Positions 1-64,000 of a stretch of 64,000 nucleotides of DNA are shown piece by piece (within the stretch, counting starts at the first letter, position 1; each line of letters begins with the position of its first letter). The translations under genes were made by a program, and so were the position numbers. The stretch covers positions 1 through 64,000 of the forward strand of contig NZ_KB902491.1 in assembly GCF_000379525.1 (NCBI RefSeq). Reading direction: 5' to 3'. This stretch comes from Lamprocystis purpurea DSM 4197. Its GTDB lineage: Bacteria; Pseudomonadota; Gammaproteobacteria; Chromatiales; Chromatiaceae. Below the pieces are notes generated by a model. The model did no database searches. It worked only from the letters and a program-made list of their open reading frames with translations, and was not told the origin of the DNA.

Positions 1-2
1 TG

Positions 3-77
3 GCGCTGGGACACGTCAAAGCCGGTCGCCTCGAACAAATGCGTTCGCTGGTTCAGCCCATCCCCGCGACCGGATAG
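3..77 (+). CDS. C-terminal end of a gene cut by the window edge
   Basis: The plus-strand frame is open from the window start and ends at a TAG at 75-77, giving 24 residues that end in PIPATG. Codon choice is GC-rich like the other genes here, but the piece is too short to recognise. It could be a chance open frame. Confidence 0.3.
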   Translation, partial: ALGHVKAGRLEQMRSLVQPIPATG

Positions 78-153
78 CCCCTCACCGACTGCCACGTCCG
101 GCCAGGCCGCTCGCGCGTCGCCTGCGGGCGCGGCTGTCCGCGGGACAGGGTTG

Positions 154-170
154 TTGAGAATAATTCTCAA
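154..170. promoter_or_regulatory. Perfect 17-bp palindrome resembling a Fur box
   Basis: The site is TTGAGAAT-A-ATTCTCAA, a perfect 8+1+8 inverted repeat. Its centre TGAGAATAATTCTCA matches the 7-1-7 Fur consensus TGATAATNATTATCA except for one symmetric substitution per half. It lies at the end of the broken SDR frame and has no clear gene to control on either side within the window, so it may be an orphan left by a rearrangement. Confidence 0.45.
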
Positions 171-622
171 ATGGGCGCCCCGGCGACCCGATTTCGCCGA
201 TGCTCGCCAGGAAATGCCTGTGCGTCAGCCCACCTGGCGCCGACCCCGGGTTCCGGCGCGTCCGCGAAAAACGCCGCAGCGCAAATGTCTCGCATTGCAG
301 CCGTATTGACCAGAATGTCGAGGCCGCCGAAGGTGTCGCTCACCTGCGCGAACATCGCGCGGACCTCGGCCTCGCTGCCCAGGTCAGCCTCGACACCGAA
401 GGCTTGGCCTCCGGCTGCCGCGATCTCGCCGACCAGGCGCTCGGTCGCCGCGGCGGCGCCCGCATGGTTGATCGCCAGCCGCGCCCCGGCCGCGGCCAAG
501 GCCCTGGCGATACCCGCGCCTAGCCCGGCGTCGGCAGCGGTCACGAGCGCCCGCTGTCCGGCGAGGATCTGACCGTAGCCCGGCGGTCTGGCCGTCACAC
601 GACAGGACACGGATGGGTCCAT
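167..622 (-). pseudogene. Truncated short-chain dehydrogenase/reductase (SDR)
   Basis: From ATG 622 the frame reads a classical SDR N-terminus: a Rossmann glycine motif (TAADAGLGAGIA, normally TGxxxGIG) and later LDILVNTAA, the NNAG-like strand-4 motif. After that the similarity breaks up and the frame stops at 167, before the catalytic Ser-Tyr-Lys region. A stretch resembling the next SDR segment (LTxxHFLA) appears in another frame near 205-230, which suggests a frameshift as well as loss of the 3' half. Its start overlaps the stop of the DoxX gene as ATGA, so it was once translationally coupled to the bufferin operon. Not expected to be an active enzyme. Confidence 0.65.
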
Positions 623-1098
623 CACCCGCGGCGCCGGCCGAGCAGGCGATTCCCAAGCAGGTCGTCCAAGGAGAACCGTCCTGGACCAAAGGCCACGATG
701 GCCAAGAGCAGCGCGCCCCAATAGAAGTGGTCGTTGATGGCCGCCGGACACTCGAAACCGAAGAGGGCCGGGTAGCTGATGACCGCCATCGCATTGACCA
801 CGAAGAGCCCGAGTGCGGCGGGCCGGGACAGCAGGCCGACGAACAACAGCACCGGGAAGACCAATTCGCCGAAGGTGCCGGCGACCGCCGCGAGATCCGG
901 CGGGAGCAGGGGCACCGCGTACTCGTCGCGAAACAGTGCCAGGGTGCTCTCCCAGTCCTTGATCTTGGTCAATCCCGCCTTGAAGAACTGCCAGCCCACA
1001 TAGAGCCGGATGGTCAGCGCCCACAGGCCGCCGCCCCAGTCGGTCAGGGCGGCATAGCCACGGGTCAGCAAGGAATCAGGATGCGGCATCGCGCTCAT
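622..1098 (-). CDS. bufD: DoxX-family membrane protein, BufD of bufferin operon
   Basis: 158 residues with about four hydrophobic helices, including LWALTIRLYVGWQFFKAG and a LVFPVLLFVGLLSRPAALGLF segment; this is the pattern of the DoxX/DUF417 family of small inner-membrane proteins. Start ATG 1098 (MSAMPHPD) overlaps the 3' end of bufC by 23 bp. DoxX proteins are the usual fourth gene of bufferin operons, where they probably help electron supply or export during maturation of the peptide; the exact role is not established by the sequence. The gene ends at 622 in an ATGA overlap with the broken SDR gene. Confidence 0.85.
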   Translation of the reverse strand: MSAMPHPDSLLTRGYAALTDWGGGLWALTIRLYVGWQFFKAGLTKIKDWESTLALFRDEYAVPLLPPDLAAVAGTFGELVFPVLLFVGLLSRPAALGLFVVNAMAVISYPALFGFECPAAINDHFYWGALLLAIVAFGPGRFSLDDLLGNRLLGRRRG

Positions 1099-1882
1099 GG
1101 GGAATCTCTCGGTTGGGTTGCGAATTCGGGACTGATGCAAAGGCCCCCGCACCCAGCCACCGCGGGACGGCCTGGGCGGGATCGAAATCCGGATCGGCGT
1201 CACCGCCCTGCTCCAGCGCCTCACCAAGGGTCTCGCCCCGGTCGATCGCCCGCAGGGCCGCCAGTTCCCCGGCGCTGAGGGGCATGACTTCGGCGCGCCA
1301 ACGCGGACGACAGACCAGGATTCGGCTGGTCTGCGCCAGGTCCTCGGGCCAGGGCGCTCCGGAGGGCGCGTGGGCCTGCCGGATGCCCAGCACGTCCCAG
1401 GGGGACTCGACCAGGGTGCAGGCCCCGTGGAGCGCAAGCCGCAGCCCGTCGAGTCCTGCGATCCCCAGGGCCGCCAGGGTCTGGGGGGTCAGGTGCGGGG
1501 TGTCCCGCGCGTAGTGTGCTTGGTGCAGCCCCCACTCCAGCCGCGCCATGTCGGGCAAATAGGGGTAGTCGGCGACCGGCGGGAAGTGCTCAAGAAAGCC
1601 GGCAAGGAGCTGCCCAAAGCGGTTCAGATCCCCTTCGGTGAGGGGCACGGCACGACCGTACTCACGGGCCAGTGCCCGAAAAAACTCCTCGCCCACCAGT
1701 GCCTTGATCACCGGATAGGCGTTTGCCAGCGCCCGCTCCCAGTTGGCGGTGAGGTTGCCGCGGTACAAGGCGAAGCGCCGCGCCATCAAGTCCGGTGCGC
1801 CGCGGAAGAGTCGTCCGGGGTCGCCGCCGGGAGCGAGCAGGGCGGCGGCAAAGCGGGCCTGGAGCTGCTTAAGCTCAGCCAT
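1076..1882 (-). CDS. bufC: BufC, DUF2063 partner protein of the MNIO enzyme
   Basis: 268 residues. The N-terminal part ([65 protein letters not shown]) is the DUF2063 domain (PF09836). In MNIO-dependent RiPP systems this protein works as the substrate-binding partner that presents the precursor peptide to the DUF692 oxidase. ATG 1882 is chosen because it overlaps the bufB stop by 8 bp, a normal coupling. It follows bufB and precedes the DoxX gene in one transcription unit. Confidence 0.9.
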
Positions 1883-2723
1883 GGGCCGGTTCCGGTGACA
1901 GCACCCGTGCCGCCACGGCGCGGGCTTTCCGGGCCTCGGCAAGCAGCACGGGCAGGGCCGGGATGTCCGTGTCCCACTCGATCAGGGTGGGCAGGGCGCC
2001 GAACCGGGCGACGCAGTCGGCATAGAGTGCCCAGACGACCTCAGCCACCGGGGCACCGTGGTGGTCGATCACCGCGTCCTCGGTCACCAGGTGCCCGGCC
2101 AGGTGGATTTCGCCCACCGCGGTGAGGTCGAGCGCCGCCATGGCGGCCCGGGCGTCCTCGCCGTGGTTGCACGCGTTGACGTACAGGTTGTTTACGTCCA
2201 GCAGCACGCCGCAGCCGGTGCGCTGTGCCACCTCGTTCAGGAATTCGGTCTCGCCTAAGGTGTCCGCGGCGAATCTCAAATGCGTGGAGACGTTCTCCAG
2301 CAGGATCTGTCCCAGCAGGTCCTGGGCCTGGTCCACCCGGGCACAGACCAATGTCAGCGCCTCCTGCGTCAGCGGCAGGGGCAGCAGGTCAGTGAGGTGA
2401 CGGCCAGGGACCGCCGACCAGCACAGATGTTCGGAGATGCGCGCCGGCGCGAACCGTCGTGCCACCGCGGCGACCCGGTCGAGATGGGCCGCGAAATGCG
2501 CGTCGCTCGCCGAGCCTAGCCCGAGTCCGACGCCGTGCAGACTCAACGGATAATCCGGACGCAGGGTCTCCAACACATGAAGGTCCCAGCCGCCGGCGCC
2601 GAAGTAGTTCTCGGTGTGCACTTCGATCCAGTCCACCACCGGGCGCTGGTCCAGGAAATCACGATAGTGGCAGGCCCGCAGGCCGACGCCGAAGCCGTCC
2701 AGGGTAGGGGGGTGAGGTCGCAT
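1875..2723 (-). CDS. bufB: BufB, multinuclear non-heme iron oxidase (MNIO, DUF692)
   Basis: 282 residues, full length for the DUF692 family (PF05114), a TIM-barrel enzyme with two or three irons. Visible family motifs are [80 protein letters not shown] and LIEWDTDIP; the His, Asp and Glu residues in these motifs are the metal ligands. In bufferin systems BufB converts precursor cysteines to thiooxazole-type heterocycles that bind copper. Encoded 67 bp downstream of the precursor gene and overlapping bufC. Confidence 0.93.
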
Positions 2724-2790
2724 GGCGGGGTCCGGGTGCGGGCCGGGGCCGAGGGTGCGCGGCAGCGCAACGCCGGCCCCAGGGGCCGCC

Positions 2791-3054
2791 TTACTTCTTG
2801 GCCGCGGCGGTCAGCTTGCCGCCCATCTCTTCGCAGGTGCCCTTGGCGACGTACTTCCACTCGTTGGGGTCATTGTCGGTCTTGTTCTGACCGGCGCAGG
2901 AGTGGGTGCCGGTGGCGTTGGCACAGTCGTTGGCGCCGGCCTTGGCGACGCCGAAGCACTTGTCCTTGCCGTCCTGAGCGGCCTGGGCAAGGTTGCCGCC
3001 CATGGTGGCGACAGCGGCAAGGGTAGCGGCGAGCAGAAGGTCACGCTTGGTCAT
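2791..3054 (-). CDS. bufA: BufA, DUF2282 bufferin precursor
   Basis: 87 residues. Residues 1-25 form a signal peptide ([15 protein letters not shown], cleavage likely after AQA). The mature part carries cysteines 33, 44, 53 and 74, with DGKDKCFG matching the EGKEKCYG-type motif of DUF2282 (BufA1) peptides. These are secreted copper-storing RiPPs whose cysteines are modified by BufB/BufC. It is first in the operon, and its promoter must lie in the 400 bp upstream shared with the divergent STAND gene. A copper-induced, sequestering role in the periplasm follows from the family; copper control is not shown directly here. Confidence 0.92.
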
Positions 3055-3162
3055 GGGATCGTCTCCGATAAAAAAGGTTGAAACGGATGGTCAGGAATCG
3101 TCGTTCTATTTGCGAAGGCCGGGAAGGCCCCCCGCATCGCGCCGGCCGGGGCCGTCGCCTGG

Positions 3163-3178
3163 GTCAAGCGGGCTTGAC
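3163..3178. promoter_or_regulatory. 16-bp inverted repeat upstream of bufA (possible operator)
   Basis: GTCAAGC-GG-GCTTGAC is a perfect 7+2+7 palindrome, 109 bp before the bufA start. It lies in the 400-bp gap between bufA and the divergent STAND gene. On the plus strand its right arm gives TTGACA, a perfect -35 hexamer, but no good -10 follows. A metal- or redox-responsive operator is possible. The rest of the gap shows nothing else convincing. Confidence 0.35.
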
Positions 3179-3453
3179 ACATTGGTTAATACAAAACATG
3201 TGCCAGATCGATCTTGCTGCTGGCGAAGCTGAAGAGATTTAAGGAAAACAGAGCGTTGGATTGATGTCGGGTGCCGTGCGCGGGCGGTATGCGCGGCCGG
3301 CAGGCCCACGCTATTTCGCGGCCGCCACGCTCCGGCGTGGCGATGGGGCTGGGGATGGACGTCGAGTGCCGGGTCACGATTGCCGCCCGCCGCCCCCTGC
3401 GTCAGACTCGCGCATCGTCCTTACTGGAGCCTCAACCCTCGCGGGAGACCCTC

Positions 3454-5154
3454 ATGTCACCAGCGCCCGACCAGCCGCCCACGCCCGAGCCGAACCTGGA
3501 GCCGAACCCGGAGCCGAACCCCGAGCGGCCGCGTGGTCGTCCCACGCCTCGCGGCCGCCCGCGGGCCAACCGCGTCTTCACCAACCGCGACCGGCCCATC
3601 GCCGCCTTTGACCGTGCGCACACTACGCTGGCGGCGGACGAACACCGCATCCTCGGTTTCTACGGCGTCGGCGGCCAGGGCAAGACGGCGCTACGCCGAC
3701 ACCTGATGCAACGGCTGGGCACCGCGGGCGACCCGGGACACCGCTTCGGCGTGCTCGATTTCCACGTCGAGTCCTGCCGTGAGCCGGCCCGCGGCCTGCT
3801 GGCCCTGCGGCGGTCGCTGCGTGACTCCGGGGCCTTGCGCTGCGACACCTTCGATGTCGCCATCGCCCGCTTCTGGGCACGGGCCTATCCCGGCGAGGAC
3901 GTGACCCGTGCACTGGGTGACCTGCTCGGCGGCCTGCTCGATGGGGCACCCGATTGGCTCGACTTGGTCGAGGATCTCCCGGCCGGTCTCGGTCTGGGCG
4001 TTAAGGTCATCAACTGCATCCGCCAGCGACTCAAGGAGGAAGGCGCCGAAGCCGCCTGCGCCGCCCTGCGCGATCTGGAACATCTGGAGCCCGACCAGAT
4101 CGCTGAGCAACTGCCCGGGTTCTTGGGCCTGGACCTTCAATCCCACCGCGCCCGTCACCCGCGGTCCCCGGCACCGGTGTGCTTCATCGACACGTACGAG
4201 GCATTGTGGAGCGCGGCACCGGACAAGACCGGGCTCGCCGCCCTGGAGACCGACGCCTGGGTCCGCGACCTGGTCGCCGGAGCCCCCGGCGTGGTCTTCG
4301 TGATCCTGGGGCGCGAGCGCCTGACCTGGGACCAACGCTTCCCGCACCACTGGGCGAGCCGGTTGGACGACCAGCACCTGCTCAGTGGACTCGCCGCGGC
4401 CGATGCCGACCGCTTGCTTGCCGGCATTCCCATCCCGGACCTGCACGTGCGCCGGGCCATCATCCGCGGTGCCGGCAGCAGCGACCCGTCCGGCCCCGGC
4501 GACCAGGGCGCCCACCCCTTCTACCTGGATTTGGCCATCGACACCTGGCTCGACCTGTTGGCCGCCGGCGGGCGGACCCCGATTCCGGCCGACTTCGGTG
4601 CCACCCATCCCGAGGTCCTGGCCCGCTTCCTGCGCCACCGGACCCCGGCCGAGCAGGAGGCGCTCAAGGTTTTGGCCGGTCCCGCCGCCTTCGATCGGGA
4701 GGTTTTCGCCGCCCTGCTGACGCGATTCCGCATCCCCTATCCGCTGACCGCCTTCGAAGACCTCTGCGACCTCTCCATCATCGAGCCCGGCGCCGACGGA
4801 TGCTTTCGGCTGCACGGACTGATGCGCTCGCACCTCCTCGCGGCCCTGCCGCCGGGGCTTCGTACGGAACTCGACGCCTGGCTCTTCGACTGGTTCGATG
4901 CCCGCTGCCAGCCCGCGGGACCGCGGGATATCACGCCCGCCCACGCCGCCGCCCTGCGTGAGGCCGTCGCCCACCGCGACACCGCGGATACGCAAGCGGC
5001 GCTGGGCTGGTTCTGGCAGCGTTGGCGTGTCTTCTATGATGCCGCCCGCCACACCCTGCTGGAGCCACTGGTCCGCTGGGCACTCGCTCTCGCCGAGTCG
5101 CGGCTGGGTGCGGATCACCCCGAAACCGCCGTCGCGCTGAACAACAAGGCTTAG
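3454..5154 (+). CDS. STAND-class P-loop NTPase, cut short at its TPR region
   Basis: 566 residues from ATG 3454, preceded by GGGAGA. The N-terminus is Pro/Glu-rich with short repeats (PEPNLEPNPEPNPE) and a basic stretch (RGRPTPRGRPRANR). Walker A GVGGQGKT is at residues 71-78; VCFIDTYEAL is a Walker B-like strand and VVFVILGRERL a sensor-like strand, followed by winged-helix-type sequence (GCFRLHGLMRSHLL). The end, ADHPETAVALNNKA-stop, is the first half of a tetratricopeptide repeat of the kind found in long arrays in STAND proteins. The array is missing, so this is either a short form or a truncated remnant. STAND proteins act as signalling or defence switches; no effector domain is visible. 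Confidence 0.75.
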   Translation: MSPAPDQPPTPEPNLEPNPEPNPERPRGRPTPRGRPRANRVFTNRDRPIAAFDRAHTTLAADEHRILGFYGVGGQGKTALRRHLMQRLGTAGDPGHRFGVLDFHVESCREPARGLLALRRSLRDSGALRCDTFDVAIARFWARAYPGEDVTRALGDLLGGLLDGAPDWLDLVEDLPAGLGLGVKVINCIRQRLKEEGAEAACAALRDLEHLEPDQIAEQLPGFLGLDLQSHRARHPRSPAPVCFIDTYEALWSAAPDKTGLAALETDAWVRDLVAGAPGVVFVILGRERLTWDQRFPHHWASRLDDQHLLSGLAAADADRLLAGIPIPDLHVRRAIIRGAGSSDPSGPGDQGAHPFYLDLAIDTWLDLLAAGGRTPIPADFGATHPEVLARFLRHRTPAEQEALKVLAGPAAFDREVFAALLTRFRIPYPLTAFEDLCDLSIIEPGADGCFRLHGLMRSHLLAALPPGLRTELDAWLFDWFDARCQPAGPRDITPAHAAALREAVAHRDTADTQAALGWFWQRWRVFYDAARHTLLEPLVRWALALAESRLGADHPETAVALNNKA

Positions 5155-5382
5155 CGGACGATGTCTTCGCTGACCGGGGCGACGCGACCGGAGGTCGACG
5201 CTTTAGCGGGCGGCGGCGCCGCGTTCGGCGGAAACCCAGACCTCCGGTCTGTTGTGCGGGTGCGGCAAGATCCGCGGGGGGCTGAAGGGGCGACTGAAGT
5301 CGCCCCTACAAGGTGGTACCTCTGTTACGCGAACTCATCTTTAGTCTTCTGTTCCGTTGCAGCCACGACCAAGGGCCAGGGT
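5155..5382. other. Intergenic gap with a 20-bp palindrome
   Basis: No TPR continuation is recognisable after the STAND stop. At 5287-5306 there is GGGGCGACT-GA-AGTCGCCCC, a perfect 9+2+9 palindrome followed by TACAA. It resembles the core of the repeat at 7608-7688, which also has GTAGGGGCG next to a palindrome. The gap separates the convergent STAND and sigma-54 activator genes, so the hairpin could end transcription from both sides. Confidence 0.5.
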
Positions 5383-7269
<1,887 letters not shown>

Positions 7270-7465
7270 CTGCTGCCTCTAACCGCCATAGGGATGTAAG
7301 GGCGAGGCCCCCCGAGTTCGGCCGGGGGTGCGCGGCCCGATCCGTTACCCGTACCCGCCGACAATCGTTGCCGACCGGTCGACAGCAGGAGCAGGGTGCG
7401 CCCCTGCGCCCCCGCGGTCGCATCCGGGCCTGCGATCCGAACCCGGCCAGTGCCGGCCATGGTAC

Positions 7466-7483
7466 CCCGCGATATGTCGCGGG
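7466..7483. promoter_or_regulatory. Inverted repeat, candidate enhancer site for the adjacent activator
   Basis: CCCGCGA-TATG-TCGCGGG is a perfect 7+4+7 palindrome in the gap between the divergent activator and msr genes. It lies 94 bp upstream of the -24 element at 7577, the distance range typical of enhancer sites of sigma-54 activators. Assignment to this activator is inference. Confidence 0.4.
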
Positions 7484-7576
7484 ACCACCGCTATCCGTGG
7501 CCTGGTGCGCGCGGCACGCCGGCTGAATTTTTCATTTTACGATTTTCTTTCATTGGCTTAACGTCCTTTCTTGCGA

Positions 7577-7592
7577 TGGCACGACGCCTGCT
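7577..7592 (+). promoter_or_regulatory. Sigma-54 (-24/-12) promoter upstream of the msr fusion
   Basis: TGGCACG-ACGC-CTGCT matches the consensus TGGCACGNNNNTTGCW at every defined position except the first T of the -12 block; the GG and GC pairs and their spacing are intact. It points to the gene at 7822, giving a leader of about 220 bp that contains the 7608-7688 repeat. rpoN itself is at 15666-17150. Confidence 0.65.
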
Positions 7593-7607
7593 ATAGCGTT
7601 CGCACCG

Positions 7608-7688
7608 GATATCCAGACGAACCTTCGTGTAGGGGCGGGTTTGAAACCCGCCCCGACATCCCGTTATCACGTCCGAAGGCCATCACTG
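7608..7688 (+). repeat. Dispersed palindromic repeat, copy A
   Basis: About 80 bp beginning GATATCCAGAC, then GTGTAGGGG leading into a perfect palindrome (GGGGCGGGTTT-G-AAACCCGCCCC), then TTATCACGTCCGAA and ending ATCACTG. The same element occurs in opposite orientation at 45016-45095 with few differences and one indel. It falls in the untranslated leader of the msr gene. Confidence 0.8.
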
Positions 7689-7821
7689 GCTTGCAGTACG
7701 GTTCGCTTGCCGAGGCGTCCAAGGTCCTTGAGCCTTCGTTCAAGTGCTGCCACAACCCGCGAGCGTGCGCGCAAACGTCGGGACCGACTCATCCATCCAC
7801 CAACGCAGAGCTTTCTATTTC

Positions 7822-9075
7822 ATGATCAAATCGATAATCGCAGCGGGGCTTTTTCTCATGTCATCACTGGCGAACGCGGAAACCATCGTCCTCGGCATGG
7901 GGTGCTTCTGGGGCGCAGAGAAACGGATGGCGGAGCTGCCCGGCGTGCTCGACGTCGAGAGCGGCTACGCCAATGGGGACGTGCCCGGCACCTACGAGGC
8001 CGTGCTCGCCCATGAACGACGCCTCAAGGCGGGCAAGGCCGGCGGTCGCAACCATGCCGAGGTGATCAAGGTGACCTTCGACCCGAAGACGGTCGGTCTG
8101 GAGCAGGTGCTCGCGCGCTTCTGGGAGAGCCACGATCCCACCCAAGGCGACCGCCAGGGGAACGATGTCGGCAGCAATTACCGCAGCGCCATCTACACCA
8201 ACGATGACGCCCAACTGGCGGTCGCGCAGCGGACCCGCGACACCTACCAGGCGGCGCTCAAGGACGCCGGTCGCGGTGCCATCACCTCCGAGATCGCGCC
8301 GCTGAAGGTCTATTTCAGTGCCGAGGACTACCACCAGGACTACCTGAAGAAGAACCCGGATGGCTACTGCGGCCTCGGCGGCACCGGCGTGAAATACCCA
8401 GGCTCAGTGCAGTCGGCCACGGCGTCCGCGCCGGCCAAGCCCCTCGACCCCAAGGCCCTCAACGCGAAACGCCAGTTGATCGTCTTCGAGGCCGAGGACT
8501 GCGCCTACTGCAAGCAGTTCAAGGCCGAGGTCCTTGACGGCTGGCGGTCGGAGGTGGGCATCGCCCGCACCCTGAGTGTCGAGCCGCCGGCGGGCTGGAA
8601 ACTGGAAAAGGCGCTGTTCGCCACGCCGACCATCGTGTTGTTCGAGAACGGCCGTGAGGTCTCGCGCTTTACCGGCTGGCAAGGCGATCAGCCGCGCTTC
8701 TGGAAATGGCTCGGTTTCCAGTTGCTCACGCCCGAGCAGCAGCAGATCGCCTTCGAACAAGGCACCGAGCGGCCCGGCTCCGGTTCGCACCTCGACGAGA
8801 AGCGTCCCGGCACCTTCGTCGATCCGATCACCGGCGCGGCGCTGTTCCGCAGCGACACCAAGTTCGACAGCGGCACCGGCTGGCCGAGCTTCTTCAACCC
8901 GCTGCCCGGGGCGCTCACCGAGCATACCGACAATGCCCACGGCATGCGCCGCGTCGAGGTCAGGAGCGCCAGCTCCGGCATTCACTTAGGCCATGTCTTC
9001 GATGACGGCCCACCGCCCACCGGCAAACGTTACTGCATCAACGGAAACGTGCTGAAATTCGTGCCGGATCATTGA
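7822..9075 (+). CDS. msrAB: Secreted MsrA-thioredoxin-MsrB fusion
   Basis: 417 residues from ATG 7822, chosen because it starts a signal peptide (IIAAGLFLMSSLANA, cut after residue 19). MsrA domain with catalytic GCFW (Cys28) and the YHQDY motif; then a thioredoxin-like segment with CAYC (Cys227/Cys230); then MsrB with GTGWPSFF and catalytic RYCIN (Cys405). It repairs both methionine sulfoxide diastereomers outside the cytoplasm, and the middle domain probably carries reducing power. The order MsrA-Trx-MsrB differs from PilB of Neisseria, which has the thioredoxin domain first. A sigma-54 promoter and a divergent sigma-54 activator suggest control by an oxidative or related signal. Confidence 0.93.
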   Translation: MIKSIIAAGLFLMSSLANAETIVLGMGCFWGAEKRMAELPGVLDVESGYANGDVPGTYEAVLAHERRLKAGKAGGRNHAEVIKVTFDPKTVGLEQVLARFWESHDPTQGDRQGNDVGSNYRSAIYTNDDAQLAVAQRTRDTYQAALKDAGRGAITSEIAPLKVYFSAEDYHQDYLKKNPDGYCGLGGTGVKYPGSVQSATASAPAKPLDPKALNAKRQLIVFEAEDCAYCKQFKAEVLDGWRSEVGIARTLSVEPPAGWKLEKALFATPTIVLFENGREVSRFTGWQGDQPRFWKWLGFQLLTPEQQQIAFEQGTERPGSGSHLDEKRPGTFVDPITGAALFRSDTKFDSGTGWPSFFNPLPGALTEHTDNAHGMRRVEVRSASSGIHLGHVFDDGPPPTGKRYCINGNVLKFVPDH

Positions 9076-9550
9076 AGTGATCCATGACTGCATCCTCGGG
9101 TTGTGAAACTGTCCGGCCGCGTTTCGGGGGCTTGCCGGGGCGGACAGCCCCGCGACCCCCTCAACCGGCGCTTCGCCTGATGCCGATTAACAATACAAGG
9201 CATGCCACAGGCGATCCAGGCCAATGTGTGCCACCGAACGGATAAGCAGCTCCGTATAGGTGATGCTGACAGCCACGCATCGAGAGGAGATGTCGGCTAG
9301 CGTACAGACAGACGGCTCTGTGCGGGTGATGCTGCTCGTCAAGCATCGACAGCGCCGCTGTCGTTTCGGTAGCGTGAATTCCAACGGCCGTGTGGGCGAT
9401 AGGTGTTCAGGTGTTTTAAGTCATTGAGTTGCTTTGCATACGTCACGCTGCCGGTCTCGCAAGAACAGGCGGTTCCGAGTGTCGTGTGACCGATCAACAC
9501 CTAACGCGAACACAGCCTTTCCAAAACCAATTCTGAATAGGTAACGACAA
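9076..9550. other. Intergenic region with no supported gene
   Basis: A short GC stem (CGGGGC and GCCCCG around 9137-9153) after the msr stop may be a weak terminator, but it lacks a U-run. Composition is less GC-rich than the coding regions. The open frames here have no recognisable domains. Confidence 0.4.
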
Positions 9551-9691
9551 ATGAAAACCACATCGACAATCGCCCTTCTCAGCGCCATGATCTTGGTGCT
9601 GTTGCTCGCGGCGTGCAGCACTGCATCGAAGCACGAGCCGGCGCCATACGCCGCAGCCCCGACGTATGAGCCGAAACCGGATCGCAACTGA
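9551..9691 (+). CDS. 46-residue predicted lipoprotein
   Basis: ATG 9551 opens a 46-codon frame: Lys at position 3, a hydrophobic core (IALLSAMILVLLLAAC) with a lipobox LLAAC, Cys at residue 21, and a short Ser/Pro/Ala-rich tail ending PKPDRN. This is the architecture of small entericidin-like or unknown lipoproteins. AGGTAACGACAA lies directly before the start. It stands alone between the msr fusion and the PTS operon. Function unknown. Confidence 0.6.
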   Translation: MKTTSTIALLSAMILVLLLAACSTASKHEPAPYAAAPTYEPKPDRN

Positions 9692-10264
9692 TTGCTTCCC
9701 GGTCTTGGCAGTACTTGCTGCCAACGCCTGGACTCCAGCCGGCCGGTGCCTCGGCTGGCCGGAACCATGACCAAGGTCCTTCTTGTTGGCACAAACTTCC
9801 GGCACCATGGCAGTGACTGTAATGTTTTTCCGGCCCGTTGTGATCGGCTTCTTCGCTCTATCAGTCGGCCATACCGGTATGGTTGGTGCCGCCCCGTCAC
9901 AGATGTTTGTTGATGACGCTCAGGCGTCATCCGTTTCGATACGAAAAGTGGCCTTCCCTGGAGTGTCGACTCATGGTTTCGCCCGAATGGCCATCTGCCC
10001 ATGGTCATGCCGTTGCCAAGCTGGATCGACCGAGAAACGGCCTGGGAACCGCCTTTCGAACGTCTCAATGCTACCCCGCACTCCATCGACGAGCTATGCA
10101 ATACGCAGCCGCTTGACCTCGTGGGGCTAACGGCGTCCTCCGTTCAGTAAGCTTTCGAAATGCGTCGGCAATTTCGAAACGGCATTCATACCGCGGGCAT
10201 TGCTATCAGCAAGCCAACCAACAGGTCCAACAGGCGCAACGCGATGGCGGGGCCTTGGGAGCGG
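9692..10264. other. Intergenic region with a hairpin and a possible degraded exported-protein frame
   Basis: At 9912-9931 GATGACGC-TCAG-GCGTCATC forms a perfect 8-bp stem. A frame from ATG 9807 starts like a signal peptide (FFRPVVIGFFALSVG) but continues into sequence with no family resemblance, so it may be the start of a decayed gene. Nothing else is supported before the EI stop at 10265. Confidence 0.35.
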
Positions 10265-12007
10265 CTAGGCCGCATTCAGCGCATCGAGCAGTTGCGCGGG
10301 CTCGGCTTCATCGAGCCCGGCGAAGAGGGCGGTGGCGCGCCGTTCCAGTTCGCGGGTGTCGGCGTCCAGGATAATTTCTTTGATGCCGAGGAGAGCGCCC
10401 GGCTGCATGCTGAAGCGCCGTAAGCCCAGCCCGAGCAGCAGGCGGGTGAAACGCGGGTCGCCGGCCATCTCGCCGCACATGGCGACCGGCGTGGCGAGTG
10501 CACGGCCGGCTTCGATGGTCATTCGCACCAGACGCAGGATGGCCGGGTGGATGGGATCGAACAGGTAATTGACGCTGTCGTCCAGGCGGTCGATGGCGAG
10601 CGTGTATTGGATCAGGTCGTTGGTTCCGATGGACAGGAAGTCCACGCGTTTGGCCAGGGCGCGGGCGGCGAGGGCGGCGGCGGGGACCTCGACCATGGCG
10701 CCGACCTGGAGGGCCGGATCGAAGGCGAGTCCCTCGTGGGTCAGTTCTTCTTTGAGTTCGGCGATGATGGCAAGGACGGACGCGACCTCCTGCAGGTTGG
10801 TGACCATCGGCAGCATCGCCCGCACCGGTCCCAGTGCGCCGGCGCGCAGGATGGCCCGCAATTGCGGACGGAACAGCATCGGCTCCTTGAGGCAGAGGCG
10901 GATGCCGCGCAGCCCCAGGGCCGGGTTGCAGCAGCTTGCTCCGGGGTCGCCCAAGGCTTCACTGCGTTTGTCGACGCCCAGGTCGAGGGTGCGGATGGTC
11001 AGGGGCAGTCCATCCAGCGCGTGCACGATGGTCAGGTAGGTCGCCAGGTGTTCGGCTTCATCCGGCAAGTCATTCCGGTTCATGTACAGGAATTCAGTGC
11101 GATAGAGTCCGACGCCGACGGCGCCATTGAAGCGTGCGGCCTGGGCATCCTCCGGCAGATCCAGGTTGGCGAGCAGGTTGATGGTCACGCCGTCGCGGGT
11201 GATGGCAGGCCGATCCACCAGGGTGCGCAGATGGCGGCGCCGTGCTTCGATCGCCCCCAGTCGCTGGCGATAATAGGCCAGGCTCTGGGCGTCGGCGTTC
11301 GCCAGGACGGTCCCCGTATCCCCATCGACCACCAGGGGCTCGCCGGAGCGGATATAGCGCGTGATGTTGTGCACCCCCACCACGGCCGGGACCGAGAGGC
11401 TGCGCGCCAGGATGGCGGTGTGGGACACCGGGCCGCCAAATTCGGTGACGAAGGCCGCCGCACCCCGATTGCGCAGGGTGATGGCGTCGGCCGGCATCAG
11501 GTCGCGCGCGACCACCACACAGCCTTCCAGGTCGCGCCCGGTCGCTTCCAGTTGGGTTGGCGCCCCATGCAGGAAGGACATGATCTGATCGACCACGTGC
11601 TCCACGTCGTCGCGGCGGTTGCGCAGGTAGGGGTCATCCATCGCGTCGAAGACGCTCACCAGGGTGTCGCGCTGCAACTGGAGCGCCCAGTCGGCGCTGA
11701 AGAGCTGGTCGCGGATGATCTTGCGGACCTCGTCGATCAGGGCCACGTCATCGAGCATCAACAAGTGGGTGTCGATGAACTCGGCGATATTGCGCGGCGT
11801 GGAGGGCGGGATCTGACTGCGTACCGCCTTGAGCGCCCGGCGCGCCTGCGCGACGGCCGTGTTGAGCCGGTCGAGTTCGTCGCCGACCTGATCGGCGTCG
11901 ATCAGGGTCTGGGTCGCGGTGTGGATGCCATGTCCGGTGACAAAGGCCGGCCCGATCGCGACCGACTGGCTCGCGGCCACCCCGATGCCCTGGAATGCGA
12001 TGGTCAC
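10265..12007 (-). CDS. ptsI: PTS enzyme I (phosphoenolpyruvate-protein phosphotransferase)
   Basis: 580 residues from GTG 12007, which overlaps the HPr stop as GTGA. The phosphohistidine domain motif GGPVSHTAILAR places the active His at residue 196; the PEP-binding barrel is marked by GLYRTEFLYM, TLDLG, NPALGLRGIRLCL, MLPMVTN, GAMVEVPAA and FLSIGTNDLIQYTLA, and CGEMAGD holds the catalytic Cys. It lacks an N-terminal GAF domain, so it is of the PtsI rather than the PtsP type. It phosphorylates the HPr encoded just upstream and is last in the ptsN-hprK-rapZ-EIIA-HPr-EI run. Confidence 0.95.
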   Translation of the reverse strand: MTIAFQGIGVAASQSVAIGPAFVTGHGIHTATQTLIDADQVGDELDRLNTAVAQARRALKAVRSQIPPSTPRNIAEFIDTHLLMLDDVALIDEVRKIIRDQLFSADWALQLQRDTLVSVFDAMDDPYLRNRRDDVEHVVDQIMSFLHGAPTQLEATGRDLEGCVVVARDLMPADAITLRNRGAAAFVTEFGGPVSHTAILARSLSVPAVVGVHNITRYIRSGEPLVVDGDTGTVLANADAQSLAYYRQRLGAIEARRRHLRTLVDRPAITRDGVTINLLANLDLPEDAQAARFNGAVGVGLYRTEFLYMNRNDLPDEAEHLATYLTIVHALDGLPLTIRTLDLGVDKRSEALGDPGASCCNPALGLRGIRLCLKEPMLFRPQLRAILRAGALGPVRAMLPMVTNLQEVASVLAIIAELKEELTHEGLAFDPALQVGAMVEVPAAALAARALAKRVDFLSIGTNDLIQYTLAIDRLDDSVNYLFDPIHPAILRLVRMTIEAGRALATPVAMCGEMAGDPRFTRLLLGLGLRRFSMQPGALLGIKEIILDADTRELERRATALFAGLDEAEPAQLLDALNAA

Positions 12008-12273
12008 TCGCCTTCCCCGAAACGGTTGCGGATGAGCGCCTCGATCGCCGCGATAGCAGCCTCTTCGTCCTCGCCGGTGGCGTCGACGGTGATCCATGAA
12101 CCGCGACTGGCGGCGAGCATCATGATGCCCATGATGCTCTTACAGTTGACACGCTGGCCGCGCCGTTCCACTTCGATGAAGCTGGCGAAGCCGGCGGCGC
12201 AGTTGACCAACTTTGCCGCCGCACGCGCGTGCAGCCCAAGTTTGTTAATGATTTCCAGTTCTTTACGCACCAC
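12004..12273 (-). CDS. ptsH: Phosphocarrier HPr
   Basis: 89 residues from GTG 12273, preceded by GGAGGG at 8 nt spacing. This start puts the phosphorylated histidine of GLHARAAAKL exactly at residue 15 and the serine of CKSIMGIMML at residue 46, the canonical numbering of His15 (phosphorylated by EI) and Ser46 (target of HPr kinase). With hprK present 1.3 kb upstream, both modifications are likely to occur. It overlaps the EIIA gene by 11 bp and EI by 4 bp. Confidence 0.93.
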   Translation of the reverse strand: MVRKELEIINKLGLHARAAAKLVNCAAGFASFIEVERRGQRVNCKSIMGIMMLAASRGSWITVDATGEDEEAAIAAIEALIRNRFGEGE

Positions 12274-12685
12274 CGGCAGCACCCTCCAGCCCGTCGCGCG
12301 GGCACCGGCAGACGCCGTCGCGACCGCCCGCCAGGGCCTTCTCGACCACGGTATCCAGGTCCAGACCCGCATAGGTCAGGGCGCGCAGCAGCATGGGCAG
12401 ATTGACTCCGGCGACCACGCGTGTACGCGGGTGGCGATCACGCAGGGCGAGCGCCAGGTTGGCCGGGGTTGCGCCATACAGATCGGTCAGCACGAGCAGG
12501 CCGTCGCCCTCGTCGAGCCGCTGCGCGAGCGCCTGCGCCTGTGCCAAAATCTGTTCGCCGGGGGCGTCGTTTTCCACCTCGAGCGCCTCGGCGCGCGCGG
12601 GGCGGGTACCGAAAATCGCGGTGGCCACGCGCAGCAGGTCGCAGCCCAGCGGCTGATGGGTGATCAACAGGAGACCGACAGTCAC
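12263..12685 (-). CDS. PTS EIIA component, mannose/fructose family, stand-alone
   Basis: 140 residues from GTG 12685 (GTGA overlap with rapZ). GLLLITHQPLG puts the phosphoryl-accepting histidine at residue 10, as in EIIA of the mannose family (PF03610); VLTDLYGATPANLA and VVAGVNLPMLLRAL are the other family motifs. No EIIB or EIIC permease gene is in view, so it probably acts as a regulatory phosphate acceptor. HPr follows with an 11-bp overlap. Confidence 0.92.
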   Translation of the reverse strand: MTVGLLLITHQPLGCDLLRVATAIFGTRPARAEALEVENDAPGEQILAQAQALAQRLDEGDGLLVLTDLYGATPANLALALRDRHPRTRVVAGVNLPMLLRALTYAGLDLDTVVEKALAGGRDGVCRCPRDGLEGAAGGA

Positions 12686-13539
12686 GGCAGCTCCCGGTGT
12701 CGCACCATGACCTTGTGTCCGCCGCGCTCGAAGTGCTCGCAGAGGGTCTCCACGAGATAGACCGAGCGGTGTTGGCCGCCGGTGCAGCCGATGGCGATGG
12801 TGAGATAGAAGCGCCCATCGGTTTCGAACCGCGGAATCCAGCGGTCGAAAAACGCCGCGATGTCCGCGCGCATCTCGATGACCGCCGGGCTGGCCTCCAG
12901 GAACTCCACGACCGGCCGGTCGCGTCCGGTGAGGGGTTTGAGCTCGGTCTGCCAATGGGGGTTGGGCAGGCACCGCACGTCGAACAGAAAGTCCACGTCG
13001 TGCGGTATGCCGTGTTTGAAGCCGAAGGATTGCAGCAGGATCGACGCTTTGGGCGAAACCTCGCCGGCGAGCCGCACGCGGATCAGGTCGCGTAATTCGT
13101 GAACATTGGTCAGCGTGGTCTCGATGCGGATATCGGCTGCCTGGCGAATCGGTTCGAGCAGTTGCCGCTCGAGCTTGATGGCTTCCGCCAGCGGACGGTC
13201 GGGCCGGGTCAAGGGGTGGCGGCGGCGGGTTTCGCTGAAGCGGCGGATCAGGGTATCGGTGTGCGCGTCGAGGAAGACCACCTGGCAGGCCACGCCGCGC
13301 TCCTGGGCGGACTCGATCAGACCTGGCAGGTTCTTGAGTTCGCCTGGGTTGCTGCGGGCGTCGACGCCGACGGCCGTGTCTTTGAACGCCTCACTACCGG
13401 CATCTTTCAGGCCCAGCGCGAGGTCCTTGAGCAGGAACAGCGGCAGGTTGTCGATGCAATAGAATCCCAGGTCCTCGAGCGTGCGCAACGCCACACTCTT
13501 GCCGGAGCCGGACAATCCGCTGACGATGACGAGTCTCAT
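12682..13539 (-). CDS. rapZ: RapZ (YvcJ) RNA-binding regulator / RNase adapter
   Basis: 285 residues, full length. Walker A GLSGSGKS is at residues 8-15, followed by DLGFYCIDNLP; the C-terminal domain has SFGFKHGIPHDVDFLFDVR and IGCTGGQHRSVYLVE, both hallmarks of the family. In enterobacteria RapZ steers RNase E to the GlmZ sRNA and senses glucosamine-6-phosphate. Its place between hprK and the PTS genes is the common one in Proteobacteria. Confidence 0.95.
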   Translation of the reverse strand: MRLVIVSGLSGSGKSVALRTLEDLGFYCIDNLPLFLLKDLALGLKDAGSEAFKDTAVGVDARSNPGELKNLPGLIESAQERGVACQVVFLDAHTDTLIRRFSETRRRHPLTRPDRPLAEAIKLERQLLEPIRQAADIRIETTLTNVHELRDLIRVRLAGEVSPKASILLQSFGFKHGIPHDVDFLFDVRCLPNPHWQTELKPLTGRDRPVVEFLEASPAVIEMRADIAAFFDRWIPRFETDGRFYLTIAIGCTGGQHRSVYLVETLCEHFERGGHKVMVRHRELP

Positions 13540-13575
13540 GGCGAGGTCCGTGGGTCGATGGGTTGCGGGATGATG

Positions 13576-14601
13576 TCAGGTGCCCGAACACGCGTGTCCG
13601 TCGGGTTTGCCGTCGGCGGCCGCGGGTTCTGCCGCCGCACCGGGCCTGGAGCCCGGCGGGTCGGGGTGATCGTTGCTGATCGCGCGCGTCTGCCGGTCAA
13701 TGAAGTCTACACCGGCATCGTAGCCGCGGATCCGCAGGATCTGATGGCGGACGGCCGCCTCCACAATGATCGCAAGATTACGCCCAGGGGCGACCGGCAT
13801 GGTGATACGCGGTATGGCCACGCCCAGGATGTTGGTGGCGGACAGACTCCCGGCGAGTCGGTCGATGCGGTCGAGTTGGGTCTGGTCGAGCGGTTTCAGG
13901 TCGATGATCAGGTTGAGCGTCTTGCGGCGTACGACCGCGCCCTCGCCGAACATGGCGCGGATGTTGAGAATGCCCAAGCCCCGTACCTCGAGAAAATCGA
14001 TCAGCGGCTCGGGGCAGGAGCCCTCCAGCTTCTCCGGGGCGATCCGCGCGAACTGGGGGGCGTCGTCAGCGATCAGGCGGTGGCCGCGGGTGATCAGGTC
14101 CAGTGCCAGTTCGCTCTTGCCGACCGCCGGGTCTCCGACCAGCAGGACCCCCATGCCCAGCACCTCGATGAAGACACCGTGGACGATGGTGCGTTCCGCC
14201 AGGGCATGGGTGAGGTAATAGCGCAGTTGATTGATCAAGTCATCGTCGGTGACGGGCGATCCGACCAGCGGGGTTTGGGTGCGCTCGGCCCATTCCCAAA
14301 AGGTGGCCGCGGGTTCGATGCCGTCGGCAAAGATCACCGCCGCCGGCCGCTCGCTGAAGAGTTTTTCGACGGTCTCCCTGAACGCGGTTGGACCAAGACC
14401 CGCCAGGTAAACCAATTCCGCGCGGCCGATGACCTGGAGCCGGTTGGGGTGGATGCAATTCAACGATCCGATCAACGCCTGTCTGGCCGTTTCCGGACAA
14501 GTCCCCCGCAAGGAGTGGGGTGCCGCTGGTTCGGGGGTCAGCCAGTTCAGCCGGGCGCGCGGCCAGGTGAGTCGGATCAGTGACTGGAGACTGTCGGCCA
14601 T
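13576..14601 (-). CDS. hprK: HPr kinase/phosphorylase
   Basis: 341 residues. The N-terminal substrate-sensing domain is followed by the kinase domain with Walker A GDPAVGKS (residues 156-163), HRLIADDAP and the family signature EVRGLGILNIRAMFG; RNLAIIVEAAVRHQILRIRGYDA is near the C-terminus. The enzyme phosphorylates and dephosphorylates HPr on Ser46. In proteobacteria without sugar PTS permeases it is thought to set the phosphorylation state of a regulatory PTS. Located between ptsN and rapZ with short gaps. Confidence 0.94.
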   Translation of the reverse strand: MADSLQSLIRLTWPRARLNWLTPEPAAPHSLRGTCPETARQALIGSLNCIHPNRLQVIGRAELVYLAGLGPTAFRETVEKLFSERPAAVIFADGIEPAATFWEWAERTQTPLVGSPVTDDDLINQLRYYLTHALAERTIVHGVFIEVLGMGVLLVGDPAVGKSELALDLITRGHRLIADDAPQFARIAPEKLEGSCPEPLIDFLEVRGLGILNIRAMFGEGAVVRRKTLNLIIDLKPLDQTQLDRIDRLAGSLSATNILGVAIPRITMPVAPGRNLAIIVEAAVRHQILRIRGYDAGVDFIDRQTRAISNDHPDPPGSRPGAAAEPAAADGKPDGHACSGT

Positions 14602-14621
14602 GGGTCGGTGTCCGTGCTGGG

Positions 14622-15071
14622 CTAGTGGCCGCTGAACACGTGGAGGATGGCGCTCGGCGAGTCGGCCTCGCGCAATCGCTTGCGGACCTGGGGGTCGTTG
14701 AAGTGGCCCGCCAGTTGGGCCAGCAGTTGCAAGTGCTCGTCGGTGGCCGCCTCGGGCACGAGTAAAGCGAAGGCCAGATCGACCGGCTCGCCGTCGATGG
14801 CATCGTAGTCCACCCCCTGGCTGAGCGAGACGAAGGCCCCGATGGATTGCGTCACCTCTTTGACGCGGGCGTGCGGCAGCGCAATGCCGTGGCCGAGGCC
14901 GGTACTGCCGAGTCGCTCACGCTCCAGGAGGCAGTCGAAGACCAGGTCCGCGTCCAGCCGCGGATGGTCGGCGGCCAGGAGGCTTGCCAGGGTTTCGAGC
15001 AGGCGCTTCTTGCTCGCAATGACGAGGCGACAGCCAAGCCGCTGCTCGGTGATGAAGTCGGGCCGGAACAT
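14622..15071 (-). CDS. ptsN: PTS EIIA(Ntr)
   Basis: 149 residues. GLGHGIALPHARV holds the phosphorylated histidine (residue 67), and the C-terminal VDLAFALLVPEAATDEHLQLL is typical of the EIIA(Ntr) fold. EIIA(Ntr) links the regulatory PTS to nitrogen and potassium homeostasis. It is the first gene after the hairpin at 15231-15262, so it probably starts its own transcript with hprK, rapZ, EIIA, HPr and EI. Confidence 0.94.
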   Translation of the reverse strand: MFRPDFITEQRLGCRLVIASKKRLLETLASLLAADHPRLDADLVFDCLLERERLGSTGLGHGIALPHARVKEVTQSIGAFVSLSQGVDYDAIDGEPVDLAFALLVPEAATDEHLQLLAQLAGHFNDPQVRKRLREADSPSAILHVFSGH

Positions 15072-15230
15072 GGGTCAGCGTCCCCCGCGCGTGGTGCGAG
15101 GCGGTGTCGAGGGGGTGGTGCGCAAGTTTGCACCGGGCTGGTCATTGGGGGTCATGTCGATTGTTTCCTCTAGGCCATCCGGACGGTGCGGGAGCCTCAC
15201 AGTAGCTCGGATCCGCTCCTGTCTCAATGA

Positions 15231-15262
15231 AAACACCTTGAACGAGACCGTTCAAGGTGTTT
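15231..15262 (-). terminator. Strong hairpin between hpf and ptsN
   Basis: AAACACCTTGAACG and CGTTCAAGGTGTTT form a perfect 14-bp stem with a 4-nt loop. Because the arms start with AAA and end with TTT, the structure can act as an intrinsic terminator in either direction. On the minus strand it lies about 45 bp after the hpf stop and would separate the kdsD-hpf transcript from ptsN onward. Confidence 0.75.
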
Positions 15263-15306
15263 GCTCGGTCGGGGGTACCGGTCGGCCCGTGGCTGCGGGC
15301 GGCGCG

Positions 15307-15636
15307 CTACTCGGACTCGCCGCTCTTGGCGCCGGTGGCCGCTACCGGCCGGTGGTTCGCCTTTTTCTCTTTATGGCGAAGGATTTGACGGTCCAGCTTG
15401 TCGATCAGAGTGTCGATCGCGGCATACATGTCCTCATGCACGGAGTCGGCAAACAGCTTGCCGCCGTTGACATGCAGGGTCGCCTCGGCCTTCTGGGCCA
15501 GCTTTTCCACGCTCAGAATCACGTGAGCGTTGATGACGTGGTCGAAGTGGCGAGCGAGTCGCTCGAACTTGTTATCGACGTAGCCTTTGAGTGCTTCAGT
15601 CACGTCGATGTGGTGACCCGTCAGGTTGATTTGCAT
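15307..15636 (-). CDS. hpf: Ribosome hibernation promoting factor
   Basis: 109 residues from ATG 15636 with AAGGAG 6 nt upstream. MQINLTGHHIDVTEALKGYV and KFERLARHFD are the start of the HPF/YfiA family; the length is that of short HPF, without the dimerisation domain of long HPF. It binds the 30S decoding region and stabilises 100S dimers in stationary phase. Lies 29 bp after rpoN, the conserved arrangement in gammaproteobacteria. Confidence 0.94.
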   Translation of the reverse strand: MQINLTGHHIDVTEALKGYVDNKFERLARHFDHVINAHVILSVEKLAQKAEATLHVNGGKLFADSVHEDMYAAIDTLIDKLDRQILRHKEKKANHRPVAATGAKSGESE

Positions 15637-15665
15637 AGTGTGCTCCTTAGGTTTCAAACAGCCTG

Positions 15666-17150
15666 TCACGCCAGGCGTTTGCGTTCGTTCGAGGGGGGTA
15701 TCCCCAGGGCCTCGCGGTACTTGGCGACCGTGCGTCGGGCGACATTGATGCCCTGGTCAGCCAATTCGTCTGCGATCTTGCTGTCACTCAGCGGCCTCCT
15801 GGCCGATTCGCCGGTGATCATCTTACGGATCAGGGCACGAATTGCCGTGGACGAACACTCGCCTCCGGACGCGGTGTTCACGTGCGATGAGAAGAAGAAT
15901 TTGAACTCGAAGGTGCCGCGTGGGGTGTGCATATATTTTTGCGTGGTCACCCGCGAGACCGTCGATTCATGCAGTTCGAGCGCTTCGGAGATGTCGCGCA
16001 GGATCAGCGGCTTCATGGCGACCTCGCCCTGTTCGAGGAACTCCTGCTGGAGCTCGACGATCTTGGAGGCGACCCGCAGCACCGTGTCGTTGCGGCTCGA
16101 CAGGCTCTTGATGAACCACCGGGCTTCTTGTAGATGACTTTTCAAGGCGATGCTGTCGGCACTCTGGTCGCCGCGCCGGATCAGGCGCGCATAATCCGCG
16201 TTCACTCTTAGTTTAGGCGTAGTTTCCGGATTCAGCTCGACATGCCAGGCGCCCTCGGTGCGCCGCACCAGGACGTCGGGGACCACATACTCCGCCGGGA
16301 CCTCCGCGATCAGGGTACCGGGCCGCGGGTTGAGGTGACGGATCATCTCCAGGGCGGCCAGGATGGCGTCTTCCGTGGTTTGCAGCAGGCGCGCCAGGGC
16401 GGCCACGTCGTTGCGCGGCAGGTAGTCGAAGCCGCGGGTGCAGATGGCGATCGCCAGGTCGCGCGTCGGCGCGCAATCCGGTAACTGGCTCAGTTGAATC
16501 AGCAGACACTCGCGCAGGTCACGGGCACCCACCCCCGGGGGATCGAACGATTGGACGCGATGGATCACCGTGGTCACCTCCTCCGGGGAGATGTCCGGGT
16601 CGCCGACCGTGGTCAGCAATTCATCCACATCGGTGCGCAGGTAGCCGTTCGCGTCGATGGCGTCGACCACCGCCTGGGCGATGGCATGGTCCCGTTCACT
16701 GAGTTTGGTCAGGTTGAGCTGCCAGAGCAAGTGGTCGTGCAGGGTCTCCGGGCGGCTCTGTTGGGAGAAGGGATCGAAATCGTCGTCGCCGCCGCCCTGG
16801 CTGCTGGTCGGCAGATAGTTTTCGTAGACGTCATCCCACTGGGTGTCGACCGGGAGTTCGTCCGGCATTTCCTGGGATTCGACCTGAAGTTCCCGCTCCA
16901 CCGTCTGCTCCTGGACCGTGGCGGTCGGGGGTTCCGGCGTCTGGTCCTGGGGCAGGCGGATGTCGGCCGCGTCAGCGGCCTGGAAGCGCTCGGACTCCTC
17001 GCCTTCTTCGAGCATGAAGTTAGTATCCAGTGCCTCCTGGATTTCCTGCTGGAGTTCCAGACTGGACAGTTGCAGCAGCTTGATGGCCTGCTGCAACTGC
17101 GGCGTCATCGACAGGTGCTGACCTAGTCGAAGCTGGATGGACTGCTTCAT
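15666..17150 (-). CDS. rpoN: RNA polymerase sigma-54 factor
   Basis: 494 residues. The Gln/Leu-rich activator-interacting N-terminus (LRLGQHLSMTPQLQQAIKLLQLSSLELQQ, split here for reference at residues 6-35) is followed by an acidic linker, the core-binding domain, and the C-terminal RpoN box ARRTVAKYRE (residues 471-480) that reads the -24 element. It should serve the nifE promoter at 40908 and the msr promoter at 7577, both in this window, with activators such as NifA and the protein encoded at 5383-7269. Confidence 0.96.
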   Translation of the reverse strand: MKQSIQLRLGQHLSMTPQLQQAIKLLQLSSLELQQEIQEALDTNFMLEEGEESERFQAADAADIRLPQDQTPEPPTATVQEQTVERELQVESQEMPDELPVDTQWDDVYENYLPTSSQGGGDDDFDPFSQQSRPETLHDHLLWQLNLTKLSERDHAIAQAVVDAIDANGYLRTDVDELLTTVGDPDISPEEVTTVIHRVQSFDPPGVGARDLRECLLIQLSQLPDCAPTRDLAIAICTRGFDYLPRNDVAALARLLQTTEDAILAALEMIRHLNPRPGTLIAEVPAEYVVPDVLVRRTEGAWHVELNPETTPKLRVNADYARLIRRGDQSADSIALKSHLQEARWFIKSLSSRNDTVLRVASKIVELQQEFLEQGEVAMKPLILRDISEALELHESTVSRVTTQKYMHTPRGTFEFKFFFSSHVNTASGGECSSTAIRALIRKMITGESARRPLSDSKIADELADQGINVARRTVAKYREALGIPPSNERKRLA

Positions 17151-17257
17151 GGATGCGTTAATGGGCGTGTGATCCGGTTCATGAAAGCAATAACGGTGCC
17201 TTCCTTGATTCTAGCCTACCGCGGCGCGCGGCGGAATGCGTGTCGTCATCTGCGGCC

Positions 17258-17983
17258 TCACATTGAGAAGTCCGTTCCAAGATAAACCTCCCGAACCTGC
17301 TGGTCGGCGAGCAACTGCGTCGGTGTGCCGGCGGCGATCACGGTGCCGGCGTTGATGATGTAGCCACGGTCGCAGATGTCCAGGGTCTCGCGGACGTTGT
17401 GGTCAGTGATGAGGACGCCGATCTGCCGCTCGCGCAGATGCGCGACGATGGCCTGGATGTCGCCGACAGCGATCGGATCGACGCCCGCAAAGGGCTCGTC
17501 GAGCAGCATCACGACCGGGTCCACGGCCAGGGCGCGGGCAATCTCCAGGCGCCGCCGCTCGCCGCCGGACAGGCTTAGCGCCAGCGAGGCCGCCACGTGG
17601 GCGATGCCCAGTTCTTCGAGCAGCTGATCACAGCGTTGCCGCTGCGCGCTGCGACTCAGGTCACGCCGGGTCTCCAGGATCGCCAGAATGTTCTCGCGCG
17701 CCGTCAGTTTGCGGAAGACCGATGCCTCCTGAGCCAGGTAGCTCAGCCCGGCGCGCGCCCGGGTATGCATCGGCTCCAAGGTGAGGTCGCGTCCGTTCAG
17801 TTCGATGCGGCCATGATCGCTGGCGATGAGCCCGACGATCAGATAGAAGCAGGTGGTCTTGCCGGCGCCGTTCGGGCCGAGCAGACCAACGACCTCGCCG
17901 GCGTCGACCTCGACGCTCACGTCATGGAGCACCTGCCGGCTGCGGTAGCGCTTTTTCAGTTGGGTGGCGCGCAGGGTGGTCAA
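17258..17983 (-). CDS. lptB: LPS export ABC transporter ATPase LptB
   Basis: 241 residues. Walker A GPNGAGKT (36-43), signature LSGGERRRLEIARAL, Walker B PVVMLLDEPFAGVDP and H-loop ITDHNVRETLDICDRGYII are all intact and typical of LptB. It powers extraction of lipopolysaccharide from the inner membrane with LptF/LptG (not in the window). It overlaps lptA by 4 bp (ATGA). The 107 bp to rpoN hold no evident feature. Confidence 0.96.
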   Translation of the reverse strand: MTTLRATQLKKRYRSRQVLHDVSVEVDAGEVVGLLGPNGAGKTTCFYLIVGLIASDHGRIELNGRDLTLEPMHTRARAGLSYLAQEASVFRKLTARENILAILETRRDLSRSAQRQRCDQLLEELGIAHVAASLALSLSGGERRRLEIARALAVDPVVMLLDEPFAGVDPIAVGDIQAIVAHLRERQIGVLITDHNVRETLDICDRGYIINAGTVIAAGTPTQLLADQQVREVYLGTDFSM

Positions 17984-18570
17984 GGACGACTCGCGGGGGC
18001 GCGCGGCGGCGTAGCCGGGGGCTTGGGCGGAGTGCCGCCGTTGGCCGGGGCGCCGTTCTTGGCATCTGGAGTAAAGGTGATCTTGACCCGGCCGCTGCCG
18101 CCGGCCTGCATCCGCGCTTTGGCCCGATCGTAGACGATCCGATCGCTGGTGATGCGGTCCGTGCCCTGAATCAGGAGCGCCTCGTCGGTCAGGACCAGTT
18201 CATCCCGCTCGGCGTCGTAATCCATGCGCTTGGCGAACGCCTGCACCTCGCCCTGGTCGCCGTCCATCTGCTGTTTGTAGGATGCCGGGTTGCCGCGCGC
18301 GATGATGAATTTGATGCGGCGATCACTGCGGTGGTGCACCGTGACCTGATCGGCGAGCAGGCGCATGGTGCCCTGGTCGACCTGGACCCGGCCGACATAG
18401 AGGCTGGTGCCCTTGGCCTCGTCGACCTCGACCGTATCGGCCTCGATCAACATGGGTTGTTGGTCGTCGCCGGTGAGCGCGGCCGCCCGCTGGATGATGA
18501 ACCCAAGGCTCAGGGCGATGCCGACGGCGAGGACGCGGCTGGTCAGCGCGCGCGGTGGCCGGAGGTTCAT
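17980..18570 (-). CDS. lptA: LPS transport periplasmic protein LptA
   Basis: 196 residues from ATG 18570. A signal peptide (VLAVGIALSLGFIIQRAAA) is followed by an OstA-like beta-jellyroll domain (MLIEADTVEVDEAKGTSLYVG, then repeated strand motifs). The C-terminus is a Pro/Ala-rich tail. LptA forms the periplasmic bridge between LptC and LptD. Overlaps lptC by 4 bp and lptB by 4 bp. Confidence 0.93.
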   Translation of the reverse strand: MNLRPPRALTSRVLAVGIALSLGFIIQRAAALTGDDQQPMLIEADTVEVDEAKGTSLYVGRVQVDQGTMRLLADQVTVHHRSDRRIKFIIARGNPASYKQQMDGDQGEVQAFAKRMDYDAERDELVLTDEALLIQGTDRITSDRIVYDRAKARMQAGGSGRVKITFTPDAKNGAPANGGTPPKPPATPPRAPASRP

Positions 18571-19151
18571 GGGACGGCCGCGCTCTGGGCGGGAGCGATG
18601 GAGATGTGCACGCGGCCGGGGTACTCGGCGCGGGCGGGTCGTGCATACCACAGTCGCACACCATTCGCTGTCAGCCAGTCGCGATCACTCTCGATTCTCA
18701 CGGGTTGGTCTCCTTGGGCATAGTCCCGTTTGGGCCACAGGGTCAGTTCGGAGGTGGCGAGCCGGATGGAACGGGACAAGGCGGTGCCGGCCCGTTCGAC
18801 GGTGACCGTGTCGCTCAGGCGCACCTCGTCCCCGCCGGATAACAGCAGGCCGCGTTTGGCCCTGATCTCCCAGGGCGGCGCGCCGTCGGGTTCAAACAAG
18901 GTCAACGCCGGCACGTCGAGCTCGGACAGGTCTTCGGGAACGAACTGTCGCAGTTGTGCGGCGACCAGGCGCCGGGTCGGTCGGCCGGTCGGGTCGGTCT
19001 CGATGGCGCGAAAGTCGGACACGACATAGTTGGGTGCGCGGTCGCGCGCGCGCGGCGCCGGCTCCTCGACCAGGCTCCGCGACAGCCACCAGCCGGCCCC
19101 GCCGAGCAGGGCGAACACCACCGCGAGCCGGCCTTGTCTGGTTGTCCACAC
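18567..19151 (-). CDS. lptC: LPS export protein LptC
   Basis: 194 residues from GTG 19151: one N-terminal transmembrane helix (LAVVFALLGGAGWWLSR) and a periplasmic LptC/OstA-like domain with PNYVVSDFRAIETDPTGRP and WEIRAKRGLLLSGG. An ATG at 19223 in the same frame would add 24 residues and overlap kdsC by 44 bp; the GTG start fits the usual length better, but the choice is not certain. It receives lipopolysaccharide from LptB2FG and hands it to LptA. Confidence 0.9.
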   Translation of the reverse strand: MWTTRQGRLAVVFALLGGAGWWLSRSLVEEPAPRARDRAPNYVVSDFRAIETDPTGRPTRRLVAAQLRQFVPEDLSELDVPALTLFEPDGAPPWEIRAKRGLLLSGGDEVRLSDTVTVERAGTALSRSIRLATSELTLWPKRDYAQGDQPVRIESDRDWLTANGVRLWYARPARAEYPGRVHISIAPAQSAAVP

Positions 19152-19179
19152 GCCTGCCGTCCAACCGTAACGGGGAATG

Positions 19180-19707
19180 TCAGCGGGGAGGCTCGACCAT
19201 GGTATCCCAGGTTCCCTGGGCATCCATGATCAATTCACACACCTCGCGCACGGCGCCCCGTCCACCGGGTGCTTCGGTGCACCAGTGGGCATGCTGCCGG
19301 ACCAGCGGATGGGCATCGCCCACGGCGATCGCCAGACCGACCCGGCGCATGACCGGCAGGTCGATCACATCGTCGCCGACGTAGGCGCAGGCGTCGTCGG
19401 GCAGTTCCAGAATCTGTTTCAGCTCATCGTAGGCCGGCACTTTGTCACGGCACCCCTGATAGACATGGGCGACACCCAGGTGTTCCATGCGGATGCGCAC
19501 CAGGTTCGAGTTGCGCCCGCTGATCACCGCCAGGCGCACGCCGGTCTCCTGCAGCAACACCATACCATGACCGTCACGGGCGTTGAACGCTTTGAATTCC
19601 TGGCCATCGTCACCCAGGAACAGACTGCCGTCGGTCAAGACCCCGTCGACGTCGAGGATCACCAGGCGGATGCGGGCGGCCCGCTTGCGAATCGCTTGTT
19701 TGCTCAC
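19180..19707 (-). CDS. kdsC: 3-deoxy-D-manno-octulosonate 8-phosphate phosphatase
   Basis: 175 residues, HAD superfamily C0 type without a cap. Nucleophile motif LVILDVDGVLTDG (Asp19, Asp21), then ISGRNSNLV, and CAYVGDDVIDLPVM as the metal-binding motif III. It makes Kdo from Kdo-8-phosphate for the LPS inner core. It follows kdsD by 8 bp and precedes lptC, the normal order. Confidence 0.95.
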   Translation of the reverse strand: MSKQAIRKRAARIRLVILDVDGVLTDGSLFLGDDGQEFKAFNARDGHGMVLLQETGVRLAVISGRNSNLVRIRMEHLGVAHVYQGCRDKVPAYDELKQILELPDDACAYVGDDVIDLPVMRRVGLAIAVGDAHPLVRQHAHWCTEAPGGRGAVREVCELIMDAQGTWDTMVEPPR

Positions 19708-19715
19708 GGTTCCTC

Positions 19716-20735
19716 TCAGACTACGCCGGCGCGCAGCAGATCATGCATGTTGAGCGCCCCGGTCGGACAGCCTTCGTCGTCGACCACCAGCAGCGCGTTG
19801 ATTGATTTCGCCTCCATCAGCCGCAGGGCCTCGGCGGCCAGGTCCGCGGCGGCGACGGTGACACAGCCGGCCGTCATCACCGTGTCGATGAGGGTCCGTC
19901 GGACATCGATCCCGCGGTCGAGGGCGCGGCGCAGGTCGCCGTCGGTGAAGATGCCGGCCAGCCGGCCCTGGGGGTCGACCACCGCGGTCATGCCCAGCCC
20001 GGCGCGTGACATTTCTTCCAGGGTGGCGAGCAGCGCGGTTCCCAGCGGGACCCGCGGCACCTGCTCGCCGCGGTGCATGATATCCTCAACATGCAGCAGC
20101 AGGCGCCGTCCCAGGGTGCCGGCGGGGTGCGAGCGGGCAAAATCGTCGGCGGTGAAGCCGCGGCTCTCCAGCAAGGCAATCGCCAGAGCGTCGCCCATCG
20201 CCAGGGTGGCAGTGGTGCTGGAGGTGGGTGCCAGACCCAGGGGACAGGCCTCGCGGGTGACGCTGACATCCAGGTTGATATCCGCCTCACGGGCCAGGGT
20301 CGAATCGGTACGCCCGGTCATGGTGATCAGCGGTACGCTCAACCGCTTGATGAGCGGCAGAATGGTCAGCAATTCAGCGGTCTCGCCGGAGTTGGAGAGT
20401 GCCAGTACCACGTCGCGCGGAGTGATCATCCCCAGATCGCCATGACTGGCCTCGCCAGGGTGCACAAAGAAAGCCGGACTGCCGGTACTGGCCAGAGTCG
20501 CGGCGATCTTGCCGCCGATGTGTCCTGACTTGCCCATGCCCAGCACGACGATCCGCCCCTCGCAAGCCAGCAGGAAGCGACAGGCGTCAACGAATCCGCC
20601 ATCCAGCCGCGCGCCCAAGGCCGCGACCGCGGCGGCCTCGGTCTCGATCACTGCACGACCCAGGTCGCGGATGCGCGCCTCCTGACCGGGGGCCAGGGTG
20701 TGCTTGCGGGTGCCGAGTCTGCGTGGTTCAGTCAT
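19716..20735 (-). CDS. kdsD: D-arabinose 5-phosphate isomerase
   Basis: 339 residues from ATG 20735. SIS domain with VVLGMGKSGHIGGKIAATLASTG, PAFFVHPGEASHGDLGM and LALSNSGETAEL, then two CBS domains (DIMHRGEQVPRV onward, and TVMTAGCVTVAA to the end). It converts ribulose 5-phosphate to arabinose 5-phosphate, the first step of Kdo synthesis. First gene of the kdsD-kdsC-lptCAB-rpoN-hpf run. Confidence 0.95.
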   Translation of the reverse strand: MTEPRRLGTRKHTLAPGQEARIRDLGRAVIETEAAAVAALGARLDGGFVDACRFLLACEGRIVVLGMGKSGHIGGKIAATLASTGSPAFFVHPGEASHGDLGMITPRDVVLALSNSGETAELLTILPLIKRLSVPLITMTGRTDSTLAREADINLDVSVTREACPLGLAPTSSTTATLAMGDALAIALLESRGFTADDFARSHPAGTLGRRLLLHVEDIMHRGEQVPRVPLGTALLATLEEMSRAGLGMTAVVDPQGRLAGIFTDGDLRRALDRGIDVRRTLIDTVMTAGCVTVAAADLAAEALRLMEAKSINALLVVDDEGCPTGALNMHDLLRAGVV

Positions 20736-20798
20736 GGGATTCGCGTAGGGTTTGACATCGAGGGCTGTCTTGCCGCCGGTGGGCCATATAACCATACA

Positions 20799-20993
20799 CT
20801 AAACCGCGCCCAGCGCGGTATGCGATGTTCTTGGATGGGATCGGTCCCGGCAGACTCGACGATGGCTGGATCTGGCGCGGTTTACAGCCTGAAAAAAGTA
20901 TCAATATTCAACCGCGTCTCCACCGAGGTCGGTGAAATCTCCAAGGCCGAACACACCATGAAAACCACGCATTCCGCGCTGGACGCGGTTTAA
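20799..20993. repeat. 195-bp element with 20-bp terminal inverted repeats (MITE-like)
   Basis: Positions 20799-20818 and 20974-20993 are inverted copies that match at 18-19 of 20 bases, built around AAACCGCG and CAGCGCGG. A partial third copy (GGCGCGGTTTA) lies near 20873-20885. There is no coding capacity. It fills most of the gap between kdsD and the divergent gene at 21012 and could be a small non-autonomous mobile element. Confidence 0.55.
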
Positions 20994-21011
20994 CCACTAA
21001 CCACTGCCAAC

Positions 21012-21563
21012 ATGCCCTTGCTTCCCGTGCGCTCTGGTTGGGACCCCTGGTCGGGCGACGACCTGTTTTATCCGGATGATCTGCCGCCGGAGTGGCGGCT
21101 TGCATACTTCGCCAACCTTTGCTGGGCGGTCGCGGTTCCGGCACCGCGCTGGCGTGCGGCGGGCGTCGCGGGCGCCCGCGACTGGGCGCGCGATACCCCC
21201 AGCCGCTTCCGTTTTTATCTGGAGGCCGAGCCCGGTCTGCCGTCCGCCCTGGCCGCGCTGGTCGCCGCGGCGCTGGGGGAACGCTTTGGCGGCCTGATCG
21301 GGCCGCCGCCGGGCGCCGAGTTCGATCTGGAATCCAGGCCGATCCTGGACCCGGGAGCCGGGCCGGGCAGGGACCCGTCCGTGATCAGGGGTCTGGCCTG
21401 GACGGTCCCTGCGGCCGTCATCGACGACCCGCGTGCGTCCCGCGCCTGGATCGAGCGGCGGGTCTCGGCGTCACCCGCTGGGCTGATCCTGGCGCTGCTC
21501 GGGCCTTGCCCGGCGGCGGTGGTCGAGCGATGGCAGACACTGGTGGAACTGATGGGATGTTAG
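21012..21563 (+). CDS. Uncharacterised protein
   Basis: 183 residues starting MPLLPVRSGWDPWSG; the segment DDLFYPDDLPPEWRLAYFANLCWAV is rich in acidic and aromatic residues and looks like a conserved core. No signal peptide or membrane helix. Codon usage is GC-rich in the third position, which supports a real gene. I do not recognise the family. Divergent from kdsD across the inverted-repeat element. Confidence 0.7.
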   Translation: MPLLPVRSGWDPWSGDDLFYPDDLPPEWRLAYFANLCWAVAVPAPRWRAAGVAGARDWARDTPSRFRFYLEAEPGLPSALAALVAAALGERFGGLIGPPPGAEFDLESRPILDPGAGPGRDPSVIRGLAWTVPAAVIDDPRASRAWIERRVSASPAGLILALLGPCPAAVVERWQTLVELMGC

Positions 21564-21835
21564 CCTATGATAGCCATGGCCGGGCTCGGGACTTCGATGG
21601 TTGGCAGATCGTCACGCTTGAGTCGCAGCAACGCAGTCGCGCGCATATTCGGCTGTTCGTCAGCGTCTTAGCCACTTTCCTGAAAGACGGCAGGGCATCC
21701 CTGGCCTATGGTGGAACACCGCGTTCGGTGGTTCTGACTTATCTGCCTGGCGATGGACCAAGAGTCCCGCATCTCGGTGAATACGGAAGTCAATACAAAT
21801 CGCTGGGGCGCTATATCTTCTCGCTTCGCGCTTGA
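21557..21835 (+). CDS. Small uncharacterised protein, overlapping the previous gene
   Basis: 92 residues from ATG 21557, which overlaps the stop of the preceding gene by 7 bp and could be coupled to it. The sequence (DSHGRARDFDGWQIVTLES, HIRLFVSVLATFLKDG, YGSQYKSLGRYIFSLRA) has balanced composition, and the stretch is less GC-rich than its neighbours. No family recognised. It may instead be a chance frame. Confidence 0.4.
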   Translation: MLAYDSHGRARDFDGWQIVTLESQQRSRAHIRLFVSVLATFLKDGRASLAYGGTPRSVVLTYLPGDGPRVPHLGEYGSQYKSLGRYIFSLRA

Positions 21836-21867
21836 TGGTTCTCAGCCCGTTACGCGGGCCTTGAGCG

Positions 21868-22662
21868 TCAGTCGACCCCGAGGATCCACCCTTCGATGTC
21901 GGCCATGGCGCGCTGCGGCGGCGTCAGGGCGGGTGCGAGGGCGTCTTGCAGGCGGCCGTCCAGATCGGCCTGACGCAGCCAGGCGGCGACGCTCCAGGCG
22001 TCGTGCTGGTCCGGGGTGCGTCCGTCCGGAGGGAACAGACGCTTCCAGCGGGCGGGGTAGACCTCGGCCACCATCGAGCGTCCGGCCGGGACCTGCCAGC
22101 CGTCGAACGGCCAGCAGTGGATCCGGTCGCCCAGGTGCCGGCGCAGATAGAGCAGCCATGGCAGGCCGGCGTGGGTGGACTTGGCGACCGAACCTTGCAC
22201 GTCGAAATGAAAGACCGACTTGGCCGCGCCCGCGCGTGTCTCGGTCAGGCGACGCCAGCGGGTGCTGCCCATCCGCGCGGCGCCATTGCCGGCGTTACCG
22301 TAGCGGACAAAATCCACGTAGATGTCGTCGTCGGTCGGCCAATGGCGCTGGAAATCGGCGAGGAAGGCCGGCCAATCGAAGGGCAGGTGGTGGGCCTCGA
22401 AATAGGCTAACGGAAACGAAAAGCCGTGGTCGATGCCGACCAGGGTGGGCTGGTCTTCGGCCAGACGGTCCACCAGCCATTCCGCGATCCCGCGCCGCGT
22501 CCAGTAGGTGCGCGGGCTGGGCGGCGGCACGACCTCCGCGGGCAGCGCTGCCCGATCCGCCTGGTAGACACGCAGCCCCTGGAGGCTGGACTTGGGCGTG
22601 GCGGCGCCCGAGTAGTCGATGCCGATATAGCGGGCGAAGGCCGGGTTGGCGTTGCTGTTCAT
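21868..22662 (-). CDS. RNase H-fold protein, DUF429-like
   Basis: 264 residues. RYIGIDYSGAATP at the N-terminus is a first-strand acidic motif of the RNase H/actin-like fold, LVGIDHGFSFPLAYF a second, and TPDQHDAWSVAAWLR near the end carries a third acidic/histidine motif. This arrangement is what DUF429 (predicted RNase H-like nucleases) shows, so the assignment rests on motif pattern only. Substrate unknown. Convergent with the 21557 gene and divergent from the GH57 gene. Confidence 0.6.
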   Translation of the reverse strand: MNSNANPAFARYIGIDYSGAATPKSSLQGLRVYQADRAALPAEVVPPPSPRTYWTRRGIAEWLVDRLAEDQPTLVGIDHGFSFPLAYFEAHHLPFDWPAFLADFQRHWPTDDDIYVDFVRYGNAGNGAARMGSTRWRRLTETRAGAAKSVFHFDVQGSVAKSTHAGLPWLLYLRRHLGDRIHCWPFDGWQVPAGRSMVAEVYPARWKRLFPPDGRTPDQHDAWSVAAWLRQADLDGRLQDALAPALTPPQRAMADIEGWILGVD

Positions 22663-22868
22663 ACCGCAGGGATGATCTCATATCGAGGCGCCAAGCGCGC
22701 CGGATTTACGAGGAATCGACGTCGATCTCTCGGCTTTGGGCCGGGCGGCCCAGTCTGAGGCGCCGCCGTCCTCCGGCGCCGATCTGGCGTTGATCCTGGG
22801 GCCGTGCGATGATCACCATTGTGGGTACGACCCCGTTCGAGGGCCGGCCGGAGCCGCGGTGGGAACCG

Positions 22869-24527
22869 ATGACAAGCACTCTCTTTCACGCCCTTGGGCT
22901 GCACATGCATCAGCCGCCGGGCAATCTGCGCCTGTTGATCGAAGCCAACCCCTGGGAGGCCGAGCAGATCATGCGCTGTTACGAGCGCCCGGTGCGCTAC
23001 GCCGCGCGGTATCGCGACGTGGCCAGGCTGCACGTCGGTTTCTCCGGTGGGCTGCTGGATCAACTGCTGGACCAGCGGGTGGTCGATCTTTACCGCCACA
23101 TCCTGGATATTCCCGCGATGCTCGATGGTTACGCCCAGGCGGACAACATCGAACTGATCGGCATGGGCCAGCATCATCCGATCTTTCCGCTCATCCCGCG
23201 GGAGGATTGGCCCGAGCAACTGGAACTGGGACGTGTCACCATGCAGCGCGCCTTCGGCCGCATGCCCCGCGGCTTCTGGCCGCCGGAGTTGGCCTTCACC
23301 ATGGAGATGATCCCGGCCCTGGTCGAGGCGGGTTTCGACTATGTGGTGGCCGACGGTATCCATGTGCTGCCCGAGGACGGCATCAGCGATGTCTTCCGCC
23401 CTTACCTGGCCTGCCATGATGGCGTGTGTATCACCGTGGTGCCGCGGGATCGCGATGTGTCCGCCGCCCAGCACACCGGGCTCGATGCCACCTGGTTTCA
23501 GAACGAGGTGCGCTGGCGCACCGGGGGTTCGGCGCGCCCGCATGAGCCGCGGTTGGTCACCACCTGGTCCGATGGGGAGAACGGCAACTGGTTTCGTGAG
23601 CCCCACGAGGGATCCGGGTTTTTCGGCTATTTCTTCGCTCCTTACATGGAGCATTACCGTGGCGGAGAGTATCCGGTCAACCCCGTTTCACTGAGTGCCT
23701 ATCTTGAACAGCATCCACCGCAGGCCTATGCCCAGGTGCAGACCGGCAGTTGGAATGTCGGCATGGGTTTCGTGCCGGATCTGTCCCAATGGGCCGGCAG
23801 CGCGGAGCAGAAAGCGGCGGTGGAGGAGGTCACTCGTTTGAGCGCGCGTTATTGGGACCTGCTCACGCGTCTGCATGCGACCCGGCGTGTCCATCATTGC
23901 TGGGAGGCGCTGGAACGTGCCCGCCGCCTGCTCCTGGAGGCCGAGACCAGTTGTTACTTTGTGTGGGGCGATTCCTGGATTCCGCTCCTGTATGAACGGA
24001 CCGCGTCGGCGTTCAAAGACCTGGACACGGTCGCGGCGGCCCTGGATGCCGCGCTGAGCCCGCCGGTTTCCGGGAAGGGGCAGCCGGAACCCGAACAGAT
24101 CGATCAGGCCGCCACCCCGAGCGTTCAGGCCGTGACCGAGTTGCCGTCCGAACCGCCGCTGGAGCTGCCGGGCGAGCAGCCGCCTGAGTTGCCGGGTGAG
24201 CTGCCGCCTGAACTGCCGGGCGAGCAGCCGCCTGAGATGCCGGGTGAACTGCCGCCTGAGCTGCCGGGCGGTCAGCCCACTGAGTTGCTGTCTGAACTGT
24301 TGCGTGTCCGGTCGCCTGATCTCGCGGAACCAGCGACCCATGTCGCCGAGGCCCGCCGCGCCGGCCCGCTGGAAGTCACGGCCACGACCAACCCGTTCGA
24401 AACGGCCGGGGATCCGCTGGATACCCTGCCGGACACGACTACCAATGCGACGCGTCCCGGTTCGCCGCCTGCCAGGGTGCATCCCGGCGGCGGGCGGACT
24501 GGACCCAAGCGGACACAGAGGCGCTGA
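22869..24527 (+). CDS. GH57 family glycoside hydrolase with a Pro/Glu repeat tail
   Basis: 552 residues from ATG 22869 (an in-frame ATG at 22809 is also possible). The GH57 domain (about 1-400) shows LGLHMHQPPGNLR, LIGMGQHHPIFPLI, GFWPPELAF with the likely nucleophile Glu140, and TTWSDGENGNWF with the likely acid Asp235. GH57 enzymes act on alpha-glucans (amylase, glucanotransferase or branching). From about residue 430 there is a low-complexity tail made of near-repeats of ELPGEQPP and ELPGELPP, then a disordered C-terminus. First of the run leading to a DUF4912 protein and glycogen synthase, so storage glycogen metabolism is the likely setting. Confidence 0.87.
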   Translation: MTSTLFHALGLHMHQPPGNLRLLIEANPWEAEQIMRCYERPVRYAARYRDVARLHVGFSGGLLDQLLDQRVVDLYRHILDIPAMLDGYAQADNIELIGMGQHHPIFPLIPREDWPEQLELGRVTMQRAFGRMPRGFWPPELAFTMEMIPALVEAGFDYVVADGIHVLPEDGISDVFRPYLACHDGVCITVVPRDRDVSAAQHTGLDATWFQNEVRWRTGGSARPHEPRLVTTWSDGENGNWFREPHEGSGFFGYFFAPYMEHYRGGEYPVNPVSLSAYLEQHPPQAYAQVQTGSWNVGMGFVPDLSQWAGSAEQKAAVEEVTRLSARYWDLLTRLHATRRVHHCWEALERARRLLLEAETSCYFVWGDSWIPLLYERTASAFKDLDTVAAALDAALSPPVSGKGQPEPEQIDQAATPSVQAVTELPSEPPLELPGEQPPELPGELPPELPGEQPPEMPGELPPELPGGQPTELLSELLRVRSPDLAEPATHVAEARRAGPLEVTATTNPFETAGDPLDTLPDTTTNATRPGSPPARVHPGGGRTGPKRTQRR

Positions 24528-24627
24528 CAGGGTGAACCGTGCTTGACCGCGGAGGCACGCGGGCCGCGTCGCGCCCGGTGATCAGCAAGCGAATCCGGAG
24601 TGCTGCGCGACGGTCCAGGGGACCGGT

Positions 24628-25803
24628 ATGAGCACGGAACGAGAGACCTCAGAACCAGGGTCGCCGCCCGCTCATCCGGGGTCGGACGGCTCCAGTCCGC
24701 CCGCTGCCGAGGACGATGTGACCGCCGAACTGGCGCCGCACTTTCCCGGCGAGGAGCGCGGCACTGGCGTGGTGCTCTATGGTGCCGCCCGCGGTGTTCT
24801 GCGGGTTCAGTGGCGCCTGGAACCCGACACGCTGGAGCAGGCGGTCGGCTCCTTTCCCGTGGCCGGCGCGCGCCCCACGCTGGTGCTGCGGCTGCGGCGC
24901 CTGCGGCCGGACGGCGGCTCGGATCAACTCGATGAGGTCCGGTTGGCAGCGGTCGCCCGGTCGGGAAGCGGGTTTCGCGAGTTCAGCGTGCCGCTTGACC
25001 ACGGACGCTACCGCGCGGAACTTGGTCTGATCAATAGGGATGGCGGGTGGCTGATGCTGGCCCGCTCGAACGACCTGGACAATGTCGCCAAAGTCGGGGT
25101 CGATCTCACCCGCCTGGCCGCGGCGCCCGCCACGCCGTTATCCCCGAACGCCCAGGACACGGCCGAATCAGTCGGGGCACCGGCCGACCAGCGGCCGACT
25201 GACGCGCGGCCCGTGCCGATCTTTCCGCTCGCACTGCGCCTGATTGCGGAGCACACCGGCGATTTGCCGCCGGGCGCCGGTTCAATCCCGCCGACCGCGC
25301 CCGCCAGTCCGGCACCGGTCGCGCTGCTCGCTCCCGGCATGCCGACCGCGTCCGCCGGCGCGCCCGGGGATGATGTGACCCTTGCGGTCATGCTGGACTC
25401 TGTCGCCCAAGGGTTGCCGGTGCAGCAGGAAGTACGAGCGCCGGACGCGGACGGGGGGCGGGCGGATTCACCGGAGTATCCGCCGTTGCCGGTCCGCCCG
25501 GTGTTTCCGGAGTTGCTGACCGCGGCGGAACCTGCGGCGGCCGAGTCGGTAACCTATGGACCGATCCCACCCTTGTCCTACGGCCAGGAACCGGTCCGGT
25601 CCATGGGGGTTCAGATCCTGGCGGAACTGCGGATCAGCGGTCAGGCGGCACCCGGCACCGAGATCGATCTGTTCGGTCATCCCTATCGGGTGGGGCCCGG
25701 CGGTCGGTTCCAACTGGTCGTGCTGGTGGATGATCCCGAACTGCTGCGCCGGGCACTGGCACTGCATCCGCCACCGGAGCTGCGCGAGAAGCGTGAAGAC
25801 TGA
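24628..25803 (+). CDS. DUF4912-type protein linked to glycogen synthase
   Basis: 391 residues. The central part (GVLRVQWRLEP, LVLRLRRLRP, REFSVPLDHGRYRAELGLINRDGGWLMLARSN) looks like the DUF4912 domain, an all-beta fold rich in aromatic and charged residues. It is followed by a long Pro/Ala-rich, probably disordered linker, then a C-terminal block (PVRSMGVQILAELRISG, GTEIDLFGHPYRVGPGGRFQL) that may fold on its own. No signal peptide. Between the GH57 gene and glgA, so a role in glucan metabolism or its control is inferred. Confidence 0.65.
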   Translation: MSTERETSEPGSPPAHPGSDGSSPPAAEDDVTAELAPHFPGEERGTGVVLYGAARGVLRVQWRLEPDTLEQAVGSFPVAGARPTLVLRLRRLRPDGGSDQLDEVRLAAVARSGSGFREFSVPLDHGRYRAELGLINRDGGWLMLARSNDLDNVAKVGVDLTRLAAAPATPLSPNAQDTAESVGAPADQRPTDARPVPIFPLALRLIAEHTGDLPPGAGSIPPTAPASPAPVALLAPGMPTASAGAPGDDVTLAVMLDSVAQGLPVQQEVRAPDADGGRADSPEYPPLPVRPVFPELLTAAEPAAAESVTYGPIPPLSYGQEPVRSMGVQILAELRISGQAAPGTEIDLFGHPYRVGPGGRFQLVVLVDDPELLRRALALHPPPELREKRED

Positions 25804-25967
25804 GCCCCAGGGGGCGTCGGTCGCGACCCGTCGGCGGTTATACTTCCACCCTCGCATCCCTGGCCGCGTTCCGGACTTGCCGTCCGCCCAGCAGCCCCAG
25901 GGAGCGCATCAACGAGTGGCGACGCGGAGCGCTGCCGACACACGAGCGAATCTAGGGGGTAGGGCTC

Positions 25968-27434
25968 ATGTACATCGCGATGGTCAGCGCCGAGTGCGCG
26001 CCGATTGCCAAGGCCGGCGGTCTTGGGGACTTCGTCCAGGGCCTGGCGCGGGAACTCGCCATCCGCGGCAACCAGGTCGAGATCTTCCTCCCCAAGTACG
26101 ACGTGTTGCGTTTTGATCGAATCTGGAACCTCACCAAGTGTCATCGGGATCTGTGGGTGCCCTATTACGACCAATGGGTTCACTGCGACGTCGAATGTGG
26201 CGAGGTCGACGGACTCAAGTGCTATTTCATCGACGAGCATGCCCGCGAGAACTTCTTTCGGCGCGGCAAGATCTATGGCGAGCCGGATGATCCCAACCGC
26301 TTCGCTTTTTATTGCCGCGCGGTACTGGAGTTCATGTACAAGTCCGGCCGGCATCCGGATGTCATCCATTGCAATGACTGGCAGACCGGTCTGGTGCCGG
26401 TCCTCCTGTATGAGATTTATCAGGCGCTGGGGATGACCCATTCGCGGGTCTGCTACACGCTCCATAACATGGGCCATCAGGGCGTGGTGGGCGAGCACGT
26501 GCTGCGTCAGGTCGGCCTGCGGCCCGATCGCCTATTGGTCATGGAGCGGCTGCTCGACCCGGTCAGTCACCGCGCGGGCAACCTGATGAAGGGCGGGATC
26601 GTCTTCTCCAACTTCGTCACCACGGTGTCGCCCCGCTATGCCTGGGAGATCCAGCATACCGATCAGGGGATGGGCTTGCAGGGGGTGCTGCAGTACTATG
26701 ACCGGAAATTCGGCGGCGTCCTGAACGGCATCGATTATTCGGTGTGGAATCCGGAGCTGGATACCCATCTGCCCAAGCCCTATGGCCCCGACAGTCTGCC
26801 CAATAAGGCGGCAAGCAAGCGCGCCCTGCGCGAACGGGTCGGGCTGGAAGACGTGTTCAAGCCGATCATCTCGGTGGTCAGTCGGCTGGATCGGCAGAAG
26901 GGCGTGGACCTGATCCGTCACGCCATCTATCACACGCTGAAAAGCGGCTGTCAGTTCGTGCTCCTCGGCTCAGCCCCGGAGCCGAAAGTCAATGAGCTGT
27001 TCTGGGGCATCAAGCACGAGATGGACGCCAATCCCGATTGCCATCTGGAATTGACCTATAACGAAGAGCTGTCGCACCTGATCTATGGCGGGGCCGACAT
27101 GATCCTGATTCCCAGCGTCTATGAGCCCTGCGGTTTGACGCAGATGATCGCCATGAAATACGGCGTGGTGCCGATCGTGCGGCGGGTCGGCGGGTTGGCG
27201 GATACGGTCTTCGACGCCAACTATTCGGACAAGCCGTTCGAGGAGCGCAACGGCTACCTGTTCGACGAGCTCACGCCGGCCAGTCTGGAAGCCGCGATGG
27301 ACCGCGCCATCGGGCTCTGGTTCCGCTTCCCGGAATATTTCAGACAGTTGCGGACCAACGGCATGCGCGCCGACAACTCCTGGAACAAGCCGGGCCAGCA
27401 GTATCTCGATATCTATCATCACCTGCGTGGGTGA
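25968..27434 (+). CDS. glgA: Glycogen synthase (ADP-glucose type, GT5)
   Basis: 488 residues. The N-terminal ADP-glucose-binding motif KAGGLGD begins at Lys15; DVIHCNDWQTGLVPVLL and TLHNMGHQG follow; the C-terminal GT domain has PIISVVSRLDRQKGVDL, MILIPSVYEPCGLTQMIAMKYG and VPIVRRVGGLADTV. It extends alpha-1,4-glucan chains. GGGGGT lies upstream of the ATG. The stop overlaps the next gene as GTGA. Confidence 0.95.
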   Translation: MYIAMVSAECAPIAKAGGLGDFVQGLARELAIRGNQVEIFLPKYDVLRFDRIWNLTKCHRDLWVPYYDQWVHCDVECGEVDGLKCYFIDEHARENFFRRGKIYGEPDDPNRFAFYCRAVLEFMYKSGRHPDVIHCNDWQTGLVPVLLYEIYQALGMTHSRVCYTLHNMGHQGVVGEHVLRQVGLRPDRLLVMERLLDPVSHRAGNLMKGGIVFSNFVTTVSPRYAWEIQHTDQGMGLQGVLQYYDRKFGGVLNGIDYSVWNPELDTHLPKPYGPDSLPNKAASKRALRERVGLEDVFKPIISVVSRLDRQKGVDLIRHAIYHTLKSGCQFVLLGSAPEPKVNELFWGIKHEMDANPDCHLELTYNEELSHLIYGGADMILIPSVYEPCGLTQMIAMKYGVVPIVRRVGGLADTVFDANYSDKPFEERNGYLFDELTPASLEAAMDRAIGLWFRFPEYFRQLRTNGMRADNSWNKPGQQYLDIYHHLRG

Positions 27435-28954
27435 GGGCCGCTGCGATGCCGCCGACCGCGACCGATCAACTGCCGCATGCGCTCTATCGGGCCGCGCAGG
27501 TCCGGGCACTGGACCGTGCGGCCATCGAGACGCATGGCATTCCGGGAATCGTGTTGATGACCCGCGCCGGGGCCGCGGCCTACGATCTGCTGCGCGCCCG
27601 CTGGCCGGCGGCCGAGCGTGTCACCGTGCTGGCCGGGCTGGGCAACAATGGCGGCGATGGCTACGTGGTCGCCCGCCTGGCCCGGGCGGACGGCCTTCAG
27701 GTGCAGGTCTTGCTGGTCGGCGATGCGGAACGGGTCGGCGGCGATGCGGCACTGGCCTTGGCGGCCTATCGTGCGTCCGGCGGTGAGGTCGAACCATTCG
27801 GCGGCTTGCCGCGCCGGCCCGGCGTCATCGTCGATGCGCTGTTCGGCATCGGGCTCGATCGACCGGTGAGCGGTCTCGCGGCCCAGGCCATCGCGTCGGT
27901 CAATGGCGCGGGCGCCCCGGTGCTGGCGATCGACCTGCCCTCGGGGTTGGCCGCGGACACCGGCGCCGTGCTGGGAATCGCCGTGCAGGCCGACGCCACC
28001 CTCAGTTTCATCGGTCTGAAGCAGGGGCTCTTCACCGGTGCCGGCCCGGACCACTGCGGCGCCATTTACTTCAGCACGCTGGACGTGCCCCCGCTGGTCT
28101 ATTCCCAGCAGATCCTCGCGGCCCGGCGGGTCGACTGGGCACAGCAGTCCACCCGCCTGGGCCGGCGTCGCCGCAGTGCGCATAAGGGCGACTTTGGTCA
28201 TGTGCTGGTGGTCGGCGGAGCGCCTGGCATGTCCGGCGCGGCGCGGTTGGCGGGCGAGGGCGCGCTGCGCGCCGGGGCCGGATTGGTCACGATCGCCACC
28301 CATCCGGCCCATGCCGAGTTGCTCAATCTGACCCGGCCGGAACTCATGGTCAGCGCGGTCGCGGACCGACGGACACTGGATCGGTTGATCGAGCGGGCCG
28401 ACGTCATCGCCATCGGTCCCGGTCTGGGGCGCGGGCCCTGGGGGCGGGCACTCTGGCAGCGGGTCCGCGGCTGCGGCAAACCGCTGGTGGTCGACGCCGA
28501 TGCGCTGAACCTCCTGGCCGAGCAGCCCGGCGCCGGTCCGGACTGGGTGCTGACCCCGCATCCGGGGGAGGCCGGGCGGCTGCTCGGATCGAGCACGGCG
28601 CAGATCGGCCAGGACCGCTTTTCGGCGGTGGCTATGCTGCGACAACGCTACGGCGGAGTCGCGGTCCTGAAGGGGGCCGGGACTCTGATTCAGGGCCAAT
28701 CGCAGCGTCCACCGGCTCTGTGTTCAGACGGCAATCCGGGCATGGCCACCGCGGGTGCGGGCGACGTGCTGACCGGGGTCATCGCCGCGTTGCGCGCCCA
28801 GGGTCTGGACGCGGAAGCAGCAGCCGCCGCCGGTGTCTGTCTGCACGCGGCGGCGGGCGACCATGCGGCACGGGACGGCGAAAAGGGTCTGCTCGCCGGT
28901 GACATCCTGGCGGCCCTGCGGCCGGTCGCCAATGGCGTACTCAAGCGTCCTTGA
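27431..28954 (+). CDS. nnr: Bifunctional NAD(P)HX epimerase/dehydratase
   Basis: 507 residues from GTG 27431 (ATG 27446 is an alternative). The N-terminal YjeF_N epimerase domain has VLAGLGNNGGDGYVVARL and VIVDALFGIGLDRPV; the C-terminal ADP-dependent dehydratase domain (carbohydrate-kinase-like) has KGDFGHVLVVGG, GPGLGRG, VVDADALNLLA, LTPHPGEAGRLLG and DGNPGMATAGAGDVLTG. It repairs hydrated NAD(P)H. The gene is often followed by tsaE, as here. Confidence 0.95.
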   Translation: MRAAAMPPTATDQLPHALYRAAQVRALDRAAIETHGIPGIVLMTRAGAAAYDLLRARWPAAERVTVLAGLGNNGGDGYVVARLARADGLQVQVLLVGDAERVGGDAALALAAYRASGGEVEPFGGLPRRPGVIVDALFGIGLDRPVSGLAAQAIASVNGAGAPVLAIDLPSGLAADTGAVLGIAVQADATLSFIGLKQGLFTGAGPDHCGAIYFSTLDVPPLVYSQQILAARRVDWAQQSTRLGRRRRSAHKGDFGHVLVVGGAPGMSGAARLAGEGALRAGAGLVTIATHPAHAELLNLTRPELMVSAVADRRTLDRLIERADVIAIGPGLGRGPWGRALWQRVRGCGKPLVVDADALNLLAEQPGAGPDWVLTPHPGEAGRLLGSSTAQIGQDRFSAVAMLRQRYGGVAVLKGAGTLIQGQSQRPPALCSDGNPGMATAGAGDVLTGVIAALRAQGLDAEAAAAAGVCLHAAAGDHAARDGEKGLLAGDILAALRPVANGVLKRP

Positions 28955-28990
28955 GTAACGAGTCAAGAACAGGCTAACCAACGAATACAA

Positions 28991-29093
28991 TCGTTGTCGT
29001 TGTCGTAATCGAAGAAGCGATTTAACTTGGGCATCCTCGCGGGTATCATCACCTCGATTACGATTACGAATACGATTACGACAACGACAACGA
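28991..29093. repeat. Inverted-repeat element with 21-bp arms
   Basis: 28991-29011 (TCGTTGTCG repeated, then TAATCG) and 29073-29093 are perfect inverted copies of 21 bp around a 61-bp centre, which itself contains ATTACGATTACGAATACG-type near-repeats. The transcript would form a long hairpin between the NAD(P)HX gene and tsaE. It is markedly less GC-rich than the flanking genes. Confidence 0.75.
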
Positions 29094-29121
29094 CCGAGAC
29101 GCCAAAGGCGTTCCGTAACAG

Positions 29122-29613
29122 ATGAACACAGATGATCACGGGTCGATCGAGATCCGGCTGCCCGACGCCGAGTCGCAGACCGCGTTTGGCACGGCCCTGG
29201 CCGCGCACTTGCCCGAACAACTGGTGATCTATCTGCGCGGCGATCTGGGGACCGGCAAGACCACCCTGGCGCGCGGCATCCTGCGCGGCCTGGGCCACCG
29301 TGGAGCCGCGCGCAGCCCCACCTATACCTTGATCGAACCCTATGAAATCGGCGCTATACGGGTCTTTCACCTGGATCTGTATCGCCTGGCCGACCCCGAG
29401 GAACTGGAATATCTGGGGCTGCGCGATCTGCTTGCAGAGACGGCGCTCTGGCTGGTGGAATGGCCCGAGCGCGGTGCCGGACTCCTGCCCGCGCCCGATC
29501 TGACGATCGCCATCGACTATCTTGATGAGGGTCGACGGCTGCACCTGACGGCTCAAGGCCCGGCGGCGGGCGGCATGATCGAGGTGCTGCGGTCCGGCGC
29601 AGGGGTGCTTTAA
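29122..29613 (+). CDS. tsaE: tRNA threonylcarbamoyladenosine biosynthesis ATPase TsaE
   Basis: 163 residues. Walker A GDLGTGKTT (residues 40-48), then SPTYTLIEPY and VFHLDLYRLADPEELEYLGL, then LVEWPERG near the end, all classical TsaE motifs. It works with TsaB and TsaD in t6A37 formation. Lies 167 bp after the NAD(P)HX gene, with the inverted repeat between. Confidence 0.95.
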   Translation: MNTDDHGSIEIRLPDAESQTAFGTALAAHLPEQLVIYLRGDLGTGKTTLARGILRGLGHRGAARSPTYTLIEPYEIGAIRVFHLDLYRLADPEELEYLGLRDLLAETALWLVEWPERGAGLLPAPDLTIAIDYLDEGRRLHLTAQGPAAGGMIEVLRSGAGVL

Positions 29614-29672
29614 ACCTGAAACACGCAGTCAGCCTCCTTATCATTCGTTAACGGCCTGCGGAGACTTAGATC

Positions 29673-31166
29673 ATGACCGATGTCGATCCATCTCAGGTGC
29701 TCGAATGCGAACGGGAGCGGTTGGCCAACTCGGGGCTCATCCAATCCTATGGTGTGCTGCTGTTCATGGACAAGCAGTCCGGTGCGTTCCGCTATGTCAG
29801 CGCCAACGCCGCGTCACTGCTCGGTGAAGACCCGCAGACCCTGCTGGGTCAGGATGGCAGGGATTGGTTGGATCGCTATCTGCCGGAGTTGGTGGACTTG
29901 CCGACCAGTGCTGGCAAGCGTATCCACCTGCTCGGGGCACTGGACCTGGGCTGCGGCGAACTCGATGTGCTGATCTCCCCGACCAGCGCCGGCTGGCACC
30001 TGGAGTTCGAACCCACGATTCCGGATGAGAGCGACCCCAGCGCGCACCGACTCTTAGCGCTCCGACCGCCGATCGATACCGAAAAACTCCGGCAACTGCA
30101 GCAAAGTCTGGTGGAGGTGGTGAGTGCGGTGACGGGTTACGACCGGGTGATGCTCTACCAGTTTCATCCCGATTGGTCGGGTGAGGTGCTCGCCGAAACA
30201 GTGCGGCTGTCCACGGGCACCTATCTGGGACTGCGCTTCCCCGCGTCGGACATCCCCGCCATCGCCCGGGGGCTCTATGCCCAGACACCCTATCGACACA
30301 TTCCGGACGCGGCGGCGGCCCCGATCGCCCTGGTGAGCCGCAACGGCGACGCGACCGCGCTCGAACAGACCTGGTCGGACCTGCGTTCGGTCTCGGCGGT
30401 ACACGCTCAGTATCTCCACAATATGAATGTGCGCTCGTCATTCTCCGTGTCCATCAGTGTGGAAGGCAAGCTGTGGGGGCTGATTGCCTGCCATCATCCT
30501 GAGCCGAAACTCATTTCGCTGCAGCGCCGCCAGCGCTGCAAAGAACTCGCCGCGGAATTCGTCGAGTCGCTGCAGACCGTCCGCAAGACGGCCCGGCGGG
30601 CGATCTATGAAGCGCTGACCGCCTGTCTGGCACCGATCAAGGCCAATGTGGCCCTGGGGATGGCGCTGCCGGAGGCCGTCGCACGCGAATTCCCCACGCT
30701 CGCCCAAGTGTTCGGCGCGCCCAGCGGCGCCCTCTTTATCGACAACGCGCCCTCCCTGTTCGGCGAGCCGCAAGATCCTGGGACAGTGCAGGCCCTGCAC
30801 CAGTGGTGCCTGCGCAATCAGGGCGAGGCCGTCTTCGCACTGGATCACTTGCCCGAGGCCCTGGTCCAGGCGCTTCAGCCCGGCGGCGACCAGGTGCATG
30901 GGGTCTTGTCCGTCAGTCTGCGGGCCAAGCGCCTCGGCAATGTGCCGGTCAACATCTACCTGCTGCGCCCCGAGGAGGCCGGAGAAATCGCCTGGGCCGG
31001 CAATCCCGAAAAGCCCCTGGAGTTGACACCCGACGGGCAACGCCTGTCTCCGCGCCATTCATTCGAGAAATGGGTGCAGGTGCGCCACGGCTATTCCAGG
31101 GCTTGGGATGAGGAGAGTCTGTTTGCGGCCACGCAATTGCGCGAACAGCTCCTGACCTGGCTTTAG
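29673..31166 (+). CDS. Bacteriophytochrome photosensory core (PAS-GAF-PHY) without kinase
   Basis: 497 residues. PAS domain (about 1-120) with Cys12 in LECERERLANSGLIQSYG, the position of the biliverdin-binding cysteine of bacteriophytochromes. GAF domain (about 135-310) has PASDIPAIARGLY (Asp193), YRHIPD, HAQYLHNMNVRSSFSVS and LIACHH, the chromophore pocket motifs. PHY domain with the tongue motif PRHSF. The protein ends directly after PHY, with no histidine kinase or GGDEF output. The hybrid kinase encoded next probably receives the signal through protein contact. A red/far-red sensor role is inferred from the intact pocket. Confidence 0.92.
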   Translation: MTDVDPSQVLECERERLANSGLIQSYGVLLFMDKQSGAFRYVSANAASLLGEDPQTLLGQDGRDWLDRYLPELVDLPTSAGKRIHLLGALDLGCGELDVLISPTSAGWHLEFEPTIPDESDPSAHRLLALRPPIDTEKLRQLQQSLVEVVSAVTGYDRVMLYQFHPDWSGEVLAETVRLSTGTYLGLRFPASDIPAIARGLYAQTPYRHIPDAAAAPIALVSRNGDATALEQTWSDLRSVSAVHAQYLHNMNVRSSFSVSISVEGKLWGLIACHHPEPKLISLQRRQRCKELAAEFVESLQTVRKTARRAIYEALTACLAPIKANVALGMALPEAVAREFPTLAQVFGAPSGALFIDNAPSLFGEPQDPGTVQALHQWCLRNQGEAVFALDHLPEALVQALQPGGDQVHGVLSVSLRAKRLGNVPVNIYLLRPEEAGEIAWAGNPEKPLELTPDGQRLSPRHSFEKWVQVRHGYSRAWDEESLFAATQLREQLLTWL

Positions 31167-31250
31167 GCGATTGTCGGAACAGCACGTCGCCGTCGCCATT
31201 CAGCCATTCGATTTAAGGAACCGTTCACAACTCGTCAAGGAGCACCCCCC

Positions 31251-31418
31251 TTGCCAACCGCCGACTGGGTCAACCCGTCCCTGGAATTGCTGGCGCCTCA
31301 TCTTGGCAGCGTCATTTGCTATCGGGTGTCGACCATTGAGGGTTGCCCGGAGCAGCGGGTCTGTGGTGATACGCAAGGTCTGCTGGGGCATGCCCTTGAT
31401 GCCTTCACGGGTGAGTAA
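31251..31418 (+). pseudogene. N-terminal piece of the hybrid kinase, ended by an in-frame TAA
   Basis: AAGGAG stands 8 nt before TTG 31251, which opens a 55-codon frame ending in a TAA at 31416-31418. The frame is the same as that of the kinase that continues downstream. The residues (ICYRVSTIEG, GLLGHALDAFTGE) look like the first half of a PAS domain whose second half (LSLDDLVLPADR, RLLRPDGAEVWVRDAGR) follows the stop. This is most easily explained as a nonsense mutation or a sequencing error in a single long kinase gene. Confidence 0.6.
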
Positions 31419-31436
31419 GCGCTCAGCCTTGATGAC

Positions 31437-34400
31437 TTGGTGTTGCCCGCGGACCGGCTGCGGATCAAGCGCGAACGCGAAAATCAGATCCACCGCGGTG
31501 ACGGTTACACCGTTGCGTACCGTCTGTTGCGGCCCGACGGTGCCGAGGTCTGGGTGCGGGATGCCGGGCGGGTGTTGCGTGAAGGGGGCCTGTCTGTCGC
31601 CCGCGAGGGGTTGATCGCCGATATCACGGAGCAACGCCGGACCAACCAGCGCCTGGCCAAGTTGCAGCAGGAAGTGGACAGCAGCCGCGGCCTCCTGCAC
31701 TCCATCACCGAGGCCATGGAGTCCCATGTCCTAGTGCTCGATGGCGACGCGCAGATCCTGATGGTCAACAACGCCTGGCTCGATTATGAGTTGGCTCGCG
31801 GCCACGCCAGGACCACCCCGGCGGCCTGGCAAGGCCTCATTTTTCACGGCATCGTCGCCGCGGACCAGGATACCGCCCTGGGTGGCAGCGCCTTTTCGGC
31901 GGGGGTGCGTGAGGTCTTGGCGGGCGAGCGCAGCCAGTTCCAGATCGAGGTCGCTGCCGAGCTGGCGTGGGACACGCACTGGTTCCATCTGGTCGCGACC
32001 CGCCTGCAAGGGGATTTCCAGGGGGCGCTGATCGTCCGCCAGAACGTCACCGCGCTCAAGCGGGCCGAGCTGGCGCTCCTGGAGCAGCGCACCTTCCTCA
32101 ACAGCATCCTCGACTCCTCGCGCCATCTCGGTATCTTCGCCATCGACGGCGAGCATCGCATCGCTTTTTTCAACCCCGCGGCAGAGTCTATCTTCGGCCT
32201 GGGCAAACAGGAGGCCATCGGCCGGCCGCTGGAGGTGCTGCGGGAGGCCTTGGGTCTGGACCCCGAGCACCTTCGTCAGGGCCTGCAGGCTGTCCATGAC
32301 GGCCGGGAATACGTCTTCGAGGCGACCGCGTTCAAGGGGCTGCCGGACCAGGTCTTCGAGATCCGGATCACGCCGGTGTGTGCACCCAACGGCGACTGGT
32401 TGGGTAGCGTTGTGCTGACGCGAGATATTACCGAGCAGCGGGCCTATGCGCTGCGCATGCAGCGGCTCAACGAGGAACTGGAGGAACGCGTCCGCCACCG
32501 GACCCGCGACCTCGAATACAGCCGGGTGAGCCTGGAAAGTGCGCAACGTATCGCTTCCGTCGGCAGTTGGGACTGGGATTTGATGACCGATGCGGTGAGC
32601 TGGTCGCCGCAGATGTTCAGCATTTTCGGCCTCCGGCCGGAGACCTTCGTCCCGACCAAGGACACGATCATTGCGCTCGCCCATCCTGACGACCGCGCGG
32701 CGCTGCAGGCGGTGATTCAAGACCTGGCGGCACACCCCGACAAGCTTTACGAGATTCAATATCGGATCATTCGCTTCGAGCACGAGGAGCGGGTCCTGAT
32801 GGCGCTGGGCCAGATGTTCCACGACGAGGACGGCCGGCCGGCACGGCTGGTGGGGACCATCCAGGACATTACCGATCGGGTCCGGCTGATGGCTGAACTG
32901 GTGCGGGCCAAGGAGGCGGCGGAGCAGGCCAGTCAGGCGAAATCGGTGTTTCTGGCCAACATGAGCCACGAGATCCGGACCCCGATGAACGCGATCATGG
33001 GGATGACCGAGCTGGTCATGGAGACGCAACTCGACGATCAGCAGTATAAGCTGCTGCGCTCGGTGTCAACGGCGGCGAAGTCGCTGATGACGATTCTCAA
33101 TGATATTCTCGACGTATCCAAGCTCGAATCCGGCAGGATGGAACTCGAGGTCATCCCCTTCAGCATCCTGGCGCTGGCGACCAGCGTTGCGGAATTGGTT
33201 GAAATCAACGCGACACGCAAGGGACTGGAGGTCTTTGTGCGCGTGGACGACCGACTCCCGCCGTGTAGCCTGGGGGATCCGACCAAGCTGCGGCAGGTGC
33301 TCATCAATCTGATGGGTAACGCGGTCAAATTCACCCCCGTCGGCAGTGTCACACTCGACATCAAGCCCGGCCCGAACAATGACGACGTTCATTTCTGCGT
33401 GATCGACACTGGTATCGGCATCGCGCCGTCCAACCTGGCCCGGGTCTTCGAGCGCTTTTCCCAAGCAGATCAATCGACAACCCGCATATTCGGCGGTACC
33501 GGCCTGGGGACCACCATTTGTTACGGGATCGTCGAGGAAATGGGGGGGCGCATCTGGGCGGAAAGCGCGGAGGGCATCGGCAGCACCTTTCAGTTCGTCG
33601 TCGCATTACCCCCGGCCCCGGGAGTCACCGACTGCAGCAGTCAGGACGACCGGCGGCTGAAGACCGATCGCTGGACGCGTCCGCTCAAGATTCTGCTCGT
33701 CGAAGACATCCAGCTCAATCAGGAACTGGTGGTGATGCGCATGACTCAGCGTCATCATCTGATCACCATTGCCGAAAATGGCCGCGAGGCGGTCGACAAG
33801 TTTGACCAGGAGCCGTTCGATCTCGTGTTGATGGACGCTCACATGCCGGTGATGAACGGCTTCGATGCGATTCGCGCCATCCGTGCACGCGAACGCGGGA
33901 CTGAGGGACATATCCCCATCATCATGCTCACCGCCAGTGTTCTGGAAAGCGATCAACAGCTCTGTTTTGACGCGGGCGCTGATGACTTTGTTCCTAAACC
34001 GATCAACTTTGACCACCTATATCAGAAAATCGCCCGGCATTTCCCTTCGTTCTCACAGGTGCCGAGCATCACGGACACGTATAGCGAGCGCCTTGAAGGT
34101 TTGGGTCTGCGAATGATCGATGTGCGTGCCGGATTGGAGTTGTGGAAAGACCCGACCGTTTACCGCAAGTCGCTCATGAAGTTGGGTACCGACTTCGCCG
34201 ATGCCCATGCGCGGCTGGTCAAGCTGGTGGCGGCTGAGCAATACGAGGATGCGAAACACCTCCTGCATACGCTCAAAGGGGTCACGGCGAATCTCGGTGT
34301 GCGCGAAGTGCCCGTCATCAGCAATGACATCGAGGTAAGAATCAAAGCGGGGAATTACGCGTTTTCCGCGTTACTGGAGCAATTGCGCTCGACCATGGAC

Positions 34401-34697
34401 CGGTTGCAGGCGGATTTGCGAGTCCTCGCAGAGGCGGAGGCCGCGGCGGACAACCATCCCGCGGGTGTCAAGCCCATGAATGCCGCGCGCGTCATCGCGC
34501 TGCTCGATGCCTTGATCCTGGCGCTCGAAAAAGCCGAATTCGATGATGATGCCGTCAATGGGCTACGCGAAGCCCTTGACCCGGAGATCTTCGAGCCGTT
34601 GGAGGAGTTGTTGGATCGCTTCGAGTTTGCGCAAGCCGGCGACTGCGCCATGCAACTGAAGTCAAGCATTCTGGAGTGCAGTGCAAGCGATGAGTAA
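31437..34697 (+). CDS. Hybrid sensor histidine kinase (multi-PAS, HisKA, HATPase, REC, HPt)
   Basis: 1086 residues if counted from TTG 31437. The remainder of a first PAS/PAC unit is followed by PAS domains at about 85-195, 205-320 and 360-480, HisKA with NMSHEIRTPMN (His511), HATPase with NLMGNAVKF and DTGIGI, a receiver (KILLVED, acceptor Asp800 in VLMDAHMP) and an HPt domain (HLLHTLKG, His944). No membrane helix is seen. It sits between a kinase-less phytochrome and an HD-GYP regulator, so a His-Asp-His-Asp phosphorelay from light to c-di-GMP breakdown is plausible. An in-frame stop at 31416 separates it from its likely true start at 31251; no good ribosome site is evident for an internal start. 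Confidence 0.85.
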   Translation: MVLPADRLRIKRERENQIHRGDGYTVAYRLLRPDGAEVWVRDAGRVLREGGLSVAREGLIADITEQRRTNQRLAKLQQEVDSSRGLLHSITEAMESHVLVLDGDAQILMVNNAWLDYELARGHARTTPAAWQGLIFHGIVAADQDTALGGSAFSAGVREVLAGERSQFQIEVAAELAWDTHWFHLVATRLQGDFQGALIVRQNVTALKRAELALLEQRTFLNSILDSSRHLGIFAIDGEHRIAFFNPAAESIFGLGKQEAIGRPLEVLREALGLDPEHLRQGLQAVHDGREYVFEATAFKGLPDQVFEIRITPVCAPNGDWLGSVVLTRDITEQRAYALRMQRLNEELEERVRHRTRDLEYSRVSLESAQRIASVGSWDWDLMTDAVSWSPQMFSIFGLRPETFVPTKDTIIALAHPDDRAALQAVIQDLAAHPDKLYEIQYRIIRFEHEERVLMALGQMFHDEDGRPARLVGTIQDITDRVRLMAELVRAKEAAEQASQAKSVFLANMSHEIRTPMNAIMGMTELVMETQLDDQQYKLLRSVSTAAKSLMTILNDILDVSKLESGRMELEVIPFSILALATSVAELVEINATRKGLEVFVRVDDRLPPCSLGDPTKLRQVLINLMGNAVKFTPVGSVTLDIKPGPNNDDVHFCVIDTGIGIAPSNLARVFERFSQADQSTTRIFGGTGLGTTICYGIVEEMGGRIWAESAEGIGSTFQFVVALPPAPGVTDCSSQDDRRLKTDRWTRPLKILLVEDIQLNQELVVMRMTQRHHLITIAENGREAVDKFDQEPFDLVLMDAHMPVMNGFDAIRAIRARERGTEGHIPIIMLTASVLESDQQLCFDAGADDFVPKPINFDHLYQKIARHFPSFSQVPSITDTYSERLEGLGLRMIDVRAGLELWKDPTVYRKSLMKLGTDFADAHARLVKLVAAEQYEDAKHLLHTLKGVTANLGVREVPVISNDIEVRIKAGNYAFSALLEQLRSTMDRLQADLRVLAEAEAAADNHPAGVKPMNAARVIALLDALILALEKAEFDDDAVNGLREALDPEIFEPLEELLDRFEFAQAGDCAMQLKSSILECSASDE

Positions 34698-35712
34698 GCA
34701 AAAGATACTGGTCGTGGATGATGAGCCGGGAAACCTGAGTTTGCTCAGGCAAATCCTCAAGCACGAATATGATCTGGCGTTTGCCAAGTCCGGGGCGGAC
34801 GCGTTGGACAATGTCTTCAAGCTAAAGCCCGATCTGGTGCTGCTGGACGTGATGATGCCGGGCATGGATGGTTACGCCGTGTGCGAGCGCATCAAGGAGG
34901 ACCCCCGTTCCAGCGACATTCCAGTCATCTTTTGCACGGCGATGAGCGACGAGGTCGACGAGGTCAAGGGGTTCAGTTTGGGGGCCGCGGACTACATCAC
35001 CAAGCCCGTGCGTCCGGCGGTGGTCCTGGCCCGCGTCAAGACCCAACTCGCCCTGAGCGATCAGAATCGCGCCTTCCAAAATAAAATCAATGTGATCCAT
35101 GCGGATCTGCTGGCGTCGCGGCTCACGGCACTGCAGATGCTTGGGCGCGCGGCCGAATTCAAGGACAACGAGACCGGCCGGCACGTGATTCGGATGTCTC
35201 ATTACGCGCAACTGTTGGCGCGCGCCAGCGGTTGGCAAGAAGAAGAATGCGATATCCTGCTCAATGCGGCGCCCATGCATGACATCGGCAAGATTGGCAC
35301 GCCGGATCACATCCTGCGCAAGCCGGGTCAGCTCACCGCTGAAGAGATGTTGATCATGAGGCAGCACTGTGCCTCAGGCGCCAAGATCATCGGAGAGTGC
35401 GAGGGGGAGTCGAAGCTGTTCGAAATGGCAAGAATCATCGCCTTGACCCACCATGAGAAGTGGGATGGTTCAGGCTATCCGGCGGGTTTGTGCGGTGAGG
35501 ACATTCCCATCGCAGGACGGATCGTCGCCGTGGCCGACGTCTTCGACGCATTGACCTCCCGGCGTCCCTACAAGGAGTCCTGGCCGGTGGAGCAAACGGT
35601 CGATTATCTGAAGGATCAAGCCGGCAAGCATTTTGACCCCACGCTGATTGCTGTATTACTCGAGCTATTGCCGCAGGCCCGCGCGGTGATGCAGAAGTGG
35701 CAGGACCAATGA
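34690..35712 (+). CDS. Response regulator with HD-GYP c-di-GMP phosphodiesterase domain
   Basis: 340 residues from ATG 34690 (a GTG at 34681 is an alternative with a closer ribosome site). REC domain (1-125) has DDEP, acceptor Asp53 in LVLLDVMMPGMDGY and ITKPVRP. The HD-GYP domain has APMHDIGKIG (His197-Asp198), THHEKWDGSGYP (Gly262-Tyr263-Pro264) and GRIVAVADVFDALTSRRPYK, all intact, so hydrolysis of c-di-GMP is expected. The start overlaps the kinase stop, and the HPt of that kinase is its likely phosphodonor. Confidence 0.94.
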   Translation: MSKQKILVVDDEPGNLSLLRQILKHEYDLAFAKSGADALDNVFKLKPDLVLLDVMMPGMDGYAVCERIKEDPRSSDIPVIFCTAMSDEVDEVKGFSLGAADYITKPVRPAVVLARVKTQLALSDQNRAFQNKINVIHADLLASRLTALQMLGRAAEFKDNETGRHVIRMSHYAQLLARASGWQEEECDILLNAAPMHDIGKIGTPDHILRKPGQLTAEEMLIMRQHCASGAKIIGECEGESKLFEMARIIALTHHEKWDGSGYPAGLCGEDIPIAGRIVAVADVFDALTSRRPYKESWPVEQTVDYLKDQAGKHFDPTLIAVLLELLPQARAVMQKWQDQ

Positions 35713-35734
35713 TTGAGTGCTCCGGGGAGCAGGC

Positions 35735-36106
35735 TTACTTCGGAAGCGGCAGCAGCCGCGGCTCGGCACGGATGTCGAAGTCCCGGCCCCAGGCGTTCAC
35801 CGCCTCGACGAACCAACGGTCATCCCGTGGATGGGATCGAATCACATCGTGTTCGACGAAGAAGCTGCCATCCTCATGAAACACCAGCCCGCCGAGTTTC
35901 TGACCCCGTGGGTCCCGCCATTCGCCGACCAGGCTGTGCTCTCCCGAGGCGGGGTCCCGCTCCAGTCGGTAGCCGACCTTCGCCGGGTCGGCGATGGTGA
36001 TCGTGCCGGGGATGAAGCCGAGTTTGTCCAATTCAGCCAGCAGGGCCGCATGGATCGCTTGAGCCAGTGGATCGATTTGATCGTAGCGTGCTTGGGCCTG
36101 GGTCAT
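35735..36106 (-). CDS. Conserved small protein at the end of the nif cluster
   Basis: 123 residues from ATG 36106 (a TTG at 36115 is less likely because GAG would be too close). Sequence features: AIHAALLAELDKLGFIPG, YRLERDPASGEHSLVGEWRDPRG and FHEDGSFFVEHDVIR; soluble, no cysteine. I do not recognise a named family. Its position 15 bp after the ferredoxin gene in the same orientation indicates a nif-associated role. Convergent with the HD-GYP gene. Confidence 0.75.
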   Translation of the reverse strand: MTQAQARYDQIDPLAQAIHAALLAELDKLGFIPGTITIADPAKVGYRLERDPASGEHSLVGEWRDPRGQKLGGLVFHEDGSFFVEHDVIRSHPRDDRWFVEAVNAWGRDFDIRAEPRLLPLPK

Positions 36107-36130
36107 CGTGGACAATTCTCGTGGTATCGC

Positions 36131-36448
36131 TTAGGCCGCGATTGACGCGGGCTCGTGGGTGAGGCACTTCTTGGGACAGACCCGCGCGCAGGCCTCACAG
36201 CCGATACAGTCCAGCAGGTCCTTGAGGTTCATGACCATGCCCGGCACTTCGTCGAATTCGTCATCATCGCCGTCATCCGCCTCCATCTCTTCAAGATCCA
36301 AGTCGTCCCGATCGACCAGTTCGAAGACGTCGCGCGGGCAGACTTTGTAACAGCGGCCGCAGCCGATGCAGCGGGTTTGGTTGATGTTGGTGACGAAGGC
36401 GGGGGTCCAGGCGATGCCGCCGCGGGTGATTCCGGTAATGGTGCTCAT
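36131..36448 (-). CDS. fdxB: Nif-specific ferredoxin III (two 4Fe-4S clusters)
   Basis: 105 residues. Two cluster motifs: CIGCGRCYKVCP near the N-terminus and CIGCEACARVCP near the C-terminus, separated by a very acidic insert (EEMEADDGDDDEFDE). This spacing and the GITRGGIAWTP start are those of the nif-linked ferredoxin III family. It probably carries electrons in nitrogenase cofactor assembly or to nitrogenase. Confidence 0.93.
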   Translation of the reverse strand: MSTITGITRGGIAWTPAFVTNINQTRCIGCGRCYKVCPRDVFELVDRDDLDLEEMEADDGDDDEFDEVPGMVMNLKDLLDCIGCEACARVCPKKCLTHEPASIAA

Positions 36449-36474
36449 ACTGGTAAACTCTTGATACGTCTAAT

Positions 36475-36690
36475 TCATGCGTCGGCCGTCGTGGCGGCTT
36501 TCAAGCGCGCTTCGGCATCGGCCCAGGCGCGACACGCGTCATAGGTGGCTTGGGCGATGCCGGGGATCTCGTCATAGGCGGCCGGCAGGCGTTCCTCCAC
36601 CAGATCGTGCAGTTCGCCGGCCCGTTCGCTGGCAATCCGCTTCGCCTTCTTGACGGCTTTCTCCAGTTCGCCGATGGTTGCTTCAGTCAT
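36475..36690 (-). CDS. DUF683 Rop-like small helical protein of nif clusters
   Basis: 71 residues, nearly all helical: EATIGELEKAVKKAKRIASERAGELHDLVEERLP followed by a second helix with AATYDACRAW-type sequence. This is the DUF683 (PF05082) two-helix family regularly found between the DUF269 and ferredoxin genes of nif operons. Function not established. Confidence 0.88.
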   Translation of the reverse strand: MTEATIGELEKAVKKAKRIASERAGELHDLVEERLPAAYDEIPGIAQATYDACRAWADAEARLKAATTADA

Positions 36691-36717
36691 GCAGTGTCTC
36701 CCATCCCGAGCCGCCGC

Positions 36718-37191
36718 CTAAAGCCCGGCGACCTTCGGGTATTCGCCGATCATGTTCAGGGCCACGGACAGGATCTTGTCGGCCTCATCCTTCATCTTGG
36801 AGAGCGATGGGAAACCGAAACGGTGCACATCGCGCAAGGTCCGATCCATGACGACCAGCCGGCCGACGGTGATCAGTGCCCGGCCGAACCCCTCATGGGT
36901 GAGGTTCAGCATGGGCACGGCCATGAGTCCGCATTCCTTCTCGATCATCGCGGAGATCGCGTTGTAGAACGCCTTGACCCGCGCCAGCACGATTTCGTCC
37001 GGGTCGCCGATGATGGGGATCTCGCGCTTCTTTTCCTTGGTGAGGACGAAGGGCTCCAGGATGCGCTCCACCGGCCAACTGTCGAAGGTGCCGTAGCTGT
37101 CGATGGCCCGCATCTGGCGCACCATCTCCACGGCAAAGTCGGTCTTCAGGACCGGGTCGTTCTCCGTCACTGCGGCAACTGCCACGCTCAT
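36718..37191 (-). CDS. NifX-associated protein, DUF269
   Basis: 157 residues from ATG 37191. Motifs FAVEMVRQMRAIDSYGTFDSWP, IPIIGDPDEIVLARVKAFYNAI and MPMLNLTHEGFGRALITVGRLVVMD (given here in parts) are characteristic of DUF269 (PF03270), which follows nifX in Azotobacter-type clusters. It lies 214 bp after nifX, with a palindromic element in that gap, and 27 bp before DUF683. Thought to assist FeMo-cofactor maturation. Confidence 0.92.
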   Translation of the reverse strand: MSVAVAAVTENDPVLKTDFAVEMVRQMRAIDSYGTFDSWPVERILEPFVLTKEKKREIPIIGDPDEIVLARVKAFYNAISAMIEKECGLMAVPMLNLTHEGFGRALITVGRLVVMDRTLRDVHRFGFPSLSKMKDEADKILSVALNMIGEYPKVAGL

Positions 37192-37300
37192 TGGTTGGCC
37201 TCGCGTCTTTTGTTGAGTTTGAAATCTGTTGAAAACGAATGCGTGATGTCCGGGCAGCGGACGGGCCTCGATCAAGATTCCGGCCACTTGGGCTCGCCGG

Positions 37301-37359
37301 GTGCGTAGTCAGGCCATCCTGGCCTGACACCGTCAGGGCTGGAAGCCCTGACTACGCAC
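37301..37359. repeat. 59-bp cruciform-like palindromic element inside the nif operon
   Basis: Outer arms GTGCGTAGTCAG (37301-37312) and its complement (37348-37359) enclose two inner hairpins: GTCAGGCCA-TCC-TGGCCTGAC (37308-37328) and GTCAGGGCT-GGA-AGCCCTGAC (37332-37352). All arms are perfect. It lies in the 214-bp gap between nifX and the DUF269 gene and may attenuate, process or protect the transcript, or be a REP-type repeat. Confidence 0.75.
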
Positions 37360-37405
37360 GCCGCTGGCCGGGATTACGATCAAGGCCAGCGGCCCGACCC
37401 ATGAC

Positions 37406-37894
37406 TTACTCGCTCCAGCCCTCCGACTCCATCGCATCGAAGCGCTGCTCATCGCGCGGCCGCTGCCGTGCCTCGAGCGCCCGCGCCAACCAGGACGAAG
37501 GTCCGGCCCGCAGTTCTTCCTGGAGGGTCTCGATCAGGTCGCTCACCCTGGCGTCGGGAGTGACCTTGATCGGCTGTATCCCTCTGGCCCTTAACTGATT
37601 CACCGCCGACGACCCGACTGCCTGGCAGTAGATGGCGATGCAGCCATCCAATGCGGTGAACTTCGCGGCCAGCTTATCCTCGTTGCCGTCCATGACCATC
37701 CGATCGAATTGAGTGACTTCCACCAAGTGAGAGCTGTCGGGGTCAATGGCATAGACCGCAAAGGACACGGCCGCACCGAAGTGTTGATCGACATGACGCA
37801 TATCGCCGGTGGCAAAGGCAACCTGGACTGTTGTCTTGTCATCCATCGTATTGGCCCCGTTAGTCACAATCTTGAGACGTCGTTCCACTGTCAT
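37406..37894 (-). CDS. nifX: NifX, FeMo-cofactor precursor carrier
   Basis: 162 residues from ATG 37894. VQVAFATGDMRHVDQHFGAA, FAVYAIDP, DGCIAIYCQAVGSSAVNQL and RGIQPIKV are the NifX/NafY dinitrogenase-cofactor-binding fold, with the conserved His-rich VDQHFG. It carries NifB-co and VK-cluster between NifB and NifEN. Lies 99 bp after nifN. Confidence 0.93.
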   Translation of the reverse strand: MTVERRLKIVTNGANTMDDKTTVQVAFATGDMRHVDQHFGAAVSFAVYAIDPDSSHLVEVTQFDRMVMDGNEDKLAAKFTALDGCIAIYCQAVGSSAVNQLRARGIQPIKVTPDARVSDLIETLQEELRAGPSSWLARALEARQRPRDEQRFDAMESEGWSE

Positions 37895-37993
37895 TGCATT
37901 CGCCCTGGCTGCTGTGATCCCACCTGGACCTTGATCATCGTTCCGGCCCTCGGGTGGACAAGCGACAGCGCCGTCCACCCCGGCTGCGTCTGA

Positions 37994-39382
37994 CTAATGC
38001 GTGTGTTGCCGCGGCTCGTCCGGCCGTGGCGACAGGCGGGAGTAATAGGGATGGATCTCACCGCGCTCCAACGTCAACAGCAGGTTGGCCAGGTCGAACA
38101 ATGCGGTACGCGCACCCTGATAGCCGATCCAGGTCCGCTGATAGCCGCCGACCCGGTCGTATTGGGGAAAGCCGGCACGCAGGAGCGGGATATCCAGGCG
38201 CTGCGCCGTGTGCACCGCATGGGAACTGCCGATCAGGATTTCAGCTTCGCGTTCGCGGGCCATCGACTCCAAATCTTCCAGATCGCCGATGGCCACCCGG
38301 TCGCAGCACACGTGTTCCAATGCCGGAGCCGTGGCCGGGGCCACCACCGCAACGGTCTCGGCCCCGACGCCCGCAAGGAATTGGCTGAACCCGATCAGCA
38401 GATCCGCGTCCGCGGCGATGGCGACACGGGTCAGCCCGAGCATGAAATGACAGTCGAGCATGGCGTCCTGGAGTTGCGCACGCTGCCGCTCGACACGCTC
38501 CGGTACCGGATTGCCTGAAATCGCGATCAGGGTCTGCACCAGCGCATCGACGGCAGTCAGACCCATCAGGTGCTGGAAGCGATGCTCGGGGACCCCGGTG
38601 CGGGCTTTCAGCAGGTCCGCCGCCGCGTCCATCGAGGCGCCGATCACCAGCGTCGCCGCCGCGTCGCCCAGGGTCGCCAGCTCGTTCACCAAGGCGCCGC
38701 CGATGGTGAGCGGATTGAACTCCTCTTCCGGCAGGTGCCCGTCGAGCGAATCGGAGAGGTCCGGCAGGACGACCGGACGCAGCCCGAAGGATTCGATCAG
38801 CTCTTTCAGATGTTCCAGATCGCCTGGTGTCAGGGCGGAGCCGGCCAGCACATTGACCTGGCGGCGCCGCCGGCCGGGCTTGGTGCCGGCGGTCGCGGCG
38901 TCCGGCACCAGGTCGTCGATGATGGCGCGCACGGCCAGTGCGAATCCGGATTCCATACAGCCGGTGAAGTCCGGCGTGGAGACCGCCACGATCGGAATCG
39001 CATCGTACTGCGGGTACTTGGCGCGAAACTCGCGCACGGCCATGTGGATGTCCGTTCCCTGAGTCTCCGCCAATCCGGTGGTCGGCACCCCGATCAGGTC
39101 CGGCTGGCTCTTTTCGCACAGGACCCGCAATCCCTCCACCACGTTCTCGTTGGCGCCCATGATGGCGCTCACCTGCTCCATGGCGGTGGACTGGATCGGA
39201 ATCGGCTCACGGAAGTGACGCACGAAGAACACCTTGCCGAACGCCGTGCAGCCCTGTGAGCCGTGCAGCATCGGAATCGCCCGACGGAACCCCAGAAAGG
39301 CGAGGGCGGCGCCCAGGGTCGCGCTGGTCTTCAGCGGGTTGACCGAGAGTGCTTTGGTGCGCTTGAGGATTTCTGGTTTCAT
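37994..39382 (-). CDS. nifN: Nitrogenase cofactor scaffold subunit NifN
   Basis: 462 residues from ATG 39382. [41 protein letters not shown] (Cys ligand in GSQGCTAF), [28 protein letters not shown] and [21 protein letters not shown] are typical of NifN. With NifE it forms the scaffold on which the FeMo-cofactor precursor is matured. Starts 4 bp after nifE. Confidence 0.95.
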
Positions 39383-39386
39383 GACG

Positions 39387-40862
39387 TCAGGCACGGGCCA
39401 CCTCCGCGGCGGATGCGTCGTCCGCATCCGCGATGATGGATTCGGCAGCGGTGTCGGCCGCGGCGTGGACAGCGGACCCGCCGATGGCCCAGGGCGCCGG
39501 TCGGCGTACCGCGTCCCAGATCGGGCTCTCGATCGTCAGGCAGAGCTGCTTCGCCAGTTCCAGCATGCCGACATAGCCCTCGTAGCCGAATTCACGCTCC
39601 TGATTGATATCGAGGAAGGGAATACGCGCCTTGAGCGCCGTGTAAAGATTGCGCCCGCCGGCGATGAGACAGTCGACTCGCTGTTCGTGCACGATCTTGA
39701 TCAGGGCACGCGGGTTACCATCGTCGATCATCACCGCATCCTCGCCCATCAGGGCGCGGATGCGCGCCTTGTCCTCCTCCGTGGACTTCTTGGTGCCGGT
39801 CGCGACCACGCTCATGCCCAAATCCTGCAAGGCGGAGACGATGGACCAGGACTTGACCCCGCCGGTATAGAGCAGCACCCGCTTGCCCTTGAGCCGGGCG
39901 CGCCAGGGTTCGAGCCGCGCGTTGATGGCCGCTTCCTCGCGGGCGATCACCGCCTCGGTTCGTGCGGTCAGGTCGGGGTCCGCGATGATGCGTGCAAAGT
40001 CGCGCAAGGCCTGGGACACGTCCGCGACGCCGTAAAAACTGCCTTCGAACCAGGGCGTCCCGTAAGTCGCTTCGAGCTTGCGGGCGACGTTGATCATCGC
40101 CTTGGAGCAGACCATCATATTGACCTGCGAGCGGTGCATGGTCTGCACGTCCCGAAAGCGGGCATCTCCCGACAGGGTGCAGAGCACGCGCAGACCCAAC
40201 TCATCGAAGAGCGGCAGCACATGCCATTGCTCGCCCGCGATGTTGTATTCACCGACCAGGGCGATGTCGTGCACCTTGAAGTCCGGACGCTCGATCCCCG
40301 CGGGCACCGGATCGGGCTCCCGGGTTCCGCAGACATACTTGACCATCGCCTCGCCGGCGATGCGGTTACCCAGGTTCTTGGTCCCATAGAAACCGGCCGC
40401 GTCCACCGGCACCACCGGCGTCCCCCAGCGGGCCTGGGCCTGCTTGCACACCGCTTCGATATCGTCGCCGATCATGGCCGGAATGCAGGTGTTGTAGACG
40501 AAGACCGCCGCCGGCCGATAGGAGTCGATGGCTTGTTTGATGGCATGGAACAGGCGCTTTTCGCCCCGGCCCATGATCACGTCCTGCTCAGTCAGATCCG
40601 TGGTCATGCCGATCTTGAACAACGTCGGGCCGGACGAGCGGGTGCCGCGGCTGTCCCAGGAACTCCCGGCACAGGCGATGGAGCCGTGCACGATATGCGC
40701 CACGTCGGCGATCGGCAACAGGGCGATCTGGGCGCCGTCGAAGGCGCAACCGCCCGCGGTGGCCCCCGGCTTGGGCTTCGAGCAGCCGGCCTTGGCTTTC
40801 TGATTGTGCGCGCAGGCCGGCTCGTCGAGCAGGGCGGCGATGTCTTTGCGATTCATGGACAC
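39387..40862 (-). CDS. nifE: Nitrogenase cofactor scaffold subunit NifE
   Basis: 491 residues from GTG 40862, 9 nt after GGAG; ATG 40856 is an alternative. Cys-containing N-terminal motifs ([27 protein letters not shown]), [26 protein letters not shown] and [10 protein letters not shown]-like cofactor-region sequence ([13 protein letters not shown]) are conserved NifE features. First gene of the nifENX operon, preceded by a sigma-54 promoter and NifA site. Confidence 0.95.
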
Positions 40863-40907
40863 TGCCGGTGTCTCCGGTGTGGGGTGTCTTAAGTTTGCGA
40901 TAGCTCA

Positions 40908-40923
40908 TGCAGACTTTGTGCCA
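40908..40923 (-). promoter_or_regulatory. Sigma-54 promoter of the nifENX operon
   Basis: On the minus strand TGGCAC-AAAGT-CTGCA fits the -24/-12 consensus with correct spacing and intact GG and GC. Transcription would begin about 35 nt before the nifE start. Together with the NifA site upstream this is a standard nif promoter. Confidence 0.75.
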
Positions 40924-40968
40924 ATATATAAATGATTGTCTTATATGAGGCGTCTGCGCGATGGGGTC

Positions 40969-40984
40969 TGTCGTGTCTGCGACA
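40969..40984 (-). promoter_or_regulatory. NifA upstream activator sequence
   Basis: TGT-CGTGTCTGCG-ACA matches the TGT-N10-ACA NifA site exactly and lies about 46 bp upstream of the -24 element of nifE. Half sites TGTCG and CGACA are themselves inverted. Confidence 0.7.
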
Positions 40985-41238
40985 AAAGCGGGGTGGTGGA
41001 GGATCGGTTACAGTGGGCGCGAGCGGCGTGCGCACCAGTCATCAGGTTGCAGCCGCAAAGCTGCCCGGCAAGTGCGGCTTACGCTAAGGATTTTGTCCTA
41101 AAATAGGTGGCGCAGGTGACTGCCGGCACTCGATACAGGCGTCTAGACATGACATCAGAACCTGGATCCCGTTTCCTGGCGACAGCGATTCCCGGTCCAC
41201 ATTGGCGCGGTTCTCGGTAGTTGGTCTTGTCTCACCCC
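40985..41238. other. Intergenic region between nifE and the conflict-type locus
   Basis: No gene or clear promoter for the plus-strand gene at 41239 is seen. A small AGGA-TTTTG-TCCT stem is present near 41084-41096. The region marks the boundary between the metabolic genes and the unusual cluster to the right. Confidence 0.4.
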
Positions 41239-43647
41239 ATGCCCCTTGTTCACACTCCACTGATGCTTACTTGGGCTTTGGTTCCGGGGCAGGGCGGACT
41301 TGATGGTGATCCGGTGGTCGGCACGGTACCGCCGGAAGTTGCAACCGTGTTGACGCGCTGGCTCCAGCCGGACCCCAATCAGCAGGATAGTACCGAGTAC
41401 CTGGGCTGGGCATGTCTCCCCGCTGGGGACTATTACTGGGTGGGGTGTTGCCAAGGCGCTGGTGGATCACTGGAGAAGGGTGTAACCGTGAACGTTGCGG
41501 GTTGGCCCCTCGACGGCTGCGATGAGACCTTCGATCCTGGTGCCTGCTTGGGCAATCGAGTCGCCGTTACTTCCGGTTCACCCGCGAGGGTCGACTGTGA
41601 AAGGCCGCCGGTCGCCTCGGACGAACCTTTGCGTAACCTGGCGGTGGAGTTGCTCACGCATCTTGTCGATGGCATGGTCCGGGGTTGCCCCGTATTGGTG
41701 GCCACGACAAAGGAGTTGCTCTGCCTGGGCCCCAGCCTCGATTTCTTGGTGACCGCAGCCGCCTTTGCCAGGGCGGGGCTTCCGACCCGGTTGCGGCAGC
41801 GTTGCCGGGTGCGCATCCCGAGTCAAAATCCCGGACGGTTTCTCGGTGCGGAAGGGGCCGACCTTCTGGTGATCCCAACCGATCAGACCGAGCCAGCCCT
41901 GATCGCTTGTCGGGACGCGACGATCCTGGATCGTCGCGGGGTTCGCCAGGTGGGGAGCGAACCTGCCCCGACGGCGCGGGCCTATGCCCTCGCGGTGTGG
42001 GAGGAAGCGACCCGTTTTCCCCAAGGCTTAACCGCCTTCGGCGCGCGCTTCGACCGGCTATGGGACGGCGCCTGGCCGCTGCCCCAGTCACTGGTCGACC
42101 TGATCCCGACCGTCTTCAAGCTCGGTGTAGCACTGCACGGGAGCCCTCAGCAGCGCGCCAATCTCTTTGCCAACCACCTAATCGAGAGAGCCAAGAACGC
42201 CGAACTGCCCTGGCGGCTGCTGATCTCGGACGACGAGTGGCGGACTTTCCCGGAGGACCGTTTGACGGCCTATCTCCTGCGCGAGCCCGGCGGGCTGACC
42301 GCTGGCGAGTTGGCGCTGCAACGCGCGATCGAAGGGACCTTCGGCGTCGGTGGGGTTCGCATCGATTCAGGTGTCCACTCCTGGTGGGACCGCGAGGACG
42401 CGGCTAAACGCTCTCGTCTTTTGACGTTGGCAAGAAGTACACCGACCCTGATTTCACCCACCCTCATGGCCAGCCTGTTCGGCGGCCTGAGCTTGGCCAC
42501 CTTGCTTGGCGACGGCCCCGTCTCGGGGCTCCTCGCGGCGGAGCTCGACGCCGGTACCCTGGGGCGCCGCGCGACAGAGGCGGCGACCTTGACCTTCTTA
42601 GCCGCGGATGCCGCAGTGACCGGGATCCTGTGTCGGGCCGCACGTCGCGGGCTCCTCGATCTCTCCTGGATTGCCCGCGTCATCGAGCACGGGGAACCGG
42701 CGACCATGAGCCAGGTGCTCCTGGGCCTGGCTTCTTACCCGGAAGAATCTGCTTCATGGGGTGAAACCACGGAGCGATTGATCGCCGCGGTGCGGGGCTT
42801 ACCGCAGGTGGATGGGGCCACAGTGCTGACCCTGGCCCGCATCGCTGAAGGAATCGACCCGGCGGTACACCCCGGGGTCTATTTTGGCCTGTTGGACCTG
42901 GTCTGCGCGGCCGAGCCCGCGCCGGGCGCCCTGTCCAGCCCACTCCTGGAGCGACTGTGGCCGCTCCTGGATGTGATTGGTGATCCCGTGGCCAGGCGCC
43001 GGGTCGCGGCGGAACTGCTCGGGGGGCACTGGACCTGCCCCGGCCCCGGTTTACTGATCGACACCAGCGGCACTCTGCGGCCGGCCTGGCTTCACACCCT
43101 ACCCGACCTACTTCTGGCCAGCCCGGAACTGATGGTCACTATGACCTTGAAGGAGTTGATCCGGATGCGGCCCGGCCGGAGGGGTGACCCCGCGCCCTGG
43201 GCAGCGGCCGTGACCAAGCGCTGGAGGGGCGACCCACCCACCGTCACCGATGCGCTAATCGCCGCCGACGCCTGGTACGACTGGCGACGGCACGCTGTCC
43301 TCGACCCGGGGGAGGGTCATCAGTCCGCCATGTCGTGGCTCGTCGCCCCCGCATGGGTCCATCACCGTGCGGCCGGCCCCGAGGGTTTACCGCCCCACTG
43401 GCACCGCGGTCATGGACGCGCTCCAGACCGCCGACCCCCCGAGTGCAACTGGGAAGCTTGGCGCCAGGTCATGATTGACCTGGATACCGGTCTCGCCGCG
43501 GTACACGTCCGATCGATCACGGCACCGCCGACCCATTGGCCTTGGATTTACTCAAGGGAGCAGGAACAGGTCGCTGACCTGGAGGCGCGATGTCTCGACA
43601 CGGAAGGCCGGGACTGGCTGCGGCAGGCTGCCGCCAGGGACACCTGA
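41239..43647 (+). CDS. Large uncharacterised protein, possible GTPase-associated (GAP1-like)
   Basis: 802 residues from ATG 41239 (ATG 41263 is also possible; neither has a good ribosome site). The N-terminal 350 residues alternate strands and helices (TWALVPGQGGLDGDPVVG, DYYWVGCCQGAGGSLEKG, LLVIPTDQTEPALIACRD) and have a stretch (ELLTHLVDGMVRGCPVL to LPTRLRQRCRVRIPSQ) whose pattern recalls the shared domain of the proteins at 45094 and 46545. The C-terminal half is helical with repeats of LxxLARxxxx type. No transmembrane segment or catalytic motif is evident. It resembles the GTPase-associated protein class described in NTP-dependent conflict systems, but this is a pattern judgement. Confidence 0.6.
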   Translation: MPLVHTPLMLTWALVPGQGGLDGDPVVGTVPPEVATVLTRWLQPDPNQQDSTEYLGWACLPAGDYYWVGCCQGAGGSLEKGVTVNVAGWPLDGCDETFDPGACLGNRVAVTSGSPARVDCERPPVASDEPLRNLAVELLTHLVDGMVRGCPVLVATTKELLCLGPSLDFLVTAAAFARAGLPTRLRQRCRVRIPSQNPGRFLGAEGADLLVIPTDQTEPALIACRDATILDRRGVRQVGSEPAPTARAYALAVWEEATRFPQGLTAFGARFDRLWDGAWPLPQSLVDLIPTVFKLGVALHGSPQQRANLFANHLIERAKNAELPWRLLISDDEWRTFPEDRLTAYLLREPGGLTAGELALQRAIEGTFGVGGVRIDSGVHSWWDREDAAKRSRLLTLARSTPTLISPTLMASLFGGLSLATLLGDGPVSGLLAAELDAGTLGRRATEAATLTFLAADAAVTGILCRAARRGLLDLSWIARVIEHGEPATMSQVLLGLASYPEESASWGETTERLIAAVRGLPQVDGATVLTLARIAEGIDPAVHPGVYFGLLDLVCAAEPAPGALSSPLLERLWPLLDVIGDPVARRRVAAELLGGHWTCPGPGLLIDTSGTLRPAWLHTLPDLLLASPELMVTMTLKELIRMRPGRRGDPAPWAAAVTKRWRGDPPTVTDALIAADAWYDWRRHAVLDPGEGHQSAMSWLVAPAWVHHRAAGPEGLPPHWHRGHGRAPDRRPPECNWEAWRQVMIDLDTGLAAVHVRSITAPPTHWPWIYSREQEQVADLEARCLDTEGRDWLRQAAARDT

Positions 43648-43846
43648 AGCCACCGCGCCGGGGACGCAATTCCTCGCTGATGAGCGCAATGCTCTGGGCG
43701 CGGTTGCGGGTGTTCGGCGCGTATGCGGATGGTACCGGCCAACCGTGAAGTGACGGCGATGTGCCTGGTAGTCATGCGCGGGTCGTGATGGAATGATGTC
43801 TACCGGCGTCGCATGACCCGGCCGGAGCGAAACAACGAGCGTGGCT

Positions 43847-44953
43847 ATGACCGATCTGACGTACCTTGCCCTCAATGCCAAGGGGGCGGTGACCGCCCTG
43901 CCGCTGACCCCGACGGCAGGTGCCGAGGCGCGGCTGACCCTGACCGCCCTGCCGGGATCCGGGGGGCTGCACCTGGCGGTCCTGGACGGCGGCGCGGTGT
44001 GTCTGCGCTGCGAGATCCCCGCGGCGGACGAGGAAACGGTGGAGATTCGCTTAGGTGCTCTGCCGGGGCCGCGTTTCGCATTGGATACCGGGCCTCGGCT
44101 CGCGGTGGTACTGCCCGCTGAGGCCCGCTATGCCCCCCTCGACCCGATCCCCGCGCCGGTGGCGGGGCAACCCTGGGATATCGCGCTGGTCATCGACGGT
44201 ACCACCCGCATTCCGGATCCGTCGTCCCGGGATGGGCAGCGGCGCCCGTTGCTCGCCGACCCCGACCTCTGGCCCGCCATGGCGGGGCGCATCGCCGACT
44301 TGGTGGAGCGGTTGGCCCAGGGCTCGGGCGGGTCGAGTCGGGTGACGGTGCTGGCCTTCGGCGACGCGCCGCTCCCCGGGGTCTCGGACCCGGGGCTACA
44401 CCGGGGCGCTTATGTGTTGCGGTGGGGCCTCGCCGGCGATGGACATGGATTCACCCCGGTCGGGCGGGTCGATCTGACCCGAGTCTTGACCGATCTGCCG
44501 GACAGCCCGGGTGGCGATTTTACGGATGCCTTAGGGGACGCACTCTACGCGTGCAGCCAACTGCATTGGCGCACCCAGGCCCGGCGGCTGGTGGTTCTGT
44601 TCGGCGATTCGCCGGGCTATGCCCTCGCCGCACCGGTCCCGCGGGGCGGCAATGCCAGGGCCCGCCGCCACGATGTCGACATGGAGGCTAGACGCTTGCA
44701 CCGGGCGGGGGTGGAGATACTGACACTCTACCAAGCGCAGCCCTGGCCCACCGGGGGTGTCGGTGATCCCTTGACGGCGCAGCGGCGCGAGCTGGTCCGC
44801 CATGTCGTCGACCAGTATCTCCGCCTGGCCTCCGAGGCGCGTTTGGCGGCAATGGCGGAAACCTTCGATGTGGAGGCCGTCGCCGCGACCCTGCTCGAGC
44901 GCGATTATCCCTTGGCCCGCGGACCCTCCGTCGGCTGGGCTGGACCGCGGTGA
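43847..44953 (+). CDS. von Willebrand factor A-like domain protein
   Basis: 368 residues from ATG 43847 (GTG 43841 possible). An N-terminal beta domain (about 1-105) is followed by a vWA-type Rossmann domain starting WDIALVIDGTTRIP: Asp117 in D-G-T is the first metal-site motif, with Thr in place of one serine. LVVLFGDSPGYA is the later strand with an acidic residue, and GGDFTDALGDALYACS may supply the third motif. Soluble. It follows the 802-residue gene in the same direction and converges with the minus-strand operon. Confidence 0.75.
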   Translation: MTDLTYLALNAKGAVTALPLTPTAGAEARLTLTALPGSGGLHLAVLDGGAVCLRCEIPAADEETVEIRLGALPGPRFALDTGPRLAVVLPAEARYAPLDPIPAPVAGQPWDIALVIDGTTRIPDPSSRDGQRRPLLADPDLWPAMAGRIADLVERLAQGSGGSSRVTVLAFGDAPLPGVSDPGLHRGAYVLRWGLAGDGHGFTPVGRVDLTRVLTDLPDSPGGDFTDALGDALYACSQLHWRTQARRLVVLFGDSPGYALAAPVPRGGNARARRHDVDMEARRLHRAGVEILTLYQAQPWPTGGVGDPLTAQRRELVRHVVDQYLRLASEARLAAMAETFDVEAVAATLLERDYPLARGPSVGWAGPR

Positions 44954-45015
44954 CCGCTCGGCGGTTGTGCCGGGGGTCGCGACTGGCCGGGATTACCCTG
45001 CGCCCAGCAGCGTCT

Positions 45016-45095
45016 CAGTGATAGCATTCGGACGTGATAACCGGACAAGGGGCGGGTTTCAAACCCGCCCCTACACCAGGGTCTGTCTGGATATC
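45016..45095 (-). repeat. Dispersed palindromic repeat, copy B
   Basis: Reverse complement of this stretch matches 7608-7688: GATATCCAGAC, GTGTAGGGG, the identical GGGGCGGGTTT-G-AAACCCGCCCC palindrome, TTATCACGTCCGAA and ATCACTG, with one indel. It sits between convergent genes and just reaches the stop codon of the gene at 45094-46548, so it could serve as a bidirectional terminator. Confidence 0.8.
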
Positions 45096-46548
45096 AGGTA
45101 CCAAGGCTATCGCTGTCCGGCACTATTGCAGACGCTGCCAGGCAATCTTCGATCATGGCACGCAACGCCGGGGCGGTCTCGTCGAGGTCGCGCCACCGTG
45201 CGAGCCAGGCCCTGATTCGCATCCGGACGACCGCCCTTGGACAGCCGAGGCTCTGGTGCAGGATGCGGCGTAAACCGTCCTCGCCGTGCTTGCCGAGACT
45301 GGCCCCGATCCGTTTCGGGTGGCTGGCGAGTGCCGGGAGCAGCGCTGGGACCCAAGGACTCTGCGGCAGTCCGACGAGACTCAGGGTCTCGGGGTGGGGG
45401 AGGAAACACAGGGCCGCGGCGCGCAGTTGATCGACCTTGAGTCCCCAACCGCGTTCATCGGCCCAGTGTGGGCGATCCCCGGCGACTTGCGCAACCCAGC
45501 GGCATAGAGGATGTTGGCCGGGGCCGCCGGGCATCGCCAGGGGGCCGGTCACCTGACGCAGGATCCTGCGCAACTCCGCCATATCGAGCAGACGGCGGTG
45601 TGGGTCAGCCGTAAATTGGGCGAGGGTCGTCAATAGGGGGCTGACTTGACAACGCTGCGCCTTGAGGTTCGTACCCGTGCCTGGCCGTCGCTCCGCCAGG
45701 AGCGCGGGGTCCTGGGCGAGCAGGGCAGTGACCAAATGTTCGGCCAGTTCCAGGTGCTCCGATGCCACCGTGGCCGGAGGCCAGCCATGCCCCGTTGCGA
45801 TGACTACGAAGTCCCAGTTGCCTGCCAGATCCTCGGGGTCCAGGGCCTCGGCGGGCACCCATCCGGCCAGGGAGAGAGCGGACGCGGCCTGCGGCGGGAG
45901 CGGCAGCAACAGGGCCGCCAGTGCCTGCGGTCCCAAGGGACCGTCGGGTAATGCCAGGCATGCCGGCCGCACCCCGGACAGGATCTGAGCATAGAGGTTG
46001 CGCAGGCACTCCTGGGTGACTCGCTTGCCCAGTTCATCGAGCCCCTCGCCGATCGTCCGGGCCAGCCAGTCAGGACCCAGACCAGTCAGTTCCAGCGGAT
46101 CCAGGGGGAGGGCATAGTCCGGGTCGCCCCAGCGTCCAAGATGTTGGCGGTCCCGCCAGACCCAATGCTCCAGTCCGGTCGCGGCGGGCAACAGGGCCAA
46201 CGCCGCTAGTGGCGGCGGCACCCCGGGGAACGCTCGCCAGGCGAGGACCTGGCGCTCGAGAAACCCGCCGCGCCCGGCGGCATCCTGGGCACGACTCGGA
46301 TAATAGGCGGCGGCCAGGTAGCCCGGACCGAGCGCTCGCCATCCGGGTGTCCGGGCTGGCCGGTCCTCGGCCCCCAGACGCAGTGCCCGCGCGGGATCCC
46401 AGGCCCCCGCTGCAACGCCTGGGCTGCGCGCCAGCCAACGGAACTCGGGCGGACCGCTCTGGATCTTGCCCCAGATCCCGCGCTCGCAGGTCAGGTTCCA
46501 GGGCGGTGGGGCGGCACCCTGCAGCGCGGGCCAAGCGGGGAGGGTCAT
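45094..46548 (-). CDS. Paralogue of the N-terminal domain of the neighbouring GTPase
   Basis: 484 residues. Residues 1-260 line up with the N-terminal part of the 46545-48269 protein: CERGIWG/CERAVWG, YYPSRA/CYPSRA, FLERQVLAWR/LEKQLIEWR, LALLPAATGLEHWVW/LVLLPQAERLDDTIW and GPLGPQALAALLLPL/GPLSGAALAALLLPL. The C-terminal half is different and helical, and it has no P-loop. It is the last gene of the operon and overlaps the GTPase gene by 4 bp (ATGA). It may regulate or pair with the GTPase. Confidence 0.75.
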   Translation of the reverse strand: MTLPAWPALQGAAPPPWNLTCERGIWGKIQSGPPEFRWLARSPGVAAGAWDPARALRLGAEDRPARTPGWRALGPGYLAAAYYPSRAQDAAGRGGFLERQVLAWRAFPGVPPPLAALALLPAATGLEHWVWRDRQHLGRWGDPDYALPLDPLELTGLGPDWLARTIGEGLDELGKRVTQECLRNLYAQILSGVRPACLALPDGPLGPQALAALLLPLPPQAASALSLAGWVPAEALDPEDLAGNWDFVVIATGHGWPPATVASEHLELAEHLVTALLAQDPALLAERRPGTGTNLKAQRCQVSPLLTTLAQFTADPHRRLLDMAELRRILRQVTGPLAMPGGPGQHPLCRWVAQVAGDRPHWADERGWGLKVDQLRAAALCFLPHPETLSLVGLPQSPWVPALLPALASHPKRIGASLGKHGEDGLRRILHQSLGCPRAVVRMRIRAWLARWRDLDETAPALRAMIEDCLAASAIVPDSDSLGT

Positions 46549-48269
46549 GAGGTCTCGGCACCAGGCGTCGCCGCTTCCAGCCGTTTGAGTACCCAGGTCA
46601 AGGGGTCGAGGAGATGGAGTGGATGCGACTGACTGCTCAGGCGGGGATTCAGATCCTCGTCGAAGAACACTGCCGGGGTGACGGCACCGTGCTCCACCCA
46701 GACTCCGGCGGCGGAAACCGGAAACAGCCGGTAGGTCGCGAAATGGTGTTCCAGGCTCTGCAAAATGTCGTGTTCGACGCGCGCCCGCACAAAGGCGTCA
46801 GGGTCTTCCAGGGCACTGCGGTAGTGCGCGGCGGTCGTGATAAAGGCGTCGGCCTTCGCGAGACAGAAGGCGACGGGGCGGGTGTCGCGCCCCCCCTCGC
46901 GCGTTTCAGCCACCGACATACGGTCGAGTGCGTCCTTGAACGCTTCGCGTTGGAGTGCGACCTCGAGCAAGGGATCGAAGAGCAGGATCAGCCCGTCGGC
47001 CGTGGCAAGCTGTTGGTAAACCGCGTCGGTCTGCAACCGGAAGTCCTCCCCCGCACGGTCCTCGACCTCGATCATTGCCTCGGCGCCGGTGCCGCCGTGG
47101 ACCAGTCGGCACCGAACGGGGCTTGCCTTATCCACCGGGGTCGGTGCCGGAAAGCGGTTCTGCGTCTGCAATCGAGCGCGCAGGGCACGGAAGAAGCCCA
47201 GACTATCGGGTCCGGGATAGACCCGCCATTCACTGTCGGTGGCATGTTCCAACTGCAGGTAGAGTTGGGCCAGGTAAGCGGTCTTGCCGGCCGCGGCGAG
47301 GCCCCAGAGGACCAGGCGGCGGGTTTCCGGTGTGGTCGTGGGGGGCGCTTTGGGCGTGGCGGGGGACGGCCGCGTGGTCGGTCGGGTCTGCAGGCGCCGG
47401 GGGTCGCCGGCAAGGACGGCCGCCGCCATGCGTTCGGCCGCCGAGACCTGGGTCTCGTCCGCCGCGGCCGCCCGGACGGACGCGGTGTCGGTCGGTGCGC
47501 CGCCCAGGATCAGGTCCCAGGGGTGCACGGTCTGGCCCGGACGAAGCCGGCGCGACGGCAGCCAGGCGACCAAGCCCAGGCGGTCCGCCCGCTCCCGCGC
47601 CAGTGGCAGCAGCAACGCGGCGAGGGCAGCGCCGGACAAGGGGCCGGTGAGTCCCGGCAGGGCGATGCCCTTGGCGCCGGCCAGCAGCCGGGTATAGAGC
47701 GCCGCCAGGGCGGGCGGGTCCGTCGCCTCGGCAAGCTCCCGACAACCGGCCAGAATGGTCGTCTGCAGGTCGATCTCGTCGAAGGGGATCTCAGTGGTCT
47801 CGTCGGGTGCCAGCGCAAGATGGAAGCCGTCCGCAAAGTCCCCGTCGTCCCCGGACTTGCCCCACCAGATCGTGTCGTCGAGGCGTTCGGCTTGCGGGAG
47901 CAACACCAATGCCCCGAGGGCCGCCGGCAGGTCTTGGGGGCGGCGCCACTCGATCAGCTGTTTCTCCAGTCCCGGGCGGCCGCCTGCCGGGGCGCGGCTG
48001 GGGTAACAGCGGACGGCGTAGTGGAGGCTGCCCGAACTGCGCCACGCGAGCGTCACCCACGGAACGTCCTCGTCGCCGAACGCCAGGCTGCGCTCGATGC
48101 CCTCCGCACTACCCCCAAACCCGGCGCTGGTCGCGAGCCAGTGCGGCCCGGCGCCGGCGCCTGGTTCCCTGCCCCAGACCGCGCGCTCGCAGCGCAGGGG
48201 GGGCAAGGGATGTCCGACCCACCCGGCCAGTGCCGGCCAGTCCTGCCAGGGGTTGGTTCTAGAGGTCAT
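46545..48269 (-). CDS. P-loop GTPase with an N-terminal partner domain
   Basis: 574 residues from ATG 48269, overlapping the coiled-coil gene by 11 bp. Residues 1-250 are the domain shared with the gene at 45094. A Thr/Pro-rich linker leads to a C-terminal GTPase-like domain: Walker A GLAAAGKT (323-330), IEVEDRAGE as a DxxG-type switch II, and FCLAKAD in the place of NKxD, with the Asn changed to Ala; FPVSAAGVW may be the G5 motif. Small GTPases of TRAFAC type with this layout occur in predicted conflict systems. Specificity for GTP is uncertain because of the NKxD change. No membrane helix. Confidence 0.78.
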   Translation of the reverse strand: MTSRTNPWQDWPALAGWVGHPLPPLRCERAVWGREPGAGAGPHWLATSAGFGGSAEGIERSLAFGDEDVPWVTLAWRSSGSLHYAVRCYPSRAPAGGRPGLEKQLIEWRRPQDLPAALGALVLLPQAERLDDTIWWGKSGDDGDFADGFHLALAPDETTEIPFDEIDLQTTILAGCRELAEATDPPALAALYTRLLAGAKGIALPGLTGPLSGAALAALLLPLARERADRLGLVAWLPSRRLRPGQTVHPWDLILGGAPTDTASVRAAAADETQVSAAERMAAAVLAGDPRRLQTRPTTRPSPATPKAPPTTTPETRRLVLWGLAAAGKTAYLAQLYLQLEHATDSEWRVYPGPDSLGFFRALRARLQTQNRFPAPTPVDKASPVRCRLVHGGTGAEAMIEVEDRAGEDFRLQTDAVYQQLATADGLILLFDPLLEVALQREAFKDALDRMSVAETREGGRDTRPVAFCLAKADAFITTAAHYRSALEDPDAFVRARVEHDILQSLEHHFATYRLFPVSAAGVWVEHGAVTPAVFFDEDLNPRLSSQSHPLHLLDPLTWVLKRLEAATPGAETS

Positions 48270-50562
48270 GCGCTTGGGTCTCCATCCGGGCGGCGATGAG
48301 GTCGTGCAGGTCCAGGCGCAGCGCGTCCGGCGGTGGCTCGTGACGGGGCAGGGCGGCGAGGCGTTGCAACAGCGCCTCGGCCTGAGGGTCCGTGGGCCGG
48401 CGCCGCAGGCCCCGCAGTTGGGTGATGTCGGCGGCATCCTGCACCGCCGCCAGACGGCGGCAGTGATCCTCCAAGGCACCGAGCAGACGCGCCGCCTCGT
48501 CCAGTTGAGCCGACTCGGCCCGAATCGGGCGCACGACCTGGTCGGTTGGGGCAATCAGCGCCTCGATGCGTTGGGCCCACTCCGTGCAGGCTTCCGGGAA
48601 TTCGGGCACTGGCGTACAGAGATTGAGCCGTCGCAGGCGCTCACCCAGTGTCTTGCGCAGGGACCTGACCCGGCTCTGGGTCAGTTCGACCGGTTGCAGC
48701 ACCTGGCGCATGGCCAACCCGAGCCCATGGAGCCGACGGGCCTGGTCCAGCGGGTCGATGTCCGCCGACAGTTGCCACTGCGCCAGGAGGTGGCGTTGCT
48801 CGCTGATCTGCCGTGCCTGCAGCGGACCCAGGCGGTCGGCGTCGATCGCGGCGGCGCGCTGCAGCAGATCCTCACGCTGTTGCTGCAGATGGATCAGCGC
48901 CTGCTCGAGCCCGGTCTCGGCGGTTTCCAGGGAAGCCTGAGCGCGGTCGAGGGCCAGGCTGAGACCGGTGGCTGATCGCAATTGGGGTGGGGCGATCTCG
49001 CTCAGGTCGCCGAGTCCCAGGATGGGAATGGCCCCGAGCAAGCGCTGGATCTCGGCAGCCCGTCCGTGCCGGGCGGCCAGCCTGGCGACACCGGTCGCCA
49101 GCAAGTCCGCCTCCAGCGTGTCCAGGCCCTGGTCCTGGACGTCGGCCTGCGCCAGCATCTGTTCAAGGCGGACCGACCCCGTGGCTGCGAGCTCGGTCAA
49201 GCCCGGGGGCGGCTGTCCAACGCGTTGCGCCAATTTCGTCAGATCGGCACAGCGGGCCGCGACGGCGGTGCGGCGGGCCTCCAGTACTGTCCAATCCTGG
49301 TTGATGTCCTGCTCCAGGGTGTCGAGGCGCGCGCCCAGCTCGCGCAGGGTGCCGATGCCGTTCAGTAGCTCCGCGCCATCGGGGATGGCCTCCATCTGCT
49401 TCAGTTCCAGCGCGAGGTCGCGCAGTCGGCGGTCGGCGGCGTCGAGACGCGGCCGCTCCGCCAACCGCGCCGCACGCTCGCGGCAGGTCTTCGTCATGTC
49501 CGCATAGCTCGTGACAAGCACTTGGCTGTTGTTGCTGACCACGGACCGGAAATCCTCTTGCGCCTGGGTGCAGTTGTCGCGCCAGGCGGCAAAGCCTTCA
49601 GCATCCGCAGGAGTGGTCTGTCGCAGTTCAGTCCAGCGTTGCTCGAGCGGTGCATCCTGTACCCCGACATCCCGCAACAGCGACCGCTGGGCATCGATCT
49701 CGGCCAGCGCGAGGTGTTGCCGCTCGGCGGCGAGTTGCTGGAGCCGGCCTTCCAGAACCGCGGTGCGGACGCGCAGGACCTCGAAGGTATCCTCGTCCTG
49801 GTTGGTCCAATCTTGTCGCTTGCGGGTGAACTCTTGCGCCAGCCCGTCGCACTCCGGGCAGGGCTCGCCGAGCGCCGCGCGCCACTGCAACAGCCCCTGG
49901 ATACGCCCCCCCAGTTCCTGGAGCCCGGGCGGTTGCGGGCGATTGGCGAAGTCTTTCACCGGTTCGAGCAGAGATTGGAGTGCGGCGATCCAGTCCGCGC
50001 CGACTCCCTCGGTAAGCAGGCGCTGACTGAGCACCGGCAGGTCCGCACTCAGTGCGGCCCGACGGGTCTCGGCCTGCAGCCGCTGGAGCCAGTCCTCGGC
50101 TTCACGATAGAGATCCAAAGCCCGCTCCAGGTCGGGCAGGGCGTCCAGGACCGTTTTGAGGCGGCGGCGCTCCGCGGGCAGCGCCTCGGCCGCGACCGTC
50201 GCTTCCCCGGTCCCGGCGAGCTCATCGGCAAGTGCCTGGGCCCGTTCGAGGAACCAGGCGCCAAGGCGGCTATCGCGCACCTGGCCCGCGGTGTCGCGCA
50301 GGCCCCTCAGGCGGATGGACAGGGACTCGGCTTCGTCGGTCAGTACGCTCAGTTCGCTGGCCAGGCGCGCGAGTGCCGCCGCGCGAGTCTCCAGGGCTTG
50401 CAGGTCCCGGCCCCGGATCATCCAGGCCAGACGCTGCGCCTGCGCCTCGACCTCGTGCAGCAGGCCGAGACGACGGTCATGGAAGCCGCGCAGGCGCGGC
50501 GGCAGCGCGCCGAGGTCTTGCAGGCGTTGTTGCAGCCCGCGCAGGCGTTCAGTCGTGCTCAT
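48259..50562 (-). CDS. Long coiled-coil protein
   Basis: 767 residues from ATG 50562, preceded by GGGAGGAATC. Almost entirely alpha-helical heptad-rich sequence with many Leu, Arg, Glu and Gln (RLRGLQQRLQDLG, EAQAQRLAWMIRGRDLQALETRAAAL, LALDRAQASLETAETGLEQALIHLQQQ and so on). One CPEC pair near residue 235 (EPCPECDG) is the only metal-type motif. No enzyme domain or membrane segment. It may be a scaffold that links the GTPase with the membrane proteins encoded on either side. Confidence 0.8.
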   Translation of the reverse strand: MSTTERLRGLQQRLQDLGALPPRLRGFHDRRLGLLHEVEAQAQRLAWMIRGRDLQALETRAAALARLASELSVLTDEAESLSIRLRGLRDTAGQVRDSRLGAWFLERAQALADELAGTGEATVAAEALPAERRRLKTVLDALPDLERALDLYREAEDWLQRLQAETRRAALSADLPVLSQRLLTEGVGADWIAALQSLLEPVKDFANRPQPPGLQELGGRIQGLLQWRAALGEPCPECDGLAQEFTRKRQDWTNQDEDTFEVLRVRTAVLEGRLQQLAAERQHLALAEIDAQRSLLRDVGVQDAPLEQRWTELRQTTPADAEGFAAWRDNCTQAQEDFRSVVSNNSQVLVTSYADMTKTCRERAARLAERPRLDAADRRLRDLALELKQMEAIPDGAELLNGIGTLRELGARLDTLEQDINQDWTVLEARRTAVAARCADLTKLAQRVGQPPPGLTELAATGSVRLEQMLAQADVQDQGLDTLEADLLATGVARLAARHGRAAEIQRLLGAIPILGLGDLSEIAPPQLRSATGLSLALDRAQASLETAETGLEQALIHLQQQREDLLQRAAAIDADRLGPLQARQISEQRHLLAQWQLSADIDPLDQARRLHGLGLAMRQVLQPVELTQSRVRSLRKTLGERLRRLNLCTPVPEFPEACTEWAQRIEALIAPTDQVVRPIRAESAQLDEAARLLGALEDHCRRLAAVQDAADITQLRGLRRRPTDPQAEALLQRLAALPRHEPPPDALRLDLHDLIAARMETQAHDL

Positions 50563-50590
50563 GATTCCTCCCAGGGTATCCCCATGCGGC

Positions 50591-53509
50591 TCAATCCAGA
50601 ATGGCGGCGAGTATCCCGAGGGCCTCGCCGCGATAGGGCGGCTGGGCGGACAGCCCGCCATGGGCGCGCCCCAGCGGGGAGCGCAGGCAGGCGGGGCAGC
50701 CTTCGGCGCTGGCGCAGGGGCACGCGCTGAGCCAGGCGCGCGTGTCCGCGAGCAGTTGTTCCACGAGCCCCTGGTCCGCCTCGATGGCCTGCGCGAGTCC
50801 GATGCCCCCGGGGTAGAGGTCGACGAAGAGCAACCCCCAGGCCGGCCGGCCGGCCAACAGTCGTCCCTCGCAGGCGACGATGGCGATATCGTCCTCGGCG
50901 ATGCCCACATGCACGGGAAGACTGTGGCGCAGGGCTTGAGCCAGTGAGTTGAGTCCGCTCGGGAAGTCGCGCAGGCGTTCCGCCTCGATTTCCAGGAAAA
51001 GACCCTGGGTGTGCATGGACAGGCTGGAAATGGGGTTATAGGTCCCACCTTGACCCGCGGTCCAGGTACCGCTCACGGGGTCGCGGGCGTACTCGAGATA
51101 ACCGGAGATGTCCTCCTGATAGTCCAGTGTGACCAGCGAGCGTGCCAGGGGCAGGTGGCCGAAGGCGATGCGCTGGCGGCCCGGGACGGCAGCAATTCGG
51201 CCGAGGCGCGGGGCGAAAACCCGCCAAGTCGACACGGCGGCCTGTTCCCGCCGGCACAGGATGCCCGTACCCAGGCCTGCCCCGTCGCCGCCTTGGGCGT
51301 CGAGTACGGCGGCGACCGAGCCCCAGGGCTGGACGCGGTAGCGCCGGCCGGCGTGGACGAAGACCCGCTGCGGATAGGCGCGAATGGTGATGCGCTCCGG
51401 GTCCAGGCTCAGGAGTCGGGGCTCGCCCTCCCCGGCCGCGGGATCGATGACCGCGACCAGGTCTGTCCCCACGGTATCCAGGGGACGGGGGAAGTCGCGC
51501 GTGATGCGGCCGCTGAACTCGAGCTCCGCCACCAGGCGGCCGTCCTTGAGGTGGCGCACATCGCGGCGGTCGATCAGGCCCTTGGAGGCGAGTTGGCGCA
51601 ATACGCGCTGGATCTCCGAACCCTCGTGATGGAAGCTGGCCATGAGACCGCTGGTGACCTCAGGCAGCTCGTTCAGAGCCAGGAGCAGATGGCGTTGAAC
51701 GACGCCCGGCTGGGGGCCGGTGGCCACCAGGGTCCGGCTGCGCCGGAACAGCGCGGCGGGGTCTTCCATCAGACGCCGCAGGGCGTAGCCCACATAAGGG
51801 TTGCCGAAGGCGAGACAGAGGCCGGCGTGGCGCGACCGCAGTCCGGGGACGGCGCGCCCCCCGGCGGCCAGGATCAGGGCCAGTGACAGGACCTCCGCCG
51901 CCCCGACTTCGCGGATTTCGGCCCCGGCCGTGGCATTGTCCGCCTCCAGGCACGCCCGCAGGGGGCGTCCGGCCACGGTCTGTTGGAGGAAGGCCCCGGC
52001 CTCATCATGGTCCAGATGCTCAGGGATCACGGCGTAGGTCGGCCAACCGGCGGTCACCGAGGCGCGCGCGGCCCCTAACACGGCCTCGGTCACGGGGGGC
52101 CGGGTTTCGGCCCCGGCCGAGGCGGCGGCGGTCGGCTCGAGCAGGTGCAGCGACAGCGGTAGGGCGAGGCGCGGTGGGATCACGACCTGGGTCTCGGGCG
52201 GGAAACGCTGCGGGAGGGATTCGCCTAAGAACGGGATGAACCGGGCGTCGGGCGTGTGGGCCGCACGTACGAATGCCAGGTGACGCAGGTCGCGGCGCCC
52301 GTGGCGCGAGGTAAGCCGATGCAGGCGCTGCGAGATCGCCCAGAAGTTGGCCGCCGGCACCCCCGAATAGCTGTGCAGGTCCCAGAAGACGATCAGGCCC
52401 ACCCGGTGGAGCAGGGCGCGGTCCTGCTCCAGCTTCGGGATAAGTCGGCTCGACAGAGCCTCGGCATCCGTCACCCAGACGAAGGCGCGTGGATGCGGGG
52501 CCGCGCCCGGGCAGGGTGCGTCCACCGCGGCGGCGTCGGCCAGCCAGCCGGTGAGGGTAGTCGCAAAGGCGGTCGCCGCCGCGGGGACCAAGACCAGGGT
52601 GGTGGCCTGAGCGCGGCGGCGCACGATCTGTGCCGCCAGGGCCAAGGATTCGATCTGTCCGCAATCCTCAGGGGCCAGGATGAGCCGGTTGCAGGCCCCC
52701 GCGGTGCCGTCGGCTGTATTCAGGAACTCCTCGATGGCCGCAAACAGTTCCGGGGTCGGCTGGTGGCGGGACAGTTCCGGCCAGTGCCCGGCGAGCCCGC
52801 CCGGCGGCGGGGCGGTCTGGATCTGCGCGGTCGCCGGGTAGGACGCCAGGGTCGTGACCGTGAAACCTTGCCGGCGCATCGCGTCCGGCCAGTCGGGCAG
52901 TGGCGGCGGCGGGGCGGGTTGGGGCTTGGGAGTGCGCACCCGGGCGGGCGGGTCCTTGCTGAGCGCGACCCCGACCAGGGTCGCCAAGGTCAGGGCCAGT
53001 GCCGACCACAGTGCCGCCGGGTAAGGGGCGGATGCGGGTCCCAAGGATGCGGCCCCCGCCAACAGGGGCACCAGCAGGGCGAGGACCGGGATGACCAGGA
53101 CCCAGGTCCGGGTGTCGCGTCGGCCGATGGCCCCGGCCAACCAGCGCGCGCGCTGGGGCTCGGTGCCACGGGGGAAGTGTGCGACGGTGAGCGCCAGGAG
53201 CCAGGGCACCAGCGGCAGGCACAGCGCTATCCAGTAGGCCCCTTCCGGTCCGAAAGCCAGTCCTCCGGAGGCGTCGGGCATGGCGTGCCGACCCGTGCGC
53301 CACAGGTCATCGCGGAGCCACTTGAGCCACCAGGCATGGAGCAGCCCCAAGGTGAAAAGCGGGATCGTCCAGGCGGTGACCCGGGTCCAGTACAGCCCGC
53401 GATCGAGTCGCGCCAGGGCGGCCAGGCGGTCGGCGATGACGGCGATGGTGGCCGCGGCGGCAAGCAGCAGCAGCGCCGGGAGCCAGGTGGGCAGCGTGAA
53501 GCCGGACAT
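50591..53509 (-). CDS. Membrane-anchored degenerate helicase-like protein with DUF1998/MrfA zinc module
   Basis: 972 residues from ATG 53509 (TTG 53515 overlaps the upstream stop). The first 190 residues hold about five membrane helices (WLPALLLLAAAATIAVIA, WIALCLPLVPWLLALTV, WVLVIPVLALLVPLLAGAA, ALWSALALTLATLVGVAL). A Pro-rich linker follows, then two helicase-like lobes in which the Walker A position reads LAPEDCGQIES and the Walker B position VGLIVFWDLHS instead of DEAH, so ATPase activity is unlikely. The C-terminus has WGLLFVDLYPGGIGLAQAI and a CPCASAEGCPACL cysteine cluster, the zinc module of MrfA/DUF1998 helicases. It overlaps neither neighbour but sits 28 bp from the coiled-coil gene. 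Confidence 0.75.
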   Translation of the reverse strand: MSGFTLPTWLPALLLLAAAATIAVIADRLAALARLDRGLYWTRVTAWTIPLFTLGLLHAWWLKWLRDDLWRTGRHAMPDASGGLAFGPEGAYWIALCLPLVPWLLALTVAHFPRGTEPQRARWLAGAIGRRDTRTWVLVIPVLALLVPLLAGAASLGPASAPYPAALWSALALTLATLVGVALSKDPPARVRTPKPQPAPPPPLPDWPDAMRRQGFTVTTLASYPATAQIQTAPPPGGLAGHWPELSRHQPTPELFAAIEEFLNTADGTAGACNRLILAPEDCGQIESLALAAQIVRRRAQATTLVLVPAAATAFATTLTGWLADAAAVDAPCPGAAPHPRAFVWVTDAEALSSRLIPKLEQDRALLHRVGLIVFWDLHSYSGVPAANFWAISQRLHRLTSRHGRRDLRHLAFVRAAHTPDARFIPFLGESLPQRFPPETQVVIPPRLALPLSLHLLEPTAAASAGAETRPPVTEAVLGAARASVTAGWPTYAVIPEHLDHDEAGAFLQQTVAGRPLRACLEADNATAGAEIREVGAAEVLSLALILAAGGRAVPGLRSRHAGLCLAFGNPYVGYALRRLMEDPAALFRRSRTLVATGPQPGVVQRHLLLALNELPEVTSGLMASFHHEGSEIQRVLRQLASKGLIDRRDVRHLKDGRLVAELEFSGRITRDFPRPLDTVGTDLVAVIDPAAGEGEPRLLSLDPERITIRAYPQRVFVHAGRRYRVQPWGSVAAVLDAQGGDGAGLGTGILCRREQAAVSTWRVFAPRLGRIAAVPGRQRIAFGHLPLARSLVTLDYQEDISGYLEYARDPVSGTWTAGQGGTYNPISSLSMHTQGLFLEIEAERLRDFPSGLNSLAQALRHSLPVHVGIAEDDIAIVACEGRLLAGRPAWGLLFVDLYPGGIGLAQAIEADQGLVEQLLADTRAWLSACPCASAEGCPACLRSPLGRAHGGLSAQPPYRGEALGILAAILD

Positions 53510-53511
53510 GG

Positions 53512-56001
53512 TCAATCGCCCAGGCCGGTCGTCGGGACCCCGGTGACGACCTCGAAGAGATAGACTCGGGTATCGTCCTTGCCTTCATAGATGTTACTCA
53601 CCCCGTCGACCTTGGTACCCTGTTTCCAGGACGACGGCATGACGCAGCAACGGCGGCTCACCGGGGTATCCGCGGCGGGGGCGAAGGCGAATGCCAACGA
53701 AAAATCGGGACGCTTGAGCAGGTCCGTGATGGCCGTCTGCCGCAGTTGCTGTTCGGTGCTGTCGGACGCTGCAAGGGCGGCCTTGAAGGGGCGGACATAG
53801 CCTTGGCTGAGCAGCGCAACGAACTTCAACGGGTCCAGGAAGGCGTCGCAATAATGCCCCGCCCAACCGCGACAGGGCCCAGGGTCTTGATGCAGCTCCT
53901 TGGCCGCGTCGCGGGCGGCACGTTCGTCCCATCCTTGAAAGGGCTCCGGGAGATCCGCCTGGTAGGCGCGCCAGCGCTCCTCGGTCAGTGGATTCGTCTG
54001 CAACATCCGCTCGAGGTCACCCGGTGCCTCGACCCACTGGCGGACGCTGAGTTGCGGTCGACGCGGTTTGCCTTGGACACCCAGGGGGTCCGGGTGTTGC
54101 CCGTGCAGGCGCAGGAACCCGCCGAGCTGCTCGCGCAGCCAACCCAGTTCTCGACGCCGTTGCGCCAGGCGCTCGCCAAGTTGACCGAGGAACTGGAGTG
54201 CCTCGCCCGCCAGGGTGGCGGTGAGGTCGGCGCGGGCCTGCTCCAGGTAGATGGTCAGGGGATCGTCCTGGGCGCGGATCACGGCGGCGAAGCGCCCAGC
54301 CGCGGGGTCCAGATAGAGGTCACGGGCACGGGCGATGCGCCGGTGTACGCCGCGACCGAGCAGCAAGTTCAGAAGCGTCGCCGCGAGTGCGCCTAAGACC
54401 AGCGCCAAGGGGGCCGGCTCGGCGAGCCATTGGGAGGCTTGATGAAGCCAATGGCGTGTTTGGGCCAAGGGGTCGGGTTCCGGCAGGCTCAGCAGGAAGG
54501 CCTGGGCAAAGGGCGCGAGACCCAGGCCCAGAAGCGCGCCGAACAGCAGCCAGAAGGGCGTCAGGGCGCGGCCCTGGCGACCGATCCATTCCCGCGATTG
54601 GCTGAGAAAACGCCGGTGCAGGTCGTCAAGCCCAACGGGACCGTCGCTGCCGCGGGGACGATGGGCCGCGACTTGGGCCTTTATCAAATCCGTGACGGCG
54701 GCCTTAATCTCCTCCTGGACGCTGGCCAGCGGGACCGGCTCGCGCTCGTCATGCAAGTCATCGATGATCGCCTGGCGCACCTTGTCCCCTTGCTGGAGGT
54801 GGCGCTTGCGCAGGTCGAGGACCACCTGATCAATGGTCCGGGCCAGGTCCAATTCCAACTCCCGACACCCCTGCCGGAAACGCAGGCCGGCGCGCTCGGC
54901 CCAGTCCGGGGTCTCCTGGTTGGACAGCGTCAGGATCGCGTTCACCAGACGGTCGACGCCGATCCGCCAGCACTTGACCAAGGGGTCTTCGACCCCGGGG
55001 GTTGGGGTGCTGACCTGACGCAACGGGGCCAGTGCCGCGCGCACGCGCGTCGCCCGCGGCCGGGGGGACTTGTCCCCGGCGAGATAGGGCAGCCACTCCT
55101 GACCGAAGCGGGCGGCGGCGATCTGCCCGAGGAGTGCCGGGCTGCGCTCCAAGAGGCGGATGCCAAAGGCAGCGAGGGGCGGTTGGCCGTGGCTCGGCTG
55201 GCGGTAGAGCCAATCGAAGTCCGCCCGCTTCCCTTCGAAGAGCAGGAACTCCAGAAACAGCGTCGCCTCGTCCAGGCGGGCGTCGCGGTCGCGCTGCGCG
55301 CCCGCGGTCTTGCTGTCCATGAGATAAATGCGCCCCGGTCCCGGCCGGTCGCGGCCAGCGCTCTCCCAGGTCCGCGCCGAGTTGATCAGCGCGCGGCGTA
55401 GGCGTCGGGCGTCCTCGTTCCTGGCCCAGAAGTCGTCGAAGTCGAGTACCGCGATACAGTTGACGACCTGTGCCTCGCTGCCGACCCGGCGCAGGGTCGG
55501 GTCATCCCAGAGTGGACGCAATGCGGCGCGCAACAGGTTATCGATCTGCCCCAGGGCCGCCGCGGTCCCCGGGCGCGCCAGCACGATGAGATCGAGTCCG
55601 TGCACGGCACCCTCCTGACCGGGCCGTTCCCGGCGCGCCTGGGGTGAGAGCAGCGCCCGCTTGGCTTCGTCCACGGCCGCCCCGAGGGCCTGCTCTGGGG
55701 TGGCCGACTCGCCTTCGGGAGCGACCTTGAGGATCTGCCGATAAAGGTCGCGGAAAAACTCCGTGTCGGTGCCGACGGCGGCCGGGTCGGGGAGGTGCTG
55801 ATCGGGGACGCCCGCCAACCCTGGGCGATCCGGTAGCCACAGCAGGGCGAGGTCGCGCAACTGGCGTTCACCGGCCCCGGGACCACCCTGGGGGCGGCGC
55901 GTCCAGGACAGCACGCCGCGCGGGGCGGCGCTCGTGAGCAGGCGTTGCAGGACGTCGCGCCCGAAGTCGCTGTGCCCCACCAGGATCGTCGCCCTGGACA
56001 T
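53512..56001 (-). CDS. Two-TM protein with a tubulin-like, probably degenerate N-terminus
   Basis: 829 residues. The start ATILVGHSDFGRDVLQRLLTSAA parallels the nucleotide-binding start of the tubulin-like protein encoded upstream (FVGLGGVGSQIVDRIAARAAG), but the glycine loop is lost and no GGTGSG motif is found. Two membrane helices lie near residues 480-505 (FWLLFGALLGLGLAPFAQAF) and 525-550 (LALVLGALAATLLNLLL), flanked by helical, probably cytoplasmic regions. The C-terminal 150 residues include RCCVMPSSWKQG. Starts 5 bp after the tubulin-like gene. Confidence 0.65.
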   Translation of the reverse strand: MSRATILVGHSDFGRDVLQRLLTSAAPRGVLSWTRRPQGGPGAGERQLRDLALLWLPDRPGLAGVPDQHLPDPAAVGTDTEFFRDLYRQILKVAPEGESATPEQALGAAVDEAKRALLSPQARRERPGQEGAVHGLDLIVLARPGTAAALGQIDNLLRAALRPLWDDPTLRRVGSEAQVVNCIAVLDFDDFWARNEDARRLRRALINSARTWESAGRDRPGPGRIYLMDSKTAGAQRDRDARLDEATLFLEFLLFEGKRADFDWLYRQPSHGQPPLAAFGIRLLERSPALLGQIAAARFGQEWLPYLAGDKSPRPRATRVRAALAPLRQVSTPTPGVEDPLVKCWRIGVDRLVNAILTLSNQETPDWAERAGLRFRQGCRELELDLARTIDQVVLDLRKRHLQQGDKVRQAIIDDLHDEREPVPLASVQEEIKAAVTDLIKAQVAAHRPRGSDGPVGLDDLHRRFLSQSREWIGRQGRALTPFWLLFGALLGLGLAPFAQAFLLSLPEPDPLAQTRHWLHQASQWLAEPAPLALVLGALAATLLNLLLGRGVHRRIARARDLYLDPAAGRFAAVIRAQDDPLTIYLEQARADLTATLAGEALQFLGQLGERLAQRRRELGWLREQLGGFLRLHGQHPDPLGVQGKPRRPQLSVRQWVEAPGDLERMLQTNPLTEERWRAYQADLPEPFQGWDERAARDAAKELHQDPGPCRGWAGHYCDAFLDPLKFVALLSQGYVRPFKAALAASDSTEQQLRQTAITDLLKRPDFSLAFAFAPAADTPVSRRCCVMPSSWKQGTKVDGVSNIYEGKDDTRVYLFEVVTGVPTTGLGD

Positions 56002-56006
56002 GCCGG

Positions 56007-59000
56007 TCAGGTCCCGCGGCGCCCGAAGCCGCGGTACGGGCTATCGGCCGACGCCGCCGCCGGGCCCCGGTCACCGGTCAACGCCTCCAAGACCGGGAGC
56101 AGGGCGCGCAGGATGGGTTGGTCAAGGGCATCCTCCCGGGTGAAGGCGCCGTCAAGACGTTTGAGGTTGAGTTCGCCCAAGACCCCCCGCAGGGACCGCG
56201 CGGCCGCTGCTGCCTCCTGCGCCACGCCCGCCGGTCCCAGGTCGTCCAGCGCCGCCTCGAGCTGATCGTCCAGGTCCTTGCGCAGCTCGTCGCCGGCGTG
56301 GATCTCGCCCAGGCGATAGAGTGCCCCGGCAAGGCTCGGGTGCAGGGGTACGGCGCGGGTGGTGCCGTCGCGGTGCCAAGTCCAGCCGCCGGTCTCGAAG
56401 GAGAACACACCCGCGGTCAAACCGCGGGCGAAGGTCGTCAGCGCCCAGCCCACGACCAACTCGGCACGCCGCGGATTGAGATTGGGAAGCGATTCCTCCC
56501 AGTGGAAGTCGGTGTGTAGTTTGTAGCCGCGGCGTTCGTTGGCGGTGACCTTGAGGTAGGCGTCCTCGATCTCGTGAGTGACGGGTGAAAAGTAATAGAG
56601 CGGGATGGGCAACTCCACATCGTGGACAATGACCAGGCGTGGGTCGTGCCCGGGGATGACCTTGACCTGGCGTCCGCCGCTGGACAGGACGTCCTCGAGC
56701 GCCGCGCGCAGACCTTGGGTGCCGCGCCCGTCCGCGGCGGATCCGCCGAGGACGGCGAGGCGGGTGCGGTTGACGATGACCCCGTCGTCCAAGGCGCGGG
56801 ACTCCGCCGAGTCGACCCGTCCGAGCAGGCCGGCGATCTGGTCCAGGGCGCGCAGCTTGCGGGTGCGATAAGCGGCGCCGGCCGCCGCGTCCGCTCCGGC
56901 GCCCAGCACCAGGGCGGACTCCAGGGCCAGGCCCGCGGCAATATCCAGCCCCGCTTCCTCCGTGCCGCCGAGGATGCGCAGTCCCAGCCGCTCGCGACCC
57001 AACCGGACCAGGGCCTCGCGCAGATCCGTTACTGTCTGGTCGACGCCCTTCTCGACGACGCGCCCGTCGCCCTGGACCACCGGCTTCAACTGCTGGGCGA
57101 CCGTACGGGCGAGCAGTTGGCGGTCGAAGGTCCCGAGATAGCGGCCCGCGGCGATGAACAGGGTGTCGTAGACCTCCCGCCACAGCCGCGTGCGGGGTTC
57201 CTCCAGGGTCTCGAAGACCTCCACGCGCAATGCGAACGGCGGCACCCGCGACGCATCACCGCGGCGCAACTGCTCTGCTTGGGCCTCCAGTTCCCTGACC
57301 AGACCATCCATCCGCGTGGCCAGGCGCACGTACTGGCGCGAGCGCCGCGCCAGATAGTCGAGCAGGGCGCGAAATTGGGCCAGGCGGACCTTGGCGTCGA
57401 GTAGATTGACCGCGGCCCCGCGCGTTTTGGTGTACTCGGCCTGGGCCTCCTGCTTGACCTGCTCGAATTCCCGCTCGCCGCGGCCAAAGAGATTGGGGGC
57501 CCCGGCGGCCCGCTGCAGCGAGCCGTAGATGTCCTCGCGCAGGCGCTTGCGCACCGCCGGGTTGGTCAGCAGATCGCCGCGGCCGGTCGCCTCCACCTGG
57601 CTCTCGGCTTCCGGGATCCAGGCGCCGCCGCAGACCTCGAGCAGGCGCACCACCAGATAGCGCTCGGCGATGGGGTCGAGCGCCAGGGCGGCGATCGCCT
57701 CGCCCTCCTCGGCCGCGCGTACCAGGGCCGGCAGGCCCAGGTCGACCAAACGGTTGCCGCCGCGGACCTCCTCCTCCAGTTTGGCGATGTAGTCGATGTA
57801 GGCATTGACGCTTTCCCGCGGGAAGAACATCGAGCGGTCCTTGATGGCGATCTGGTTGATGAGACCGCGGCGGGCCTCGGCCAGGCGCCGCTCGACCCGC
57901 GCCATGAGCGTCTCGCCGCGGGTCTCCTCGCCGCCCGCCGCGGGACCCGCCACGGCGGGCCCACGGTCCACCGACTCCACGAGTTGATACCAGTAGCCGT
58001 CGCGCAATTCCTCGTTGGCGTCCTGGCGGGCCAGTTCCTGCACCGAGGCGACGAAGGCGGCGTTGATCACCTGCTCACGTCCGGCGTCGGACATGCGCTG
58101 GAACTTGGCGTCGGTATAGTCCACGGCGAGTTTGGCGAGTGCCCGGGCACGGTCGTCGGTCGCCCCTGACTGGTCCAATCCGAAGGTGATCTGGGACCGT
58201 ACCGCCTGGGCGGCGAAGCGCAGGGCACAATAGTCGGTGAGGTCCTCTCCGGGCAGGACCAGCGCGGCGGCCCCGTAGGCCCCGAAGTTCTTCGTGTAAC
58301 CCTCGCCCAAGTCGCGCAGAGCGCCGGGGAAGCGCGTCAGACCCTCGAGGTTCTTCTCATAGTTATCGAGTTCTCCCGCCAACTTATCGATGATGGGGGT
58401 GAACACCTGCAGAAAGGCGGCGTCCGCGATCGCCTCCCACGGGTGGCGCAGCCCCAGATGGGGGGCGCGATCGAGGATGAAGGTCAGAAAGAACGGGCGG
58501 TGGTCGACCCGGGTGGGTTCCCGGCCGGTCTCGTTGCGCAGGTAGACGAAGGGCTCACTGGTCCGGCCCGCTTGTTTGACCTGGTCGTAGTCGAGCTTGG
58601 TGAGGTGCTCCAACTCCTTCAGCGCCGCATAGGTGTTGGCATGGATATCGGGGTGCAGCTCGGGCCCGACGTCGTCCGTCAGCAGGGTGGACAGCAGCAG
58701 GTTGGCGATGAGCCGCGGCTGCCATTGCTGGGCGCGGATGACCTCGTCAATGAGATAGGCGGCGGACAGGAAGGAACCGGAGCCGGTACCCCCGGCCAGC
58801 GTACAGTACAGGTAGACGTTGAGCTTCGGCGGTTCCTTCTGGCGCCAGGTCACCCCCGGCCGCAACAGGTCGGTGACCAGATCAACGAAGCGTTGCTTGA
58901 TGGTCGGTGAGTGATAGAAGAATCCCAGACGCGATTCCAGGCGGATCTGCCCGGCCCCCGGATTGAAACCCGCGCGGGGCTGGTAGCCCCGGTCGAGCCA

Positions 59001-59291
59001 GACCTCGGTCTGCGCATCGCGCGAGCGGCGCAGGTTCTCCACGACCTTGGCCTTGTCGAAGGCGGCGATGTTCAGACGATTGGCCTGGGGGATCAGCTTC
59101 AGGCTGTGCTGGTCGTGCTCGTTGGTATCGATGCAGACGAAGGTGGTCAGCGGCTTGAGCTGGGTCTCCCAATTGGGCAAGCCCGCGGCACGGGCGGCGA
59201 TGCGATCGACGATCTGCGACCCGACCCCCCCCAGCCCGACGAACAGGCTGGGGATTACGGTGCCCTGGTCGGTGCGGTAGGGGTGCGGCAT
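56007..59291 (-). CDS. Tubulin/FtsZ-like GTPase (tubulin_2 / FtsZl type)
   Basis: 1094 residues from ATG 59291 with GGAGG 4 nt upstream. Residues 14-30 (PSLFVGLGGVGSQIVDR) form the first nucleotide-binding loop, VCIDTNEHDQ follows at strand 3, and the tubulin signature GGTGSGS is at residues 167-173 in YCTLAGGTGSGSFLSAAYLIDEVI. These are the motifs of the tubulin_2 (PF13809)/FtsZl families. The remaining 700 residues are mostly helical, with RRLAEARRGLINQI-type stretches, and have no membrane segment. Motif integrity suggests GTP binding and possibly polymerisation. It is much longer than FtsZ (about 400). Confidence 0.85.
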   Translation of the reverse strand: MPHPYRTDQGTVIPSLFVGLGGVGSQIVDRIAARAAGLPNWETQLKPLTTFVCIDTNEHDQHSLKLIPQANRLNIAAFDKAKVVENLRRSRDAQTEVWLDRGYQPRAGFNPGAGQIRLESRLGFFYHSPTIKQRFVDLVTDLLRPGVTWRQKEPPKLNVYLYCTLAGGTGSGSFLSAAYLIDEVIRAQQWQPRLIANLLLSTLLTDDVGPELHPDIHANTYAALKELEHLTKLDYDQVKQAGRTSEPFVYLRNETGREPTRVDHRPFFLTFILDRAPHLGLRHPWEAIADAAFLQVFTPIIDKLAGELDNYEKNLEGLTRFPGALRDLGEGYTKNFGAYGAAALVLPGEDLTDYCALRFAAQAVRSQITFGLDQSGATDDRARALAKLAVDYTDAKFQRMSDAGREQVINAAFVASVQELARQDANEELRDGYWYQLVESVDRGPAVAGPAAGGEETRGETLMARVERRLAEARRGLINQIAIKDRSMFFPRESVNAYIDYIAKLEEEVRGGNRLVDLGLPALVRAAEEGEAIAALALDPIAERYLVVRLLEVCGGAWIPEAESQVEATGRGDLLTNPAVRKRLREDIYGSLQRAAGAPNLFGRGEREFEQVKQEAQAEYTKTRGAAVNLLDAKVRLAQFRALLDYLARRSRQYVRLATRMDGLVRELEAQAEQLRRGDASRVPPFALRVEVFETLEEPRTRLWREVYDTLFIAAGRYLGTFDRQLLARTVAQQLKPVVQGDGRVVEKGVDQTVTDLREALVRLGRERLGLRILGGTEEAGLDIAAGLALESALVLGAGADAAAGAAYRTRKLRALDQIAGLLGRVDSAESRALDDGVIVNRTRLAVLGGSAADGRGTQGLRAALEDVLSSGGRQVKVIPGHDPRLVIVHDVELPIPLYYFSPVTHEIEDAYLKVTANERRGYKLHTDFHWEESLPNLNPRRAELVVGWALTTFARGLTAGVFSFETGGWTWHRDGTTRAVPLHPSLAGALYRLGEIHAGDELRKDLDDQLEAALDDLGPAGVAQEAAAAARSLRGVLGELNLKRLDGAFTREDALDQPILRALLPVLEALTGDRGPAAASADSPYRGFGRRGT

Positions 59292-59557
59292 AGGTCCTCC
59301 TTCATTGCGATTGATAAGTGGCGTGGTCCGATGTGACCCGCCGCAGCCGGTCTTGCACTGCGTGTCCACGGCCGACCTTCCCCGGCCCCACGGGGTCCGG
59401 GCTTCTTTGCCGGGCGCGTGCGCCCGCGGGGGTGCCTGGTCGACACGGGGGCAAGTCCAGGCCAGGCGCAAGGCAGGCGGACGCTGGTCAAAGCCAATCG
59501 AGCCTCTTCGGTTGCGGATCGCACGCTCGGCACACATCAGCCGAGATGTCCCCCCAA
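59292..59557. other. Intergenic gap upstream of the tubulin-like gene
   Basis: 266 bp between the DUF262 gene stop and the tubulin-like start. It must hold the promoter if the operon begins at the tubulin-like gene. No confident -35/-10, -24/-12 or operator was seen. Confidence 0.4.
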
Positions 59558-61552
59558 TCAAAAACGCTTGGCCGCGAAGGCTGCAAGTCGCACTTGCCGA
59601 AGCAGCACATAGTCGCGCATCAAGGCCAGCTGCGTTACGCCGTTGAGGTCGTTGGACACCTGTCGCGCCGCTGCTGTGGTATTTAGATGAGCGCCGTACG
59701 CGTGCGGCTTGGCCAAGACCGGCGTAACGCGCAACGCTCGATTCAAGGCCGCGGGGATGAGCAGTTTGTTGCCCGGCCGATCAACGAAACCGCTTATATA
59801 ATCTGCCTTACTCACGAACACGCGACCGGGTATTGCCAATGCGCGAATCGCCCGGAATTCCTGCCCAAAAAAATGTTCGATCTCCATCTCGGGCAGTCGA
59901 TGCGCAGGCAATCCTTGGGGTAAACAGCATTCGTATTCGCGTAGCAGGTATCGCAGTGATGCAGACTGGTTGTCCCAATACTGCGAACGTGCAATCGACC
60001 CGACAAACTTGTCGCGGCTATCATAAGTCGAGAGGTAGTCCCGCCATGCATCAAGGAAGCTCTGCCCGGCAATCGGTGGGGTGACGCAGACCTGTTGCCA
60101 TGCCGCGGTAAAGCCGCCCGGCTTCGAGCCGCCGACGATCAGGCGGAGCAACTCGGCGACATAGAGCGGAGTGACATCCCGAACACTCTGATCGGGAATG
60201 GTCTCGATTTCATCTCGAATGACCTGCTTCCACGGCATGTCACTGGGAACATTCGCCGACGCCTCGTTGTACAGGGCGATGAGGTCCTGCTTTATCGCTT
60301 GATTGGAAAGACGGATCTGGCCGAGAACCGCATGCCAGTCAGTGCCGCACAGATCAGGCACGGCGAGCAGTATTGCGAGCTGTTTGGCCTGCAAACCCAA
60401 GGAATCCAGGACCATCACATAGTCGTCAAGCGCGTCACGCTGCGGTGAAGCCGGGATAATGCCATTGACGAAGCTCGGCACGCCAAGCAGGTTGCCTGCA
60501 CGAGCCAGTGTCAAACGATTTGCCAGCGCACTGTGCCGTGTTGCCAGGCTGCTGCTCTTTGCAACCACATCGCCAACAAGCCCCGCCGGGTTGTTACCCT
60601 GACCTGAAAGAAGAGCGCGGAAACTTTGGTAAATGCTTTCCAGACTGCCGTCGTGTGCCCGCGGATAGAGTTGATCTGGTGCGGCTCCGTAATTCTGTCC
60701 GGCGATTGGCTCCCACAGGCAAATCGCCAGTTGTCGCAGAAAGTCATCTTCGTTAAGGAGGCTTGCATCCAGATCGATTGAGAGGTAGACACGACCGAAA
60801 CTTGTATTCAATGGTTGTGCCTGATTGAAGCCTCCGTTTTCGTCGGCTTCCATCGCCAGGCTTTTGATCTTCTCCAGTTTTGTCAGGTCTTTTCCACGAT
60901 CATTCAGGGTCAAAAACGGACCCAATGTTGCACCGCGAGGAAGCTGCACCCACACCAGCTCGGTGTGCGCACCGATTAGAAATCTGTGTTCAGGGCTGCC
61001 TGCTATAAATGGCGGTTGGGGCGGCATAGCGAACAGCTCTTGAAGTCGCCGTTGACTGCGCGTGTTCATCGGGGGCACGGGATTGCCCATGCCGAGTAGC
61101 GAGCGCCAGAGTTCGTGATCTGTCGCAGGACTGAGTATGACTTTGGGAATCGTCCGTTCATTTGGCATCGTGACGTATCGCATCTTGCTCCCAGCGCAGC
61201 GCTCGAGCAGCCCAAAGAGGGTCACGAGACGCTGTTGGCCGTCTACGACGAGATGGACGCGAAAGATTGAGTCAGTCGCCTGAAAGCCATTGTTAGAAAG
61301 AGTGTTGATGTCTTCGTTGGCTGGATCGCTGTAGTTAGTCAGCAGTGCACTGTCGGGTTGTACTTCGATTGTATGAATCGCCCCAAAATAATGGATCGTA
61401 TTTGGGTTATGACGCTGCCGGGCGGTGGCAACCTGTATATCCCGAATCATATCCTCCCGGTGTGATTGCTCCCAGGCATAGGGGCGCTGGAAGGTTGGGA
61501 TGACGAAGATGTTGGCCTCGGTAAACAATTCCGAGGCGGCTTTGAACGTCAT
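59558..61552 (-). CDS. DUF262/GmrSD-like protein
   Basis: 664 residues. The N-terminal DUF262 domain has IPTFQRPYAW (18-27) and VVDGQQRLVTLFGLL (Asp104 of the DGQQR motif), the ParB-like NTPase/nuclease signature of GmrS. The C-terminal region has LPEMEIEHFFGQEF and PGNKLLIPAALNRAL, which fits the DUF1524 His-Asn nuclease domain with a His in EHFF. It looks like a single-chain GmrSD-type modified-DNA restriction or abortive-infection protein. By eye it is clearly less GC-rich than everything around it, which suggests separate acquisition. Lies in the same orientation as the tubulin-like operon. Confidence 0.83.
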   Translation of the reverse strand: MTFKAASELFTEANIFVIPTFQRPYAWEQSHREDMIRDIQVATARQRHNPNTIHYFGAIHTIEVQPDSALLTNYSDPANEDINTLSNNGFQATDSIFRVHLVVDGQQRLVTLFGLLERCAGSKMRYVTMPNERTIPKVILSPATDHELWRSLLGMGNPVPPMNTRSQRRLQELFAMPPQPPFIAGSPEHRFLIGAHTELVWVQLPRGATLGPFLTLNDRGKDLTKLEKIKSLAMEADENGGFNQAQPLNTSFGRVYLSIDLDASLLNEDDFLRQLAICLWEPIAGQNYGAAPDQLYPRAHDGSLESIYQSFRALLSGQGNNPAGLVGDVVAKSSSLATRHSALANRLTLARAGNLLGVPSFVNGIIPASPQRDALDDYVMVLDSLGLQAKQLAILLAVPDLCGTDWHAVLGQIRLSNQAIKQDLIALYNEASANVPSDMPWKQVIRDEIETIPDQSVRDVTPLYVAELLRLIVGGSKPGGFTAAWQQVCVTPPIAGQSFLDAWRDYLSTYDSRDKFVGSIARSQYWDNQSASLRYLLREYECCLPQGLPAHRLPEMEIEHFFGQEFRAIRALAIPGRVFVSKADYISGFVDRPGNKLLIPAALNRALRVTPVLAKPHAYGAHLNTTAAARQVSNDLNGVTQLALMRDYVLLRQVRLAAFAAKRF

Positions 61553-61715
61553 AACCAGATCTCCATCTGTGTTTCTCGATCACTCATCGCTTAGGTCTGC
61601 GGCTGTGGGGCCAGTGCGGCTCGGCAAGGCCGCTTAGTGTAGCCTCGGCGGGGCGTTGCGGTGCGTTCCTCACTCCAACAATTTTGCGGTAGCCGAAGTC
61701 GGCGAGGCGCCCCAT

Positions 61716-61940
61716 TCAGGCGCCCACCACCAGTGGATAATCGAAGGCGTCGCGCGGCGCCTCAAGTTGGACAGAGCCGTCGCGCGCAGCCTGGGCCTCC
61801 ATGAGCCGGCGGGAAACGTCGCGGGCGATCTCCAGGGTCTCGGCAAGGGTGTGCGCGACCAATCCGGGGATAGCATCCGAGGTGGCCAGGTACAGCCCCT
61901 GGGGCAGGCGCTCGATGTGCAGGTTAACGATGCGCTCCAT
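61716..61940 (-). CDS. HicB-like antitoxin-domain protein
   Basis: 74 residues from ATG 61940 with GGGGAG 9 nt upstream. NLHIERLPQGLYLATSDAIPGLVAHTLAETLEIARDV (positions 6-42) is the HicB/DUF1902 fold: short strands, then the P-G-L turn and helix. It lacks the DNA-binding C-terminus of long HicB proteins. No convincing HicA gene follows; the next 163 bp hold only a very weak remnant, so it may be an orphan. Confidence 0.75.
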   Translation of the reverse strand: MERIVNLHIERLPQGLYLATSDAIPGLVAHTLAETLEIARDVSRRLMEAQAARDGSVQLEAPRDAFDYPLVVGA

Positions 61941-61990
61941 GGTCGATGACTCCCCGTCCTGGTCGTCGATGGTCCAATCCTACACCCTGA

Positions 61991-64000
61991 CTAACCGGTC
62001 CGCAGCTCGAAGAACAGGGTCCCGGCGTCCGTGCGGTAGGTGATGCCGAGCTGGGCTTGGCACCCGTGCGGGCTCAGCGCGACCCAGCGCCCGTCGTCGC
62101 CGCGGACCTGCAGCAGGGCGCCACCCATGGCCGTCAGGTGCACCCCGGCGCGGCCGGCGCGTAGACTGGCCACGGCGTGGCCGGGGCGGGCGCCGAGGCG
62201 GTAGTCGGCCCGGACGTAGAGGCGGGCATCACGGTAGAAGCCGCTTCCGGCCCCCCGCTGGGCGCGGATCAGGTAGGGGAAGCCTTCCTCCAGGTCGGCC
62301 TCCGGCGAGATCTGGACACTTAGGTTGCGTGGGAAGCGGAAAGGGGAAACGTACCCGTGGATGATGACACCCAGCACCGCGAGCCCCGCGACCCCGGCCA
62401 GGACCGGCCACCAACAGACGAGCCAAGGGGCCGCGGTCACCCCCAGCGTCAGCGGGACGGCCGCGGCGATGGCCTGTCCGTCCGGGCGTACCGCGGTGAC
62501 GCGGATATCAAACCCGGTGCCCGGCGCGACGGCGGCCGGACAGCGTCCGATGCGCAGGCGCAGGGGCAAGGCGCGGGCCTCGTCCTGGCGCAGGGTCAGT
62601 GTCTGGGGCCGCGCGCCCAGGGGCTGCCACCCTTGGCCGAGGTCCAGTTCCAGGGCGGTACCGGGGCCGTCGTAATCGGCGGAGACCGCGATCGCGTATT
62701 CACCGGCGATACGAACGAAGGACAGATCGAGCGTCCCCTCGAGGCGGACCCCGCTGGATCCTTCCCCGAGGTCGAGGGGGATAGGGTCGCCCAGGGCGAT
62801 TTCGCCTAAGACCCGCACCTTCGCCTCGACCGGCGCCGTCGGGCTCGACCCCGGGGCGGTGAAGCGCAGCGTTGCCTCGCCCAGGGTCCGCGGCCGCCAG
62901 GTGCCGGAATAGTGCCGGGGCTGGCCGCGCGCGGGCACGGGCGGCACGGCCCGCAGGGTCAGGGTCTGCCCGTCGTTGTCGGTGACCCGCACCGCGTCGG
63001 GCTCGGCGAGCAGCCGGGCCTCACCCACCGGTTCCAGTTCGACCGCGACCGGCAGCGGGACGCCCACCGTGGCCCGGTCGGCTACCTGGGCGTGCAGGAC
63101 CCAGCGCGCCGGGGCGACCTCCAGGTTGAAGGCCCGCGTGCGCTCCAGGTGGTCGGTGGTCAGGTGCAGCCGCAGGTTCATCCGGCCGGCGGTCGCAAAG
63201 GTCAGACCGGCACTCAAGACCCCGTCGCCCGCGATATCCCCGTCCTGGCCGTCGTCGCGCAGGTGCAGGCGGCGGCCGTCGGCCTCCAGGGTCACGGCGA
63301 GCCCGGGGACCTGGCGTGGATCCACCACCCGGTCGCCGTCGGCGGTATCCACCAGTTCGACCGCTAAGCGGGTCTCGGCCCCGGCCGCGACGGTGGCCGG
63401 CGGGGTGAAGCGCAGCCCCAGCGAGAAGTCCTGCAGCAGCAGCCAGCCGGCGCCGGCGGGCAGGTCGGGCGCCCGAAACCGCCAGGTGCCCGGCCGGGGC
63501 CGGTCGAGCCGGACGATGCGATAGGCGCGGGTGCGTCGGTCGGTCCCCGTCGTGGTGCCGCCGCCGCGGTAGTCGAGATCCAGGGCGGCGGCAGCGGGGT
63601 TGCCGGGGAGGGAGACGAGCGGCGCCATGGAACCGTCCGCCGCGACCAACAGATAGGCGGTGCGCACGAAGGGGGCAACGGCGACCCGGATCTCCGGTCC
63701 GGAGAGGACCCCGCCGGCGGGTTGGCGCGCACCCAGAAAGCGCTGGTAGATCTCGCCGACGGCGGAGACCAGGCCCGCCGCGCGGGCGGCATTGCGGGTC
63801 AGGTCAAGGTCCGGGTGCCCGGAGAAGCCGCCGCCGTGGCTGCCGAGGTTGACCACGGCCAGGGTCGCCCCGTCGTCGCGCAGCCGCTTGAGTTCCGCGG
63901 CGGTCTCGGGTCCGCAGGAGAAGTCGGTGGCATCGGTGATCAGGATCATCAGGCGCTGCATCGCGGGCGTGGCGGCAAAGCCCGCGGCCAGGGTGCGCAG
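61991..64000 (-). CDS. vWA-domain membrane protein, start beyond the window
   Basis: 669 residues are visible and the frame is open at the window edge. The right end shows the last part of a vWA domain (RLMILITDATDFSCG, TLAVVNLGSHGGG), then several beta-sandwich modules (TRAYRIVRLDRPRPGTWRFRAPDLP, HLRDDGQDGDIAGDGVLSAGL), one transmembrane helix (WLVCWWPVLAGVAGLAVLGVIIHG) and a C-terminal cytoplasmic-type beta domain. This is an extracytoplasmic vWA protein tethered to the membrane. It precedes the HicB-like gene by 50 bp in the same direction and is probably a member of the cluster. Confidence 0.75.
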   Translation of the reverse strand: MRTLAAGFAATPAMQRLMILITDATDFSCGPETAAELKRLRDDGATLAVVNLGSHGGGFSGHPDLDLTRNAARAAGLVSAVGEIYQRFLGARQPAGGVLSGPEIRVAVAPFVRTAYLLVAADGSMAPLVSLPGNPAAAALDLDYRGGGTTTGTDRRTRAYRIVRLDRPRPGTWRFRAPDLPAGAGWLLLQDFSLGLRFTPPATVAAGAETRLAVELVDTADGDRVVDPRQVPGLAVTLEADGRRLHLRDDGQDGDIAGDGVLSAGLTFATAGRMNLRLHLTTDHLERTRAFNLEVAPARWVLHAQVADRATVGVPLPVAVELEPVGEARLLAEPDAVRVTDNDGQTLTLRAVPPVPARGQPRHYSGTWRPRTLGEATLRFTAPGSSPTAPVEAKVRVLGEIALGDPIPLDLGEGSSGVRLEGTLDLSFVRIAGEYAIAVSADYDGPGTALELDLGQGWQPLGARPQTLTLRQDEARALPLRLRIGRCPAAVAPGTGFDIRVTAVRPDGQAIAAAVPLTLGVTAAPWLVCWWPVLAGVAGLAVLGVIIHGYVSPFRFPRNLSVQISPEADLEEGFPYLIRAQRGAGSGFYRDARLYVRADYRLGARPGHAVASLRAGRAGVHLTAMGGALLQVRGDDGRWVALSPHGCQAQLGITYRTDAGTLFFELRTG

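Follow-up and report, generated by a model that had tools for sequence, protein, structure and literature searches.

Operons that combine a tubulin-like FtsZl1 (Tubulin_2) protein with vWA and GTPase genes were described by Makarova and Koonin (2010; PMC2875224), who read them in terms of membrane remodelling; the main text of that paper does not mention helicases. Knowledge of Tubulin_2/FtsZl1 proteins goes back to 2010; the literature we found reports no tested function for them. In the passages of Kaur et al. (2020; PMC7159879) on DO-GTPase/GAP1-N2 systems, a DO-GTPase, a tubulin, and two vWA proteins make up theme 1, and this tubulin theme is given as restricted to Firmicutes and Actinobacteria. 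The same passages describe inactive enzyme copies as frequent effectors that may act as decoys. A third point of reference is a survey of YprA-family helicases (PMC12458937), for which nearly 52,000 homologues were retrieved and whose main text leaves tubulins, vWA proteins, and transmembrane YprA proteins unmentioned. Full-text literature searches, with subscription journals mostly outside their reach, returned no experimental study of a system of the kind considered here.

The locus lies in a window of 64,000 nucleotides, bases 1-64000 of the 86.4-kb contig C128 in the 6.9-Mb genome of Lamprocystis purpurea DSM 4197. A preliminary description had proposed an undescribed system in which vWA proteins are joined by a dead membrane helicase and two GTPases, one of them tubulin-like. 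This core composition is borne out by Pfam matches, predicted folds, loss of catalytic motifs, and a gene block conserved across phyla. The claim of novelty is narrower than first put: the particular combination is seemingly undescribed, but the general class has been published. Because the FtsZl1/vWA/GTPase and DO-GTPase/tubulin/vWA classes are both in print, we regard the locus as a divergent variant rather than an undescribed kind of system.

Like the FtsZl1 operons (PMC2875224), it encodes a Tubulin_2 protein with intact nucleotide loops (T1 and T4), an operon-linked vWA protein with a signal peptide and TM segment (F02, with Pfam values just under cut-off), and a predicted P-loop GTPase, and OmpA proteins lie nearby in one locus. 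It differs from them in having a pseudo-tubulin anchored in the membrane, a dead YprA-family helicase, and a coiled-coil-like protein besides, and in carrying paired active and inactive GTPase-partner proteins in a fixed order.

Gene order and layout of the locus

All six minus-strand open reading frames of the preliminary description are present (Table 1), and the junctions that it had noted hold; in order, the five are a 4-nt ATGA overlap, an 11-nt overlap, and gaps of 28, 2, and 5 nt. The starts at 48269, 50562, 53509, and 59291 are those of a codon-usage gene caller, as opposed to the longest ORF starts. The Pfam matches to Tubulin_2, DO-GTPase2, MZB, and GmrSD_N are all above the curated cut-offs, and the Pfam scan gave no significant match for the remaining window proteins considered here.

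Table 1. Features of the locus on contig C128; positions count from the first base of the contig, which is also the first base of the window
Feature	Position	Strand	Evidence or context
F08, 802-aa GTPase-partner-like protein	41239..43647	+	Convergent with the six-gene block
F09, 368-aa protein, vWA-like by motif only	43847..44953	+	Conserved partner of F08
F03b, partner-domain paralogue without GTPase domain	45094..46548	-	Alignment to F03a N-terminal domain
F03a, partner domain (about 1-290) and predicted DO-GTPase (about 312-570)	46545..48269	-	PF19993, E=2e-11
F10, 767-aa protein, coiled-coil-like, no TM segment	48259..50562	-	Block conservation in other loci
F06, N-terminal membrane domain, dead YprA/MrfA-type helicase, MZB (DUF1998) C-terminus	50591..53509	-	
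F04, predicted degenerate tubulin-superfamily domain (about 2-300), 2-TM hairpin (485-544), C-terminal helical region	53512..56001	-	
F01, Tubulin_2/FtsZl1 GTPase, C-terminal region of about 640 aa	56007..59291	-	PF13809, E=2e-40
DUF262/GmrSD_N protein, between vWA and tubulin genes	59558..61552	-	PF03235, E=2.5e-19
F02, periplasmic vWA sensor-like protein	61991..64000 (contig 61991-64390, past window end)	-	
ADP-ribosylglycohydrolase-glyoxalase protein and UvrD-like helicase	After vWA gene end at 64390, before 69260		
Two F02 paralogues	69260-71656 and 71656-73803		
1131-aa protein	74336-77731		No significant Pfam match
P-loop protein, GPVSSGKT	77737-78882		
827-aa protein and 745-aa TM protein	78997-83786	Opposite	

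Upstream of the block, the vWA membrane protein that had been noted is F02, with a signal peptide and TM segment; its gene is cut by the window end. The DUF262 gene was likewise recovered, with a match above cut-off (Table 1). It is an insertion, not found between the vWA and tubulin genes in other loci, and its protein shows weak PADLOC similarity to the N-termini of SspE, Orf5, and HEC-06. A neighbour previously called HicB-like has a weak DUF1902 match (E=0.026) that falls under the cut-off. Two genes that read as nifE/nifN-like sit just left of the locus, at 37994-40862.

Beyond the window end, the locus goes on until about 83.8 kb on the contig, and about fourteen of its genes form a conserved set. 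A very similar fourteen-gene layout occurs in another Chromatiaceae genome (L060/L079/L080), with a TM protein, the 827-aa family, a P-loop protein, the 1131-aa family, vWA genes, the six-gene block, and F09 and F08 convergent on it. The best pairwise identities between the two sets of families are about 27-64 per cent.

As far as contigs reach, the order vWA (one to four genes)-F01-F04-F06-F10-F03a-F03b is kept in L051, L052, L055, L059, L060, L061, and L064. The six genes thus co-occur in the same order in at least seven other loci, including some in another phylum (Acidobacteriota), so we rejected the idea that unrelated ORFs had clustered by chance. The strict order, the overlapping or abutting junctions, and the conservation across phyla uphold the earlier view of a single operon. 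The contig also has DUF262, ADP-ribosylglycohydrolase, and UvrD genes scattered among the others, as a loose island of unrelated defence genes would; the order, the overlapping starts and stops, and the cross-phylum block contradict such an island and make it extremely improbable.

Tubulins, helicase, and GTPase modules

F01 is tubulin-like by its Pfam family and its loops, as the preliminary description had it. It is 53-62 per cent identical to eight relatives, and across these nine sequences GxGGxGS and LAGGTGSGSFLS are invariant. Both nucleotide loops are intact, T1 as GxGGxG and T4 as AGGTGSG, and since GxGGxGS and LAGGTGSG are invariant, nucleotide binding is expected. A comparison of the tubulin profile with solved structures by sequence gave no match.

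The neighbouring F04 had been described as a two-TM protein. The TM hairpin stands (near 485-544), and the idea of a plain TM protein gives way to a predicted tubulin fold. In the AlphaFold2 model, residues 2-290 align with tubulin, gamma-tubulin, CetZ, and BtubA (Z 11.3-12.8), and all fifty entries listed in the structure comparison are tubulins, over about 210 residues. Local pLDDT is mostly 60-90 in the first 250 residues and below 50 in a loop near 61-79, with a whole-chain pTM of 0.40. With Foldseek, the helical C-terminus of F04 brought helical toxins to the top of the ranking, and beta-tubulin was a weak match (7tub, E=0.05). Alignment of F04 to tubulin profiles with hhalign was not significant (best probability 2.9, with trimmed profiles, and only around the T1 loop), so the assignment rests on structure prediction. 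The T1 region is still recognisable as LLIGxGxxG, and the T4 loop GGGTG(S/T)G is absent in all ten F04 sequences. The predicted fold and the lost loop together point to a membrane-anchored pseudo-tubulin. Judging from the model, F04 can probably offer a tubulin interface, and GTP turnover is unlikely.

From its sequence, F06 is a catalytically dead relative of YprA/MrfA, in line with the degenerate, membrane-anchored helicase of the preliminary description. It matches the MrfA Zn-binding domain MZB (PF09369, E=5e-11), and its profile aligns with the MrfA structure 6znp (E=2.4e-9) over motif II and the C-terminal MZB end. In the eight aligned relatives, the GK[ST] of Walker A has become GQxE (CGQxE) and the DELH of motif II has become WDLH or, in others, WRLD, WRLH, or WQLQ; none keeps an active SF2 motif I or II. 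Hydropathy places four to five TM segments at the N-terminus in most relatives. The MZB cysteines are also lost in L051, L055, and L064 (three methanotroph or related loci), which makes nucleic-acid binding doubtful. F06 thus resembles the helicases of DISARM, Dpd, Druantia, and ARMADA (PMC12458937) in its MrfA-like motif II region and its MZB/DUF1998 C-terminus, and differs from them in its lost helicase motifs and several N-terminal TM helices, and no methylase or nuclease partner was identified.

The next gene of the block encodes F10, which has no significant Pfam match; a candidate identity as a microtubule-binding GAS protein (E=0.1) was rejected.

F03a is predicted to be a DO-GTPase with a Ras/Arf fold. 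Besides DO-GTPase2 it matches DO-GTPase1 (E=5e-8), and PF19993 is matched by ten of the fifteen aligned F03 family members. Its P-loop reads GLAAAGKT and its Walker B VEDRAG, of which VEDR is the consensus. The AlphaFold2 model (pLDDT 78.9) has a Ras/Arf/Rag/MglA fold over 312-570 (Z 13.5-14.5); structure matches are limited to these residues and leave the partner domain uncovered, and F03 had no significant match to solved structures by sequence. F03b aligns with the N-terminal domain of F03a and has no P-loop, which agrees with the earlier account of a GTPase with a partner domain and a partner-domain paralogue. The GTPase genes of L055 and L059 lack the partner-domain part, which F03b keeps, so the two parts are separable.

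Two further GTPase families accompany the DO-GTPase, making three in all. In contig C168 of the same genome and in methanotrophs, a second module (module B) runs from a multi-TM gene to a GTPase gene (P-loop GGKGVGKS), with F08 as the very next gene downstream; F09 comes after F08, as does a 1-TM protein in some loci. F08 has no significant Pfam match in nine members. F09 adjoins F08 in eight loci, is 28-41 per cent conserved, and carries the motifs VIDGTxR...GGDFxDAL...GDSPG. The preliminary description had an 802-residue protein and a vWA protein converging on the block; the layout is as described, and the second protein is vWA-like by motif inspection only, since neither F09 nor its relatives match Pfam VWA. 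Comparisons by hhalign of F03 with F08, and of both with the protein encoded at 74.3 kb, found nothing.

These modules bear on whether the locus is a diverged bona fide GAP1-N2 DO-GTPase system, that is, a mere range extension of the systems of Kaur et al. and compatible with either functional reading discussed below. As in the passages on theme 1 (PMC7159879), there is a DO-GTPase, here with a Walker B Glu and a DO-GTPase2 match that exceeds the cut-off, a tubulin that has a long C-terminal extension, at least two vWA genes, and TM components; the system is multi-copy and mobile, and its DO-GTPase carries a fused partner domain. In some loci a GTPase gene precedes F08, as one precedes GAP1, and the order of module B resembles the DO-GTPase -> GAP1 order in those passages. 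Unlike theme 1 as set out there, the locus has no detectable GAP1-N2 or FNIII, has three GTPase families in place of one or two paralogues, and includes a pseudo-tubulin and dead YprA helicase that are absent from the passages. With Pfam profiles as the only comparison, GAP1-N2 (PF20013) had no match in the L. purpurea genome, in thirty-seven relatives, or in F03 and F08 members, and was marginal in two of 398 phylum genomes. No FNIII-repeat protein was among the Pfam matches of the components scanned, tblastn of the GTPase against plasmids yielded no GAP1 sequence, and a Paraburkholderia plasmid tubulin locus looked at for GAP1 is without the system. We do not claim GAP1 membership, as no GAP1 domain was detected, and consider it unlikely.

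The vWA proteins complete the set. F02 has a signal peptide, a vWA ectodomain, a TM segment at about 640-680, and a cytosolic tail. Its Pfam values are just under the cut-offs (VWA E=9e-5 in one paralogue; VWA_2 E=1.6e-5), and other loci carry one to four copies upstream of the tubulin gene. The predicted TM and signal layout puts the vWA domains outside and the tubulin, GTPase, and helicase inside.

Distribution and possible function

A tubulin profile scan of 84,980 genomes found at least fourteen loci, a lower bound because the two-pattern genome scan detects close relatives only. The hosts are Chromatiaceae including Thiodictyon and Lamprocystis, Ca. Thiosymbion, two Methylococcaceae, Ca. 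Methylumidiphilus, an unassigned proteobacterium, and two Acidobacteriota. F04 occurred in one of 369 class genomes and in two of 247 genomes from the phylum of G144. Among 142 relatives, the eight with F08 are exactly the eight with an F01-clade tubulin; eight more distant genomes have the tubulin, and all of them have F08 too. F08 and F09 are convergent beside the block in several genomes. Seven of the first eight F08 carriers belong to one genus, so they are not eight independent events.

The tubulin tree separates the window copy from the copy common to the genus. The second copy of G007 (G007b) groups with Acidobacteriota and methanotroph copies (support 92/100 for the group), a placement made unsure by its long branch. 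These placements fit horizontal movement. At the second copy in the L. purpurea genome (contig C69) and in several Thiodictyon genomes, the tubulin gene is separated from some or all of the other block genes. The system is rare, patchy, multi-copy, and horizontally scattered. Viral contigs held no relatives of it, so phage carriage is unsupported.

One reading is a housekeeping or niche machine for membrane remodelling or envelope stress, in which the vWA and TM proteins and the tubulin would shape the inner membrane and the dead helicase would be a scaffold, with no role in immunity. Nearly all components are membrane-linked, OmpA/PBP proteins lie near the system in one locus, and most of the genus has inherited one copy of the tubulin, even where the other genes of the block are absent. 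The hosts include purple sulfur bacteria and methanotrophs, which are known for intracytoplasmic membranes. Acidobacteriota also carry the system, and to our knowledge they are not noted for such internal membranes; most sampled Chromatiaceae lack it, and F04 is likewise missing from 368 of the 369 class genomes. Nor does remodelling explain why a derivative of a DNA helicase is conserved. It is a strong rival, and we rate it a serious possibility that stops short of probable.

The reading we favour, with a confidence just under even, is an envelope-spanning, GTPase-gated tubulin machine, most likely an anti-phage conflict system on a divergent FtsZl1/vWA/DO-GTPase branch. A machine is favoured by the six-gene order with overlapping junctions common to Pseudomonadota and Acidobacteriota, by the presence of F08 in exactly the tubulin-positive genomes, by the tubulin family, pseudo-tubulin, and Ras-like folds, by retention of a helicase gene whose NTPase motifs are both gone in all relatives, and by the predicted topology. 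Defence is favoured by the neighbours in some loci, counted as raw occurrence and varying from locus to locus: caspase and CHAT proteases (L077), a TIR protein (G007a), DUF262 and ADP-ribosylglycohydrolase (window contig), and MoxR-type ATPases (L075, L033). It is favoured too by the link to YprA helicases, core components of DISARM, Dpd, Druantia, and ARMADA (PMC12458937), and by the rare, patchy, multi-copy distribution with a window copy distinct from the genus-core copy. The pairing of active with inactive proteins (F01/F04, F03a/F03b, and the dead helicase) matches the remark on inactive copies in the passages of Kaur et al. (PMC7159879). PADLOC 2.0.0 models gave no system match for the six operon proteins, the sole similarity being a weak one to DruE where F06 has its MZB region, and no fused nuclease or toxin was identified in the system proteins. 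Against defence, the internal membranes of several host groups suit membrane remodelling equally well.

As a defence system, the machine might work as follows. The vWA ectodomains, each anchored by one TM helix in the topology predicted from sequence, would detect events at the envelope, for example phage adsorption or damage. The signal would pass to the cytosolic DO-GTPase modules (F03a with F03b, F08/F09, and the GTPase at 77.7 kb), which may act as a threshold switch, a role carried over from Kaur et al.; the GTPase fold is predicted for F03a. This switch would license GTP-dependent assembly of F01, a tubulin by family, at the inner membrane on a template of F04, a tubulin by predicted fold. 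Multi-TM F06, with its catalytic motifs lost, may then have a non-enzymatic part to play, tethering nucleic acid or helicase partners or acting as a decoy for them, so that the polymer is concentrated where entry occurs. Injected DNA would be contained locally, or the cell would shut down. The bolder proposal that this amounts to a new immunity class, in which vWA sensing leads to a GTPase-licensed tubulin lattice grown from an F04 nucleator and placed at the phage entry site by a dead, tethered YprA decoy, seems to us quite improbable.

New here are the pseudo-tubulin F04, the YprA/MrfA relative F06 with its Walker A lysine and motif II lost, the predicted Ras/Arf-fold DO-GTPase, and two more GTPase families. 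In F06, a helicase family central to phage defence appears to have been recruited as a non-enzymatic membrane protein, and tubulin/DO-GTPase systems are extended to Gammaproteobacteria and Acidobacteriota. The locus is a compact, ordered, cross-phylum version of such a system, with a probable nucleator (F04), a putative switch (the DO-GTPase and its inactive paralogue), a candidate scaffold (F06), and likely sensors (the vWA proteins), and this defined anatomy makes concrete experiments possible.

Further copies and inserted genes in the Lamprocystis purpurea genome

The third tubulin of this genome, encoded on contig C168, is of the classical type (Tubulin_2, E = 6e-72) and lies ~7 kb from a module of the order GTPase-F08-TM-F09, in which F08 is the 802-residue family and F09 its conserved, vWA-like partner. 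The six-gene block also has a second copy, broken up, on contig C69, where ~10.6 kb with other intervening genes separates the tubulin from the degenerate helicase (F06) and the predicted degenerate tubulin (F04). Elsewhere, another DO-GTPase2 gene exceeds the Pfam cut-off. On the window's own contig, C128, genes for an ADP-ribosylglycohydrolase-glyoxalase domain fusion and a UvrD-like helicase are inserted among the vWA genes.

Neighbours of the block and of related loci

In the window, as well as at two methanotroph loci, genes identified from their sequence as nifE-like, together with associated genes, lie close to F08/F09. At an Acidobacteriota locus, a caspase-domain protein is encoded between F03b (the GTPase-less paralogue) and F09, and a CHAT protease immediately outside the module. 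In relative G007, a protein with TIR and metallophosphoesterase domains lies ~1 kb off one copy of the block (G007a). Beside the other copy (G007b) is a MoxR-type AAA_5 gene, together with two PBP_like_2-OmpA proteins whose presence recalls the OmpA association reported for FtsZl1 tubulins.

Coordinates of the additional copies and neighbouring genes
Feature	Coordinates
Third tubulin and GTPase-F08-TM-F09 module (C168)	L043:14084-17083 and L044:3661-9948
Broken-up second block copy (C69)	L006:3953-9467 and L027:2058-5372
DO-GTPase2 gene	G000:C1:128357-128971 (L050)
Insertion among vWA genes	C128 64789-68703 (L005:3789-7703)
nifE-like and associated genes, window	37994-40862
nifE-like and associated genes, methanotrophs	L076:4837-7542 and L081:1-2213
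Caspase-domain protein and CHAT protease	L077:8455-10455 and L077:15352-18270
TIR-metallophosphoesterase protein (G007a)	L030:2654-5353
PBP_like_2-OmpA proteins and MoxR-type AAA_5 gene (G007b)	L033:6390-7838 and L033:14507-18886

Zinc cysteines of F06

In three relatives (L051, L055 and L064), the zinc cysteines of the C-terminal MZB domain of F06 are substituted. Because the protein itself is kept despite these replacements, zinc binding is dispensable for its role, whatever that may be.

Follow-up and report, generated by a model that had tools for sequence, protein, structure and literature searches.

A six-gene operon of Lamprocystis purpurea DSM 4197 encodes a membrane protein, the pseudohelicase, that is almost certainly a relative of MrfA/YprA-type superfamily-2 helicases, conserved although it is catalytically dead. 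The operon lies in the window analysed here, a stretch of 64,000 nucleotides (contig NZ_KB902491.1, positions 1 to 64,000), and is outlined in Table 1. Besides the pseudohelicase, this compact unit holds a Tubulin_2 protein, a second membrane protein (TM829), the conserved neighbour CC768, a double-GTPase and a 484 aa paralogue. That the pseudohelicase belongs to a tubulin/GTPase complex is very likely, and we infer that it acts in the membrane as a receptor or platform for assembly driven by GTP. Taken as a whole, a dead helicase serving as a fixed membrane platform in a tubulin/GTPase system is the best explanation, which we favour with moderate confidence. The original prediction of a membrane-held dead helicase is supported, both by the lobes seen in a structural model and by the loss of Walker and DEAH residues throughout the family. 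It did not include the tubulin/GTPase setting of the gene, from which more can be learned, nor the fact that a sub-branch of the family has lost its zinc cysteines.

Table 1 Features of the pseudohelicase and its operon, in window coordinates.
Feature	Position	Strand	Basis or remark
Pseudohelicase, 972 aa	50591..53509	-	ATG at 53509, stop ending at 50591; open reading frame and motifs
Domain order: about five membrane helices, two RecA-like lobes, helical/OB/connector region, MZB zinc domain			Pfam, AlphaFold2, fold searches
Membrane region, residues 8-186	52952..53488	-	Family hydropathy and loop charges
RecA-like lobes 1 and 2, residues ~204-590	51740..52900	-	AlphaFold2 model against MrfA, Brr2 and Hel308; boundaries approximate, taken from secondary structure
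Degenerate Walker A, APEDCGQIE, Lys to Gln, residues 279-287	52649..52675	-	Joint alignment with 11 intact MrfA
Degenerate motif II, residues 374-384, WDLH at the DELH position	52358..52390	-
MZB zinc domain, residues 856-942	50684..50944	-	Pfam; cysteines 930, 932, 938, 941
TM829, 829 aa membrane protein	53512..56001	-	Probable tubulin fold, lacking GGTGSG, in the N-terminal ~300 residues
Tubulin_2 (FtsZ-like 1 type) protein	56007..59291	-	PF13809 E=1.8e-40; GGTGSG intact
CC768, 768 aa conserved neighbour, probably coiled-coil	48259..50562	-	Composition
Double-GTPase with extra N-terminal domain, P-loop GKT intact	46545..48269	-	PF19993 E=1.3e-11; alignment
484 aa paralogue of the double-GTPase N-terminal domain	45094..46548	-	hhalign prob 100, E=3.7e-53

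By hydropathy the window protein has four strong membrane segments, and most homologues have one more, lying between the first two of these, in agreement with the roughly five N-terminal helices first proposed. Across the family the loop charges obey the positive-inside rule, with the C-terminal part cytoplasmic. The pseudohelicase is predicted to be anchored in the inner membrane through about five helices, its helicase-like part facing the cytoplasm. Along the chain, APEDCGQIES starts at residue 279, FWDLHS at 375, VDLYPGGIGLA at 896 and CPCASAEGCPACL at 930.

The middle region had been read as helicase lobes, and these are present in the AlphaFold2 model, so the comparison with MrfA left that reading standing. 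The model matches MrfA across residues 204-969 (Foldseek E=5.8e-24); MrfA entries rank first (E 5.8e-24 to 1.6e-16), followed by Pol theta (E 9e-8). VIA-align gives Z 21.1 against MrfA (7.4 A, 557 residues) and Z ~18-20 against Brr2 and Hel308 over residues ~212-716, which is to say without the zinc domain. A zinc domain attached to an unrelated fold was considered and is rejected on these matches. AlphaFold2 training included MrfA, and the model is therefore not independent of it. In profile comparison with 11 intact MrfA proteins (hhalign), the pseudohelicase family scores E=6.2e-8 with the zinc domain included and E=0.013 over 346 collinear columns without it, and three unrelated controls reach E 0.16-0.26 over 22-35 columns. 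By sequence alone the lobe similarity is weak; in the predicted structure it exceeds chance resemblance.

In a joint alignment with intact MrfA proteins, every helicase motif of the pseudohelicase family is degenerate. The Walker A Lys is replaced by Gln in all 15 members, the Asp of motif II is gone from all 15 and none keeps its DE pair, whereas both motifs are intact in 11 of 11 MrfA controls. The claim that the protein has neither the Walker A Lys nor the DEAH acid therefore extends to the family, and no homologue with an intact Walker A or DEAH was found. Motifs III and VI are absent. Motifs Ia, IV and V, which grip the DNA backbone in helicases, are likewise degenerate. The controls come from related bacteria and were drawn from 41 MZB matches, among which 12 MrfA-like loci were picked as MrfA-sized frames (598-914 aa), leaving out matches of 1000-2200 aa and several of similar size; of these 12, L087, whose 598 aa frame lacks the N-terminal motifs, was then excluded. 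The genome that holds the window has an intact MrfA of its own, at locus L081. At the former Walker A site the family has a new conserved sequence, A-P-[DE]-x-x-G-Q-x-E, with A for P in L006 and L020 and G for the first A in L119. Its Gly and Gln are invariant, which suggests a role in binding or folding at this site and could be taken to mean that the pseudohelicase still binds or hydrolyses ATP through unusual motifs, with Gln standing in for Lys. Such activity is very unlikely. The Glu position of motif II, it is true, holds Asp in 10 of the 15 members; however, it holds Gln or Arg in the other 5, and a catalytic motif would not vary in this way. The loss of motifs III and VI also speaks against ATP use. 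We infer that the pseudohelicase does not move on nucleic acid, and it is probably a scaffold or receptor rather than a motor.

Weak sequence similarity outside the zinc domain might also be explained by a decaying pseudogene, or by a helicase likeness confined to that domain. Both are hardly credible, given that the lobes alone match known helicases, that the frame is open in 15 of 15 members, and that dN/dS of the helicase core is 0.077-0.234 in six close pairs. Because the core is under purifying selection, the pseudohelicase is being kept and is not decaying.

The C-terminal MrfA-like zinc module is borne out by Pfam, in which MZB matches residues 856-942 with E=5.2e-11 and the whole profile covered. 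Care must be taken in calling this module intact. The window protein carries the four-cysteine cluster, which 11 of the 15 members have, but it does not hold as a family trait, as the cysteines are lost in the remaining four (L021, L023, L024 and L119).

The genes of the operon are separated by gaps of 2, 5 and 28 bp or overlap by 4 and 11 bp, and this spacing suggests coupling. The GGTGSG signature of the Tubulin_2 protein is present in 8 of 8 aligned homologues, and the P-loop GKT of the double-GTPase in 7 of 7. TM829, by contrast with the intact Tubulin_2 protein, lacks the GTP signature in all eight homologues, and its N-terminal part is probably a tubulin fold, as judged from a model of moderate confidence (AlphaFold2, pLDDT 60.9, pTM 0.40). 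VIA-align of this model gives Z 13.8 (4.9 A, 233 residues), with tubulins filling 50 of 50 rows. The best tubulin in Foldseek reaches E 0.013 with other folds above it, hhalign gives P=5.8e-4 over only 27 columns, and full-length TM829 matched nothing in the Tubulin_2 profile (prob 2.1). Pfam returned scattered weak matches in the eight homologues, including TrkA_N in one (E=0.0076).

The 484 aa gene, by its position and its pairing with the double-GTPase, fits the GAP1 partner of DO-GTPase systems; none of its six homologues matched GAP1 at E<=5, and the sequence may be too divergent. No GASH or FNIII-repeat component was matched by Pfam among the six operon proteins. Genes upstream at locus L034 match VWA at E=9.4e-5 and 1.8e-3, which falls short of Pfam's cut-off in each case, and the window gene at 61991-63961 has no VWA match. 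A GmrSD-type gene lies upstream of the operon, and farther upstream, beyond the window, are DarT, an ADP-ribosylglycohydrolase fusion and a UvrD/GajB-like helicase. PADLOC, applied to nine window proteins, matched the operon only at the MZB part of DruE and found no DISARM or Druantia partner genes. With its helicase motifs lost as well, the pseudohelicase is rejected as a component of either system.

A search of relatives gave 14 matches in 10 genomes; L010, L011, L013 and L014, which match in the zinc domain only, were not counted as members. The six genes occur together in 8 of the 14 loci examined, a count that leaves out L119 and includes incomplete views of L018, L019/L031 and L020 due to short contigs or split operons. 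Genomes with split operons retain the GTPase pair, and its copy number equals the number of pseudohelicase copies found (12 of 12 genomes). Of 107 relatives, 8 gave a match to the GTPase profile; these are exactly the eight in which a search of 190 relatives found a full-length pseudohelicase. In L025, L026 and L027 the pseudohelicase is paired with TM829 apart from the other operon genes, and in L018 and L019 no TM829 was found adjoining it; therefore the parts need not act one-to-one. At E<=1e-20, a search of 369 genomes of the class returned no genome besides that of the window itself. Viral contigs gave no relative, and the plasmid matches were limited to the zinc-domain end of six haloarchaeal helicases and one remote Tubulin_2. 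Other Tubulin_2 neighbourhoods (L093-L096, and L090 with this genome's third Tubulin_2) had no pseudohelicase by profile at E<=1e-3.

In the mechanism that we propose, the pseudohelicase and TM829 would form a fixed membrane platform for the GTP-dependent assembly of the intact Tubulin_2 protein, and the double-GTPase and its partner protein would switch this assembly on and off. CC768 may link or space the parts, and the former ATP cleft, together with the OB/zinc canopy, could be a docking site for a ligand or partner. That the pseudohelicase anchors tubulin-like filaments in particular is a plausible but tentative refinement.

Alternatively, the pseudohelicase could be the nucleic-acid sensor of an immune (conflict) system: foreign DNA or RNA would be captured at the membrane by the dead helicase and its OB/zinc canopy, and this would set off assembly of the tubulin-like protein by way of the double-GTPase. 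We consider this rather unlikely. Relatives of MrfA/YprA lie at the heart of the DISARM, Dpd, Druantia and ARMADA defence systems (PMC12458937), and double-GTPase systems with tubulins have been proposed as conflict systems (PMC7159879); the GmrSD-type gene and the genes beyond the window also fit. However, the pseudohelicase core is slightly acidic, with a net charge of -4 to -16 and a pI of 5.8-6.7 in 14 of 14 cores, against -7 to +13 and 6.4-9.1 for the 11 intact MrfA proteins, the ranges overlapping. The motifs that would contact the DNA backbone are degenerate, the zinc cysteines are not universal and the PADLOC match is confined to DruE's MZB part. The further motif loss and the mildly acidic core lean towards a scaffold. 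A narrower proposal makes TM829 and the pseudohelicase, as two dead membrane-bound enzymes, an inner-membrane receptor for foreign nucleic acid or another ligand that triggers GTP-dependent assembly of the intact tubulin-like protein. It is doubtful; if true, it would represent a bacterial immune or stress receptor built in a new way.

A machine for membrane remodelling or intracellular positioning, with no role in defence and with the pseudohelicase as its structural membrane adaptor, is possible though not our favoured reading. The pseudohelicase hosts with names are mostly Chromatiaceae and Methylococcaceae, which are builders of internal membranes. The operon has two membrane proteins, with weak vWA matches upstream, and such a role in remodelling or positioning has been suggested for operons that combine FtsZ-like 1 with a vWA protein and a GTPase (PMC2875224). 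Against this, no OmpA-family gene was found among the proteins scanned, and the rare, patchy distribution of the system (8 of 107 relatives; 3 of 151 relatives of genome G859) fits an accessory better than a basic function.

Among known proteins, MrfA/YprA (PDB 6znp, 6znq, 6zns) is the best match to the pseudohelicase by fold and by profile, and both share the order of two RecA lobes, helical part, OB/connector and MZB. Unlike MrfA/YprA, the pseudohelicase has no motor motif, carries N-terminal membrane helices, sits inside a tubulin/GTPase operon and has a sub-branch without zinc cysteines. MrfA/YprA helicases are central to DNA repair and several anti-phage systems, and are always motors in the portion of the literature considered here. 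A family that is kept without its motor, in the membrane and within such an operon, indicates that the helicase body is useful by itself. The helicases of DISARM, Druantia, ARMADA and Dpd have the OB-connector-DUF1998 part in common with the pseudohelicase, and Dpd has likewise lost the zinc cysteines (PMC12458937). In contrast, ARMADA depends on its Walker motifs, and the partner genes of these four systems were not found here by PADLOC.

The DO-GTPase systems of Kaur et al. 2020 share the PF19993 DO-GTPase, a tubulin partner and a second protein directly downstream of the GTPase, although our operon has no GAP1 domain match. Their tubulin theme was described for Firmicutes and Actinobacteria, and that paper mentions neither MZB nor DUF1998 (PMC7159879). 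The FtsZ-like 1 (Tubulin_2) operons of Makarova and Koonin 2010 have in common with ours a Tubulin_2 with GGTGSG, a divergent GTPase and membrane proteins, and perhaps vWA neighbours, for which the matches here are weak. An OmpA-family protein, present in several FtsZ-like 1 genomes and not universal, was not found among the proteins scanned here, and the word 'helicase' does not occur in that text (PMC2875224). These poorly understood FtsZ-like 1 and double-GTPase systems gain a defined membrane component, which makes their two proposed roles, in membrane remodelling and in conflict, testable. Tubulin/GTPase operons were already known; a dead, membrane-bound MrfA-type member was not found in print, and it suggests that this little-understood membrane machinery contains a type of component not described before.

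The pseudohelicase gene bears out the original prediction of a degenerate, membrane-tethered helicase, and all the motifs then quoted are present in frame. As expected, membrane helices occupy the N terminus, with four strong segments in the window protein and a fifth that is clear in most homologues; loop charges place the large C-terminal part on the cytoplasmic side. Matches to curated libraries, which all fall at the same C-terminal end, include Pfam MZB (residues 856-942, E=5.2e-11), the anticipated MrfA-like zinc module, as well as TIGR03817 (E=1.4e-9) and PADLOC DruE (E=4.7e-6). The description of this module as intact stands for the window protein but not for the family, where all four zinc cysteines are kept in only 11 of 15 members.

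Features of the pseudohelicase operon and its surroundings (L034 is the window contig from base 62901 on)
Feature	Position	Strand	Remark
Pseudohelicase	50591-53509	minus	open frame, 972 residues
TM829 (membrane protein)	53512-56001	minus	gene just upstream of pseudohelicase
Tubulin_2 protein		same as pseudohelicase	PF13809, E=1.8e-40
Double-GTPase		same as pseudohelicase	PF19993, E=1.3e-11
GmrSD_N gene	59558-61552	minus	directly upstream of tubulin gene
Island genes	L034: 1889-5803 and 6360-10945		flank pseudohelicase operon

In a joint alignment, the Walker A sequence TPTASGK[ST] of intact MrfA corresponds to APEDCGQIE in the pseudohelicase and motif II, DE[LM]H, to WDLH, and degeneration extends to motifs Ia, III, IV, V, and VI. 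The loss of the Walker A Lys and the DEAH acid noted at first holds throughout the family. Gln replaces the Lys in 15/15 members, the motif II Asp position carries Trp (11), Phe (2), Cys (1), or Leu (1), and the Glu position carries Asp (10), Gln (2), or Arg (3), whereas all three residues are invariant in the 11 intact MrfA controls. One of these controls (L081) shows that the window's own genome has kept a normal MrfA as well. Conservation of a new sequence at the former Walker A site, A-P-[DE]-x-x-G-Q-x-E (exceptions are A for P in L006 and L020 and G for the first A in L119), suggests that the site is in use, hardly for ATP hydrolysis. Low dN/dS shows that the pseudohelicase is being retained by selection: across four clusters, six close pairs give 0.100-0.212 over the full gene and 0.077-0.234 in the core, and the membrane part is looser in 5/6 pairs, at 0.199-0.338.

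An AlphaFold2 model of the pseudohelicase, built from 11 sequences, has a mean pLDDT of 67.9, with values mostly <50 in the membrane part and mostly >70 for residues 204-970, apart from weaker stretches at ~600-750. The helicase lobes first proposed from sequence patterns are found in this predicted structure. The top Foldseek matches are MrfA (E 5.8e-24, 8.5e-20, 1.1e-18, and 1.6e-16), with further superfamily-2 helicases starting at E 9e-8, and VIA-align gives Z 21.1 against MrfA (7.4 A, 557 residues, span 204-969) and, over the lobes, Z ~18-20 for Brr2, Pol theta, and Hel308. MrfA was in the AlphaFold2 training data. Profile comparison with the 11 intact MrfA yields an in-order alignment from residue 357 to 971 (probability 94.7, E=6.2e-8). 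With the zinc domain removed from both sides, the match falls to E=0.013 (probability 3.4), so that the case for helicase lobes rests mainly on the fold; 346 collinear columns remain, and three unrelated controls give E 0.16-0.26 over 22-35 columns.

The same-strand neighbours are tightly packed (gaps of 2, 5, and 28 bp; overlaps of 4 and 11 bp), and the operon comprises the Tubulin_2 protein, TM829, the pseudohelicase, CC768 (probably a coiled-coil protein), the double-GTPase, and a 484-residue protein. This last protein is paralogous to the double-GTPase's own N-terminal domain (hhalign, E=3.7e-53), a domain that is missing from the double-GTPase but retained in the last gene in L023 and L024. 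The domain shared by these two genes (45094-48269, minus strand) spans 280 residues and has no name in any library scanned. The six-gene set is complete in 8/14 loci (the window, L015, L021, L022, L023, L024, L029, and L032), counting L022, where a contig end cuts the last gene, and L023, where the stretch end cuts the first. TM829 and the pseudohelicase are the only operon members adjoining each other in L025-L027, the pseudohelicase is paired with CC768 at the L031/L019 locus, and it stands alone on short contigs in L018 and L020.

Of 190 relatives searched, 10 genomes have pseudohelicase matches at E<=1e-3, and eight of these hold 10 full-length copies (two each in G000, the window's own genome, and G007); four further matches cover the zinc domain only. 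Scanning the GTDB contig collection gave ten loci, among which L015, L021, L023, and L024 were new; the hosts are named as Chromatiaceae, Thiodictyon, Lamprocystis, a proteobacterium, and Methylococcaceae. A further 151 relatives of G859, three with a match, added L119. Among 369 genomes drawn from the class, there was no match at E<=1e-20 besides the window's own genome. Fifteen distinct members were found in total, and the family looks rare. The double-GTPase and its partner are kept in 12/12 genomes tested, with a copy number equal to that of the pseudohelicases found, and the GTPase profile occurs in 8/107 relatives, exactly those with a full-length pseudohelicase in the 190-relative search. 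This agreement in copy number and occurrence is the strongest sign of one machine. A third Tubulin_2 gene in the same genome (L090, G000:C168) has no pseudohelicase, TM829, or GTPase among its neighbours by profile, and Tubulin_2 proteins in two other genomes of the phylum (L094 and L095) end in a GYF_2 domain.

Pfam finds nothing firm on TM829, but a similarity of its N-terminal sequence TLLIGYG.FG to the first Tubulin_2 loop prompted a structure model. With this model (7 sequences, pLDDT 60.9, pTM 0.40), VIA-align returns tubulins in 50/50 rows (Z 12.6-13.8, 222-257 residues aligned). Foldseek is weak, with no match at E<=0.001 and the first tubulin at E=0.013, below dynamin-like and pore-forming proteins, and the profile comparison for tubulin likeness covers 27 columns only (P=5.8e-4). 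The GGTG signature is absent from TM829 in 8/8 and kept in the Tubulin_2 protein in 8/8. For TM829, a tubulin fold lacking the GTP signature, joined to membrane helices, is probable, which would make it a likely second dead enzyme in the operon.

This anatomy speaks for the pseudohelicase as a fixed inner-membrane platform or receptor within a GTP-driven tubulin-like system, which supports and extends the earlier reading as a membrane scaffold or nucleic-acid sensor. Its ligand could be a partner protein or nucleic acid. Because motifs Ia, IV, and V are degenerate and the core is slightly acidic (pI 5.8-6.7 in 14 members versus 6.4-9.1 in 11 intact MrfA, with overlapping ranges), the sequences lean towards protein. 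The genomic surroundings lean towards a role in defence, since the island in L034 carries an ADP-ribosylglycohydrolase-glyoxalase fusion, a DarT-like gene, and a UvrD/GajB-like helicase, and the GmrSD_N gene is possibly a type IV restriction component. Two island genes also have weak vWA matches, one being related to window gene 61991-63961; as another relative (L032: 16930-19500) adjoins the tubulin operon in G007 too, this gene may belong to the tubulin/GTPase system. Elsewhere in the window, 29673-40862 encodes two nitrogenase-component-1-type proteins, a phytochrome, and a large sensor kinase.

No dead membrane-bound MrfA-type helicase was found in the open-licence literature searched. Makarova and Koonin (2010, PMC2875224) describe FtsZ-like 1 operons with a vWA protein, a GTPase, and membrane proteins and propose a role in membrane remodelling; the word 'helicase' is absent from the text. 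Kaur et al. (2020, PMC7159879), a text without MZB or DUF1998, present double-GTPase systems as conflict systems; in one type, about half include tubulins. In a preprint by Bell et al. (2025, PMC12458937), inactivation is discussed for nucleases and a GTPase, and neither 'tubulin' nor 'transmembrane' appears in the text. The CoCoNuT paper (PMC11090510) and one on FtsZ/tubulin origin (PMC9871819) were also covered. Both the helicase family and the type of tubulin/GTPase operon are known; what sets the pseudohelicase apart is the conversion of such a helicase into a pseudoenzyme within such an operon.
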